Positions 1 to 64,000 of a DNA stretch of 64,000 nucleotides are shown one piece after another. A program made the translations under genes and the position numbers. Within the stretch, counting starts at the first letter, position 1. Each line of letters starts with the position of its first letter. The DNA comes from Owenia fusiformis (taxonomy: Eukaryota; Annelida; Polychaeta; Sabellida; Oweniidae), in assembly GCA_903813345.2 (NCBI GenBank), contig CAIIXF020000012.1, positions 24,874,184-24,938,183 of the forward strand. Reading direction: 5' to 3'. The notes under the pieces were generated by a model. It searched no databases. It was not told the DNA's origin and saw nothing but the letters and a program-made list of their open reading frames with translations.

Positions 1-500
1 NNNNNNNNNNNNNNNNNNNNNNNNNNNNNNNNNNNNNNNNNNNNNNNNNNNNNNNNNNNNNNNNNNNNNNNNNNNNNNNNNNNNNNNNNNNNNNNNNNNN
101 NNNNNNNNNNNNNNNNNNNNNNNNNNNNNNNNNNNNNNNNNNNNNNNNNNNNNNNNNNNNNNNNNNNNNNNNNNNNNNNNNNNNNNNNNNNNNNNNNNNN
201 NNNNNNNNNNNNNNNNNNNNNNNNNNNNNNNNNNNNNNNNNNNNNNNNNNNNNNNNNNNNNNNNNNNNNNNNNNNNNNNNNNNNNNNNNNNNNNNNNNNN
301 NNNNNNNNNNNNNNNNNNNNNNNNNNNNNNNNNNNNNNNNNNNNNNNNNNNNNNNNNNNNNNNNNNNNNNNNNNNNNNNNNNNNNNNNNNNNNNNNNNNN
401 NNNNNNNNNNNNNNNNNNNNNNNNNNNNNNNNNNNNNNNNNNNNNNNNNNNNNNNNNNNNNNNNNNNNNNNNNNNNNNNNNNNNNNNNNNNNNNNNNNNN
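1..500. other. Assembly gap (N run)
   Basis: The first 500 positions are all N. Nothing can be read here, and the round length suggests a gap of unknown true size. Confidence 0.99.
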
Positions 501-2040
501 ATACTAAACTGTAATATGGTCTCTACTAGGCAGAGTGTAGTTTAACTAGACTCTGCACGCAGGGTAGCACTTATGTGCCTAGAAAAGACTGGTGAGAAGA
601 TTTGTTTTGTAAAATGTATAAAAAACAAGAAAATTCAGTGGTAAAAAATTCCTGAAAAGAACAGGTCCATTTAACAGACTATTGGTCCACTTAGATTTTT
701 TCTGAAAAACTCATTCTTCTATTTACTTTTAAAACCGATTGCAAGTTGTAGATAAACCTTTCTTCTTGAGATGTGCAATTTCAAAAAGTGGCATGAGTTT
801 TCCGTTTCTTTGAACAATTGGCAGTAAGAACCCCTATCACAAGGCTGTCTGAATATGGGTACACACTATGTTTACCATCAAAATAATATCAAAAGTTATC
901 ATTATATAGAATTTAATATATGGAACATATGGCATACAAGTATTCGGAGAAGAAAATTGACAAAATCTAGCTATGTATGTAGTTTACCTATGCAAATCTA
1001 GAAAACATTGTCATTTTTCGTTCACTTTGTTATCAAGTTTTAGCATGGTGCTCATTCCCTTTCATTGAAAAGTTAACCGTCAGCCCACACTCCCACAAAA
1101 AAAGATATTGAAACTGTATAATGCAGAGACTGTAAAGTAGCTTCTCTGCAAATATCATTTTTGTGGGAGTCTAAAACTTAACTTTTGTGATGAAAATAAG
1201 CCTCACTGGTTTATGTTTTCAATATGGCTGCTAACCCGGGCATAAATGTACACTACATTAATGCATGTACAGATTAGGCCATTCAAAATTAATTATATGC
1301 TGGCATTCTGTTTCCATATATTTTATGATATATATTGAGGGTGGATTTCTCTGAATTATCTGTATTTCAAATATGGGAACTGCAAATTGGCAAATAACTT
1401 TAAAATTAAGTGTACATTCAAACATTTAATTTCAAATGCCAAATAAAATGCCAAATGCCAATGGGCATTTAGTTAAAGTGACCCTATAACTATTTGGAAT
1501 ATAGCAAACATGTTTAGAAAACTGGCGAGAAGCAATTGAAATAAGAAAATCCAATATTTTTTAAGTGCCCTTGTGTGTATTTAATTGCAGTCATTTTATT
1601 CTAATTGCCCATGGGCATTTAAAATAATAATCACATACAAACTCTTAAAACATGCTTAGGATACTGTTAGAGTCTCAAAAGGCAACAAGAACATTCATTT
1701 TTGAAACAAGAAAATTTAGTCCCCCTAAAAATGCCCATATCAATATTTATTTTCAAGATTTTTAGGTTATTGCCCATGATAATTTATTAAAAAATATTTT
1801 TATTTCCATTCACATGTCTTATTATCAGTAACAATCAAAATAAAGCCAATTGCTTTCATTTCTTGGATTAGAAACAGTAAAATTTTGACAAAGATAGCAA
1901 CTCTCAAAGTTGACCTTTAAACCTCCCTAGTGTAAAGGTCAAATGTCAAAACTCTCAAAAATTACATTTTAAGTAATGAGTCATACTTCCTCTTCAATTC
2001 CATGCCAATATATACTTGTTTTGTAGGGGGGCTAAAAGAG
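501..2040. other. AT-rich non-coding stretch
   Basis: No convincing coding exon, RNA gene or transposon end was seen in this 1.5 kb. It contains several scattered copies of the word TGCCCATGGGCATTT or parts of it (near 1450-1475, 1602-1622 and 1725-1735), which is itself palindromic. A two-step hairpin lies at 1090-1169. Confidence 0.5.
1090..1169. repeat. Nested 80-bp hairpin
   Basis: CTCCCACAAAAAAAGATATT near the left edge pairs with AATATCATTTTTGTGGGAG on the right with few mismatches. An inner stem TGCAGAG/CTCTGCA surrounds a loop of about 15 bases. It could be a tiny MITE remnant or a transcribed hairpin; no target duplication was seen. Confidence 0.45.
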
Positions 2041-2289
2041 GGGTTTACCGCCACCTGTCCTTTATTGAACGACGGCTAAAGATTTTACAATAGTTCATGG
2101 TGTTCCAGATGGAATCACTTCTAGCCATGGATTGGTTAGAGACTCGAGTAATACCTGGGTACCTTGGTAATTCAAGTAGAAAATCCAAATATAAATAGGC
2201 AGTTTCCTTATTATAGGTAGCTGTAGGTGTGAATATTTTCGAAACAAATGCGTGATATATACACATATTTTGTACCAAATGCGTGACAT

Positions 2290-2505
2290 AAACGGCAATC
2301 GCATGCAAAGACCGAACGGAATGCGTTCGCTTTTTTCGCTGTTTGGTATTTTACCATGTCGGCATTTCACAAAAAATGATTTTCAAAAATGTCAACAAAA
2401 TGCGTGATTTGCGTGATATTTCATCATACACGCAAAATTAATGCGTGATTTCTATTTTTCAAGCAAATGCGTGACAATCATGTCACATGCGTGAAGGTTG
2501 ACAGG
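2290..2505 (-). repeat. GCGTGACA-word dispersed repeat, copy 1
   Basis: The stretch is full of the word AATGCGTGA/GCGTGACA and has a block CCGAACGGAATGCGTTCG near 2313. A related block occurs inverted near 12750-12790, with similar words at 12590-12680. This suggests a dispersed repeat family; ends and class are unknown. Confidence 0.4.
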
Positions 2506-2644
2506 GCAGTGCTATGCATGGCAACAATTCATCTTAATGTGTGAGCCTCCAATTTTTGTGAGATTTTTGAAATCTTAACTAGTTTCTACTGCATTGTGGG
2601 ATAACTGAGTTCCGGTCTGAAGCTGGGTAAATGTTATACTTTTG

Positions 2645-3475
2645 ATGGCAAAACGAAACCAGAACAACGGCAACAACAATTTTTACAAACAAAGTATATA
2701 GCAAAAATGGCAGCCATTTTTCAAAATGGCCGCCTTCTACCAAAAGTGTCATTAGACCATGTGCCATATTCACATACCAAATATGAACAAAATCACTCCA
2801 CTACTTTTCAAGTTATAGTAAAATACGTTAAAATGGCGGCCATTTTTCAAAATGGCCGCCTTCTACCAAAAGTGTCATTAGACAGTGTGCCATGCTTATA
2901 GTATTCACATACCAAATATGAAAAAATCGCTTCACTACTTTTCGAGTTATAGTAACATACATTAAAATGGCGGCCATTTTTCAAAGAATTTTTCAAAATG
3001 GCCGCCTTCTACCAAAAGTGTCATAGGACAGTGTGTCATGCTTATAGTATTCACATACCAAATATGAACAAAATCGCTCTATTACTTTTCGAGTTACAGC
3101 AAAAATCGTAAAATAACAAGTAAAGGCCGCCATTTTTCAAGATGGCTGCCATGTGCTTCTTAAATATCTACACTTCTAGCTTTATTAATGTCCTATATAA
3201 TTTTTTTACATCTAAAACATATTGCTATTACAATTTTACATATTGCACCTAAATTACTGTAAATTCGGCACTAAAATGGCCACCATTTTGAAATGAGCAG
3301 CCATTTTGAAAATCGGCTTTTGAGCAGAACTTCTACCCCCATAGGGTATATGTGTCCAAATATGAACAAAATCGGGCCAACGGTATTTGAGTTATTGCCC
3401 GGACGGACGAACGGACGGACGGAGGCGTTCCCTATATCCCTCCGAACTTCGTTCGATGGGATAATTACCTTGTGC
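2645..3475 (+). repeat. GGCCGCC-rich composite repeat, copy 1
   Basis: Tandem units of about 127-145 bp, each with AAAATGGCGGCCATTTTTC, ACCAAAAGTGTCATTAGAC and CATACCAAATATGAACAAAA, are followed by a unique tail. The tail ends in a GGAC microsatellite and the palindromic block CGAACTTCGTTCGATGGGAT. The same order of parts recurs at 3781-4906, so this is one repeat family with internal tandem structure. The terminal block is also seen, inverted, at 26037 and 36308. Confidence 0.75.
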
Positions 3476-3780
3476 CCCTTGTGATAATTACAAAAAATGG
3501 CGACTTCCATGAGCTAAATTCGCCATGTCGAATGTTGCTGTTGTTTCAAATTTGCAAAGGTAAGTTTGTATTTGCTTTTGATAATTTCAAATATTCCCTC
3601 CATTTTCTACTTTTCCATTATTTGTGATTTCGTTTTTTTCGTTTCGTTGCACATTTCGATATATGTAATACGCTACTGTGCATGCTCAAAAATTAAAAAT
3701 GGAAATTTGAAAAATGATCTAATGTTATCCGTAGTAAATCTTTGATAAAAGACTAAACAGTACAAATAGTATAATGTTGA

Positions 3781-4906
3781 TGAAGAACCAGAACAACGGC
3801 AACGCCATAGCGTAGCGAGTCCCATCGAACAGAAATGGCTGGCATTTTTACAAACGAAATATATATCATAAAATAACACACATAAGAAAGGCCACCATTT
3901 TCAAAATGGTTGCTCACAAGCTAAGTTGTCATCAGAAGTAATATGCTTTTTTTATCGTATTCACATACCAAATATGAACAAAATCGCTCCACTACTTTTT
4001 GAGTTATAGTAGAATATTATAAAATGGTGGCCATTTTTCAAAATGGCCGCCTACTACCAAAAGTGTCATTAGACAGTGTGCCATGCTTATAGTATTCACT
4101 TAATAAATATGAACAAAATCGCTCCACTACTTTTCATGTTACAGCAAAAATCGTAAAATAACAAGTAAAGGCCATGGCCACCTTTACCAAAAGTGTCATT
4201 AGACAGTGTACCATGCTTATAGTATTCACATACAAAATATGAACAAAATCGCCTCACCACTTTTCGAGTTAAATTAAAATACGTTAAAATGGTGGCCATT
4301 TTTCAAAATGGCCGCCTTCTACCAAAAGTGTCATTAGACAGTGTATCATGCTTATAGTATTCACAAACCAAATATGAACAAAATCGCTCCACTACTTTTT
4401 GAGTTATAGTAAAATATGTTAAAATGGTGGCCATTTTTCAAAATGGCCACCTACTACCAAAAGTGTCATTAGACAGTGAGCTATGCTTATAGTATTCACA
4501 TACCAAATATGAACAAAATTGCTCCACTACTTAGAGTTACAACAAAAATCTTAAAATAACGAGTAAAGGCGGCCATTTTTCAAGATGGCTGCCATGTGCT
4601 TCTTTAATATCTACATTTCTTTATCAATGTCCTATATAATTTTTTTACATTTAAAACATATTGCTATTACAGTTTTACATATTGCACCTAAATTACTGCA
4701 AAATCGGCACTAAAATGGCCGCCATTTTAAAATGAGCAGCCATTTAGAAAAACGGCTTTTGAACAGAACTTCTACCCCCATAAGGTATATGTGTACAAAA
4801 TATGAACAAAATCGGGCCGACGGTATTTGAGTTATTGCCCAGACGGACGTACAGACAGACGGACGGACGCATTGCCTATATCCCACGAACTTCGTTCGAT
4901 GGGATA
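3781..4906 (+). repeat. GGCCGCC-rich composite repeat, copy 2
   Basis: This is a direct-orientation copy of 2645-3475. It shares the opening (AACCAGAACAACGGCAAC), the ~133-bp tandem units (ACCAAAAGTGTCATTAGAC at about 4057, 4187, 4320 and 4453), the tail and the final CGAACTTCGTTCGATGGGAT. It carries more tandem units than copy 1, so the internal array varies in length between copies. Confidence 0.75.
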
Positions 4907-4979
4907 ATCATTTGTGAAAACAAACATCGTATCAATAATTTCAACTTTCTTTCAACTTGCTTTGAAATTCCTTCGAGAT

Positions 4980-5720
4980 ACACGATAAGGAATAGGTTTT
5001 AAGTGTGGGGGAGAAAAAACGCCAATTCGACCCCACATTTGTGGGGGTATGACTGGGGGATTTAAATTGTAAATTTTACTTTTAGAGTCAATACGTCCAA
5101 ATCCAAACAGGGGGGTAAACACGAACGGGTTCCAAATAATGGCAAGCAGATCATTGAATTGAATAATAGTACCTCTACTACCTCTACATAATATTTATAG
5201 CCTGAAAGATACAATATAATGATGTATACCAACGATCTTACAATAAAATAATCAATTATGATGATTTAGGTGTTCGGAATTACCACCATGCTAGTGTTTG
5301 GAATTACCCCCACAAACTCTGTGCGTTTAAATAAATAGATGTCAGTAATAAATTATTTAAATTTGGGTTTCTTGATATGCAGGGGTGACAGGATCCAGTG
5401 TCATAAGTTAAGGGTATCATATAATGATATACCATCAATCTAATAATTAAAACAAATAAGTTGAAGTTAAGTGTTTGGAATTACCCCCATGCAAGTGTTC
5501 GGATTTGCCCCCCAAAAAAAACTCCTGTTCGGAATTACCCCCCTAAATACCTTGTAGTAAAAATGGAATAACCCAGATATTTTTGACAATTTTTCGTAAT
5601 TTTTTCTGCAAATGCATTCTACAGTGGATAATACACATAATATATATAGAATCATAGCATAGATGTGCAGTACAGCCAAGCTAACTACATTTTTTGATGG
5701 GGGTGTTTGGAAATAGACGT
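4980..5720. repeat. Cluster of G/C-run and GTGTTCGGAATTACCCCC words
   Basis: GTGTTYGGAATTACCCCC or close variants occur near 5270, 5300, 5470, 5495 and 5525, with other runs of five or more G or C between. No coding exon was seen. It looks like a degenerate MITE cluster; boundaries were not resolved. Confidence 0.35.
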
Positions 5721-6240
5721 ACTGACTCTAGTTTTATGCTGATTTCAGAGGTATTTCTGTTCTTCCCTACATTGGAATTGCTGAGGCGTTGCGCCTCCAA
5801 ACAATTGCAATCAAAGAAATGCGCCTCGTGGTTATTCCTTGCGCCACTTACAAACCCTACACGTTTCTCCGCCTCAAAAGATTTAAAATAACAAAAAAAT
5901 CTTACCGAGAAGTCTGAGTTTTGTCAGTACACGTATGCAGTGTTTTATCGAACGCATACTTTCTTGCTACAGGATTAATATGGAAGAAAAGCGAACGTTC
6001 GCTATTTCAGTTGACCGATCGCAAATTCATGTCGTTCGCATCTTATATGCAGAACTTTACCGAACGCACATTTATGTGGTTCAATGACAGATTAACGTTG
6101 ACGAAACGAATTGTTCGCTATTTCAAACGACCGAACCGAACGCCAGAGGGGGAGCAGTGTCTTCAAGAAAAAACAGATCGAATTTGTGCTCAATTACCAC
6201 CCTTACATCAAAGCACAATGTCTTATGTACACCAGGTTCG
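5720..6240. other. Unassigned sequence
   Basis: A 111-residue open frame at 5921-6256 (+) is present but has no recognisable domain or clear splice context. It contains GAACG/CGTTCG words similar to the dispersed repeat at 2290. I see no supportable gene. Confidence 0.35.
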
Positions 6241-6244
6241 CCCC

Positions 6245-6560
6245 CCCCCACCTTAGTGGTCCCAGAATTTAGGTTAGTTTTTGGCTGAGACTAACATAAA
6301 ATGATGCTCTCATGTTTTGGGCTCCAAAATTCTCTAAGGCCTCACAAATGGGCCTTTTTGGTCCCAAAAATTTTGTAGTGCCTCAAAAATTGGGTCATTT
6401 AGGACATATTTTGGCATTTTTAGTCCTTTTCGACCGTTTTATCAAAATAAGCCATAACTTTTCAAAATTCGGGCCCAATTTTTGGCGATAGGGGCCCAAA
6501 TAAATTTCCAGACTCAACGTCTGCCCACCCTTGTTAATTGCTGGATCCGCCACTGTAATA
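6245..6560 (-). repeat. 'GGCGGATCC' dispersed repeat, copy 1
   Basis: It ends in TGGATCCGCCACTG and is full of GGGCC(T/C)...CAAAAATTTT words. Related sequence lies at 7185-7375, 8985-9160 and 18720-18815. All contain GGGCCTCAAAAATTTT-like blocks next to G or C runs. It looks like a degenerate, multi-copy short interspersed element; class unknown. Confidence 0.45.
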
Positions 6561-6919
6561 ACACATATAAAATGTTGCACTTTGTGAGTAAAAAATATTA
6601 AAATGTTGCACTTTCAGAATCACAAAATCCCAAAATGTTGCAATTTTACAAAAATCCAAAAAAAAACACAAAAATGTTACAAAATCCTCTCTACAAAAAA
6701 TTCCTGGGGAGAGCACTGAATTTGTACCATGGCATAACTTCTACAAATAAATTTTTGAGCATCTAGACCAAAATTCCCGGAAATCCCCATGCGATTAAAC
6801 ATGGGAGTTTTTTGTTTTCACATTTTTTCTCGGCCTGTAATTAACTGGGACCCCTGTAAATTTGTAAGTCATGAACTTTTTTACATATTTGTACAGAAAT
6901 TGATAAATATTGCCGGTGT

Positions 6920-7041
6920 CACATTTGCTCTGATCCATCGGCCGGCGCTCGGACGATTGAGTGTTTTGCTCAATATTGTATTCGATCTTGAACGAAATAC
7001 TCAATCAGCCGGGCGCCGTAGTGAAAATCGGGGCAAATGTG
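6920..7041. mobile_element. Small GC-rich hairpin MITE
   Basis: CACATTTGCTCTGATCC at the left faces GGGGCAAATGTG at the right. Inner arms CGGCCGGCGCTCGG and CCGGGCGCCG, then GATTGAGT/ACTCAATC, continue the inverted repeat around an AT-rich loop. The element is much more GC-rich than its flanks. The 5-bp flanks do not match, so no target duplication supports it. Confidence 0.45.
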
Positions 7042-7184
7042 GCCACGTGCATTGTTATTATCAGGACTCCCTTGAAGACCCCTTAGGACTGTGCTTTATT
7101 GCTATTCTAAAGGGTCTCCATTGGTCCCATTTTGATCATTTGCATATTCACATTTTTTTCAAAAAACATATGGGTCTCAGGGGC

Positions 7185-7375
7185 GGATCTGTGAAACAAC
7201 AAGGGGGGAGCAAACTTCTGGACTGAGGAAAAAATTTTGGGCCCCTAAAACCAAAGAGAGGGCCCAAATTTTGAAATTTGAGGCCCATTTTCTTCAATAT
7301 TTGGCTTAAAATTAAAAAATAAGGCCTTGGGAGGCCCATTTAAGCCTATTTATTTTTTCCGGCTTTTATAGCCCA
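7185..7375 (+). repeat. 'GGCGGATCC' dispersed repeat, copy 2
   Basis: It starts GGGGCGGATCTGTG with AAGGGGGGAG just after, then GGCCC-rich words as in 6245-6560. It is non-coding. Confidence 0.4.
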
Positions 7376-7509
7376 TTTATTTCATTTACATTATACACAA
7401 TATACATAATATATATTAAAGTAGAAAAACGTGTGCCAGAAAAAAAGAAAATAAAGGTAGATGTCACATTGGTAAGGAGGCTTTTTCATTTTTAACATAG
7501 TTTATAAGT

Positions 7510-7857
7510 CGGGGATGTAAAATTTGTTTACAAATGTCACACAGCGAAGATTTTTTTATGCATTTTAACTAATAGATTATTAAAGTAAAGCGCTCTGTGC
7601 AGCATTTTATATTGGAAGTACTGTAGTCTCACGTTGTTTGTTATTGTTTTTGTTAATAAGTACACTTGTTTCCAGTTAATGTCAATGTTATTATCCAGTT
7701 TCTCTATCCATTTCGCCCGTGTCTTGTCTGGTTTACATTGACTTGGTAGGATGGTGGTACATGAAACTATTCTGTGATCCACTGTCTTGATTATGTGGAT
7801 TTTCAACTTGTATATTTCGCTTCCATCCTAGTGGAATACCTTGTATTATACCATGTA
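7510..7857 (-). pseudogene. L1/Tx1-type LINE reverse transcriptase, C-terminal relic
   Basis: On the minus strand, 7806-7537 encodes WIEKLDNNIDINWKQVYLL... then NNVRLQYFQYKMLHRALYFN. This pattern is typical of the region C-terminal to the RT domain in L1/Tx1 LINEs. The frame then breaks; in the next frame SSLCDICKQILH continues, the expected zinc-knuckle-like Cys-x2-Cys, at about 7545-7510. A frameshift therefore separates the two parts. Above 7806 the second frame reads GIIQGIPLGWKRNI, again LINE-like. The relic is cut at 7857 by the mariner-like MITE. It is a dead fragment; clade assignment rests on motif memory. Confidence 0.7.
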
Positions 7858-8926
7858 CAGGGTGTTCCAAAAGTAACAGGACTGGTGCTGGCATTTTGTT
7901 AAATATGCACCAATCGTCTTCAAAATTTTACATAATGTACTTTCATATATCGTTACTAAGACTGCAAAGTGTCGACAAAATATATGAAACTCGGGTAGAG
8001 TTATTGTTGTTATAGTAACATGACACTGCAATACCCGGGGCAACATTCCACGCAAAAAGTTACAGAGACATTAAGCATTTTGTACATCCCATATCATTTT
8101 GTACATGCCATATCACAGTTGAAATGCAACAACTGGTGTGAATTACATTTGTTTTACATCATTTGATATTCCTATGTATCCTCTACTTTGAAAAATAGCG
8201 GTCCTCTTTGGTCAGTACAAGAGTAGTACTCTGTATCCATGACCCAAACACATGAGTGAACCCATTTGAAGACATGTCACGCAGGGTCGATTGGACAATT
8301 TGGAGTAGGTCATTCTCATCTCTAAGGTCTTACAGCACTGATTAGCATTCCATTCTCAATATAAGTAAAATTAGATATTGCATGATCAGAAGAGTATGGT
8401 GCATGGTTTTAGACCTCAAGACCTAGCTCCTCTTTAGCTGCATGGTCTTTAATGGTGACCTGCGGGCAGGCGCACTATCAAGGTGGATGACTGGCTTCAA
8501 AATGGGTCTTTTCAAAAACTCAACCGTGAATTGTTCAGACTGTTAAACATAGTGATATTCCAGGAAATTGAATAAATGTTATTATCATTATGAAATTATA
8601 CTAGAATCTGAGTTGTATGGCAACATCTTTACAACAAAGCAACTAATAAAATAAACAAGAAATGTTGTATTATAATAGGTGAATTAGATACTTTCTTCAG
8701 TAATACAAAAATGTTAGATATCACATTTTCAGGAAAAAAGTTGCCCCGGGTATTGGAATGTCATGTTACTATAGTAACCATAACTCTAACCGCGTTTCAT
8801 CATTTTTTCTGAAACTTTACAATTTTAGTTGCAATACTTCAAAGTACAATTTGTGAAAATTTGAAGAGACTCACTGCAAAATTGACAAAATGCCAGCACC
8901 AGTCCTGTTACTTTTGGAACACCCTG
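7858..8926. mobile_element. Mariner-like non-autonomous element, copy 1
   Basis: The ends are inverted repeats of about 42 bp starting CAGGGTGTTCCAAAAGTAAC. They are flanked on both sides by TA (7856-7857 and 8927-8928), the usual Tc1/mariner target duplication. Weaker inverted similarity continues inward, including CCCGGGGCAAC near 8035 and GTTGCCCCGGG near 8743. No transposase frame survives. A second copy with the same layout lies at 23783-24844. It interrupts the LINE relic at 7510-7857. Confidence 0.9.
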
Positions 8927-8984
8927 TAGGTATAAGAAATTATTTCCAGTTATAGCATATTTTTGTTATACTTGGTTGAAATTC

Positions 8985-9160
8985 ATAAGTTCCCCACTGT
9001 CTCTGTATAGGCCCATTTATGATCAAAAAGGGCCACTTTATGGGGTCTTAAGGCCTTTTTTGGCTCAAAAATTTTTTGGGCCTCTTTTTTTCTTGGCCAA
9101 CCCAAGGGGGGGCGGGCCACTGTCCCTCCCCCCCCCCCCCCCCCCCAGTGGGTCTAGCCC
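8985..9160. repeat. 'GGGCCTC' dispersed repeat, copy 3, with poly-C tract
   Basis: GGGCCACTTTATGGGG, TTTTTTGGGCCTC and a run of about 20 C residues at 9127-9146 match the style of the 6245-6560 family. It is non-coding. Confidence 0.35.
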
Positions 9161-9220
9161 TTCAAAATCATACACTACTTACTGTGTCTTGCCACGTTTT
9201 CTTGTATCTAGATTCATTTA

Positions 9221-9543
9221 GGGGAGAGCGGGGCAAGACGGACACCTAACAGCTTAATTTAATTAATTGTAAAGATATTTTGCTAGAGTTTCTGTCCGCT
9301 GAACCCATGTTTATTGAAACAAGGTACATTGATTCTCTGAGATGCAATGGTATTGATTTTGAAATAAATTTTTGAATTGCTAACATGCCCCTAATTTTTG
9401 AAAAATGATTTTGTGTGGTCATGAGGCAAGAATGGCCCCGTGAGGCAAGAATGGCAGTTCTATCAGAAACCTTTTAATTGTAGGTGTTTCCAAAGTCTTA
9501 CTGAAGTAGGGCAAAAAGGGCCACTATTTACCCCGCTGTCCCC
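9221..9543. mobile_element. TA-flanked MITE, GGGGAGAGCGGGG ends
   Basis: The left end GGGGAGAGCGGGGCAAG mirrors the right end GGGGACAGCGGGGTAA (read on the minus strand). TA flanks both ends (9219-9220 and 9544-9545). The interior contains a short tandem of GTGAGGCAAGAATGGC. It is a 323-bp non-autonomous element, compatible with Tc1/mariner-type insertion. Confidence 0.75.
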
Positions 9544-9624
9544 TACATCAGAAAAATTAATTTGAGAAAAGTAAGTTGACAATAAATATCTTACGAACTC
9601 GCGGCGATACTTACTGGGCACATA

Positions 9625-11860
9625 CACGGTGACCAAGAGTTAACAGTGCAAATTGGCCGGTCGTGTTTTTTCAAACTCTTTAGTCGTGTTTTGTAAGAAC
9701 TTGGGATGCGACATTCGTTAGAATGGAGCAAAAAGATAAGAATATTCTATATTTTACAAACTTACATATCTTGACTTCTACCTTAGATGTTCTTCTTCAT
9801 ACCCACGAATCTATTTTGGGGATAGATCCATCATACTTCATATCAATCGCAATTATATACCAAAAGTGCCAGAAATATGGACTTAATTTAGTGTTATTTA
9901 GTGTTATTTAATTACGTTTAAATAGACAATCCATTCAACAACGTGGAATAATATTCACTAGTCTAAAGATCGTGTAAATATTTTAACTGTATTTATCTTA
10001 AAATTGCCATAAATGACCATAAATGTAGAAAGTGGAGTTAACTATGGAGAAGGGACAACATAACGTCATGGACGTGTCTTATAATAAGCATGTTAACGTT
10101 TCGGAATTGTAAAGATAACGTTTTAGACGTGATAAAATTAAGGACTGAATTGTCTTGTAATAGTGTTCACATTTCACATGTTTTGTTGCTTAATAATTTG
10201 TCTGTGCTTCTGAAAATAATCGCATTAGTATTTTGAAGATGAGTGTTTGTACTACATGACTATTCACATATTTTGTTATTTCAGTTCCTCGGAATAAGTG
10301 TCACGTGTGTGCTTTCAAAAGCGCCGATAAGAACACGTTCCTTGAACTAGTTACAATTGTTTGCTTTTTAAACTAGTACTAAAATAAATTGAAAAACTAA
10401 ATTCTTACTATCTCGTATTTCTGCTAGAAGTTATAACTCAAAAAGTATATTCTTAATCGATAATATAATTTATAGTTTATGTTGGTTTTATAATAATTTG
10501 CGGGCCTAATACGACACACACTATTAATCAGAAACATGCATTATTACACAAGCAGATCCCCCACCATCTATTCATGTATTATTATAAAACACGGGGATAT
10601 ATACATTAGGTGTCACCCATTTACTGTAATTTGTAGTAAAGATATGAATAGATAAGAATAAATAAAAAAGACAGATGTATGATTTAACAAGATCATCAGA
10701 TGTTGTAATTTAATTCGCTAGCAAAGTATGTTACAGTACAGTTCATAGGTCACTCATAGAACCATAGCAGCATATGTAGCGTTTTATACCTATTGCATTG
10801 TGTAAGGCAAATTAGGGAATACCATCGAATCAAATTGTTAAAAATCTTGAGGCGAACCTAATAGATTTTGAGCACTAAATAACGTTGGAGTTATTCCTGA
10901 TATTTGGTGATCATATACTAGTATATGCATTTACAATTTTACATGAAGTGCATCACAAACTAAACATTTTCTCTCATTTTAAATAAATCTATCTACGGTC
11001 ATGACAGGGGAACGTGAGTTTAGGGCCAATAGGGACGTTTTAAAACTTATCTGAGGCAAATTCAAAAATAGCAACGAGCCATTTAATGAGCGTCGGGGCA
11101 ATTAAAAAATATGAATAGTCAAATTTTCAAAACGACGAGCGACGAGGCAAAGCTCGCTTGCATTAACCTTGCGTGTCTGATTCTAACCATCTTGATTTAA
11201 GTATCAAATTCTGTAATGATTCCATAGATCAATCTTGACAAATTATGTCGTACATTTGATTATTGTTAATCATTTATAATTAAGATAGTATTACTCAGAC
11301 AACAACTTCTTCCATTTTTTGGGAGATACATAATGTTAATTGTGCTGTTTCCCACTTCCAAATCGTTAAACCTCAATGTCTCTACACGTCTAAATGTTTC
11401 CAGTAACAAGTCAACGTCATTAACCGTATCTTTTGAACACGTCTAAAGAGTTTAATCTAAAAAATAATATTCGGTCAATTGCTACTTATTTATGCTCTTC
11501 TAACTTGTGGTTTTCGCATATATTGTGAATGCTTTCCTTATGAATCGATGTATTTATTGAATACAAGTCAGGCTAGTGATTTTCAGGCAAAAATATGTAT
11601 AAGACTGACAGAATTGCTCACTTTCCGATATAACAAGACTATAGCATACGATTCGTGCAAATAACACGTTTACGGATACCTGAAGTTAAAATATATAGTA
11701 TGGAAAGGAATATAAATTACTTACTTTACATAAAGTCAAGTGACAGCAATTTCATGAGCAAATTTATCAACCTACCTCTCAAATGTTAAAAAAACACGAC
11801 TAAAGAGTTTGAAAAAAACACGACCGGGCCAATTTGCACTGTTAACTCTTGGTCACCGTG
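9625..11860. mobile_element. CAC-ended element A, TSD ACATA
   Basis: Terminal inverted repeats of about 70 bp begin CACGGTGACCAAGAGTTAAC at 9625 and mirror the end at 11860, differing by small indels. The 5-bp target duplication ACATA lies at 9620-9624 and 11861-11865. Terminal CACGGTG plus a 5-bp duplication fits the Transib/RAG-like superfamily by established knowledge. The 2.1-kb interior is AT-rich with no frame longer than about 62 residues and no recognisable transposase. It is therefore a non-autonomous or decayed copy. Confidence 0.88.
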
Positions 11861-12311
11861 ACATAGCAGAAGGGGAAGGGGGATTTCCCAAATACGAGCA
11901 ATGGTTTTGTTGCGCAGTTCCGAGAGAGCAAAAGCTCATGCTTGATCATATGTGGCAATCTGATTGGGCATGGGTGTGATTTTTTAAATAAATGTTTGTT
12001 TGTATATTTCAGATTATTTAGTTTTTGTGTAATAAGCCTGTGCCCTCTTGTAATTAAAGAATTTCAGCCATGTTAATCTTTGAAAATACCATGGCAGAGA
12101 AACATCAAAATATAAGAGGCCATGTACTTTATTAGCCAAACTAGAAGCAATCCAAGATATACAAATGTAATTTATGTACAATAGGAATATATTTTTCCAT
12201 ATATCATCGATGATCTTTTGATTTCTTACTGGCGCAATAAAACAATGAAATGGGCTGTAATTACAATTACAACTTTAAGTTGATACTTCTAAAAAAATAT
12301 CCAATGATTCA

Positions 12312-12413
12312 CTATGGAAATTAACAGGAAATGACAAAATGGTTCAAAATATTTTCAAAATCAAGCATGGTTTTGACATTTTTTGTTTTGTCATTTCCTG
12401 TTAACTTCCATAG
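12312..12413. repeat. 102-bp near-perfect hairpin
   Basis: CTATGGAAATTAACAGGAAA at the left and TTTCCTGTTAACTTCCATAG at the right form a stem of about 28 bp with one mismatch. Further imperfect pairing lies inside. It sits within the 12000-13862 composite. Confidence 0.7.
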
Positions 12414-12589
12414 CACCTTAAAGCTTATGCTATCTTCTGGGATAAATTCTTACCAAGCCTCCTCCATTATGATTATGTGTTTTTCCAATGAACAATCTGA
12501 TTGGTTGAATAAGAAATGGCGGGAAATTATAAGGAGCATGCAAAACTGCTTGAGCATTGGGAGCATGTATTATTCAGGCCGTTCGTCTG

Positions 12590-12805
12590 TTCCACAATTT
12601 GCGTATTTGTCACGCATTTGGTGGAAAATTTGAAGTCAAGCCAGTTTTTTTTTGCGTGACAGAATATGTAATTAGGAAATACGCATTTTATCAATTGTCA
12701 AGCAAAACTATTTCTGTAGAAAAACTTCAAAAAAGTGATCACCGATATAGCAAAAAAACGAACGCCGAAAAAACGAACGCATTTCGTTCGGACTGTTCAC
12801 ACGAA
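12590..12805 (+). repeat. GCGTGACA-word dispersed repeat, copy 2
   Basis: It contains TTGTCACGCATTTGGTGG and ACGAACGCATTTCGTTCGG, the inverted counterparts of blocks at 2290-2505. Two overlapping open frames of about 100 residues cross it but show no domain. Confidence 0.4.
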
Positions 12806-14228
12806 TACCGTATATCGTCCCATTATTTCCACATTGTTATAACTCACTTTTTGCAGGTTTTGAGATAAATATACTATCTTGCTCAACTTTTCACGAGGAA
12901 TTCATTTCTGAGGTCCATTTCAATGGATCTCATCTCCTTTTGGAGATATCCAGTGCCACATTGTTATAAGGGCAAAATGAGGAAATTCTTTAAAATACAA
13001 ATAATTAGATGGGCAAACTAATGGTATACAGACAATAACAAAATGGAAGTGAATAAAAATTCAGTTTTCAGGGTTATTTTGATATTTCAAAAACAAGAAA
13101 CCATAAAAAATATGTGTTTTATTTATTGTCCATCAGTGATTTTTGTTCTGCAAAGCTTACACATACACATGATTACCCAAACGAAAAAAGAAGTTTCTAA
13201 AAATTACTACTCAGAAGTTATGAAGACCCGAATCTTCAACCTCTGATTTCTCAATATCAGCAAAAATGCAATTATGACAATGTGGAAATAAGGGGACGAT
13301 ATGTCGGGGTAGTTATCAGAAATTTACACCAAGCAGGAAATGAAAAAACCATGTGGATTTTAGAATTTTTTGAAATTTTGAATTGTCTGAAACGAAAATT
13401 GTGGTCTTAAACACTAAAAAAGATAGCTTTTCAAATCATTTTTTTCATTTTTTCTAGATTTCTCGAAATGAATTAAAATTTTCAAATCTCCTATCATTTA
13501 AAGCAATATATTGGGCACATTTTCCTACTTTTAGCTATTTTTCAGTCACACTTTCAGAGGGCTGAAAATGTATTTCATCATCACCTGAAAAATAAGAAAT
13601 CTAAAGACTATTGTGCAATATTATAAAAAAATATTCAAATTGCACATGAATGACATTTGTATATCTTGGATTGCTTGTAAATTGGATCACCTCTTATATT
13701 ATGATGCTTCTCTGCCATGTTAGTTTTGAAAAAAATTACAAGAGGGCACGGGCTTATTGCACTAAACACTAAAAATCCGAAATATACAAATGTCATTCAT
13801 GTGAAATATGAATATATTTTTCTATATTATGGCACAGTAGTCTTTTGATTTCTTATTTCTCAGGTTCAACCCCTTGCGTTTGAAGCATTCTAATAGACTG
13901 TATAATGAGGCATCAACATTTCAATCGTATACTCACCTCAAACTTGTACGATAAAGTCGTGTTTTCCGCTGTTCATCAAGTCGTTGTTATCGTTACTGTC
14001 GGGTGGGCACAAACTTTCTCGTCATTTTGAAATTTCTTTACTTACTAAAATAAACTAGATTGACCCACACGTGGCAAAGCTCAGATCAAATGTATGTGTC
14101 GCACAAGCATGTATTCATGGGCCCGTGTAAACTGCAGTCAGATTCCAGTTGTTGCTACACTAATTAGCTACATTATGATGAATTTTATCCAATAAGAGAC
14201 AAGGTGACTCGGAGCCTTGTTGCAGTTT

Positions 14229-15443
14229 CACGGTGTTATAGCATGACGGTAACGACACCTCTGAAAACGAGATTAGACGACTACGATCACTGATTTATCC
14301 AATAAAATGGCCGCGATGGAACAGAAAACTAAGGTTGGTGCAGTATTTTCTTCTACGAGCTGTGTATCAATGAAAGGATAAACGATTTTTGTAGACATCG
14401 CATTCGGTGATGCATTTAGTAATGTATATTTTGAACGTATTCTTTGCAAATTGATGCCCGGGGATAACATGAAATAAGCGAAAAACTGTTGAGTTTTAAA
14501 TTCAAAACTACACAAAATTTAGTAATTTGTTTATTTTTGTCGTTAGGGCATGGTCTGCATTGCCTATCGACCTCGGGGTATACAGATGTAACCTACATAC
14601 GATCATAAAAAGCCAATTGAGCATTGAAAACCACATAATATGTTCTACTTAAGCCATAATATTGTATTTATCCCAGATTCATTGTTATTAATTTTGTCAT
14701 ATTCATCAGTACTTGATGCTACTTCTTCTTTTGCCTCTTCATTGCTATCTTTTTGACTTAAATTGGTTTCATTAATAAAGCAAGACACAATTTTTTCCTT
14801 GCCCTATAGAGGCTCAAACAAGAGCGTCTCTTGCGAGTCCTGAAAACAAGTATAAGCAATTCAATATTCCATTTCTTACCCATTATAACAATTACATGGA
14901 AAGCGGCTATCAGAACTAGCAACCTTAACTTGAAAGATGTACATGCACGTAACCGTCCGCTAAATATCTAATGTACATCTAATACAATACATTACCGTCC
15001 ATAGAATTCATACGTAGTCGTCTAACGACATTGCGTTTGAAACCTTATTATTTACAATATGGCCACGTTCCTGTTCTGGATTTGTCATTTTATGGCTTGT
15101 TTATACACAGTTTACTTACTGTTAATAGTTTGAGTGGCTCTGAGGCACATATACTGAGAAATCACGAGAATGGACTAAAAATATGAACTTGGACATCTCA
15201 GTCGGTAAGTTTACAGCTATATATTCCGCTTCTAGTAAACCACCTGGCAGATTTGACCCAGTCTTTATAACCATCCATATATACGTCACCGAATGGAACT
15301 AGTTAAAAAGGAAATCTTATCTGTGAATCTTGCCTACAGGCGAGAAAGAGGACATGCTGTCTTTCCCATCCGCCATTTTTTATTATCGTTACCGGAACAT
15401 TTTGCAAATCGCCTTGTCGTAACCGTCATGCTATAACACCGTG
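14229..15443. mobile_element. CAC-ended element B, TSD AGTTT
   Basis: The left end CACGGTGTTATAGCATGACG mirrors the right end at 15443 over about 29 bp with one mismatch. The target duplication AGTTT lies at 14224-14228 and 15444-15448. It shares the terminal heptamer CACGGTG with element A but nothing obvious beyond that. An 80-residue minus-strand open frame at 14273-14515 shows no transposase motif. Confidence 0.9.
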
Positions 15444-15448
15444 AGTTT

Positions 15449-16623
15449 GCACACTTCTTTTTTATCACTACTGGGGATCAACTGAAAACGAAAACACCAT
15501 GTTTTTGGTTCAACATGGCCGGACGTCCAGAAACAGAATTTGGTAATCCCTTTGTTTTAACTAAGAGGAGGGAAACCCCAGAGTTTAAGAGTTAACAGAC
15601 ACTATTACGTCTCTTGCGTACCACCTTCGTTTGCACGAATTCTCAACAGTTGGTTTACGAATATAAAACGTCGTTGTGATGTTCTAAACGATATAAAACT
15701 TTTTCTTACGCATGTCTTCATCTTGATGTGAAAAACAAGCTATGATATTTGTTAACGCGCCAGAAATGAACACGATATTATTCGGAGCGTATTTCGAAAA
15801 TTAGAGGCCACCAAAAGTTGTCGATTTTGACCAATCAGAGACGTGGGTCATCTAGATACCGTACAGATTTACATTATAAGCGTAGGTCATCATTGAACTC
15901 TGGGATTATTCCCCCTATTGTTTTAACTGATTTGAAATCATATTTCAAAACCTGAATCTACGCACTAAATACGTGCCTGGTCGTGCCTGGTCGTGCTCAA
16001 ATTTCGGGGATGTAACTTGAGTGATTAAATCTTATCGTGAAAACAAAAATGTTATCAAATTCTGATTCCCGGGAAATTCGGCCATTTTGCAACGGACACA
16101 TCATCCCTTCCTTTTCAGTTCCAGGAGTTCTTGCCACAACAACTCAGCATCCACTCATATCGCCTGTTCCATTTACACGACGCTTAAGCAATAATTTGTG
16201 AGCTTATAAATACGCTCAAACATCAAACGCACTTAAATCTAAATTATGCGAAGTGAACTGAACAAGAATAATAGATGGCATATGTACTTAAATATCATTA
16301 AAAACAAAATAAATATGAATAGATATATAACTATCAGGGGCCTAGAAAGCAATAAAAATGAGTTTATTGATGAACATCAATTAGATTCATTTTCATTAAT
16401 TAAATGCATTGGCTTTCTTATCAAATTTGAAAGTACTCTAATAACGAAAGTGAAAGTATTTGGCCGTTGTTAGGAATTCCCCAAAACAAGTGTAACAATG
16501 AATGTCACCATACCATCCAATTCCATATTGATGAAGTAATACGCGTAGCCCACTTTTGTGAAAATAAAATATAATGTGACGTTATTACGCTAACAACGAT
16601 AGCTTTGGAGAAACCCCCAAACT
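15449..16623. other. Unassigned sequence between elements B and C
   Basis: A 75-residue plus-strand open frame at 16246-16473 has no recognisable domain and an asparagine/lysine-rich composition expected of AT-rich DNA. I see no gene, RNA or resolved mobile element here. Confidence 0.4.
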
Positions 16624-18328
16624 CACTGGGGGGTGTCGTGATGCAACAACACCGTGTTGTTGCATCAAGATGGCCACACTTCCGGTGATAGATTTTTGTA
16701 CGATATTTTGTTTTCCCATTTTAAACCCATTTCTAGGACGAGTTGCTCAATAATCATACACATGCAGTTAGCGCATGATCTATATTTTAAAAAACTGTCA
16801 TTAGTATACATGTAGCATCATCAAGAAGCGATATATTCGCGGTTTTAATTCCTCACTATTGATGCAACAACATCACTCTGTTTATTATCGATGATGCAAC
16901 AACACCAATGTGCTGATGCAAAAACGCCAATATAATGTATCATTGAATAACAAGAGAAACTGTTTTAGGTGTTGGTCGGGACATGAATAAAACTCGTTTC
17001 AAGTCAGTGGTCCATGAATGAAACGTATTTTGTTTGGTTTCTTAATGTATTTGTCTTTATCAAAGTTAAAAGGATATACAGGGCAAACTAAATACATAGG
17101 CTAAGTATTGAATCCCAGGGAGCCAACCTCATTGATATTGTATTTGAAAAATAAAGATTATACATTTTCTAAATTTAATGCCCTTGATTTACCGTATGGA
17201 GAATTGTTTACAAAGAACTAATATAATTGTGGAAAGACAACAGATATCACGCAGTCACTTTGTGTTGTATATCCTTTGATATTCCCCGAGGGCCGGGGGG
17301 AATCTGGGATTTTACCTTTTTGGGCCCTAAATCCTATCACTTTTGTTTACCTTTTTACTCAGTCGAAGAGAAGAATCCAAAGAGAGCAATACTTCTATAA
17401 TGTGCACCGTGCAAGATTTTCATAAAACGTGTTACTAAACCTCCCTAATAAAGTCAATTAGACATTTTTACACGCTGGCTCTCCAAATAGGAGGAAACAA
17501 AGAATCATACCATATCATAGATGAAGCAATCATCCCATCAACATGCTTCGTGAAACGCGATAAGCTCACGAATGTCACAGTTAAACTGTTTTAGTTATAT
17601 TTTGATAAACAGTGGTAACGTGCATCTACTAGTTTATCACTGTTCCACAGATGGATGACAGATAATTTCCAATAGCTCGTCATGTTTACCGAGAACGAAA
17701 GATGTTTGTCCACCATTTTGAATGATACTAACTGGTGTCAGGGTCATCAAGCTATGGAACGGTGGTTTATGAAAATAGATTGGGTTACTATAGCTTGCTA
17801 TGTTAAAGGCGATAGAACTATGTTATACAACAACTTCCAGTACATTATTATATTTAAAAGTATAAATTTTGGAAAATACATATAAAGAATCTTCGCCCGC
17901 AGGACGTGTATTTTGAATGCCTTGAGAAGAACGCAAATGAGTAATGGACCGGTGTTGCAATATTAGCATTTAAAAATCTGTTCCTCTTGAGATTTATGGT
18001 CTTATGAAATTATACTATTAATTGGTGTTGCTGCATCATTGCTCAAATCTAGAGGAGTGTTGTTGCATCTTCGGTGTGGTGTTGTTGCATCAATAGTGAG
18101 GAACTAAAACCGTGAACTTATTGCTCCTTGATGATGCTACATGTATACTAATGACAGTTTCTTTAAATATAGATCGTGCGCTAACTGCACGTGTATGGTT
18201 ATTGAGAAACTCGTCCTAGAAATGGGTTTAAATTGGGGAAACAAAATATCGTACGAAAATCTATAACCGGAAGTCTGGCCATCTTGATGCAACAACACGG
18301 TGTTGTTGCATCACGATACTCCCCAGTG
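16624..18328. mobile_element. CAC-ended long-TIR element C, TSD AAACT
   Basis: Arms of roughly 280-300 bp (16624-16905 and 18035-18328) begin CACTGGGG and are about 90% alike by eye. The 5-bp duplication AAACT lies at 16619-16623 and 18329-18333. Each arm carries a subterminal perfect palindrome in which TGATGCAACAACACCG folds on its complement, with extra GATGCAACAACA words at the inner edge. The 1.1-kb interior has no transposase-like frame. It is a foldback-type non-autonomous element. Confidence 0.9.
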
Positions 18329-18333
18329 AAACT

Positions 18334-20490
18334 GTTGGTGGATATGCCAAATAATTTCACATTTACATACCAAATTAACTTTAACTAGTGTAAAATAGGC
18401 GTTCTTTCATATTGCAATCGATTCCTCGTATTAATACAAATATATTAGCGTATAATGCTTTCAAGAAATAAGTCCAAAAACGGCAATGGTATATGTATTG
18501 CCTCTTATTAAGCATGTTTTGTTAAGCATGTTTTGTCAAAGAAAACAAGAGAATAGGTAAGGAAACTGCTGACATAGTCCTGATTTTCATCTTCAATTCA
18601 TCAAGTATCCAACTTCACAATTTTGAATAGGTTTCAGCTGCGGGTGAGGTTTGCTTTATCGAAATCAAAATTAAAAAAAAGCAAACCGAACCCACATTTA
18701 TTGGGGTACACAGAAAGCTGTAGCGGATCCAGGGTGGGGAAAACATTTTTAGAGCCTCAAAAGTTTTTGGGCCCAGAAATTTTGAAAGGCCTCAAACTTA
18801 TGGAGGGGAGTGTATTACTTCGGGGAACCCATAAAGCGAGTTACGTTAACAGATCCGTTTTCGTAACAGAGTGGCGCAAACGATTTCGAATCGTTTTTGT
18901 TCTTCCATGATTTCACGAGATATAAGTAGAATCACCTTACCTTCTTCTAAGGCCAAGAATTGGCTAGAGACTCGGAAAAGAATCACCGTGCGCTACCATT
19001 TTTGCACAAACGTGTATTATGTTTCAGAAAATCCAAGCTTTGCGAACGTATTTTCTTGTAAAACTACAAAACCATCAATATTCTTCCTCACTTACATGTT
19101 CAAGGTTCAATGGGCGACTTTGAATCCACTCAATTGCTATGTCAACTTGGGGTGCTTTGGCTTAAATTATAACATAATGAACATAAGATGTTAACCTACA
19201 ATAAAATATTTACAGATGTATATTTCTATGTCAGACTAGATGTAAAATTAAAAAACGGCGTTTTTCGCCAGCTTGCATTTTACTGAATTTCAAGATAACC
19301 GTTTCTCCACAAGCTCAAATGCATAATGGCAATGATGAAACATCTGATTTGGATCTTGAGCTTCATTGCCTCTAAATGTACAATCTGTCAAAGAGAGTTA
19401 GATCACAAAAGTACTCACAAACAGAGAAAAAGTGCTTTATGCACGGGTTACTAGAGTATCCACGTATATTGAGTATGACCGGTCCTAAGCTTACGAGTGT
19501 GACCGTATTTCTGTTCCTATAAACAGACGAGGTGAGTACTTGCTTTTTATGAACACTTTCGAACGTTTTCTTTTTATCCTACTTGGTCAATGGTATACTT
19601 ATAATGCCAGGCATATCACAAGGGGCCTTAATCAAGAGAAAACGTATTAATATTTAGTATTATAGATTGAAGCCGTAAAATCCTAGTTTCCAGCATCTTT
19701 GATCAGTTTTTGTGTAACACAACGCAACTCCGAAGAGGATGACACATCTTATGTATAATATATACGGTAGCTAGATCTACGAATTAGTCATGAATATTTT
19801 AAATAATTTAACCTGCTCTGTCCAAATATGATACATCTTTGATCAATTTTTGAGAATACGAATGTCACTGGTGCCCCATTATTGGAGAATACGGTTGTGA
19901 AATGTCTTGGATCGGCATTTAACCGGTGTTTGGATACGACTTTTAGCGGTGACAGATGCAAAAGGTAATTCGAAATACCAGAATATCGAGGCTCTTCAGA
20001 CGCTTGCAGTAGGTCTCCAATATAAAGTGGGAAGAACTAAATAAGAGTAGATGACTTATAGTGTCAAGAGCTATTTTTTCCAAAAGAATTCAGTTAAACG
20101 TAGACCGAAAACAATAGCCTTGTTTGATTATAATTATGTTGTCCCATTTCAGACCTTTTGTAGATTTGTGGTTAAATCAGTTGACCCGATTTCAGAATGT
20201 TGGCGAAAGTAATGGCAAAATATGCTTTTAGAACATTTTTTATCGAATTTCAGTAATATAATAAGACAGGTTTTATACCAATACATTACAATGTATGGAA
20301 AAAAAAGTTTATCATGTATTTGAAAATATAAACATATTACTCTGTAACCAAATTGCTGAAACTACACATTTAACTTAAAATACAACATTTTTCAGATGGC
20401 AGCATCAGTAACACCTCTTATTGAGTAGCTTGACCTCAGTGTCATCAGGCGCAGAAGAGGAAATGCATATTATGTACCTGGATGAACAGA
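18334..20490. other. No supportable gene
   Basis: The GGATCC dispersed repeat lies at 18720-18815. Two overlapping open frames at 18623-19194 have no recognisable domain. The rest shows no exon, RNA gene or transposon end that I can support. Confidence 0.4.
18720..18815 (+). repeat. 'GGCGGATCC' dispersed repeat, copy 4
   Basis: GTAGCGGATCCAGGGTGGGG is followed by GAGCCTCAAAAGTTTTTGGG, in the style of 6245-6560. Confidence 0.35.
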
Positions 20491-20514
20491 AATGAACTGG
20501 ATAAAGTTTGTCAG

Positions 20515-20620
20515 TCTACCCCTACCGCATACACTCGTATTCTACACCGCTCACATTCGGATAAATTCCTATCATGCACCGCATACACTCCTATTCTACA
20601 CCGGTAACATTCCGATCACA
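20515..20620 (+). repeat. Two-unit tandem repeat of about 57 bp
   Basis: CCGCATACACTCGTATTCTA and, 57 bp later, CCGCATACACTCCTATTCTA each lead into a near-identical ACACCG...AACATTC/CACATTC block. It lies directly upstream of the possible exon at 20629. Confidence 0.6.
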
Positions 20621-20628
20621 TCAATCAG

Positions 20629-20749
20629 TGGGCCGTGTTACACTCGTTTCCATGACATTTCACAAGCGTATCCTCTGGGAAAAGATAAATCCTTCTCTTG
20701 CTCACTCTACGGGGGATCATATAAACTGAGATTTGGAGATCTTGTTCAG
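20629..20749 (+). CDS. Possible single coding exon, unrecognised
   Basis: The block is bounded by a plausible acceptor (TCAATCAG) and donor (TTCAG|GTTAG). It reads GPCYTRFHDISQAYPLGKDK and continues with a Cys-Ser-Leu-Tyr-Gly-Gly stretch without a stop. Composition is more protein-like than the AT-rich surroundings. The family is not recognised and no partner exon was found. It could be chance; it lies about 430 bp from the end of the opposite-strand protease exon. Confidence 0.25.
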
Positions 20750-21177
20750 GTTAGCCATAAAAAGGTTTGGGATTTGTTTTTTTCTACTGTGATATTAATG
20801 ATTTGGCTCTAAGTCGAGAAATCTGTACTTTCTGATTGATATTCCATTATGAACAGTTACATTGCTAAAATAGCTCATGTTTAACATTTTTTGTTACATT
20901 ACTATTAAATACAGCATAAACTATATTCAACAAACACAATTTCAAAAAGGATAGAAGTTAACCTTTATTTTCCATTTTTAAGCAGCTGTGCCTCTCATGA
21001 CTTTCCAAAACAGGTCATATTCGTAGCCTAAGAACTCTTGTAGCCCGGAGTTTCTCGCAGTGCTATTCTACTATTATGAAAATAAAAATGCATTTGCGTT
21101 AAGGATAGAACCAAATTTGTCACAGAACACAGCAATAAAAAAACACAAAAGAGTACAACAGTTATAAAGAACATATT

Positions 21178-21430
21178 TTAAACACACTTGTATCCTGATG
21201 GATATGGCGCACATTCCGTCCATCGACTGAATTTCCCCCTCATTTTCCATTGGTTGATACTTTTTTTAATCCACTCCAGGAATTTGACAATGTTCGTATA
21301 GATATCTGGACGGGAACAATATGGTGTCGTTGGTTGACCTGCTCCAAAGGTACTGATGCCATATTGCGTCCACTTCCCTCCCTCGTCACTGCACATCAAA
21401 GGACCACCCGAGTCGCCTATACAACTCTCT
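21178..21430 (-). CDS. Last exon of a trypsin-fold (S1) serine protease
   Basis: The minus strand from 21430 to the TAA at 21178-21180 encodes ESCIGDSGGPLMCSDEGGKW and runs to PDIYTNIVKFLEWIKKSINQ, then about 22 further residues. GDSGGP holds the catalytic serine, and PDIYTN...WI is the standard C-terminal beta strand and helix of chymotrypsin-fold enzymes. The exon follows an acceptor CATCAG. The His and Asp catalytic residues must lie on upstream exons, which I could not find within about 2 kb. The residue six before the catalytic serine, normally Asp in trypsin-specific enzymes, reads Glu if the exon starts here, so specificity is open. The C-terminus is longer than usual. TTTATT (AATAAA on this strand) near 20960 could be the poly(A) signal. 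Confidence 0.8.
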
Positions 21431-21469
21431 CTGATGGTGATGAAATAGATCACTGCGTGAAAAATGGAA

Positions 21470-21625
21470 TTTCTAGACTTAGCACGTCTAGAAACTAAGT
21501 CTAAGCACGCCGGGTGCTTAGGCGTGACTAGTTTTGACACGTCTAGGTACGCGATGAAACCAACTCTAGACATCTCTAGGCACGTCTAAGCACACGCAAT
21601 GCAAAGACGTGCTTAGAGTGTGACA
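21470..21625. repeat. CACGTCTAAG/CTAGAC word cluster
   Basis: GCACGTCTA, AAGCACG and CTAGAC words in both orientations make an irregular palindromic block directly upstream of the protease exon, within its presumed intron. Confidence 0.5.
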
Positions 21626-22032
21626 AAAAGTCTTGGCACACCTTGAGACCAATGATTGAAATCTAGAATAAAGTAATTATCGAATCAGATGAATGTATAT
21701 TGTTATAAGCAATTATGATCAACATTCATAATTTAGACATATTTTCACTGAAATATACTAATTTCTTTTTATCTTTTATCTATTTTATTTATTATTTTGT
21801 ATAACAAACTGTTCACGTATACCATGACGTTTTACATATGATTGAATAATAAATCACGTACTGTTTAAAGGTTGTAAAATACCAAACAAGCTGTACTGAT
21901 AACTAGTAAAAATATTTTTCCCGGGCATCTATCAAGTTGTTACATCAAGCCCCGGGTATCAAGCAAGATACTATTACAATGGATGAAAAAACTATGTGTT
22001 CATATTGTGTATGCAATGTATCATTACTAATT

Positions 22033-22215
22033 GATAAAGGGCAGCGGCGAAGCCAGCTTTCATTCAGGATGGGGGGGGGGGAGTGCGATCGCCAAAAACT
22101 TTTCGGTTTTCAGTCACGGGGTTGCGATTATTGCAACAAGCCATGAAAATAAGATTTATTTTGAATTTTACAAAAAATTCTTCAAAATTGAGCTTTTTCT
22201 TTCTCGTGGTTAAAT
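22033..22215 (+). repeat. Poly-G dispersed repeat, copy 1
   Basis: GCCAGCTTTCATTCAGGATG is followed by a G run and AAAATAAGATTTATTTTGAA, then AATTTTAC..CAAAATTGAGC. The same order of blocks occurs at 23345-23500. Confidence 0.55.
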
Positions 22216-23090
22216 TGCAAGAAATTAATTCCACATTTGATGCAGTGATCATACTTGCGAATCATATTGAAATTAATCTTATTAGCAAACAAGAATTAAA
22301 ATACAGTGTACGTTACGCTAAAAACAAAAACTCCTTTGCACAATTACAGAACGATGATTCAAAATAGTTTTTTGAAACCCTTTTTTAAAGAGTACTTCTC
22401 TCCTATAGTGCAGGAAATAATTGTTTGGACGGTGGTCAATATTACATAAAATTAGTAACAGGATCCCTTTTTCGGCTACCTATCTAATCAAAGCCTGATT
22501 ATGATTGGCGATTTAGATAAATTCGTCAAATGTCGAAGACGCGATATTGTGTTTACCGTCCATCGTCCATCGCTCGAAAAGAAAATCGCATTGTCCTGAC
22601 CAATCCATCTCACAAAAATCGCATTCACCTCAAAACTCGCTAAAAAAAATTGAATTCGTCTCCCATTTGAAAATTAAGAGATTTTGAAACGAAAGGAGTA
22701 TGAAGCTCTGTTTGAGCCTATTAAACACAGGCGAATGGTAATTTCATCATCATGCTCTGACACAGTTAAAGTCATAGACATCTGAGCAACAAGCGATTTT
22801 GTTTGGTCGCTGTTATAATCTTTTGTTGATTTTTTTTTATGCTGGTGTGTTTATATTATTCAATAAAATTTTATATTTCAAAATGTCATTAGTTAAGTCA
22901 TTCGGATATTTTGTAGACTTATGATATAAGACTTCTGGTTTTGTTTCATCATACAAAGTTTAGATATGGACTTCGAACTTCAGATTTCATTGAAGAGAGT
23001 TAGGAATATCATGATCGGAATTGAATATGGCCTATGGTTTTATACCCTGTGACAACATGATATTAACCTCTGGCCCTCTGAGCCCTCGAG
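22216..23090. other. No supportable gene
   Basis: AT-rich sequence with no exon, RNA gene or transposon end that I can support. Confidence 0.4.
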
Positions 23091-23094
23091 AAAT

Positions 23095-23225
23095 GTATCG
23101 AGTCCCTTTGGAATGGTTGGTGCACGTCACCCCCCCCCCCCCCCGGCCAAAAAGTCTAGATCTTTCAAAAGCGTGCAGCTTTTCACCATTGTGAGCACTT
23201 TTCAAATACACCATTGACCATTCCA
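23095..23225 (+). repeat. Poly-C / GCAGTTTTTCACCAT repeat, copy 1
   Basis: A run of C, GGCCAAAAAGTCT, CTTTCAAAAGCGTGCAGC and TTTTCACCATTGTGAGCACT recur in order at 32480-32680, and partly at 61040-61180. It is a non-coding dispersed element. Confidence 0.6.
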
Positions 23226-23344
23226 ATGACTTAGCATCGGGATACCATCATGTATTTCACCAGTCCATGTTATTTTCGATGCACCATTGAAGACTCCTCA
23301 TTTTCCCAGAAGAACTCAAGTTGATCGAATCCCAAAAGGTACAA

Positions 23345-23500
23345 TCATGCCAGCTTTCAGTCGGTGGGCGGGGGGGGGGGTGATGCCCAATCGAATTTCG
23401 ATTATCAGTCAGGGGGAACTGACTTTGGCTAAAACAGGCCAATAAATTTATTTTGAATTTTACAAATATTGATGCAACTTCTTTCAAAATTGAGCTAGAG
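23345..23500 (+). repeat. Poly-G dispersed repeat, copy 2
   Basis: GCCAGCTTTCAGTCGGTGGG with a G run, then TTATTTTGAATTTTACAAA and CAAAATTGAGC, parallel to 22033-22215. Confidence 0.55.
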
Positions 23501-23782
23501 GCTCAAAATAAAAAGCATTTTACCCTTTTTTCCTTCTATCTCATGGTTCTATTTTTTATTGGTTATCGCACCCAACTTACCCCCCACTTGGTAACGCCTA
23601 TTGTTTTTTAAACAGGACATTAACATTAAAGCTTATCGAAGGCTGTTTTGAAATCTTTCGTTACAGGGCGTTTATACGTTATGTTATGCCAACAGTTACA
23701 TGTTATATTTATACGACTTGAACGTTCATAATTATGGTCTTTGCGTTATTATCTTTAAATGTACCTTTGGAAACAGTTTTTA

Positions 23783-24844
23783 CAGGGTGTTCCAAAAGTA
23801 ACAGGACTGGGGCTGGCATTTTGTTCAATATGCACCAATCGTCTTCAAAATTTTACATAATGTACTTTCATGTACAGCTACTAAGACTGGAGAGTTAAAA
23901 CAAAATATATGAAACTCGGGTAGAGTTATGGTTGCTATAGTAACATGACATCGCAATACCCGGGGCAACATTCCACGCAAAAAGTTACAGAGACATTAAG
24001 CATTTTGTACATCCCATATCATTTTGTACATGCCATATCAAAGTTGAAATGCAACAACTGGTGGGAATTACATTTGTTTTACATCATTTGATATTCCTAT
24101 GTTCCCTCTCCTTTGAAAAATAGGCTCCTCTTTGGTCAGTACAAGAGTAGTACTCTGTATCCATGACCCAAACACATGAGTGGACCCATCTGAGGACATG
24201 TCACGCAGGGTCGACTGGACAATTTGGAGAAGGTCATTCTCATCTTTAAAGGTCTTACAGCACTGATTAGCATTCCGTTCTCAATATAAGTAAAAATTAG
24301 ATATTGCATGATCAGAATAGTATGGTACATGGTTCTAGACCTAAAGACCTAGCTCCTCTATAGCTGCATGGTCTTTAATGGTGACCTGAGGGCAGGCGTG
24401 CTATCAAGGTAGATGACTGGCTTCAAATTGGGTCTTTTCAAAAACTCAACCATGAATTCAAACTGTTATACATAGTGATATTCCAGGAAATTGAATAAAT
24501 ATTATTATCATTATGAAATTATACTTGAATCTGAGTTGTATAGCAACATATTTACAACAAAGCAACTAATAAAATAAACAAGAAATGTTTATATTAGGTG
24601 AATTACATACTTTCTTCAGTAATACAAAAATGTTAGATATCACATTTTCAGGAAAAAAGTTGCCCCGGGTATTGGGATTTCATGTTACTATAGTAACCAT
24701 AACTCTAACCGCATTCCATCATTTTTCTGAAACTTTACAATTTTAGTTGCAATACTTCAAAGTACAATTTGTGAAAATTTGAAGACACTCAGTGCAAAAT
24801 TGACAAAATGCCAGCACCAGTCCTGTTACTTTTGGAACACCCTG
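23783..24844. mobile_element. Mariner-like non-autonomous element, copy 2
   Basis: It has the same ends (CAGGGTGTTCCAAAAGTAAC) and the same interior as 7858-8926, in the same orientation and nearly the same length. TA flanks it at 23781-23782 and 24845-24846. Differences between the copies are scattered substitutions and small indels, as expected for two independent insertions of one family. Confidence 0.92.
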
Positions 24845-25134
24845 TATGTCCGTTTTCGGTCATGTATTTGCTGTAAACAATGCGTATACTGTTTGATGTA
24901 AGGCCACTGATACAAAAGCAACTTATATTTCACTTGCACTTTTTTTCGATACTATAATCCTAACACTACAAACAACATTTATAAATTGTACTGATGTAGA
25001 TAAAATAAAAAGTAACGTTTATCAACAGAAATTCAAAAACTCGCCTTACGGCTGCCGTAGGAAATTCTACGGGGAGCGTAGAAATGTTACTGACCGCAGA
25101 AATGATAAACGACATGGTAGGGATAAAGGAATTT

Positions 25135-27520
25135 TTCAGATAAGCCTTAATTAAGCTGTTTCCTCCTGTTCATCCTGCAATTGTTTTGATGAGTTCAAAT
25201 GTTGAAACATATATTCCTGCATACGTTTTCACTTGTTGAGCACTTGTCAACATTACCATTTACTTATTATTGAGGGGTTTAACAGGGGTCCACAAAAATT
25301 TTAAAATATTAGATTTTGATATTCTTGAAGTTTACAACGGATTATATACTTATGAATCGGATTTTGGGAAGATTATTAGCATGACATATTGATTTTATCT
25401 GTTTAATTGAAAATAAGATCGTCTGTCTGATTATATTTTGCATTCAAAATGATTAAAAATAATTGTTCCATTAAGTTCACTTTCTTTTAACATCATCTTG
25501 TTTTTTGTTGATCCGTCAATTGTTTTGATATATCTAAATGATAAAACATATATTCCTACATACGTTTTCACATGTTGAGCACTTGTCAACATTACCATTT
25601 ACTTATTATTGAGGGGTTTGACAGGGGTCCACAAAAATAAAAAATATTAGATTTTGATATTCTTGAAGTTTACAACGGATGAATCGGTTTTTGGGAAACT
25701 TATCAGGATGACCTATTGATTTTATCTGTTTAATTGAAAATAAGATTGTTTGTCTGATTATATTTTACATTCAAAATGATTAAAAATAATGGTTCCATTT
25801 AGTTCACTTTCTTTTAACATCATCTTGTTTTTTGTTGATCCGCCAATTGTTTTGATATGTTTAAATGATAAAACATATATTACTACATACATTTTCACCT
25901 GTTGAGGACCTGTCAACATTACCGTTTACTTATTATTAAGGGGTTTAACAGGGGTCAACAAAAATATTAGATTTTGATATTTTTGAAGTTTACAACAGAT
26001 TATCTACTCATTAATCGGCTTTTGGAAAGTTTATTATCCCATCGAACGAAGTTCAGTAGGGATAGAGTGAAGCCCTCCGTCCGTCAGTCAGTCAGACAGT
26101 CAGTCCATCCGTCCGTCTGTCTGGAAGATAACTTGAATACTAGTACACAGATTTTCTTCATATTTGGTGGAAAGATGTATATTGGTGAATAGTTATACGC
26201 AAAAAGAATTTCAAGATGGCCGCCAGTTTAAAAATGGCGGGAATTTTTCGAAAAAATCTTATGTTTTTCATTTTAAACCAAAATAAGAAACATTATTATT
26301 TAAAATATTGGTAGTATATCAACGGTATCTATCTATTTCACATATATCCTGGATTTTTCACCCTGACCCCCAGGGGCCGTAAATGGGGGGGGGGGGGGGG
26401 GGTTGGGAAAACACACATTTGCATTAATTTTGAGATGTTTTTGAAGTGTAGCTTTATTATACTCAAATGAAAGGCAATTTAGAGTAGATTGCAAATATTG
26501 TAGCGTTTTTCTGATTCGGGCCTCAAAAAATTCAAAATGGCTGTCTAATGCGGGATTTTGCAATTATTTCTGATCTCTTAAACGTATGGCTACATTATAC
26601 TCAAATTGAAGGAATTTCAGAGTAGATAACAATGATGGCAGTGTTTTTCGGATTTGTGCCTCTGAAAATTCAAAATATCCGACTAGAGCAGATATTCGAC
26701 ATTACTTAGAGTCATCTTTAAAGTATGGTTACAATGATCTAAAATATTCATTGAAGGAAAGAGTAGATGGTAAATATTACATTGTGACTGTACAGATTGA
26801 TGATTTATATGGTGTTCGTTGGGCTACTCCGTGAAGTTGCCATTTTCTAATTAGTATGACGTATTGATCTTATCTGTTTAATTGAAAATAAAATCGTCTA
26901 TCTGATTATATTGTGCATTCAATATGATTAAAAACAATGATTCCATTTACAGTTCATTTTCTTTTAACATCATCTTGTTTTTTGTCCGGCAATTGTTTTG
27001 ATGTTTAAATGATAAAACATATATTCCTATATACATTTTCACCTGTTGAGGACCTGTCAACATTACCGTTTCCTTATTATTGAGGGGTTTAACAGGGGTC
27101 AACAAAAATATTAGATTTTGATATTTTTGAAGTTTACAACAGATTATCTCCTCATTTATCGGCTTTTGTAAAGTTTATTAGTATGACATATTGATTTTAT
27201 CTGTTTAATTGAAACTAAGATCGTCTGTCTGACTATATTTTGCATTCAAAATGATAAAAAATAATGGTTCCAATTAGTTCACTTTATTTTAACATCATCG
27301 TGTTTAATCGTTGATCCGCCAATTGTTTTGATATGTTTAAATGATAAAACATATATTCCTACATACGTTTTCATCCGTTGAGGACCTGTCAACATTATCG
27401 TTTACTTATCATTGAGGGGTTTAACAGAGGTCCATAATAATAAAAAATATTAGATATTGACACTTTTGAAGTTTACAACAAATTATCTTCTTATGAATCG
27501 GCTTTTGCATTCAAATTATA
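25135..27520 (+). repeat. Five-unit tandem array, ~330-bp period
   Basis: The anchor GAGGGGTTTAACAGGGGTC (or close variants) occurs at 25272, 25611, 25938, 27082 and 27414. Spacings are 339, 327, about 327 once the 26037-26850 insertion is subtracted, and 332. Units share TGTCAACATTACCATTTACT, AGATTTTGATAT and TCTGTTTAATTGAAAA. It is non-coding. Divergent inverted copies of the same unit occur at 28600-29010. Confidence 0.85.
26037..26850. mobile_element. 814-bp insertion inside the tandem array
   Basis: The array reads AAAGTTTATTA up to 26036 and resumes TTAGTATGAC at 26851, whereas the neighbouring unit reads AAAGTTTATTAGTATGAC without a break. This gives the boundaries and a TTA (or ATTA) duplication. 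The insert opens TCCCATCGAACGAAGTTC with a CCGT/CAGT microsatellite, the same terminal block as at 3440, 4890 and 36308. It includes a ~20-bp G run at 26385-26402. The right end shows no clear matching inverted repeat. Confidence 0.8.
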
Positions 27521-27828
27521 ATCTAAGATGAATTAAGAATGTATTCGCGCTATTTATAAAATTGGATTTTAACATCAATAAAGCATATGATATGATGTGG
27601 GTTGAAAGGATATATGATTTTTGCGATACAGGCTATCTCTGCAAGCACATAACTTTAGTAATAGATTATTTTATTTAGTAGAAAATAGACTATCCCATGA
27701 GGCAATGCTAGAACCCGAACGCTCTATATTGAAATTAATAAATACCGCCTCGCCCAATATTTTTTTCTCAAATAGGTATTCTGCCATATCAAGCCCCTGA
27801 TCATCCAGTATTTGTTTAATATTGCCTG

Positions 27829-28075
27829 CAGAAATGAGGTTATTAGTATTACCACAGTTAATGCCCAGGGCTGAAATAGCAAAAATTATATGCATTGAAA
27901 GATATGTCATTTCCCGGGGAAAATTGCCGGGCGTTAATGCATAATTGGCCCGCAACTATGGCCCGCCACTATGACGTCACATATTGCTCAGATCGATAAA
28001 GTAACATAAATGCCTTCTAAACTAGCACTAATACCCCTATAACATTCCCGGCAAGGTGGTAATAATAGTAATTGA
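27829..28075 (+). repeat. Dispersed repeat 'GGCCCGCCACTATGA', copy 1
   Basis: CTGCAGAAATGA, ATGCCCAGGGCTGAAATAGC, TTGGCCCGCCACTATGACG, CCTTCTAAACTAGCACTAAT and GGTGGTAATAATAG occur in this order here and again at 37650-37912, same orientation. It is an unclassified interspersed element. Confidence 0.7.
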
Positions 28076-28079
28076 TCTG

Positions 28080-28600
28080 AGTACTATCCACAAAAATATT
28101 CATCTTTTTGAATTTGACTTGAATTAAATCTTCAATAAATGAAAATCTGAACCATTTTAAGATATTCGAAAAATTCAGAAACTGCAAATAATTCAATTAT
28201 AACTATTTAAAACAATTTAAATTGCTAGGATATGATAATAACCTTAAAAAGTAAACATTTGATTAGTTATACCAATCATTGTGATTTTAGAGCCCAAATG
28301 TTATCTCGTTTTACAGTTTCAATTTTATAAATCTTCTTGCTGTCAACGTTTTTATAATACTCTACACTTATTTAGTGCCTGTTTATAATGATACCGACAT
28401 TATTGTAATATTGAAATCATATAAGTAATAAAGATCCCCAAATGGAGGTCAATGCCCCCCCCCCCCCATTTGACATGGCCTTATACGAATTAGGTTGTAG
28501 ACATCAGGATGAAACCTGTTTTTATGATTTATACACCTTAATGATGTAATTTAATCGTAACAATGTACTAGCTTTCCATCTAAGAACTATCCGGAAAAAT
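28080..28600. other. No supportable gene
   Basis: AT-rich sequence with a poly-C tract at 28455-28468. No exon, RNA gene or transposon end was seen. Confidence 0.4.
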
Positions 28601-29010
28601 ATTTAATTTTCGTAAAATAGACCCCTGCTGAAATCGTTCATAAATGAAGTTCTGTAACCTTGTATGGTGCACAAAAATTCATGAATGGTCAATGATATAA
28701 TCCTAACTAACAAAAGCAAATTAAAAACATAAGGCTGTAACAATAAGTTTTGAAAAATTATACAGTGTTTGATGAGTTATACCCCCTACTGTGAATTTGG
28801 ATTCCATTTTGATCTAACTTTTCAGTTGAAATTTTACATTATGCTCTTGATATATAATAATTCATACTTTTTGCACTTATTTATTATCTATTCACAAGAA
28901 ATCTTTTAAAATGATTATTTCTTTAAAAAATGGACCCCTGCTTAAATCTCAAATAAATGATAAATGGTAATGTTGTGTGGTTCTCAACAAGCAATTCCAT
29001 ATTCAGTGAT
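28600..29010 (-). repeat. Divergent inverted copies of the 330-bp unit
   Basis: GACCCCTGCTGAAAT near 28620 and GGACCCCTGCTTAAAT near 28930, followed by AAATGGTAATGTTGTG and TTCTCAACAAG, are the reverse complement of the anchor region of the array at 25135-27520. They are more decayed than the direct units. Array and inverted copies may be arms of one large foldback element. Confidence 0.6.
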
Positions 29011-29825
29011 ATTAAATCTATCAATATAATCTATAAAAATGATTGCAACTTGAACAGGAGGTAATTTTAAAATTATTGTCAATTCCTTTAACACTATGGT
29101 CGCTGTAGGAAATGTGAAGTTGGGAAGCAAAGGATCGTTTGCACCTTTCCAGTAAAATTCCAATATTCCAACGTATATGTTAAAATTATTTCCATGCCAT
29201 CGAAACCCCCAATTAACAAATATTGATTTTCGTTCGATGGTGGGTCAATATAATTTCTCATTTCATTTCAAAATACCCACATGGACGTTTATTTCAAGGG
29301 AAATTATACATTCAAGTTGTCCTTTGCCAAGGGTATCATTAAGTGAAACTCCTGGATGTTATCTACACTAGTATTTACTCTACTTTATACTAGTATATTT
29401 TAAATGCCTTGAAATAGAAATACCTTGATTCAATGAAGTCGGTGCATATCGAAAATATACTGTACCTTCACATAATAGTTGACACCTCTCCCACCACCTC
29501 GAGACAGATGCTTGGGTTATTCCAAATAAGTCCCTATTTTTAAGTTGCCTGTTGCAAAGAACCTCAAAGTTGTGCCCATTTTTAGCGATGCCGGAATGAA
29601 TGTTGCGTTTCGTTTTCTTGGATTTGCGATCAGAATTTGGATTTAATTATAAAATTCGAAGGTTTTAAACGCTCCTCATACCATTAACGATTCCTTTGAT
29701 TTAAGCACTTTCGAAAAACATAATCTAATTTTTTATTACACAGCCGCCTTTAGAAAAGAACATCAATAAAGAAACTCCTAGATTGACACATTTAAAATAG
29801 ATAACAATTGTCTTAAAGATGGGTA
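29010..29825. other. No supportable gene
   Basis: Short open frames only. Nothing recognisable was found before the satellite region. Confidence 0.4.
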
Positions 29826-29829
29826 ATAT

Positions 29830-30025
29830 TTGCGATTGATTTGCGGCAGGGTAAGAGCTGTCGCACCTTTTTGGTCAGTTGCGATTGAAACATCTTCCCA
29901 TTTGCGATTGCGTTGCGTTGCGCCGAGCGGATGATACAGATCCTGATTGCGATTCACCAAAACTTGCGTTGCGTTGCGGTGCACTAGCTTGCGAATCTGC
30001 GTTGCGACGAGCAGGTGATGAGGCC
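29830..30025. repeat. TTGCG-word low-complexity lead-in
   Basis: TGCGATT and GCGTTGCG words are repeated many times directly before the satellite at 30030. The region is CG-rich compared with its flanks. Confidence 0.6.
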
Positions 30026-30029
30026 TCAG

Positions 30030-32335
30030 GCCCCGTTTTCGCCCAAAATAGCCTCGAACCGAAGCGTTTTTGGCAAAAAAGCCTCGAAACAAATCGTTTC
30101 TTGCATAAAAGCCTCGTTTTCGCGCCAAAAAGCCTCGAAACAAAACGTTTTTAACTGTAAAAGCCTCGTTTTCGCCCAAAATAGCCTCGAACCGAAGCGT
30201 TTTCTACTCAAAAGGCCTCGTTTTCGCCCGAAATAGCCTCGAACCGAAGCGTTTTTTTGCAAAAAAAAGCCTCGAAACAAATCGTTTCTTGCATTAAAGC
30301 CTCGTTTTCGCGCCAAAAAGCCTCGAAACAAAACGTTTTTAACTTTAAAAGCCTCGTTTTCGCCCGAAATAGCCTCGAACCGAAGCGTTTTCAACTTTTG
30401 AAGCCTCGTTTTCGCCCGAAATAGCCTCGAAATGAAACGTTTTAACTAAAAGGCCTCGTTTTCGCCCACAATAGCCTCGATCCGAAGCGTTTTTTACAAA
30501 AAAAGCCTCGAAACAAATCGTTTTTTTACAAAAAAAAAGCCTCGAAACACATCGTTTCTTGCATTAAAGCCTCGTTTTCGCCCAAAATAGCCTCGAACCA
30601 AAGCGTTTTCAACTTTTGAAGCCTCGCTTTCGCCCGAAATAGCCTTGAAATGAAACGTTTTAACTTAAAAGGCCTCGTTTTCGCCCAAAATAGCCTCGAA
30701 CCGAAGCGTTTTCTACTCAAAAGGCCTCGTTTTCGCCCGAAATAGCCTCGAACCGAAGCGTTTTTTTTGCAAAAAAGCCTCGAAACAAATCGTTTTTTTT
30801 GCAAAAAAGCCTCGAAACTAATCGTTTTTTTTGCATTAAAGCCTCGTTTTCGCGCCAAAAAGCCTCGAAACAAAACGTTTTTAACTGTAAAAGCCTCGTT
30901 TTCGCCCCAAATAGCCTCGAACCGAAGCGTTTTTTACTCAAAGGCCTCGTTTTTGCCCGAAATAGACTCGAACCGAAGCGTTTTTTGCAAAAAAGCCTCG
31001 AACCAAATCGTTTCTTGCATTAAAGCCTCGTTTTCGCGCCAAAAAGCCTCGAAACAAAACGTTTTTAAATTTAAAAGCCTCGTTTTCGCCCGAAATAGCC
31101 TCGAACCGAAGCGTTTTCAACTTTTGAAGCCTCGTTTTCGCCCGAAATAGCCTCGAAATAAAACGTTTTAACTTAAAAGGCCTCGTTTTCGCCCAAAATA
31201 GCCTCGATCCGAAGCGTTTTTTACAAAAAAGCCTCGAAACAAATCGTTTTTTGCAAAAAAAAGCCTCGAAACAAATCGTTTCTTGCATTAAAGCCTCGTT
31301 TTCGCGCCAAAAAGCCTCGAAACAAAGCGTTTTTTACTTTTGAAGCCTCGTTTTCGCCCGAAATAGCCTTGAAATGAAACGTTTTAACTTAAAAGGCCTC
31401 GTTTTAGCCCAAAATAGCCTCGAACCGAAGCGTTTTCAACTTTTGAAGCCTCGTTTTCGCCCGAAATAGCCTTGAAATGAAACGTTTTAACTTAAAAGGC
31501 CTCGTTTTCGCCCAAAATAGCCTCGAACCGAAGCGTTTTTTGCAAAAAAGCCTCGAAACAAATCGTTTTTTGCAAAAAAGCCTCGAAACAAATCGTTTCT
31601 TGCATTAAAGCCTCGTTTTCGCGCCAAAAAGCCTCGAAACAAAACGTTTTTAACTGTAAAAGCCTCGTTTTCGCCCAAAATAGCCTCGAACCGAAGCGTT
31701 TTTAACTGAAAAGGCCTCGTTTTCGCCCGAAATAGCCTCGAACCGAAGCGTTTTTGGCAAAAACGCCTCGAAATAAACCGTTTCTTGCAAAAAAGCCTCA
31801 TTTTCGCGCCAAAAAAGCCTCGAAGCAAAACGTTTTCAACTTTTGAAACCTCGTTTTCGCCCAAAATAGCCTCGAAATGAAACGTTTTTAACTTAAAGGC
31901 CTCGTTTTCGCCAAAAATAGCCTCGAACCGAAGCGTTTTTTGCAAAAAGCCTCGAAACAAATCTTTTTTTGCAAAAAAGCCTCGAAACAAATCGTTTCTT
32001 GCATTAAAGCCTCGTTGTCGCGCCAAAAAGCCTCGAAACAAAACGTTTATAACTTTACAAGCCTCGTTTTCGCCCAAAATAGCCTCGAACCTAAGCGTTT
32101 TTGAAAAAAAGCCTCTAAACAAATCGTTTTTGCAAAAAAAGCCTCGTTTTCGCGCTAAAAAGCCTCGAAACAAAACGTTTTTAACTTAAAAAAAACACGT
32201 TAAAAAAACCTCGAACCAAAGTTTTTGTTGCAAATCGGCCTCGTTTTAGCCCAAAATAGCCTCGAACCGAAGCATTTTTTGCAAAAAAACTAGAAACAAA
32301 TCGTTTCTGGCAAAAACCCTCTTAATAAATTGTTT
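30030..32335. repeat. CG-rich satellite/minisatellite array, about 2.3 kb
   Basis: Dozens of copies of GCCTCG-headed words make up the array. Main blocks are GCCTCGTTTTCGCCCGAAAT, AGCCTCGAACCGAAGCGTTT, GCCTCGAAACAAATCGTTTC and TTCGCGCCAAAAAGCCTCG. Blocks of roughly 20-45 bp are arranged in a partly regular higher-order pattern (linkers such as AACTGTAAAA, CAACTTTTGA and TTGCATTAAA recur). Units degrade towards 32200-32335. The array is rich in CpG within AT-rich DNA. Long open frames on both strands (up to 228 residues on the minus strand, with RGFLARKRGF repeats) follow from the lack of stop-forming words and are not taken as genes. Confidence 0.92.
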
Positions 32336-32469
32336 CAATATGGTCATTTGATTGCTTATTTTTTAAATTCAAAGTATTCACAAACATTTAAAATTAAAAT
32401 TTTACTATCGGAGACTGTGAAAATAGTTTGAGCTAATGACTCAATACTTTGTGTCTGATTCATTCCACT

Positions 32470-32680
32470 ATGTGTTGTAGCCCCGTAGCCAGGGGGGGGG
32501 TGGTTCGATGGATTCGAGCCCCTGGCCAAAAAATCTTTCGAAATCATGCAGTTTTTCACCATTCTGAGCACTTTTTAAGTGATTTTGACTATATTTGGAC
32601 CAAAATTGTCACAAGTGAACCCCCCTGGAATTTTCAAAAAGTGACCCCCACCCCCTTGGCAAATCCTGGCTAAGGCCTGA
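32470..32680 (+). repeat. Poly-G / GCAGTTTTTCACCAT repeat, copy 2
   Basis: It begins GTAGCCCCGTAGCCAGG with a G run, then GGCCAAAAAATCTTTCGAAA and TGCAGTTTTTCACCATTCTG, with CCCCC runs near the end. It parallels 23095-23225 and 61040-61180. Confidence 0.65.
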
Positions 32681-32699
32681 GACCCAAATTACTTTTTAC

Positions 32700-32830
32700 C
32701 CCGAGAATTTTGTGGAAATTACAAAGAACGAAAACAATCAAGCAAATAGTACTCTATATTTTACCCCGAGAATTTTATGATAATTACAAAGAACGAAAAC
32801 AATCAAGCAAATAGTACCCTAATATTTTAC
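32700..32830 (+). repeat. Two-unit tandem of about 65 bp
   Basis: TTTTACCCCGAGAATTTT and ATTACAAAGAACGAAAACAA occur twice, at about 32694-32757 and 32758-32822, in direct orientation. Confidence 0.75.
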
Positions 32831-33065
32831 TCCGCAGATAAAGTTTTCTTTTGATGTAAGCCCAAAACCAAAATATTATTGTCTAAGGAATGATAGAAAA
32901 AGACTATTGATTTCTCACTAATGTGAATAATGTCGTTATATGTGCTTAAATAATAATTTGTGACTGATTCCTTGAGGTATTATATTGTCATCGAAGTAAC
33001 ATCCGGTTGTACGTTGCAGGGTAACTTTATGCTTGAATTTTGTTTTTTCTTCGAAATATCACCAG

Positions 33066-33152
33066 TTCATAAGCTCGTGCATGGAGAAATCAATGAATAA
33101 TAAAACCACATCGACTGGACCAAGTCTTGCAGTATCCTGGACAAGTTATAAG
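33066..33152 (+). CDS. Possible single coding exon, unrecognised
   Basis: The 87-nt block has a plausible acceptor (ATATCACCAG) and a good donor (TATAAG|GTAAAA). It reads FISSCMEKSMNNKTTSTGPS and continues LAVSWTSYK, exactly 29 codons. No domain is recognised and no partner exon was seen, so this may be chance. Confidence 0.22.
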
Positions 33153-33324
33153 GTAAAAATTCCTAAGTATTATAAAAATACAAATATTTTGAAATTTTAT
33201 AGCCTATCTTTTATAATAATTTTTGGAATATATTTCTGAAGTTCAAGGATAAAATATTGCTCCGAATCCCATTGCCAATCGTCCAAATTGCAATCTTTGG
33301 AATATCACTTGTCTGAACCCAGGA

Positions 33325-33571
33325 CATCCTCCGATCACAGGGCTTCAAAATCCAGAATATATTCTTTCTTTTACCCCCTGCGATAAGCAGTTACCATTTC
33401 GCCGATTAAGAACTCGCAATCTGATTGGCTGTCGCAACACTGCGACAGAAATCATGTAATAGTCATTGCGCGTTATTAGATCACGTGATTCAGTTAAATC
33501 GGGCGCTTCCAAATTGGTTATAGCAGGGGGAAGAAGGAGGTACGGATTCTGGACACCTGCTTAGGAGGATG
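33325..33571. mobile_element. CATCCTCC-ended MITE, copy 1
   Basis: The 247-bp element begins CATCCTCCGATCACAGG and ends CCTGCTTAGGAGGATG. It is flanked by AACCCAGGA at 33316-33324 and 33572-33580, a 9-bp duplication (or 8 bp if the first A belongs to the element). The near-identical copy at 45118-45365 shows 8 bp. An 8-bp duplication suggests hAT, 9 bp suggests Mutator; undecided. It contains the hairpin TGTCGCAACACTGCGACA. Confidence 0.93.
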
Positions 33572-33587
33572 AACCCAGGATGGGGAG

Positions 33588-35765
33588 GCAATGTTGTCCA
33601 TGTTTATCCCATACTATAGTCCTGTACCAGGCGCATTCGTTTGCCTGTACGATTACAACTTGGGAGAATTATCTACGCCCCTTACACTTAAGATACCTAC
33701 TTCAATGCATTATATAACTCAAAATGTAACTTCTAATATATTGGAACCGCCGATTGTCTGGGTATATCGGCAGAACGGGGACATTTTTCTTCACATGCTA
33801 TCTATTGCAAGACTTACGCCTGCCACAACCGTCGCCATGTTATTCAATGTTTTTAAGTAGCGCAAGGATCCTGCCATGACCGTGGTAGTGTTATCGTGTA
33901 AGCCTGGTATAACCGTGACAGGCTGGTATAACCGTGACAATGCTTTATTATATTGCAAGGCCTGTCATGACCCTGGAAGTGTTATCGTGGAAGCCTGGCG
34001 CGACCGTAGCTTTTATTGTGGTTTATAAGCGAATGTGAATATTAATGTATAGTAGTAATTTTGATTTTGACATGATTAAGGTAGTTAAACACCATGATCA
34101 TAGTATTAAAATGTTAAATCATGACGATCACTTAAAATTGTTAAGGATATTCCTGGCATTAATGTCATACATATTTACTGGTCATTGCAATACATTATAA
34201 CGGTCATAGTAGGACTAAGCCTAAATTTCTACATTACCACCCTCATACCTGGTCTTGCAATTCTATATTACATTGTCACGGTCATACCAGGCTTTGCGAT
34301 CCCATAATACATTGTCACGGTCATGCCAGGTTTTGAAATACACATTGTCACGGTCACTTATAGCAATCATATATATACCCTTAGGAAAAATGTTATGGGT
34401 ATTACCCATAGTGTTATCCATAATAATGGTAATTCATTAGGTCATTTATGGTTTATATGAACATAACCCATAATGTTACCCATAGTGTTACCCATAACCA
34501 ATAGTTATGGTTAAAACTTACATGTTATAACAATGATATACTCATAATTTAACATAAGTAGATGTTATGGGCTAAGCATGTGTAGGTTATTGGCAAATTA
34601 TGTGTCCCCATAACGTACACATAAATTCCAAATAACCCACACATAACTTGCACATTACCAATACATAATGGCATAATGTAAATCATTATTTACCCATTGT
34701 TACCCATTATAAGTCATTACCAAAAACTTAGGTTGGATACAGCATCAATTACCCTTAAGTTATGGGTACTTGGGGGCTATGGGTGACAATATGGGTCGTT
34801 ATGTGAAACCTATGAGTTACCCATAACATTTTTCCTAAGGGTACATAACCACTCTCATACCCGAACTTGGAATACTATATCACATTGCCACGGCGGTCAT
34901 ACCAAGCCTTGCAATACTTTATAACATTGTCACAGCCAGGCCTTGCAGTACTATATTACATTGCCACGGGTCTTGCCAGGCTTTGCAATACACATTGTCA
35001 CGGTTATAGCAGTCCTAATCGTAAATTTCAACATTACCACTCTCATACCTGAACTTGCAATACTATATTACATTGTCACGGTCATGCCAGGCCTTGCAGA
35101 ACTATATAACATTGTCACGGTCATGCCAGGCCTTGCAGTACTACAGTATATTACATTGTCACGGTCATGCCAGGCCTTGCAGTACTATATTACATTGTCA
35201 CGGTCATGCCAATCCTTGCAGAACTATATTACATTGTCACGGTCATGGCAGGCATTGAAATATAATACAGCATTTTCGCGGTTATACCAGGCTTTCATGA
35301 TAACATTACCATGGCCATGGCAGGATCCTTGCGCTACTTAAAAACACTAAATAACATGGCGACGGCGCCAGGCATTAGTCTTGCAACAGATCTCTTTTTC
35401 TTTTTGATCGAGAGAGATTCCATCACTTTTCAAGATGGTGGTTGGATTTAAAAGGGCCCCGTTTGACTCTCCTGGATGTGGCCCGCAAGTACCAATAAAT
35501 GGAGGAATTTGACGGTTGAAATAAGTTAAATATTACAAGCAAATATTGCGATCAAAAATGAAAATTTCTTCGTTCTGCTGATAAACCCAGACAATTATGG
35601 ATTCAACTACACGAAAAGAATGCTAAAATACCAAGGAATCTATTGAAGTAGGTATCTGAAGTGTAAGAAGCGTAAAAAATTCTCCCATGTTGTAATTGCA
35701 CAGGCAAAAGATTGAGATGTTCTCAGGACTATAGTACTGGCATGGGATAAGTCCATGTATATTGC
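33588..35765. mobile_element. Large foldback element with tandem-repeat arms
   Basis: Left-arm features recur as reverse complement in the right arm in mirror order. These are TTATCCCATACTATAGTCCTG near 33605, GGGAGAATT near 33663, TTTTTAAGTAGCGCAAGGAT near 33850 and GCCTGGTATAACCG near 33905. Their counterparts lie near 35750, 35690, 35320-35340 and 35285. Inner parts of both arms are irregular tandems of a roughly 55-60-bp unit with ATTGTCACGGTCATGCCAGG. The centre is occupied by the TA-flanked element 34378-34841. Open frames at 33591, 34943 and 35055 are by-products of the repeats. No target duplication was resolved. Confidence 0.8.
34378..34841. mobile_element. CCCTTAGGAAAA element with ATGGGTTA-word arms, nested
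   Basis: A perfect terminal inverted repeat of about 24 bp starts CCCTTAGGAAAAATGTTATG and is flanked by TA (34376-34377 and 34842-34843). Both arms are built from many copies of TTATGGGTAAC/ACCCATAA words, so the whole element can fold back. It sits near the middle of the foldback 33588-35765. The terminal motif is shared with 59172-61488. Confidence 0.88.
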
Positions 35766-36066
35766 TGATACAAAATAACGGGTGAGTTTTCAAACTATGA
35801 ACAGTGTGCTCCTACCAATATGGATTTGCCTACATACCCCTAAGACTCTTATCTGATAGATAGAATGCACAAATAAAACAAATAAGTTTTGCTATTATAG
35901 GTAAAAAGTTCTCTTAAATTTCAAAGTGATTTTACCTGTCATTGGTCCGCCATTTTTGCAGAAGTTACATTGAAACACAAACTCCATTAGGTACAGCTGG
36001 AAAACAACATTTTGGTAAAAAATTGCTATACCTGCACATGTTATTTTCTGGTACTGTGTCAATTTC

Positions 36067-36278
36067 CTTGCTTTTTTCAGGAAAGTATCATTACATTGTC
36101 TTCTTTTAGAACATCTGGTAGGAGTTCAATGAGAACTCCAGGAAATTCTGATGTTTCACACTTTCTATTTTTCCAAATTTTCTTTCAAAGTTTCCAGACA
36201 ACACAGGAGCTACCATTGACCTTTTTCCAGGTTTACTAAAAGTAGGCAGTTAAATGATACTTTCCTGAAAAAAGCAAG
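36067..36278. mobile_element. MITE-like inverted repeat, 26-bp perfect ends
   Basis: CTTGCTTTTTTCAGGAAAGT at the left is mirrored by ACTTTCCTGAAAAAAGCAAG at the right, and the match extends inward to ATCATT. No flanking duplication is obvious. The left end imitates a 3' splice site (TTTTTTCAG). Confidence 0.6.
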
Positions 36279-36304
36279 AAAATACACACATGCCTTCATA
36301 CTTA

Positions 36305-36400
36305 ATTATCCCAACGAACGAAGTTCGTTAGGGATATAGTGAAGCCCTCCGTCCGTCTGTCCGTCAGTCGGTCAGTCGGTCAGTCGGTCAGTGAGTAGTA
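36305..36400 (+). repeat. CGAACGAAGTTCG terminal block with CAGT/CCGT microsatellite
   Basis: ATTATCCCAACGAACGAAG is followed by TTCGTTAGGGATATAGTGAA and tandem CCGT then GGTCAGTC. It is the same terminal module as at 26037 and, inverted, at 3440 and 4890. The rest of the element could not be delimited here. Confidence 0.6.
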
Positions 36401-36985
36401 AGGTTTTGCTATAAAAAGCAACACAGTGTATATTGTCAAATGGAAATGGGCTTTCAAGAGAAGGATTATGCAACTCTGTGTTATAAACATAAGAATTTCA
36501 AAATGAGCAGTGCTATTCTTCCCTTTTTTGAAAATATTTCAAAGAGTTTTAGATAATTGTATATGACTGTAACGTATTATCCTGAAGAAGAATCAATTTT
36601 GAATATGATTAAACCATATCTTTAATCTCATTTAAAAGTAAACAAAAAAGACTGATAAGAAAAATAGGTATCAAAATGTTCTCTTTGAATGTTGCATTGT
36701 GGGTAATTATTCAAGAACACATTCCAATAAAAATATAATTTTTGAGAGAATGTTCACTTTCATTATTGCCATAGTTATGATGAATTCCATTTTATATTAA
36801 ATTATCAACATGTTTGCAGATAATCATGTTTTTATTTTTGAGTTATTTCTTAATACATGAAAAGTACAAAATAAGAATTTTCTTGAAATGTGTACACTAG
36901 TAATTTTTTCTCCAATTTTGAAAACCCAAGACAATATACTTATATATGAAATGTTGGAAGTTGCATACCATTCTGTTGAAAGCCC
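36400..36985. other. No supportable gene
   Basis: AT-rich sequence following the microsatellite; probably the body of the same dispersed element. No exon was seen. Confidence 0.3.
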
Positions 36986-37600
36986 ATGCTTAGGGACATA
37001 AAATATTGCCATTTTAAAGTAACCTTTTTTTTCGGTTCGATATTAATAAGAATAATTCAAGGAATTGATGACTTTTATATGCAGCCAAATTTGATGAATT
37101 TATGGATTTTATATGCATCATTTTCAAAACAAGTTACTTTGCCTATGAAACGTTACTTTATTGGACTCTAACTTTTCTCAGTGAAGAATGGCTGGATTTT
37201 ATATGTAGGCATTTTCAAAGCACCTTACTTATATAATGTTACTTTAGTGGATGTTAACTTTTCTCTCACAGAACGAATGAGAGTTTGGACTTTTGAACTT
37301 TTAAAGGTTTTTTCTGTGAAGAATGAATGATTTTTATATGGACTGTACATTTTCAAAACATGTTACTTTGCCTTTTAAATGTTACTTTATTGGATTCTAA
37401 CTTTTCTCTGTGAAGAATTGATGGATTTTATATGCAGGCATTTTTGAAACACGTTACTTTGCCTATAGAATGTTACTTTAGTGGACGTTAACTTTTCTTT
37501 CACTACTCACAGAATGAATGAGTTTTAAATGCAGCATTTTTAAAAAACACATTACTTTGCCTATAAAAGGTTTCTATATTGGACTTAAAATTTTGTGAAA
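36986..37600 (+). repeat. Imperfect tandem repeats of about 115-120 bp
   Basis: TTACTTTGCCTAT, CGTTACTTTATTGGA(C/T)TCTAA, AACTTTTCTC..TGTGAAGAAT and ATGGATTTTATATG words recur about five times with drift (around 37130, 37220, 37370, 37455 and 37550). It ends at the hairpin TTGGACC..GGTCCAA at 37607-37635. Confidence 0.65.
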
Positions 37601-37606
37601 TATTGG

Positions 37607-37635
37607 ACCAAGGGCCGAAGGCTCAAGGTCCAATA
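37607..37635. repeat. Short hairpin TTGGACC...GGTCCAA
   Basis: TTGGACCAAGGGCC and GGCTCAAGGTCCAA form a short stem around GAA. It may be one end of a MITE. Confidence 0.4.
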
Positions 37636-37649
37636 GTTCACTATTTTGC

Positions 37650-37912
37650 CTGCAGAAATGACATGAGTAGCATTATTACCATCGTTTATGCCCAGGGCTG
37701 AAATAGCAAGAATATACTGCCACTGAAGAAAATTTATACACATTTAACGATATCTAATTTCCCAGGGAACATTGCCAGGCTGAAATATCCATTTTGGCCC
37801 GCCACTATGAAGTCACATATTGCTTATCATGTCAATATAGTATAAAATGAAAGCCTTCTAAACTAGCACTAATACCCCTAGAACAGGCCCGGCTAGGTGG
37901 TAATAATAGTTG
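37650..37912 (+). repeat. Dispersed repeat 'GGCCCGCCACTATGA', copy 2
   Basis: It matches 27829-28075 block by block in the same orientation, including ATGCCCAGGGCTGAAATAGC and CCTTCTAAACTAGCACTAAT. It carries small indels. Confidence 0.7.
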
Positions 37913-37914
37913 TT

Positions 37915-39315
37915 AATGCAGTTTTGTTAATTGTGTATACATGGACCAGGTTTTCTATAGTCACTTTCCCATGTCTATCATACAGGTGATCTATTGTCAC
38001 CAAACCCAGCTCATCAGAGAGTTCAGGTAATTCTTCAGTTCTTGAGTTTATTCAGTCAATTGGCATAGCACCTAGTTTTCTCAAGTTCATTGCTAATAGC
38101 GTACAAATTGTATATGAGCCAGGCCACAGGAAAAGGGGTCTTATCACAAATCTTTTCAATAATCTGATTTTTTGTTTATCTTAAAATAAAGCATAAAGAG
38201 ACCTTTCAAATGAGCAGTGGCTTGTGTTTTAACAATTTTCCCTTGCATATATGGACCAAAAAGTCGGATTTGAATTTAGCACATTTTCTTCTTAATCATT
38301 TTTGGCTCTGTAGCAGAATTTTAGGCCAGGCTCATATATTGATGCAACCATGAGTTACACTGCATCATAATATATATCTGAAGTAGAAACTTCCCACCCC
38401 TGAGAGATTTTGTATTCAACACTCTTCCCACAATTTATAATATTGAAAAAGTGAACCTCATTGAAAACCTGAGGGATTCAATAGATGCTGCCTCCACCTG
38501 GTTTTACTCAAGCGAGGCTAGAGTATGGAATTCTATGTTAAACATATGTTTTACTTTTAATGTTAAACGTATATTGAGTTGTATCACTATACGTTAACAT
38601 CTATTTTGGAGGTTGATTTGGGTAGCATTCCAGAGGCATATAAGGCTTTTGATGTTAAATCTAGATTTGGTGACATATCGTTAAAGCAACCTTTTGTGAT
38701 ATTTTTTTGGGAGTCATTTTTATGATCATTTGGTGTCAATGTTTGTTGCACTTTTTCATTTGTTCATTTGGTGATATTTGGTCGAGCTCAGCTTTTTCTT
38801 TCGCAAGTTTTGGAAAATTCACGAAATATAATAGCCGCGAAATTCCTCCAGTTTTAATTCGCGAAATTTGATAGTCGCGAAATTCCAAGGAAATTCCCGG
38901 GATCTCAATTTGACAATATTTTCGTCCTGTGCTGGGCGATAATAGTTAAAAAGTGACATTTTGAGTTTTGAAAAAGAGAAATTAGAAGAGAGATCGTTAT
39001 TACTTTCTCAAAATAATTGGGCGAAGGAACAACCATGTCTGATATCAAAGTCGCAAGAGCGATCCTGTATGACAAATCCGCTGAGATTAATAGCCGCGAA
39101 ATTTCAAAATGCCAAAAACGTGAAATATAATAGCGTCAAATATTAGTGGGAGTAAAGTATATATTAATATTTTCTGCCTCATACTTCATCATTTAGGTAA
39201 ATGTTTTTTGTCTCATATTAGATGTGTCTATATATATTTTGGCATGTTTGTAATATATTGTATTTTCAACAGCAGGAAAGATATAGCTTAACATTCCAGC
39301 TGTGTGGGCAGATAC
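37915..39315. other. No supportable gene; AATATAATAGCCGCGAAATT words
   Basis: Between 38815 and 39150, CGCGAAATT and GAAATATAATAG words recur in both orientations and suggest a degenerate interspersed element. No coding exon is recognised. Confidence 0.4.
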
Positions 39316-39317
39316 TA

Positions 39318-40027
39318 CAGGGTGGGCAAAAAATGGAAAACTCATATATATTCTATTTAACAGGGTGGCAGCTAAGGCCTCGCCAAACGCCAAAACAAGG
39401 GTCGAAAAAATTTTGGCGAAGGAAAATGCAATTTGTCTCGACAATTTCGGCGATAGATAATTGAGCCCATGAGAAACAGATATATGCTTAACCTTCTAAA
39501 CAAATAGTTTGTCAATCTTACCTCTAGAATCGCTAAAATACTTGTAAAAGCAGGAAATTTTTTTTTATTTATTTTTATGTTCCGGACCGCAATTCAATGA
39601 AAACGAACCTTTGATTGGCTTAAAACTAAGTGGTGGACCAATTAAAGTGTTCGATGCAATACATAATACAGCTTGAACTACGAACAAAATTATTCTTGCC
39701 GTTCCATAAATTCAACCAATATATATGGCCTGACAAAAACATTTTTGGCGAGTGTGAAATTCTTGTTGTGTGGCCAAAAAATGTCCAGTCATAAAATATT
39801 TTGGCGAGTCTGAATTCAAAGTGAGTGGTCAAATTTGGCTAGAGTGAAAATATCCTTAGCTGCCACACTGTTTAAAAGAGCATATGTGAACCAAATGTCA
39901 TAACTATTGGGGAGTATATAGTTTGAACTTTTCTGTACATGTATGTTAAAGTTCACATGGTTTATCAATGTGATCCTAAATATTTTAAGAATGATACAAA
40001 GTGTCTAATTTTTTATTGTCCACCCTG
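39318..40027. mobile_element. TA-flanked mariner-like MITE, interrupted
   Basis: The left end CAGGGTGGGCAAAAAATGG faces the right end CAGGGTGGACAATAAAAAAT (minus strand). TA flanks both sides (39316-39317 and 40028-40029). A second element (39361-39870) is inserted 43 bp inside the left end. Without it the host is about 195 bp. Confidence 0.75.
39361..39870. mobile_element. Nested MITE with TTTAA flanks
   Basis: CAGGGTGGCAGCTAAGG at the left mirrors CCTTAGCTGCCACACTG at the right with one mismatch. TTTAA occurs at 39356-39360 and 39871-39875. A TTAA target would fit piggyBac-type insertion. TTTTGGCGA and related words recur inside. Confidence 0.78.
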
Positions 40028-40029
40028 TA

Positions 40030-42031
40030 TATTTGCATCAGTTTAATCCCAATATCCCAAACCTCATATATAGGATAATCTCTAAATAGCTTCATCATTG
40101 AGAATTGCTAGTCGAAATACATGTACCGGGAATATGTTAAATCACAATGTCACATTATTTTTCATAAATGTAGCATTGACATCATTTAATATATGTATTT
40201 TGAAATAGTTGTGTGAATATGTATATATATGTGAATAATATATATTAAGTATGATTTATCATTTCAGTTTATTCACCTTGGCCTAATCATTGCTGATTTA
40301 TGCTTTCAGGTTTGCCCAAGTGCTCTAAAGTAGAAGAAATGAAACAAAAGACATATATCATGTCAATATCGTGTCAATTTCAAGATTAAACAGTCTACCA
40401 AGAGGACTCTGTTACCATGGCAACTGATTTTATTTGAAGGAGATTGCCAAGAAACAACAATAATATCCAAGAATAATGTCTAAGTGGAATTAAACAAATA
40501 CCGTAAGAGCTCAACTGCATACAAATGATGGAAGATACATAGATAGAAAAATAAACTCAATTATATCATCGGAAGTTTTTTTAAACTTTTGAAACAGGAT
40601 GAACTGAAGTTCAAGATTATTAAAATAAAATAAGCATTCCAAAACAAGACTGAAGAACTGAGAGCAATCAACTTTACAGAAATGAACTCATAATTGAAAA
40701 CCGTGACCTTAATGACTAAATGGGAAATTACAGATTAATCAGTTAAAGTCTCTCTGTGTAAAAGAATCATTAATGGTTTACAGACATCAAATTATTTGAC
40801 AACAGATGTGATTGACAGATGTGATTGGCAGCTGTTATTGGCAGCTGTGACACATATTTTCGAATTATGAAATTATGTAAAATTTGAAAATATATTCCGA
40901 TATGTGTAGGCTAATGGACAGGTCCTTTAACAACACAGAACAACTCCTTAATTTTTATTGATTCAAGAAATTAATCAATTATTAACCCGCTATGCTGAAG
41001 TTAATATTGATTTACTCATTGATAAAGATCTAAAGTGCAACAATAATTCATATTTATCAAAATACCTCAGACACATTTCAATAGGACTTATAAACAAATC
41101 TAAGTACATGGACATGATGGACATATCAGTTGAAAGGTTGAAACAGCATGTGAGTACATTGAGATTTAAGTCACATGCACATTGAGAAAAAGACTTAATT
41201 AGATACTCTCCACATGGGACTCTATCTGTAATTAAATTGAGATTACTGAACTTTACATGCAAGCCACATGCACGGTTGAGAAACGGACCTTATTAGATAC
41301 CGGTTTGCTTCGAATGGAACTCTACCAAGCTGTTATGTACAAACATTGGTGCATGTATGCATACACCATCTGGATTCTGGACCAGACCGTCATCCCATCG
41401 AAATTGTCCTAAGTGCACACTTATGTCTGAGAGTTGGATATTATATCGGTGCTATTAATATTTATTATAGAAATATTTTCTGAGGAACAACAAAAATCAA
41501 TTATTGTCACTGACTGATAGACTAGCTGCTGATTGCTGTATCGATACTGGATAAAACAGTTTAGTTTCACCATCTGCTGCACATGATAGATGTATTCACA
41601 ACAATAACATGGACCAGATTTGGTTTTCTTTGGGATTGACTGTATGTATAGAGGACAGTTCCTGGAACAAATCAGTAACAGTTTAGTTCAACGATCTGCT
41701 GACAGTATTCAATAAATGTATCTACAACAATAACATTGAGGTCCAAATGACCAGATTTCATCTTCTCCAGGGTATGTATGGAGGATGGAAGAAGTTGCTG
41801 ATATTATTCACACGTTTTTACTGCAGTGACTAATGTGTCGACATTGATATCAACAAACTGAAGTGGCAGGTCACAAAAACAATCCAACCATTGTAGTATT
41901 ATATTGGAGTAACTTACTGTTGATGGATTGTCAGCCTAACAAACTTTGGGACACAAAAACATATAGATCAAAATATATTGAAATAACACTCACCTTTTGA
42001 CTTTTTTAAAGGAAATACAAATATAAAATTT
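40030..42031 (+). other. Upstream region of the GT62 gene
   Basis: No coding exon is recognised. TTATGCTTTCAG|GTTTGCC at 40300-40316 could be the 3' splice site of a 5'-UTR exon. An in-frame TAA at 41984-41986 precedes the chosen start codon. There is no TATA or CpG-island signal that I can defend. Confidence 0.3.
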
Positions 42032-43129
42032 ATGACAACTCAAAGCTTGACGAGTTCAAGTTCGTGTGAAAAAGGAGTTATGAGGTTACCAAGGAGATTG
42101 TGTGTTACCATGGTGTTTGCTGCTGCTGCTGTTATGTTCATGTATTTAATATATTTCAACAATGAATTTCTCATGTCGAAAGTAAGGAATGATGAAATTT
42201 CAAGTACCCATAATCCTTTGCTGGTTGGTGTCGTAGATGAAAATCCAGCAATTGGGATATCCGGACAGTTAGAATATGATCAGCAGCTTGAGGAGTATAA
42301 CGACACAAAATCGTCAAAATTAAACATGACATTGTTATCTCATCATTATCACAAAGTGCTTATCCTGACACCTATTAACAATGCAGAGAGACATTTAGGT
42401 CATTATTTTGAGCTGCTGAACAACTTTTCATACCCCCATCATCTTATATCTGTTGCCCTCGGGGAGGATTCCAGTTACGACGAGACTTTAAAAACGGCTG
42501 TTGAGCTAGCTCAGAAATATCGCAAAATAACAAATTTTCGTAAGATTGACATCTATGAGTTAGATCATCATTGGAAACCGCCGACTAATGATCGTCATGA
42601 TTTGTTCATTCAAGGGCCACGACGTAATCATCTTGCCAAGGCGAGAAATCGCCTTCTCAGCAGCGCCCTCTCTGATGAGGATTATGTACTTTGGATAGAT
42701 TCAGATGTTAGGGAAATCCCACCTAACGTCATGCAATATTTAATCGCTGCTCAAAAAGACGTTGTAGTACCATCATGTCTATATCGTAAAGGGGATAATT
42801 CATTGGATGATTATGATCGCAACACATGGCGAGAAACAAACGAATCTTTAGCTCATCTTGCCGCTATGAGTCCCAACCAACTCATGGTGGAAGGTTATGC
42901 AAGAACACGACGTAGATACCTCTGGTCGTTGCGCTTTGAAGGTGACGTTGTGCCTATAGATGGAGTTGGTGGCTGCGTCTTGATGATTCGGGCAGATTGT
43001 CACCGTGATGGTTTAACATTCCCTCCTTTTGTATACAAGCACCACATTGAAACTGAAGGACTTGCAAAAATTGCAAAAGAAATGGGATTTTCAATAGCAG
43101 GTCTTCCTAGGTTAAAAGTCTTTCATTGA
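42032..43129 (+). CDS. Anp1/Mnn9/Van1-type (GT62) glycosyltransferase, intact
   Basis: This is a single-exon gene of 365 residues. Residues 1-22 form a short basic tail and 23-42 a hydrophobic anchor, giving type II (Golgi-like) topology. The GT-A catalytic region starts around residue 108 (KVLILTPINNAERHL). NHLAKARNRLL (199-209), the acidic metal-binding motif WIDSDVRE (221-228), VEGYARTRRRYL (286-297), IDGVGGCVLMIRADCHRDG (309-327) and HHIETEGLAKIAKEMG (337-352) match the conserved blocks of fungal Anp1/Mnn9/Van1. Those enzymes are alpha-1,6-mannosyltransferase subunits that extend N-glycan mannan. N-glycosylation sequons lie at residues 90, 98 and 131. An in-frame TAA 48 nt upstream supports the first ATG. 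The acceptor substrate in an animal is unknown. Lack of introns suggests retrocopying or horizontal origin, but that is inference. Confidence 0.92.
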   Translation: MTTQSLTSSSSCEKGVMRLPRRLCVTMVFAAAAVMFMYLIYFNNEFLMSKVRNDEISSTHNPLLVGVVDENPAIGISGQLEYDQQLEEYNDTKSSKLNMTLLSHHYHKVLILTPINNAERHLGHYFELLNNFSYPHHLISVALGEDSSYDETLKTAVELAQKYRKITNFRKIDIYELDHHWKPPTNDRHDLFIQGPRRNHLAKARNRLLSSALSDEDYVLWIDSDVREIPPNVMQYLIAAQKDVVVPSCLYRKGDNSLDDYDRNTWRETNESLAHLAAMSPNQLMVEGYARTRRRYLWSLRFEGDVVPIDGVGGCVLMIRADCHRDGLTFPPFVYKHHIETEGLAKIAKEMGFSIAGLPRLKVFH

Positions 43130-43251
43130 CAAAAAACATTGTAATTTTGAAATATGGTTGTTTTAAATCATGAACTTCCTTACAGTTATCACCAGTCTAC
43201 TCTTGTTCAACCATTGCAATAGCACATCAGTCACAAAAGTTATAATGCACA

Positions 43252-43715
43252 TTTGGGAGGATGAACATTTGCACGTTTGGGAGAGGGTTAACATTTGCAC
43301 ATTTGGGGAGAGGGTTAACATTTGCACATTTGGGGAAGTGCACATTTGGGGAGAGGGAGAACATTTGCACATTTGGGGAGAGGGAGAACATTTGCACATT
43401 TGGGGAGAGGGAGAACATTTCCACATTTGGGGAGAGGGTTAACATTTGCACATTTGGGGAGAGGGAGAACATTTCCACATTTGGGGAGAGGGAGAACATT
43501 TGCACATTTGGGGAGAGGGAGAACATTTGCACATTTTGGGAGAGGGTTAACATTTGCACATTTGGGGAGAGGGTTTACATTTGCACATTTTGGGAGGATG
43601 AACATTTGCACATTTTGGGAGAGGGAGAACATTTGCACATTTTGGGAGAGGGTTAACATTTGCACATTTGGGGAGAGAGTTAACATTTGCACATTTGGGG
43701 AGGTGCACATTTGGG
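43252..43715 (+). repeat. 27-bp minisatellite (ACATTTGCACATTTGGGGAG...)
   Basis: About 17 units of 27 bp follow the pattern ACATTTGCACATTTGGGGAG plus AGGGAGA or AGGGTTA. The array starts about 120 bp after the glycosyltransferase stop codon, so it probably lies in the 3' UTR. Because 27 is a multiple of three, all frames stay open and give nonapeptide repeats on both strands; these are not taken as proteins. The array starts and ends with truncated CACATTTGGGGAGG-type units. Confidence 0.93.
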
Positions 43716-43719
43716 TAGG

Positions 43720-44402
43720 GATAAAAAGGCAAACTACATCTTCATGACAATCAGATACAACTTCAGTTTTTTTTTAATAACAATGTGAAGTTCCTGATGG
43801 ATTCAAGAAATGACCTGCTTTGTGCTATACTTCCAATATTTCATAATCTCATTTGTGAAAATATTTTTTGAGATCAAGTTTTATTTATTGAATATGGGTA
43901 ATTATTAATTCATATTATTATCACATTCCATGATTTTTATAAACATTTTATTTTGATATGTTTCCAACTTATAAAATTGCAATAATGTTATGCTTAAAGG
44001 GACATCAGATACAAAAAAGAGGCAGGGTTAGTTTGCCTACAGATCTATCTCTGATTGACCTTTATTGATCAACATATTTAAAATTTCTAAAGCTTATTTT
44101 TTCATCATATCATATTCATGCAGTAAAGCTTCTTTAAAGGGTGGGCTAGCAAACTAGCTTTAAACTCAAATAGAAAAGGTACACATACACTGCCTACCCT
44201 GTATAAGACGGCTGCTAAACAATTGCTTGTGTAATTACTGTATATATGCAACAATGATTTTGCTCAAACTATTACTGGTTGTGACTTATTGTGGTATTAT
44301 ATTAGATATGTCATACATATTGAAATTATTTTTTTCAGATTTAGAAGCACTCTGGTTAAACTGTTAATATCAGTTTAGAGCTTGAACTCTATAAACTACT
44401 GT
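43720..44402 (+). other. Probable 3'-UTR of the GT62 gene
   Basis: There is no open frame of note. The stretch lies between the minisatellite and the poly(A) signal at 44403 and shows nothing else recognisable. Confidence 0.35.
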
Positions 44403-44408
44403 AATAAA
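44403..44408 (+). terminator. Candidate poly(A) signal AATAAA for the GT62 gene
   Basis: A canonical hexamer lies 1.27 kb after the stop codon, followed by AATTTCAATCTTGAAATG. It is the first AATAAA that I find on this strand in a plausible setting. Transcript data would be needed to fix the real end. Confidence 0.35.
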
Positions 44409-44409
44409 G

Positions 44410-45109
44410 AATTTCAATCTTGAAATGATTTTTCTTTCTATGGAGAACTACTTCTTATGATTTGGTAATTTTGATTAAGAGCCATAACTCTAAATTATCA
44501 AACACATTAAATATGAGCTCTTGACTGTTTTCCTGTTCTAGTTTGTTCTCATTAACTGAAATACAACATATTAGCAGTTAAATGGATTGTCAATGTGTAG
44601 TGATAATAGGTAGATGTAAAAAACATAGATGTAAAAGCGAAAATGAAATCATGAAATATATAAATGTGAAACTCTTAAAGACCCCATATAAAGTTTAATT
44701 ATTTGAATGATTAAACTAAATCTTACACAGGGCCTTTAAGTAAGATGTACTTGGTAAGAGTGAGAAACAAAATGTGCAAAAGTTGAAGTGCACTCAATGT
44801 GATGTACTGTGTTAAGTTAGGGTAAATTGATATTGCCATTATTGTATTGATAATGTATTGAATTGTGTTGAATGCCATACTGTTTCTTAATTAATAAATT
44901 TATAGACATACAATATTGATAATAATAAAATTGTTAAATATTTTATTTCATTGATGAGATAATTGTATTGATTGACATCATCATATTGAAAGACATTAAA
45001 GTGTTTTTTTGTATCAGGATAAGTATTAAATGAGTTGCTCCAAAAATATTGTATTGTAATTTACAATTTGGGGTACTGAAAACAGATTGATGACAATTAT
45101 GTAACACTA
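44410..45109. other. No supportable gene
   Basis: AT-rich intergenic sequence with no exon, RNA gene or transposon end that I can support. Confidence 0.4.
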
Positions 45110-45117
45110 GCTTTGCC

Positions 45118-45365
45118 CATCCTCCGATCACAGGGCTTCAAAATTCAGAATATATTCTTTCTTTTTACACCCTGCGATAAGCAGTTAGCATTTCCCCGAT
45201 TAAGAACTCGCAATCTGATTGGCTGTCGCAACACTGCGACAGAAATCATGTATAAGCCATTGAGCATAATAAGATCATGTGATTCAGTTTAATCGGGCGC
45301 TTCCAAATTGGTTATAGCAGGGGGAAGAAGGAGGTACGAATTCTGAATACCTGCTTAGGAGGATG
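45118..45365. mobile_element. CATCCTCC-ended MITE, copy 2
   Basis: It is nearly identical to 33325-33571 and in the same orientation (248 bp). It is flanked by an exact 8-bp duplication GCTTTGCC at 45110-45117 and 45366-45373. Directly after it, GTACCATAATCTTTGCC-type units of about 18 bp repeat four times (about 45374-45445), partly extending the duplicated target. Confidence 0.95.
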
Positions 45366-45373
45366 GCTTTGCC

Positions 45374-45450
45374 ATGTACCATAATCTTTGCAGTGTACCA
45401 TAATCTTTGCCTTGTACCATAATCTTTGCCTTGTACCATAACTTTTGTGC
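45374..45450 (+). repeat. Four-unit tandem, ~18 bp
   Basis: TGTACCATAATCTTTGC is repeated about four times in direct orientation next to the MITE's right target duplication. Confidence 0.75.
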
Positions 45451-46260
45451 TCTTGCTTTCACTCACTATGTTAGATGGGAATACTATTTTTTGTGGGGAG
45501 CAATGGTCTTACATAAAGCAGATCAACTTATAATTGATTATTCCAATGAGAGCCAGGACTCATATAGACTGATAGATGGCAATTAACTACTAGGTTGTTT
45601 TTCACATCTGACCCATTGGTTTGTGTGTAAACATTACTGTTTTAAAACTTCAAATTCACTACACATATCAAATAAATATCATATTTTCCTTCATCAAAAG
45701 TTTTTGGATATTTTCAACAAAATTTATCTTGGGAGTTTTTTGGAGCAATTTTTACATGTTAAGGTATGCTATTAAACCCACTGAATTTTTCGCCATCTAT
45801 TGACAGTCCTCAATGCCATTGAATTTACAATCAAAATATTTATATTCAACAGTCAGTCATTCAAATTGCTTAAATATGAAGTTAAAAAATTGTGAAATTT
45901 GGAGTTATAAGAAATAAAGTTAAGTAACATCTCTTATCATGTCTCATAGACATATTAATACCCCCTTCGTTCACTCCCCCTCCATTTAATTTTATTTATT
46001 TTTGACATATTTGCACAACACATATATTGAAACTCATTTTAATGGCATTAATGTTGTAATAATAATGTCATTCATAAGTATTTATTACTTGTCACTTGAA
46101 ACGGGAGCGAAATGGCCGAATTGCTTGAAATGGTTGACTCTGAAATGAAAATGAACCTAAAAAATAGGTCAGGTGAATTGATTGAAATGGCGACAGGCGC
46201 AAGCAGCAACATTTTAATTTCATTTTCGAATAATAACTCACCTTTTTAAAATCACTTCAA

Positions 46261-46388
46261 GATTCTCTCAATGATAATAAATTCTACATTGGTCTTTTCC
46301 TTTTGATACGGTTGATCACACTATTTTGCTGGAGAAGTTTCGTTATGATGGAATTCGTGGTGTTGCAAACTCTTGGTTTAAATCTTAA
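46261..46388 (+). pseudogene. CR1/Jockey-group LINE reverse transcriptase relic
   Basis: DSLNDNKFYIGLFL is followed, after a frame change and loss of a few codons, by FDTVDHTILLEKFRYDGIRG and VANSWFKS, then a stop. FDTVDH...GIRG...WF is the conserved RT-domain region around the first catalytic aspartate in CR1/Jockey-type LINEs. Only about 40 residues survive. It is a different copy from the longer LINE at 53600. Confidence 0.8.
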
Positions 46389-47206
46389 GCACATGGTCAC
46401 ATTGTGGAACCAGAATATTTAGAGTATTTTGCTACATGTCATGAAGTTTCTGATTTGAATTTTATGTGGTTAACATGTAAACCTATGAGGAAAACCAATG
46501 GTCCTAACTTTTTTTGAGGAGTATATTATCACATCATCATAAGATAAGCATAATAAGTTTTTTGCCCATATTTTGAAAAAATGCTGAAACTAAAAATGTC
46601 AGCACCTGGTGGGTTATTCTAATTATTTGCAAATAGTTACAAACTTCCTAAGAGTCACAAAGAACAATGTTCAAAAGAGTAAACAGGAAAACGAAAACAT
46701 TCTTCTCTATATATTAAATACTTTATTCTATTTTCATATTAACAATTTTACATATCATCTTAACAAGAACAATGCATTCAATCAACATTCAAATATCATT
46801 GGGCATATAGTACAGGGTAACCAGGAATTTATTCATAATGCATCTTACATATACAGGGTATTCACATTGTTATAAATCATATATAGGGTTACACATATGC
46901 ACTGGCCGTATTCAATACCTTTTAAGGTTCTAGGTACACACATGTCATGTGAAGGAATGAACAGTCTAGGGAACCAAATCTATATTTTTGTATCTACAGT
47001 ATTTTGACATTGCTGAAGTCCGGGTCAGCTGTTTCCATCCAAGTCCAGCCCTTTTTTGAAAAATAGTGAAATATTTCAAATTTCGGAACCTGAGAAGGTA
47101 GAATGTAACTAGAATCTCAATAGGTATGGGATACGTCTGTTACTTATGGTTCATTTGGATTCAGAGTTAACCCTTCCTCAGGATAAACCATGTATCAATA
47201 ACCCCT
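46389..47206. other. Unassigned, several CAGGGTA words
   Basis: TACAGGGTAACCAGG, TACAGGGTATTCACA and similar words near 46812 and 46852 resemble mariner termini, and ATCACCCTGTATA occurs at 48037. I could not pair them with confidence. An 88-residue open frame at 46609 has no recognisable domain. Confidence 0.3.
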
Positions 47207-47590
47207 CACAGGGAGATATGCTGAGTACTAAAATAGTACTCATGGCATATTAGCGCTTATTGAGTACTCATTTCAGTAAATATTAGTACTAAATGAGCAC
47301 TTATGACATGAGCACTGATTTATTGCATGTTTTAGTACTAAATGAGTACTCATATAATGAGTGATAAATTGGCAGTAATTTCATTGATTTTCAGCACTAA
47401 ATTGGTACTCATATCATGAGTGATAAAATAGTACTAATAAAATTGATATTTCAGCACTAAATGAGTACTCATTTCATGAATTAGTACTAAATTAGCACTC
47501 GTGACATGAGTGCTCATGAGCGCGCTTATGCCAGAGTGCCAATTTAGTACTAATTTTATACTAATTGAGTAATCGGCATATCTCCCTGTG
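47207..47590. mobile_element. CACAGGGAGATATGC-ended element with AGTACT-word arms
   Basis: A 15-bp perfect inverted repeat CACAGGGAGATATGC bounds a 384-bp body made almost entirely of ATTAGTACTAAATGAGTACT-type words in both orientations. The design is like that of 34378-34841 and 59172-61488. Flanking bases do not match, so the target duplication is missing or decayed. Confidence 0.7.
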
Positions 47591-47599
47591 GATACAGAG

Positions 47600-48485
47600 T
47601 GCCCCAGCTACCTTGTATACATTATATACAGGCTGACCAATCTATCCATGTATGAAGGGTGATCCAGGAACATTGTAAATTGGGTAGCCCAATTAACATT
47701 TCAGATTACCTTATTCAATACACAATCAGTACACAATACACAATGCCCATTGCATTTTTTATTTAATTCTTTGGCATAACTGCTCATGCCATTTTTGTGA
47801 CCTTGCTATGGAGTATTTTTTTCTTCAAAAATACCATTTTATGTCTGATAAATTAACATGTATTACTATACATTCTTCCAGAATACGGTAAATCATATTT
47901 TGGGACATTACTTATATTTTCTAATGTACAACAAGTGACTCACTTTGTATTAACTTTTTTGGAAACTACACGGGTTGAATTTAGAATAAAAAAAATTTAG
48001 ACTGATGAAAATGTGATATGCAGGATTGCATTTTTGAATCACCCTGTATATCCTCTTGCTGTACACCATAGGTTATTTTGGTCCAAAAAATCTGTACCTC
48101 AAGATCCCCTGGTCTGCCTTTAAGTTGACTTTATCTGAACATTATATCGTTGATCAAAGATTGTTGGTCACCAAGACTTAAGATTATTAAATTGCACTTT
48201 CCCATTAAGTTGTTTTGACTACTACTGTACTAAGTACGAGGGTTGTCCCATAAGTCCTGAAATTTTTATTCTAATTCTAAATACACTTACATTTTCAACT
48301 TTTCTTTGTTCACACCTCCTATTTTGAGAGAAAATAAGAACATTTTCTTTTTCTGAAACTCCTAGTCTACGAAACCTTAGTCACATAAAGTGGGACCTAA
48401 CAAAAATTTTCTAGTTTTATGGATGAATGCTCATTAAATTAATAAAATAAATCTTACAGGCAAAACAATCAGCTGGAGAAGGGTT
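47600..48485. other. No supportable gene
   Basis: A lone mariner-like end (TACGAGGGTTGTCCCATAAG) starts at 48235, but no partner end was found. The rest is non-coding AT-rich sequence. Confidence 0.35.
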
Positions 48486-48491
48486 ACTTAA

Positions 48492-48783
48492 CCTCTTGAG
48501 TTCCCAGAGTGACAAGATTTTCTCTTCACCAAGAAATGACCTTGAAACCTAAGGTGACGAGATAATATGTTACAAAATGTTCCCATTAAAATTGCTTAAA
48601 TTTGAACAATTTTCATCCAATTTCCACACCAAAAAACAAAATTGTTTACATATGATTTCTGCCAACTAACGTCACTAAATGGAGCATCATTTGTTGCGGA
48701 TGTACATATTAAAATGTCAAAAGTTGGCAAAAATGGAAAATTCTCTAGTTTCAAACCAATTTTAGAGTCTGGGATTCAAGAGG
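48492..48783 (+). mobile_element. TTAA-flanked MITE, copy 1
   Basis: It begins CCTCTTGAGTTCCCAG and ends CTGGGATTCAAGAGG, with TTAA on both sides (48488-48491 and 48784-48787). A partner copy lies inverted at 50879-51169. TTAA duplication suggests piggyBac-type (or Kolobok-type) mobilisation. A 76-residue open frame inside is fortuitous. Confidence 0.88.
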
Positions 48784-48787
48784 TTAA

Positions 48788-50335
48788 CATAAATTCTCAG
48801 CCTGCCCAATGTTCAAATATTTTACATCAATGTCTAGTCAACTTCCATGGGTTGAGCATATCCTCTCATTGACAAACTTAACATTTCTAAATGTTTCAAA
48901 CAATTAACAAAATACATTTATGATACATATGTACCATGTATGTCCATTAGTTAAATCAATACTCCTATCTTGTGCATTGTAAATAGCTCATAATGTGTAC
49001 TGTACCTTACTCCATTGGAAATTCATTCAATTCCAGACAGCATTTAAGAATCATAAATTATTATCACAAATTAAATTTACAAGTCATATCTTAACCATAA
49101 GAAGTGACAATCATTAAGTCTATAATCACATTGATTGACTAGTAAGTAAAACATGTTCCCAACACTATCTTTCACATACAAATATTTGTATAATCAGCCA
49201 AAAAGAAGTTAAATAGCCAGATGAACATAACAGAAACTTTGAGTTAATCAATTGTAACCATGCATATAATGATATGTCATTAAGAAAACAATGGCCTTTA
49301 AAAGACTCAAAGATGAACATTTTACTTATTTCCGTCAATAATGTGCATTTACATGAAGTGGAGCACTTTCATTTTCTGACTTTCCAAAAATGCACTAATA
49401 TATCTCTGGTTTGACCCATTAGCAGTTTTAGTCAGTCAGTTTCAAATTATTTTACTTAATACTTAATCATTCCTTTAGTCTTATCAGTCTGCTATTGGGT
49501 ATACTTGCTTTGCATTTCCATGGTGCCAACTGATGAATATGCTTGTCCGAAACACAGGTTATCAAAGAATGGCAAGCCACAAAATCAAATCTAGTGAACT
49601 GGTCCAGCCTGCTAAGAGTGGACTATTTAGTATTTACTTTATTTTTCTCAAAAGCCACGACTCTGGCCAAACCTAAATATGAATCTATCAGACTTAAGAC
49701 TTCCTTCACAATTAAAAGCTTCATCCACATTCAAGTTTTTGTGATTTTATCTTCTATTTCTCATCAATGGTTATAATGCTGTAGTAGTTTCATCTGTACA
49801 TAGTAGCCCGGACAGAATTGTTCAAGGGTCACTTTTTCTTTAATAATTTTTTTAATTTTCAGTATTACCAAAATCTGATTACATATTTGAAAACTACAGT
49901 AAAATTCTGAAACACAAAAATTTTTTCAAGAAACATCTCTTAATTTATTGATATTATAGGCGTTCATAGTATGACTGACGCAAATACATAATTCATCACT
50001 TTGCCTTATATTTGTTCAAAATGGCGGCATTTTTTGTGAATTTGAATGTTCAGTTGAAAGTTAATATTAAAGATTGTCATATAGGCCTATAGGGCCAAGC
50101 TGCCACCTGCCACAATCCTGATGTAATGCGCCAACTGTCAAATCATCAAATACAAGAGGTCAACTCCCTCCAAGGGTATGTGAACTCAACTCTATTGAAA
50201 TGTTCGGGATTGTGTTCATTAGGACGTGAAAAGGTGGTGCCCCAATGTGCAGGGTGTGATGAGAGTAGGTCCTCGATCTAACAAAGTTACTTAATTAAAA
50301 TGCTGAACAATGCTGTCCAGGCTACTATGTAGACA
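48788..50335. other. No supportable gene
   Basis: AT-rich sequence with no exon, RNA gene or element end that I can support. Confidence 0.4.
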
Positions 50336-50337
50336 CA

Positions 50338-50690
50338 AACATGTTTTTTGTACATATATGGGCATGTTCATCTGTACTTATATGGACATATACATCTGTA
50401 CATAATTGGACAGACATGTACATCTGTACATTTATTGACATGTACACCTACACATATGAACATGTACATCATCTGTACATATATAGACACATACATTTGT
50501 ACATACACAGACATGTACTTTGTACATACAGTATATGGCACATATACATCTGTACATGTGGGCATACGCATCTGTACATTTTTGAACACTGTATCTGCAC
50601 ATATCATATGAATGTATATGACATATCCACCTGATCATATATGTATGTTAACATAGACATACATGTACACAGAGACATGTACAGTTCCAC
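50338..50690 (+). repeat. ACATCTGTACAT tandem repeat, ~24-bp units
   Basis: CATCTGTACATATATGGACA-type units of roughly 24-27 bp repeat about a dozen times with drift, rich in the self-complementary word TGTACA. Open frames on both strands arise from the repeat and are not taken as genes. Confidence 0.85.
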
Positions 50691-50878
50691 ATATATTACA
50701 TGTTTATGAATGATTGGCATGTATTGTGCGGTGATACATTATTTGCACTGAGTGTTTAGTATTGCAGCTGCTTAATCACATTGTGATCCCATCTGGAAAT
50801 ACACAAAACAATACAGAGTGCATAAAATAATTTTAAAAAAATATACCAGATTCTTCTTGGACCTTTTAACTTTTTTAA

Positions 50879-51169
50879 CCTCTTGAATCCCAGTTTCTAA
50901 AATCAGTTGAAACCAGAGAATTTTTCATTTTTGCCACCTTTTGATATTTAACTACATTCATATACAACTTTAGATGCTCAACTTAGTAAAATCAGACGGC
51001 GGAGATCATTTCTACAAATTTTAAAACAAGTTTTGTTTAAATTGGATGAAAATTGTTCAAATAAGAGCAATTTTAGTGAAAAATTTGGTGACGGATTTTC
51101 TCGTCACCCTGGGTTTCAAGGTCATTTCTGAGGTGACAAGATATCTCGTCACTCCAGGTAGTCAAGAGG
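50879..51169 (-). mobile_element. TTAA-flanked MITE, copy 2
   Basis: It is an inverted relative of 48492-48783, with the same end CCTCTTGAATCCCAG, almost the same length (291 bp) and TTAA at 50875-50878 and 51170-51173. It lies 150 bp beyond the stop codon of the AKAP10-like gene, in its likely 3' UTR. Confidence 0.88.
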
Positions 51170-51318
51170 TTAAATATGTTAATCATGTAAACCATGTTAA
51201 ACATGTTTTTTATAAAACAAGGTGACATCTTTTAGTTCAAGCAAAAAATTTCCTATTACTAGGCTATTTGGAGCCTCAAGCAATGAATTAATAAATAGGA
51301 GACCTACGGTTTTTGGCA

Positions 51319-51459
51319 TCAAGTATTTGGTGGAGTTTGTTGCGACTCTGTTGATTTCTCATTCTGTTCAAAAGATGGCTCTGGTTGCACGCTCTCTGTT
51401 ACTTTCGTCACTTCACTCAATATCATCTGAGCAACTTGCCACGCAGCATCCTCCTCCGC
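51319..51459 (-). CDS. AKAP10: AKAP10-like last coding exon, PKA-binding helix
   Basis: The acceptor CTATTTTCTAG precedes AEEDAAWQVAQMILSEVTKV. The TGA stop is at 51321-51319 after 46 codons. Small and hydrophobic residues spaced as A-W-x-x-A-x-M-I-x-S-E form the amphipathic helix typical of PKA RI/RII anchoring. The tail is acidic and Gln/Pro-rich. Confidence 0.82.
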   Translation of the reverse strand, partial: AEEDAAWQVAQMILSEVTKVTESVQPEPSFEQNEKSTESQQTPPNT

Positions 51460-54400
51460 CTAGAAAATAGTCCCATGAAGCTGACATATAAAATCGTTCA
51501 ATTGGAAACGGATAAACTACATATACAATATCAGTTAGATGAATGATATTTCCTATTTAATTTCAACTATTTAATCTATTCTAAATGCAATTTTGTTTAC
51601 CAGAACTCACAGCCCTAACATTTAGACAAAGCTCTTTCTTTAATATTTTGGGATTTAAACCAGAAACTTTATGAAACTACCATGTACAGGCTTGGACCAA
51701 GGCATTATTGTTGTTGGGCATATCTATCTCCTCTGAACTGTTAATAACAAAAATCTTACGCACCTTTTTATCTTTTCTCTTAAAAATTGACTTTCCAGCT
51801 GAAAAAATAAAACATGAAATTAATAATTATGGATGGAGATATTTCTAGTAAAATACTGTGTTTTCCTAGTACTGGTATGCAATATGCACGTACAGTGAAC
51901 CTTGTACATAGGAACCACACATTAGTGAACGCTGAAAATGAAAACACTTTTTCAGTCCAAATTTTGAATTCTGATCGCCATTCCATTTTATCTGCACATC
52001 TTAATTTGAACATCTTTCAAAAAATAAGTCAATCACAAGGTTACAGTTGTTCCTACCTAGAACCAATATGGAAAGTGATGATGAGTACTTGAAGCATTCA
52101 TATATCACAAGTTTTTCTGTATCATCACACTAATGTCATGGTAACCAGCTGTATACATTCATATATCATCTCAAAAAACCAATGTGAATTAATTAATTGT
52201 TGTGTGTATCTGCTCAATAAAACTAACCACTTTGAATCATTAATGGCTTAATATAATATAATGGCGATTCTTATCTTGTTTTAAAATACAGACTGCAGAT
52301 GGGTGTATGCTTATGAGTGTGACTGAAATACACAGATTGAGAGTTAGATGATGGTTGTTTCTTAGTTTTTCATTTTACCTAAGAAAATATGTGATACATA
52401 AATTCCATGGTGATTAATATGTTTCTTGACCAATTAGGAATAAAGATATGATATGACTGATGTCAGTCAGAGGCATATAAATTCAAGGTCTTCCAGTGAA
52501 ATGATAATGATAAAGCAGAACTTCAATAGCTTTACATTACTTACTTTTCTTTTGTTTCTTTTTATCAAAATCTGGTTCTGGATCAAATTCTGATATAAAT
52601 TGTCCTAATTCGTTGACATGACCTAGACACATTTTCCTGGAAATATACAATCGCAATACAGTATAAGTGGGGCTAAGGGGTCTTTGTTTATCACAAGGAA
52701 AACACCTAATTGGTGAACTGATATACTAAACTGAGAACATCCTCTCAGCTCATACAGTCCAGGATGTATAGTCAGATTCTGAGAAATCAAAACACAATAT
52801 TTTGCTCTCTGCAATAGCAAAAACATCATAATATAAGGCATTAACATTCAAAATGTCACCACCTGCCATTTGTTAGATGCCAATTGTTACAGATACCATG
52901 TTACAGACACCAACCGCTGAACCCCAAACACCCTCAACAAAAAAGTTGGAGACTAATAACATATGTCATATGAGGTGATGACATAAAAACTATAAATTGC
53001 ATATTTCTCAAGAATTCTTTCGGGAATGTAATCTGATCTAAATTCACATTTTAAGTACCAGGCCCCATATTATCAATCCCTTGTGACACTGGACCCTAGG
53101 GGTCAAACGGTTCAAAATTCCAACAGTTCGGTTCGGTCACGGTTTTTAGGTTCACGGTTCGGTTCTTTCACGGTTCTCGTAAATTGGTAATATTTCCTTG
53201 TAAAATTGTAAAGACAGCTCATAAAAAAACAGGTTTTAGCTTTAAATTGACTTGACAAAGCAAAGTTTATTGGCCTAGTGGTGGCCCACTTTAAATTTTA
53301 AACTTTAGATTTTTCTGTCCTTGATAAGATTTCTGTCAGATAAGAGCTGAGATCTACATGTAGCACAAGCAGTAACATAGCCCCGGGATTCTTGTAGTCT
53401 GTCAAAGCAGCTGAATCAGCACAGATGGCGCTGCGATTGTGCGGGAGATTTAAACACAAATATGTTTCAAGTTTTTAACAAAGACATTAGTAATGTTATA
53501 ATTTCTGTAATTGCAGTATTTTTTAAATAATATTGATTAAAAACTAACTCATTATAACAGACAAAACACCTCCACGAAGCAAAATTAATTGTACTATGAT
53601 TGCCCAAACATTCCACGCAGACCGCACTTGTAAATATTACTGATTATATACTTAACAACACCCAAAATGGGCTTTTAACGGGTGTAGTATATCTTGATTT
53701 GAAAAAAGCCTTTGACACCGTCGATGTAAACCTAATGCTCATGAAAATGCAAAACATCGGTGTCAGAGACAAAGAATTGTCTTGGTTCAGCAGTTATCTT
53801 ATTGGTCGAAGTCAATGTGTAAGTATAAATGGCAAAGTGTCATCTTCATTACCAGTCGAGTATGGAGTACCTCAGGGCTCTGTACTTGGGCCTCTGCTTT
53901 TTATTCTCTACATAAACGACCTCCAAAATCAAATTAAAGACTCAAAAGTCACTCTCTATGCAGATGACACTGCCATATTTTACCATGCCAAAGATATTCA
54001 CTCTATTAAAGCAAAGTTAACAGCTGATATGAATGTGGTACACAAATGGCTGTGCTCAAATAAATTAACATTAAATGTCAAGAAGACTAAATTCATGGTG
54101 TATGGGTCATCCCAGAAACTGTCAAAGGTAGATGAAGGTGACGACATAGTCATAAATGGAGAAAAAATTGAACAAGTCGACGCTTTCAAATATCTTGGTT
54201 TGTGGTTTGATCCAACACTCACTTGGAAAACACATATAACCAAAACTTGTACAAAATTGTCACAAAGGTTAGGGGTCATTGGGAGAGTGAGAGATTCTCT
54301 TACCCTCAATACAACCAAACTTTTAATCCAATCTACCATCACACCCATTTTTGATTATGGTGATGCTGTCATCTCTGGATGCAGCTCACAACTCTTAGAT

Positions 54401-55837
54401 AAAATTCAGAGATTCCAAAACCGTGCTGGTAGATTGATAGTTAAATGTGCCCCACGTACCCCATCCCAGGATGTTAGAAATACTCTGAAGTGGCCATCCA
54501 TAAGAGAGAGACAGGACATGCACAACCTGACACTAATGTATAAGGTAGTGAATGGACTGGTTCCCACTTATATGCAGGACAGTTTTACCTTAACTAAGGA
54601 CACTCACAACTATGGTACTCGTGCTACAACTAACAAATGTATTTTTATTAAACAAAATTGTAATAATGCAGGCACACAAACTTTTAGTCACAGAGCATCT
54701 GTTCTCTGGAACAAGGCACCTTTAGATTTAAAGGAATCTGCCTCAGTGCAATCTTTTAAAGTTCATCTAAAAAAGCAATTCCTTGCTTCAATTAGTGAAT
54801 AATTGTAATTTTACATGTCTTAATATGCTCAAATGTCAAGTGTGACAATTTAATGCTTATTTTTATCGACTAGTCATATAGTATTTTTACACATATTATG
54901 TACTGATTTTACAAATTTCTAATTTTATGATATGTATTGTCACATATTTTATTGTTAAACGTAGTGTGTATGTGTGTCTGCAGGGTTCTTATGGAAACAA
55001 GAAAACATATGTATTTCTTATTAGATATCCCTGAATAAATAAAATCTAAATAAAATAAATAAAAAAATGAATAGCGTAATCTGGCGAGACCAACTTCCGG
55101 TCTATTTATATGTCACAAAAATGTAAACAATTACTTGTCTATCGATTTGTGAGCGATCTGTTTCATATCTAAGGTAAGAATTGAATGTTCTCTATTGCTA
55201 TAAACATGTTTTTAAGGAATATATACATGAAGAATAAGTTCATGTCGAACGAAAGAGAGAATATTGAAGTCTAAAAAATTTGATTTTTCAATTTTTCCTC
55301 GAACCGTGGATGAACCGAATCTCATGTTTATGAACCGAAAATACCGTCCTAGCATCATTAACCGCGGTAACCGCGTACCGCGGTTAACCGTTTGACCCGA
55401 AAATTCAAGACAAAGGGGGCACAGGTGTGGAGACGCCAAATAGAGAGAATGAGAGAGAAGTGGGGAAATGCATGTCAAAATAATGCACAGTACAAAATTT
55501 TGCAAAAAGGAAGAATTACAAAATAGCAGGCCATATAATCTATTTAGAAATGAGTCTCGCATCAAACATAGACATTGAATGTTGATAACTTATTTAACTT
55601 GACAGTGACTTAAAAATACTTACCCCTGATTGGCTCGTTTCCATAACGAGTCAGGATTTAATAATACTGGGTCTTCCATCTGCATTTCATCTGGTTTAGT
55701 TCTACTAAATGCTTTTTTCAAGTTAGAGCCACTCTCGTCAGCTGCTAATAGCGTGTTCTTCTTCGATATGCCCTTATTTGTATCACTGTCTACGCTACCG
55801 CCACCTATACTATGAGCATCAGAACTAGCATCTGATC
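51319..55837 (-). CDS. AKAP10: AKAP10/D-AKAP2-like A-kinase anchoring protein, C-terminal exons (partial)
   Basis: Four exons, 55837-55624, 52636-52545, 51798-51764 and 51459-51319, join in frame through consensus splice sites. The joined protein reads ...NPDSLWKRANQGKMCLGHVN..., ELGQFISEFDPEPDFDKKKQ, TGKSIFKRKDKK, then EEDAAWQVAQMILSEVTK. The last piece fits the amphipathic helix with which D-AKAP2 binds PKA regulatory subunits, and GKM...LGQFI...PEPD is the segment that precedes it in that family. AKAP10 tethers PKA at membranes and carries RGS-like domains upstream; those exons are not seen here and probably lie beyond 64000 or among the transposons. The C-terminus EKSTES continues for seven residues (QQTPPNT). 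The vertebrate protein instead ends soon after EKST with a PDZ-binding tail. Identification rests on motif memory. Confidence 0.8.
51764..51798 (-). CDS. AKAP10: AKAP10-like 35-nt micro-exon
   Basis: The acceptor TTATTTTTTCAG and donor AAAAAG|GTGCGTAAG enclose 35 nt that read (T)GKSIFKRKDKK once the single A of the previous exon is added. It ends in phase 0, as the last exon needs. Confidence 0.75.
51800..52540 (-). other. AKAP10-like intron
   Basis: No transposon end or exon was recognised. A 92-residue open frame on the plus strand (51814-52092) is intronic and has no known domain. Confidence 0.5.
52545..52636 (-). CDS. AKAP10: AKAP10-like exon (third from the 3' end)
   Basis: The acceptor TATATTTCCAG and donor AAAA|GTAAGTAATG are both strong. 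The 92-nt exon encodes KMCLGHVNELGQFISEFDPE and then PDFDKKKQKK, in the phase demanded by both neighbours. Confidence 0.82.
53600..54802 (+). pseudogene. LINE reverse transcriptase, 5'-truncated copy (CR1/Jockey group)
   Basis: There are 400 open codons with no proper start: the frame is preceded by TGA at 53597 and opens PKHSTQTALVNITDYILNN, which is already inside the RT domain. VYLDLKKAFDTVD (30-42), YGVPQGSVLGPLLFILYIND (88-107) and the catalytic YADD (120-123) are intact. The thumb and C-terminal region follow (DAFKYLGLWFDPTLTWKTHI; FDYGDAVISG; FSHRASVLWNKAPLDLK). The endonuclease and ORF1 are missing. The uninterrupted frame suggests a fairly recent insertion. It is not autonomous. Confidence 0.92.
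54803..55070 (+). repeat. LINE 3' UTR and AATAAA-rich tail
   Basis: The LINE's non-coding 3' part ends in an A-rich simple repeat of AATAAA/TAAA units at 55031-55068, typical of a target-primed insertion end. Confidence 0.75.
55624..55837 (-). CDS. AKAP10: AKAP10-like exon (fourth from the 3' end)
   Basis: The acceptor GCACTTCTAG precedes SDASSDAHSIGGGSVDSDTN, then a Ser/Lys-rich linker and DPVLLNPDSLWKRANQG. The donor is GGG|GTAAGTAT-like (exon ends at 55624). It enters needing one base from the previous exon and leaves with two bases (GG), matching the next exon. The first part is low-complexity and probably disordered. Confidence 0.75.
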
Positions 55838-55969
55838 CTAGAAGTGCACAAATCAAAATAATTATTCATGTATCCATTACATAGGAATATACATATACTA
55901 AGTTAAATGTGTATGTACTATGTACTATATATGTTATATATATAGTATTGTTAAATCCTGGGTCATGTT

Positions 55970-57256
55970 CACACTACCCTACCTCGATAGCGCATGCGCG
56001 AATTTTTTGGCTTTCAACCACGTCGCTTTTGAGTATTTCGACTGCTTAGTCAAAAGGTTAATACGTTTGGTGCTCGGAGTGAGTCAATATTGCTATTCGC
56101 TGAACTTCAGTGGTGCGATAGTGAAGTCCATGTTCCAAGTTATATGATAGTTGAAGAAAGAATGTAAATAATATCGTTTTAAATTTTAAAATATTTGATA
56201 TGTCATAGTACACGGTACACAGTTGCAAAAGTTGATCAATACAGGGTACAAGGAATGTAAATTGCTCAATAGTACAGGGAGCGAGGAAGTAAGCTGATTA
56301 TACAGACATACTATGTCCCGATCTCATGTACATTTACGTTGCCAACAGCGAAAATAATGCTAAAAAGGCCGCCTGTTGATGCTTTGAGGTGTCATCAATT
56401 GTTATTTAATCCAAATAAAGTAAACATTATTTTGTAGATTTATATAACCCCTTGAATGGTCTAATTCACTACCCTTCTCAAAAACCGATCATTTAAAATA
56501 TTTTGTTCAAAATACCATCATGCCACGACTTGAGAGCATTTTGTTCTTCACAATTTGCTGTAGCGCTGATTTGACATCGTATTTCTCTATTATTGTAAAA
56601 TAAACTAATACCAGATCGATGTAGTCTTAGATGACGTGTTGAATGTCAGATGTTTTTGGATGGTATCTGCTCCAGTGATTTTGCATTTAATCATGAAACG
56701 CTCATCACAAGACACCTCGAAACAAACATTATCCTGTTTGTGACAAGAGGAAAAATGTTTCACAATATGTTATGCCTTACGGCAAAGTAAAGATACATTT
56801 CTGGGACGACGTTTTTTGCATCTTAAGATTTTAGAAAAACAATTAATTCACAAAAATACAGTTGAATAACATACTGGAAAACGTATCCACATATAACATG
56901 ATGACACGCAGTTTAAATAACAGTTAACTGTTTTTTTGGTTACATATCAATGTAACATTTTTGAAGGGAAACTTACATGCTCCCTGTACGTTGATAGATT
57001 TACTGAAATGTATCGTGTATTGCATTGGGTTTTGCTTCACTGCGCCCACTATTATCTATCTTTGCCTATAGTGGTTTTTTGCCAACAATATTCTACAAAC
57101 TGCTCGATGAATCAATTCTATGTCTGGTAGAATACTAGAAATAAATGTAAAATGTATTTTACGTTCAGAAATATGGAATTAAACCCACGTCCACCATTTG
57201 CAACTTAGCTGTACCCTGTTTCCCTTTTAAACGTGGTCACGTGGTAGGGTAGTGTG
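55970..57256. mobile_element. CAC-ended element H, TSD ATGTT
   Basis: A 14-bp perfect terminal repeat CACACTACCCTACC/GGTAGGGTAGTGTG is flanked by ATGTT at 55965-55969 and 57257-57261. The 1.3-kb interior has no transposase-like frame. Near the left end lies GCGCATGCGC (55990-55999), an NRF1-type palindrome. It sits upstream of the first visible AKAP10-like exon, presumably in an intron. Confidence 0.85.
55990..55999. promoter_or_regulatory. NRF1-like palindrome GCGCATGCGC
   Basis: The core of the vertebrate NRF1 consensus is present exactly once here, 20 bp inside element H. Function is untested, and it may simply be transposon sequence. Confidence 0.3.
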
Positions 57257-58851
57257 ATGTTGGATGAATCCCAGCTACACCTTAGGAACCACTTTTAATT
57301 CACATTTGAACATTCATAAGCAAATGCCTTGTATGGTTTAAAGTACAAAAACCTCTCGAGAAGGCTTTATTCGATGTATATTATGGTTCTGAATCGAAAG
57401 AACTAATTTGGAAAAAAATTCCTAATTTCATTAAACCTAATCATAAACCTAAATTAATCTAAACATATGTATATTAGATATTCTACCATGAAAATATTAT
57501 TACATATATCCAGTCAGATTGATGAGAATGTACCATAAACTATAGGAATAACACACTATTATGACCAAATTAATGGTTATTTTGTTCACTATTTCTAACA
57601 ATATATACCTGAGGCCCGGGTATACAGTAAAATAAAGTTTCTTGTGTTTTGTTACATCTTTATTCACTCATTTGCATGAATAAGTAGCTAAGATAGTAAA
57701 AGTTATATTTACATATACACTAGGCATTACCAACATTAGTACACTGGGGGATTATAAAACATTTTATAATGTATGCCAAGGCCTCAGATATATACTGTAA
57801 AAACACCCTGGGTATAGTCTGTCACGTGACTTCATGGATGACGTGTGCGCGAGTGATTCGCATTTTCTTTCGCTTGAGGTTTGTAATCACACTTTTTACA
57901 TGTTTTAAGATTTTGTATCTCTGTGAAACTTGTCCCGTACCATCAATGTCTGAAGACGATCTAATTCACCAAATATCTCATCCAAGCGTGTCCCGGTTAA
58001 AGAGAAATTCGCACTTTTGTGTCTCGCAAAATGACGTGTGCGCGAGTAAATCGAATTTTACGAAGGATGGGTGCGCGAGTCTAAAATATTTTTATTCACT
58101 TGAGACAATTCTGCAAGCTAAGGCAGAATACAACTCACGTGACATTTGTTTTTGTCATCTTAAAGTAGTATGTTAAAGAATAGTTTGCTATTTTGTAGAT
58201 GTTTCATGTATGGCACATACATGTCTACGTTTAATGACAATAAATGTTTTGAAATAGCTTGTAGGGCTGTCCGGCATTGCAGGTGAATTAAAATTTGAAC
58301 CAAAAAACAACTTCATGGCTCACATTAAATGAGTCATCGAAAAATGAGCCATCTAGACTTCTGACAGTAGTTTCTAAACCACTCGTGCTTGGGCTATCCA
58401 TATTAAATACCTGAAACTAATAATAACAAGTGAAATGTTTTACAAAAACAATTTCCTTATGAGTCGTTCCATGAAATTGTTCTAGAATTGTAATAAATAC
58501 TATAAGGGCACGGTGTTTTCTAACTAATAACTACCTCAATAATTTATGATACCTTAAAGTGTTCTTGGGGTATATATTTTTAAACCAAATTCAAATCATT
58601 TTTAGTAGGGGAGGGGGATGTTTCAAGATTTTACCCATCAGAATACCTTGCTTTGGGGACAAATGCATGGTAGTGACGGGAATCATTACCCAAACTATTT
58701 TGGGCGCAAATCAATTTTGTATTTGACTTTCTATTATGCTGTTCTTCAATTGTTTTTTACAAATGGAGGATCTGAGTACACGAAAGCTCATATTATATTG
58801 CTACATAGCGAACATTGATTTCTGAGTCTGTAAAAACAAAGTATGTGGGAT

Positions 58852-59090
58852 CACCCTTGGTATACGCAGCTGACGAAATGGACCGGTATGGGTCAAAAGC
58901 TGGACCTGTACGGGTGAACTTTGGGGGTACTTAAAATCATTCGGAGGGATCATATATTTCAACTTAGATACGAAGAAGTCAATATTGAGCAAGTTATAGC
59001 TGTTTTAAATTCAAATAAAACCGTTAACCCGTACCGGTCCAGCTTTTGACCCGTACCGATCCATTTTGTCAGCTGCGTATACCAAGGGTG
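58852..59090. mobile_element. CAC-ended palindromic element E, TSD GGGAT
   Basis: CACCCTTGGTATACGCAGCT mirrors its complement at the right end, with GACCGGTA and GGTCAAAAGCTGG blocks in both arms. GGGAT flanks it (58847-58851 and 59091-59095). It is a short deletion relative of element F (62824-63713) and is nested in element D. Confidence 0.92.
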
Positions 59091-59519
59091 GGGATGCGGA
59101 AGAAGTTAGAAGCTCCTATAATTATTTGATATTACTTGGTATCATGGGCTTCCCCTTACTATTCCTTACATCCCTTAGGAAAAAAACAACCATTTTTTCC
59201 GAATTTCAACCGTTAAAATCCATTGCGCAACCATTACAAATCATTGCATAACCATTGCTGCAACCAATTGAAATGGTTTCCAACCATTACATTGCAACCA
59301 TTAAAATTTGGTTGAAAACTTTGGTTGCATATCATTGAAATTATGGAATCATTTGCAACCATTACAAACCATTGATTGTTTAAGTTGCATTTTACCAAAT
59401 GGTTGCAACTATTTACAACCATATTGTGGAAATTATTTAGTTTAAGAATGAGACAATTTGAAACATGAAGAACATACAAGTAAATTGAATGCATTATTAT
59501 GTTTCAAATTACAGTAGTT

Positions 59520-59780
59520 CATGTTTATGGACATATTATTTCTAATTAATTGAAGAGAATAAGGTTTATTCATTTTTGGCACTGGATATGACTTCAAGTT
59601 CATTCTCATAGGCATATTATTTCTATAAAGAATAAGGTTTATTCATTTTTGGTACTTCAAGTATTCAACTTCAAATATTACTTCAAGTTCATGTTCATAG
59701 AGATAGTATTTCTATTTTATTGAAGAGAATCAAGTGTATTCATTTTTGGCACTGGTCATTCTTGTAGTTTATTTGGAAAT
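59520..59780 (+). repeat. Three-unit tandem of about 80-120 bp
   Basis: AGTTCATGTTTATGGACATA-like, GAGAATAAGGTTTATTCATT and TTTTTGGCACTGG blocks repeat three times. An inverted echo (GCATGAACTTGAAGTTGG) lies at about 60243. Confidence 0.65.
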
Positions 59781-60489
59781 TCCTTCTTGATTCATTCAGT
59801 TTTACTAAACAATACAACAAAACATTCTGTGGAAATTTTCTGTTTTTCTCCTGTCTCAACAAAAAAATGTTTCTGACTAAAAGTACATACATACATATTA
59901 TAAAACATCAAAGATTGTATTTCCTGCCTCTTATTTATGATTTGGATTAAGCTAGTGCCAAAATAACTGCTTCTTCAATATCAAAGAAGTCTTATTACAA
60001 CTATTAAGTAGATTAAACTGAAAATGTTTCCAAAACATGATTTTGAAACATCAACATCCTTGTATTTATGCTTTGGATTAGGCAGGAGCCGGATTGATTG
60101 TCTTTTCTTCAATATCATTTACAAATCAAAAAATATTAATTACTATTGGATTAAACTTTAATCATAATGACTGAAAGGGAAATATCTTAAACACTTGAAT
60201 AGATGATATTTCCTTTTACTAGACATGGTTTTATGCCTATGAGCATGAACTTGAAGTTGGATATGTCTCAAAATTGTATTATGAACTTAAGTTAACTATC
60301 GCTAGAAAAAAGAGAATTCATCAAGACCATAGCTGGCTTCAAAAATCTTAATGTGAATCTCATCTAATTTACTATGATTGTGTCATTATTATGGTAGGGG
60401 GAATTCAAAAATAAATTATTCAGACAAAAATAATTCTTAAAAAAAGAATTAATTTGTAATGATTTTGTTAAACTATCAAAACAGAACTT

Positions 60490-60565
60490 TATCTAATTGG
60501 CTGTTCAATGGTTATAATTAGCATTTCAATGGTTATAATTAGCTTTTCAATGGTTATAATTAGCA
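60490..60565 (+). repeat. Three-unit tandem, ~24 bp
   Basis: TTCAATGGTTATAATTAGC is repeated three times in a row, followed by a TTGCCGCTCTGTCTGTGCAA / TTGCTGCTCTGTCTTTG pair. Confidence 0.75.
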
Positions 60566-61039
60566 TTTCAACCGTTGCCGCTCTGTCTGTGCAACTGTTG
60601 CTGCTCTGTCTTTGTACCTTATCTGAATTCAATAATGTGAAATCTTAATTTGTATTTCTACAATTTTCTTAATGAAAATAAGCCAGCAAAATTAAACAAT
60701 ATTGAATTGAAACAAAAAAGAATCCTTATTTTCTTACAAGATTTCTGCATTTTTCATTCTCCTTAAAAACGATACCTGATAAGTGATTGCAATAGTCATA
60801 GAAATAAGTGTTTAAAACCCTAGGGATTAGATTAAATGATATATACAAATAAGTGTATGTTTTTTGTTGTTCTGGAAGTGACGTCAGACTTGTCATTGAG
60901 AACAAGATCCGAGACACACAAAGTCCAAAAAAAATTCTTTAATGAGAGAAGAGTGTGATAGACTGCAGACTACAGACATGCTTACTTAATTACTTACTTA
61001 AAACGTACTAATAATATCAACATAGCCATAGCTAAAAAT

Positions 61040-61180
61040 TATTTCAAATTCATGCAGTTTTTCACCATATTGAGGACTTTTCAAGTGATTTTGGCCAATT
61101 TTTGGCCATAGTTATAAAATATGAATCCCCTTGTAAATTTGTCAAAAGTGCAAAAGCTGGCTACAGGTCTGCCCATGAGC
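61040..61180 (+). repeat. GCAGTTTTTCACCAT repeat, copy 3
   Basis: CAAATTCATGCAGTTTTTCA, GAGGACTTTTCAAGTGATTT and GTCAAAAGTGCAAAAGCTGG follow the order seen at 32530-32670. Confidence 0.55.
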
Positions 61181-62114
61181 ATTCATTTTGAGGATTAATG
61201 GTTGCAATAGTTGCAGTTCTCCATCAATGGTTGCAATCAATTGTAACTGTTAATTTCGATGGGTAATGGTTGTAATGGTTTTGCAATGGTTTTTCAAAAA
61301 TGGTTGCGTAACCATTGCAACTTTATGTAAAAAGGGTTGAAAAGATTGGGTGAAGTAATGGTTGCGCAATGGTTTTGAATGGTTGATATAATGAATTTTC
61401 CTTTGATCTTCAAGGTTGAAATGATGGTTACATGATATGCAATGAAACCATTGAATTTCGGAAAAAATGGTTGTTTTTTTTATAAGGGATGGTTCTGATC
61501 GTGGCGGATGCCGAGTAACCACATAACAACTCTGACCCCCCCCCTTGTATGGGATGTCAATAAATGAATATGCTGCCGGTTTTATGAGACCGCCAAAAAT
61601 TTAATTCTTTGGTTCAAATTTTAATTCACCTGCAATGCCGGACAGCCCTACAAGCTATTTCAAAACATTTATTGTCATTAAACGTAGACATGTATGTGCC
61701 ATACATGAAACATCTACAAAATAGCAAATTATTCTTTAACATACTACTTTAAGATGACAAAAACAAATGTCACGTGAGTTGTATTCTGCCTTAGCTTGCA
61801 GAATTGTCTCAAGTGAATAAAAATATTTTGGACTCGCGCACCCATCCTTCGTAAAATTCGATTTACTCGCGCACACGTCATTTTGCGAGACACAAAAGTG
61901 CGAATTTCTCTTTAACCGGGACACGCTTGGATTAGATATTTGGTGAATTAGATCGTCTTCAGACATTGATGGTACGGGACAAGTTTCACAGAGATACAAA
62001 ATCTTAAAACATGTAAAAAGTGTGATTACAAACCTCAAGCGAAAGAAAATGCGAATCACTCGCGCACACGTCATCCATGAAGTCACGTGACAGACTATAC
62101 CCAGGGTGAAAAAG

Positions 62115-62720
62115 TAGTGGTGCAAGTCTAGAGATGACTAGTCGACTGGACTATGAACAAATGGACCAGAAGTTGACTAAAAACACATTCTTGATGTCTT
62201 TATTTTTACACAAATTACAACAGTGTATCTTACCTCTGAAAAAACAGCTGCTTGTCCCTCGGATATATTATATGTAAATGCTATCCTTTACTGTAACAGA
62301 AATGTTTTGTAGCACTTACCTTAATTAAGAGTTAACTTTTTGTCCTAAATATAATATAAATGTCCTTATACATTTACATTATATACACAGTATTTTATGG
62401 TGCTCATAATATGTTATGTAGGAATGCTATCCTACTTTAAAGTTGTAACAAGTCATTAATCAACAATTACAATCAACAATTACACTGAACTCAGTACAAT
62501 TGTATTTGTAAGCAAATTCCCTTAGGGGACTTCCAATGTTAATGACTTTAAATGAAAATCAGGTGAATTGCACAATGAATTTTCTATCATCTATTTTATT
62601 ATAGTCAATCCTTACGCTCCAAAATCAGTAGCTAATATACCAAAAATAGCACAAATGTAAACTGAACATCCACTGTTCAAATAATTTTGATTGATATTTT
62701 GAAGGTGCCTGGCCTGTAAG
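62115..62720. other. No supportable gene
   Basis: AT-rich sequence between elements D and the TTAA-flanked element; no exon was recognised. Confidence 0.4.
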
Positions 62721-62823
62721 AGGTTTAACCCTTTCACGACAATAGGCTCCATATGGAGCCTTATTATGTAATACCTTTCAGGACGACAGGCTCCTTTTGG
62801 CACCATTATTTTTATTTATATAC

Positions 62824-63713
62824 CACCCTTGGTATACGCAGCTAACGAAAATTGACCGGTACGGGTCAAAAGCTGGACCGGTGCGGGTTAACGGTTTTAT
62901 TTGAATTTAAAATAGCCATAACTTGCTCAATATTGACTTCCTCGTGTCTAATTTGAAATATATGATGCCTCCCGATGCTTTTAAGTACCCCAATTTTTTA
63001 CAGATTTTTAAACAGACCAAAACTCTCTAAATGCGCATTTATGCTCTTTTCTCTCGAGAACGACTGTCTCATTTTCACGATAACTTTTATTTAGTACTTC
63101 TAACATATAAGATCTATTTTTCCCCATCAAGGTATGATGTAAATGACATGCTATTTACATCTTGTGAGTTTCAATGACGCGCGTTAGATTTTATAAAAAA
63201 TGCCAAACTTTGTGACAAAGAATTTCATCCTGCTTGCAGCGAGAAGACGGACCGGTTCGGGGCAATCTCCTTGCAGCGAGAAGACGGACCGGTTCGGGGC
63301 AATAGCTGATGAAATTCTTTGTCACAAAGTTTGGCATTTTTTATAAAATCAAACGCGCGTCATTGAAACTCACAAGATGTAATTAGCATGTCATTTACAT
63401 CATACCTTGATGGGGGAAAATAGATCTTATATGTTAGAAGTACTAAATAAAAGTTATCGTGAAAATGAGACAGTCGTTTTCGAGAGAAAAGAACATAAAT
63501 GCGCATTTAGAGAGTTTTGGTCCGTTTAAAAATCTGTAAAAAATTGGGGTACTTAAAAGCATCGGGAGGCATCATATATTTCAAATTAGACACGAGGAAG
63601 TCAATATTGAGCAAGTTATGGCTGTTTTAAATTCAAATAAAACCTTTAACCCGTACCGGTCCAGCTTTTGACCCGTACCGGTCAATTTTCGTTAGCTGCG
63701 TATACCAAGGGTG
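62824..63713. mobile_element. CAC-ended long-hairpin element F, TSD TATAC
   Basis: The 890-bp element is almost a perfect palindrome, with arms of about 410-440 bp starting CACCCTTGGTATACGCAGCT. TATAC flanks it at 62819-62823 and 63714-63718. The loop contains a tandem pair of a 34-bp unit (63233-63266 and 63270-63303) with GACGGACCGGTTCGGGGCAA. Arm similarity looks above 97%, so this is a young or self-corrected insertion. It is nested in a TTAA-flanked element. Confidence 0.94.
63233..63303 (+). repeat. 34-bp direct repeat in the loop of element F
   Basis: Two exact units start at CTTGCAGCGAGAAGACGGAC with a 3-bp spacer. They occupy the turn of the long hairpin. Confidence 0.9.
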
Positions 63714-64000
63714 TATACATCAATGAAATGACAATATCTCCAGTTCTATTCAGTATTTTTACACCAAATGTTGACAAGTTGTTCTTATGTGATAATCCTT
63801 ACTAAAAAGTGTATATCAGTGATGAAATCCAAGGTATAGGTCCCAGGGCATAGGTATTTTGCAGTTTTCCCCTAAAAAACACTCTTACTTATCTGTCACT
63901 GGGGACAACATTTTCCTCTTATATTCACGTCGGGAAAGGGTTAATGCAGTGTGCAAGCTACTGCATTGAAGGTAATGGTGGAACGAAATCATTTTTGAAA

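Follow-up and report, generated by a model that had tools for sequence, protein, structure and literature searches.

Which transposase moved the seven inverted-repeat elements of this locus, and was it one type or several? We addressed this question in a window of 64,000 nt from Owenia fusiformis (GCA_903813345.2, contig CAIIXF020000012.1, positions 24,874,184 to 24,938,183, forward strand), which is the whole stretch of DNA analyzed. The initial annotation had described seven elements here, each starting with CAC, ending with GTG, and flanked by an exact 5-bp duplication, and all seven were found again with these features:

E1, 9625-11860, unstranded: 2236-bp TIR element, TIR about 70 bp (CACGGTGACCAAGAG..), without a transposase ORF
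E1 target duplication ACATA, left 9620-9624, right 11861-11865, unstranded
E2, 14229-15443, unstranded: 1215-bp TIR element, TIR about 29 bp (CACGGTGTTATAG..)
E2 target duplication AGTTT, left 14224-14228, right 15444-15448, unstranded
E3, 16624-18328, unstranded: 1705-bp TIR element, TIR about 280 bp (CACTGGGG..), of a family that mixes 5- and 6-bp duplications
E3 target duplication AAACT, left 16619-16623, right 18329-18333, unstranded
E4, 55970-57256, unstranded: 1287-bp TIR element, TIR about 17 bp (CACACTACCCTACC)
E4 target duplication ATGTT, left 55965-55969, right 57257-57261, unstranded
E5, 57804-62108, unstranded: 4305-bp TIR element, TIR 504 bp (CACCCTGGGTATAG..), holding E6
Second inverted-repeat insert within E5, 59591-60257
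E5 target duplication AAAAA, left 57799-57803, right 62109-62113, unstranded
E6, 58852-59090, unstranded: 239-bp member of the E7 family (CACCCTTGGTATACGC..), within E5
E6 target duplication GGGAT, left 58847-58851, right 59091-59095
E7, 62824-63713, unstranded: 890-bp TIR element, TIR 406 bp (CACCCTTGGTATACGC..)
E7 target duplication TATAC, left 62819-62823, right 63714-63718, unstranded

Although all seven are present with their duplications, E6 does not mark a separate event at this locus. The same insertion with identical flanks occurs in another E5 copy (L033), and a further copy (L034) retains one E6 end with one flank base altered, so E6 entered an ancestor of the present E5 copy and was inherited with it; E6-type ends were not found in E5 copies L032, L035, and L091. 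The count of at least six unrelated TIR families also needs revision: because E6 and E7 form a single family and E5 has 12 of its 13 outermost bases in common with them, the ends fall into five groups unrelated to each other (E1, E2, E3, E4, and E5/E6/E7).

To examine the pattern against background, we collected inverted-repeat pairs in the window whose first 7 bases match exactly, with at least 13 of 16 bases matching and a spacing of 150 to 5000 bp. This loose filter passed 3115 pairs, 33 of which begin with CAC. An exact 5-bp flanking repeat accompanied 10 of the 3115; seven of these are E1 to E7, and the remaining three do not begin with CAC. CAC pairs in the 5-bp class numbered 7 at the true position versus 3 summed over 26 controls in which the left flank was displaced by 5 to 30 bases.

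Copies of each TIR were then collected genome-wide. Exact termini numbered 104 to 882 per family (E1, 54 + 50; E2, 218 + 241; E3, 243 + 269; E4, 398 + 431, with 0 + 2 for the reversed-pattern control; E5, 55 + 62; E6/E7, 458 + 424). Across 94 independent insertions of the six families, 74 sites carried an exact 5-bp duplication, 16 sites carried an exact 6-bp duplication and 4 were one base off. This count excludes E7 loci that lack two recognized ends (L055, L056, L058, L059, L060, and L064) and E2 loci that all repeat one target site (L039, L065-L069, L071, and L072); one E7 copy outside the count, L153, also has a 5-bp duplication. The 6-bp duplications depended on the family: E3 had 13 among 29 sites (the other 16 being 5 bp) and E1 had 3 among 21 (17 being 5 bp), versus 0 of 44 in the other four families (E3, 13/29, versus the rest, 3/61; p = 1e-5). 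Six full E7 copies averaged 98.4% identity, as did six E5 copies compared over their outer 300 bases; the averages were 97.0% for 16 E1 ends and 95.9% for 13 E4 ends.

The target sites of all six families follow one rule, C|ANNN(N)T|G. Of 180 sides, 104 had C before or G after the duplication, versus 17.4% expected (p = 6e-34), and the rule was present at both 5-bp and 6-bp spacing, with E3 included at both. By family, it was obeyed on 22/40 sides for E1, 6/8 for E2, 43/58 for E3, 13/28 for E4, 14/32 for E5, and 6/14 for E6/E7, the weakest case (p = 0.023). The duplications themselves were AT-rich (19% GC versus 35% in the background), and among the 180 sides the edge base was A/T in 112 cases and C/G in 11.

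We searched the copies for coding capacity. Long spans were read for E1 (L001, L002, and L003), E2 (L036), E3 (L089 and L090), E4 (L029), E5 (L032, L033, and L091), and E7 (L153), along with the interiors only of two E1 spans (L154 and L155); E3 spans of 4.5, 5, 9, 13, and 22 kb (the 4.5-kb one represented by its ends) and one 12-kb E4 span were left out as wholes. The 74 CAC loci hold 67 ORFs that reach 100 aa; 54 were scanned against Pfam, and the other 13 are near copies or TIR repeats of scanned ORFs. No DNA-transposase family was among the matches of these 54. Matches above the curated cutoff were a zinc knuckle and OSK (L001), an integrase core and Tudor-knot (L033), and a reverse transcriptase (L091); below it were a reverse transcriptase (L032) and weak zinc-finger and other matches (L011, L033, and L089). 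Some CAC copies contain other repeats. When hAT ORFs were compared by tblastn with L001-L040 and L053-L080, there was no hAT match, only two weak matches in repeat-like stretches, and no hAT match was found within 12 kb of the 412 CAC termini listed. Autonomous intact copies were not found among the termini listed, each list running to 100 places at most, or among the copies examined, so some may have escaped detection. With TIRs, target duplications, many copies, and no transposase ORF, the elements qualify as non-autonomous TIR transposons of MITE-like type. They share with MITEs the TIRs, the duplications, the noncoding nature, and the high copy number, but differ in the long TIRs of E3, E5, and E7 (about 280 to 504 bp) and in the other repeats inside some copies.

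We consider it probable that the seven are non-autonomous DNA transposons moved in trans, by cut-and-paste, by one type of transposase, whatever its superfamily. Cut-and-paste movement, supply in trans, and the common transposase type are all three what we infer from these data. A shared type behind all families is likely because every family obeys the same target rule; the six families also share CAC..GTG ends and a 5(-6)-bp stagger, which agrees with the initial proposal of one transposase type mobilizing many sequence families. As a transposase has been linked to none of the families, the ends and the targets form the whole basis for "one type." The MITE-like elements, including E3, E5, and E7 with their long inverted repeats, would move by cut-and-paste when a single DDE/D transposase type, provided in trans, binds the CAC ends of all families. 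This enzyme would join the ends to C^A steps on both target strands, 5 bp and sometimes 6 bp apart, and such joining on the two strands would leave C|ANNN(N)T|G.

As for the superfamily of this enzyme, the leading candidate, at odds somewhat below even, is a CAC..GTG transposase of the CACTA/Mirage/Chapaev/Transib (CMCT) clade, other than canonical Transib; another or new lineage is unlikely. Transib is the 5-bp member of the CMCT clade. The available portion of PMC12730594 gives CAC..GTG or CA..TG as the ends of the clade, and CACTA/EnSpm, Mirage, and Chapaev resemble our elements in this respect. By the same comparison, which is one of ends and duplication length, clade members are described with duplications of 2 to 5 bp, so the 6-bp duplications seen here fall outside.

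A hAT5/hAT6-like transposase with CAC ends is a possible mover of the seven, if a rather unlikely one. Families with 5- and 6-bp duplications, the lengths seen here, are named hAT5 and hAT6 in the available portion of PMC12730594. We read 20 of the 138 hAT matches in this genome (L045, L046, L048, L050, L051, L083, and L086 by eye). Duplications were exact at 8 bp in L041, L043, L044, L046, L047, L050, L051, and L052 (7 of 8 in L045), exact at 5 bp in L048, L082, L085, and L088, and 4 bp long in L083 and L086; five loci (L042, L049, L081, L084, and L087) gave no duplication call. One hAT lineage of this genome (L082, L085, and L088, and L048 with DUF4371 and hAT dimerization domains) duplicates exactly 5 bp, and its stagger may vary, as the 4-bp cases read by eye suggest. 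However, all 15 resolved hAT loci begin with CAG or TAG (CAG in the 5-bp lineage), and none has a CAC end. The target preference also differs: by hand count, 2 of 12 sides in the 5-bp lineage conform to the C/G rule, versus 104 of 180 in the CAC families (Fisher p = 0.007). Autonomous hAT copies with these TIRs, an outcome that the initial annotation had raised against its own reading, did not emerge, as no hAT gene lay near the CAC termini compared. Two candidate links were set aside. In a loose scan, a CACAATAA pair (12/16) with a 5-bp repeat surrounds the hAT exon of L083, and we took it as chance because L083 and its sister copies have the CAG boundary in common. About 700 bases are common to L051 (hAT) and L026 (E3) and recur in E3 copy L089, while being missing from the window E3 and from E3 copies L021-L025; this stretch was not accepted as a likely link between E3 and hAT, being rich in simple sequence.

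It is less probable still that several unrelated transposases are at work and that the families arrived at CAC ends and the C|A..T|G rule by convergence. The TIRs of the five end groups are unrelated past CAC, and the family dependence of the 6-bp duplications (E3, E1, and the four families without any) could point to more than one enzyme. Against this, every family has the same target rule, E3 at both spacings.

The Transib or RAG-like transposase of the initial annotation, with its CAC heptamer ends and 5-bp stagger, is a doubtful candidate. The heptamer of recombination signals (RSS) is CACAGTG, from which E1 and E2 (CACGGTG) are one base away and the other families two or three. The elements also share with Transib and ProtoRAG the CAC..GTG ends, the mostly 5-bp duplications, and the flanking C and G, which likewise surround the Drosophila motif C|CANTG|G in the accessible text of PMC3276498. 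The same text describes the Drosophila Transib hopper as having a GC-rich target, CCANTGG, and 5-bp duplications at 532 of 533 sites. In contrast to that single off-mode site in 533, 16 of the 90 exact duplications here were 6 bp and 74 were 5 bp, so near-invariance at 5 bp fails overall, although E2, E4, E5, and E6/E7 each show it alone. Nor are the duplications GC-rich: their low GC content and A/T edges run opposite to the GC bias of ProtoRAG, Transib, and RAG duplications given in the accessible part of PMC8289069. Read by eye, no family fits the protostome RAGL end beyond CAC (CACTWMCAAACKTYKBB in the part of PMC7204232 available). The RAG1-like or Transib transposase that the initial annotation suggested seeking was not found in two genome searches. 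The RAG1 profile PF12940 had no match, a weak test (14 control genomes also gave none, and an HzTransib segment scores just E = 0.0094 with it). That 51-aa HzTransib segment as a query likewise yielded no candidate exon. A Hermes segment of equal length, used as a control query, retrieved 71 hAT places at E <= 0.001 (43 to 58% identical) and 98 at E <= 1; because hAT is abundant, it indicates reach across divergence and is not a measure of single-copy power. We conclude that the description of a Transib/RAG-like colony is not supported.

Chance, in which inverted repeats are frequent in an AT-rich window and the 5-bp matches accidental, can appeal to the many loosely filtered pairs (100 with a 4-bp match) and deserves practically no credence given the shifted controls, and it is refuted by exact duplications at exactly these ends at 90 of 94 genomic sites, in line with the initial view that such a pattern by accident is very improbable.

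What stands out most among these elements is that the stagger of E3 mixes 5 and 6 bp. For Drosophila, the available part of PMC3276498 tabulates seven TIR families, each keeping one duplication length at 98% or more of sites, whereas E3 is split between two. Distinct E3 subfamilies for the two lengths were rejected, since a tree of 9 copies intermingles both. Where an E3 copy has G at position 9 in each of its ends, the duplication was 6 bp at 5 of 5 sites; where one end has A and the other G, 16 of 24 sites had 5-bp and 8 had 6-bp duplications (Fisher p = 0.011, from a small sample and tested after the pattern was noticed). A new lineage of CAC-end transposase might read C^A separately for each nick, so that the stagger could take either length, with the end sequence perhaps biasing the choice; we offer this as a rather unlikely speculation. 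If end sequence does set the stagger, it would inform on how a transposase grips its target. The attractive link between these elements and RAG is removed as unsupported. What the genome of O. fusiformis provides is a set of abundant repeat families of unrelated sequence under a single insertion rule, so that the idea of "one enzyme, many substrates" can be put to the test inside one genome.

All seven inverted-repeat elements of the initial annotation (E1 to E7, each running from CAC to GTG) were present at their places in the window (C12:24874184-24938183), with exact 5-bp flanking repeats and the following terminal inverted repeats (TIRs):

9625-11860, E1, TIRs of about 70 bp
14229-15443, E2, 29 bp
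16624-18328, E3, 280 bp
55970-57256, E4, 17 bp
57804-62108, E5, 504 bp
58852-59090, E6, inside E5, 68 bp
62824-63713, E7, 406 bp

The window held 3,115 inverted-repeat pairs, with a CAC start in 33; 10 of the 3,115 had an exact 5-bp flanking repeat, and E1 to E7 were 7 of those 10. As a control for chance, the left flank was displaced by 5 to 30 bases; across the 26 shifted controls, the 5-bp class contained 1 to 36 pairs, and CAC pairs totaled 3 over all controls. E6 and E7 proved to be a single family, and E5 matched them at 12 of the 13 first bases, which tells against the initial reading of at least six unrelated TIR families. E6 was inherited together with E5, because the same insertion with identical flanks was found in an E5 copy elsewhere in the genome (L033) and one E6 end in another (L034); no E6 end was found in E5 copies L032, L035, and L091.

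Other features of the window were as follows:

31487-32185 and 43315-43773, minus strand, tandem repeats that form long open frames (LFRGFFAK-like and LPKCANV-like), probably noncoding satellites
41987-43129, 380-aa ORF with an Anp1 match (E = 4e-62), a probable glycosyltransferase gene of the host
53600-54802, 400-aa reverse-transcriptase ORF (E = 1e-28)
57609-57787, inverted-repeat pair with 8-bp flanking repeats, ATATATAC, of low complexity
59591-60257, inside E5, inverted-repeat pair with 8-bp flanking repeats, TGGATATG

Exact termini of every family recurred across the searched genome (498 Mb, 525 contigs), and reversed patterns as a control were nearly absent (table below). Copies were analyzed whole or by their ends and were selected on termini and length, not flanks. 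Among the matches listed, termini were placed for 100 of 104 in E1, 100 of 117 in E5, and part only of the other families; E2 to E4 copies were picked from these matches, a sample that leans to the first contigs. Mean identity was 98.4% for E7 (six full copies), 98.4% for E5 (outer 300 bases, six copies), 97.0% for E1 (16 ends), and 95.9% for E4 (13 ends). Nine E2 copies of about 0.6 to 0.8 kb (L038, L039, L065 to L069, L071, and L072) had one common flank, tggtcccctatt / ctattgactatt, on either strand; E2 therefore sits within another, dispersed repeat. A reverse-transcriptase fragment shared by some E5 copies lies between the TIRs (L091 and L032 are 97% identical over 1.7 kb), and other E5 spans, about 2.65 kb long, among the termini listed were grouped with this type. 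One E5 copy with a retrotransposon piece therefore seems to have been copied onward.

Counting every target once, window elements included, we found that the proposed 5-bp duplication held exactly at 74 of 94 sites and did not at 16, where it was exactly 6 bp; 4 sites were near matches.

Table. Termini, duplications, and target rule by family. Order: exact termini in genome (reversed-pattern control); exact 5-bp, exact 6-bp, near duplications; sides with C before or G after the duplication.
E1: 54+50 (0+0); 17, 3, 1; 22/40
E2: 218+241 (0+0); 4, 0, 2; 6/8
E3: 243+269 (0+0); 16, 13, 0; 43/58
E4: 398+431 (0+2); 14, 0, 0; 13/28
E5: 55+62 (0+0); 16, 0, 0; 14/32
E6/E7: 458+424 (0+0); 7, 0, 1; 6/14

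Each 6-bp repeat was an alignment distinct from the 5-bp one, not a chance extension of it, and the 6-bp share of exact sites was highest in E3 (13/29 versus 3/61 in all other families, p = 1e-5). Where both ends of an E3 copy had G at position 9, the duplication was 6 bp at 5/5 sites, and mixed A/G copies had 5 bp at 16/24 and 6 bp at 8/24 (position-9 base versus duplication length, p = 0.011), only a lead that end sequence may be tied to stagger length. The 6-bp copies formed no separate subfamily in a tree of 9 E3 copies. Taken with only one copy of the duplication, the target site read C|ANNNT|G where the duplication was 5 bp long and C|ANNNNT|G where it was 6 bp. The duplication was preceded by C or followed by G on 104 of 180 sides against a 17.4% background (p = 6e-34); it began with A or ended with T on 112 of 180 sides and had C or G at these edges on 11 of 180, and duplications were 19% GC versus 35% in the background. 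Since sites of either spacing obey this rule, it most likely reflects a preference at each individual strand-transfer point, a C^A step.

No transposase ORF was seen by eye in any window element (for E4, among ORFs of at least 150 aa). The 74 CAC loci yielded 67 ORFs of at least 100 aa; none of the 54 compared with Pfam matched a DNA-transposase family (E ≤ 0.01). Pfam is not known to have a dedicated model for Transib or Chapaev, so this null excludes hAT-like and other modeled transposases better than those two. Nameable inserts were reverse transcriptase in L091 (E = 3e-22; weaker in L032), an OSK/zinc-knuckle ORF in L001, and, within an insert of L033 (1126-3654, minus strand), an integrase ORF (rve, Tudor-knot). 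Together with a Pox_A32-like ATPase match under the cutoff, the last suggests a Polinton-like element.

hAT dimerization exons were common in the genome (138 matches among 150 scored candidates). Among 20 sampled hAT loci (15 resolved, partly by eye), those with TAG ends had 8 exact 8-bp duplications and one 7-of-8, and those with CAG ends had 4 exact 5-bp duplications and two of 4 bp. The CAG-ended 5-bp group fits hAT5 as named in PMC12730594. Its member L048 (DUF4371, E = 8e-14; hAT dimerization, E = 4e-13) and L092 (C12:31120100-31127600) represent an approximately 4.7-kb hAT element. Its ends are of the CAGGCGCGTAACCAGG type, its duplication is CTTTT (5 bp), and it has one ORF of 405 aa (DUF4371) and another of 356 aa (hAT dimerization). 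This lineage differs from the CAC families in ends and targets, the C/G rule holding on 2 of 12 sides at six CAG sites (hand count, p = 0.007). No hAT match lay within 12 kb of the 412 CAC termini listed (100 E1, 100 E5, 75 E2, 62 E3, 75 E4, no E6/E7), the nearest being at 12.6 kb. In a loose scan, one pair of CACAATAA ends enclosed a hAT exon (L083); we took this pair for chance rather than a CAC-ended hAT.

Membership in the Transib/RAG group, as first proposed, fails on length constancy, GC content, and end motif. Drosophila hopper targets a GC-rich CCANTGG with 5 bp in 532/533 cases (PMC3276498), and GC bias is common to ProtoRAG, Transib, and RAG (PMC8289069). The CAC families resemble hopper in the C and G that flank the duplication, a point in favor of the initial reading, but differ from all of these in their 19% GC and from hopper in mixing 74 exact 5-bp with 16 exact 6-bp duplications. 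These target data agree with the searches for a Transib or RAG1-like transposase. In PDB, a Transib motif matched HzTransib (6pqn, E = 1e-15) and had a weak match to RAG1L (6b40, E = 0.31). Queried with the HzTransib segment, the genome yielded no candidate; an equally long Hermes segment, as control, yielded 98 matches (E ≤ 1), of which 71 were at E ≤ 0.001 with identity of 43 to 58%. PF12940 had no match in the genome and none in control genomes either, and the model gives the HzTransib segment only E = 0.0094. One Transib element is reported in a mollusc survey (PMC10294476).

These searches of copies and genome found no transposase moving the CAC families, and no title or abstract found among open-licence papers described families that end in CAC and mix 5- and 6-bp duplications. 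The observation itself is real and general. The CAC families share one end type and one target rule and are likely to be nonautonomous DNA transposons, mobilized by a transposase acting in trans. Their high identity shows the copies to be young, and a transposase source would therefore have existed in the recent past.
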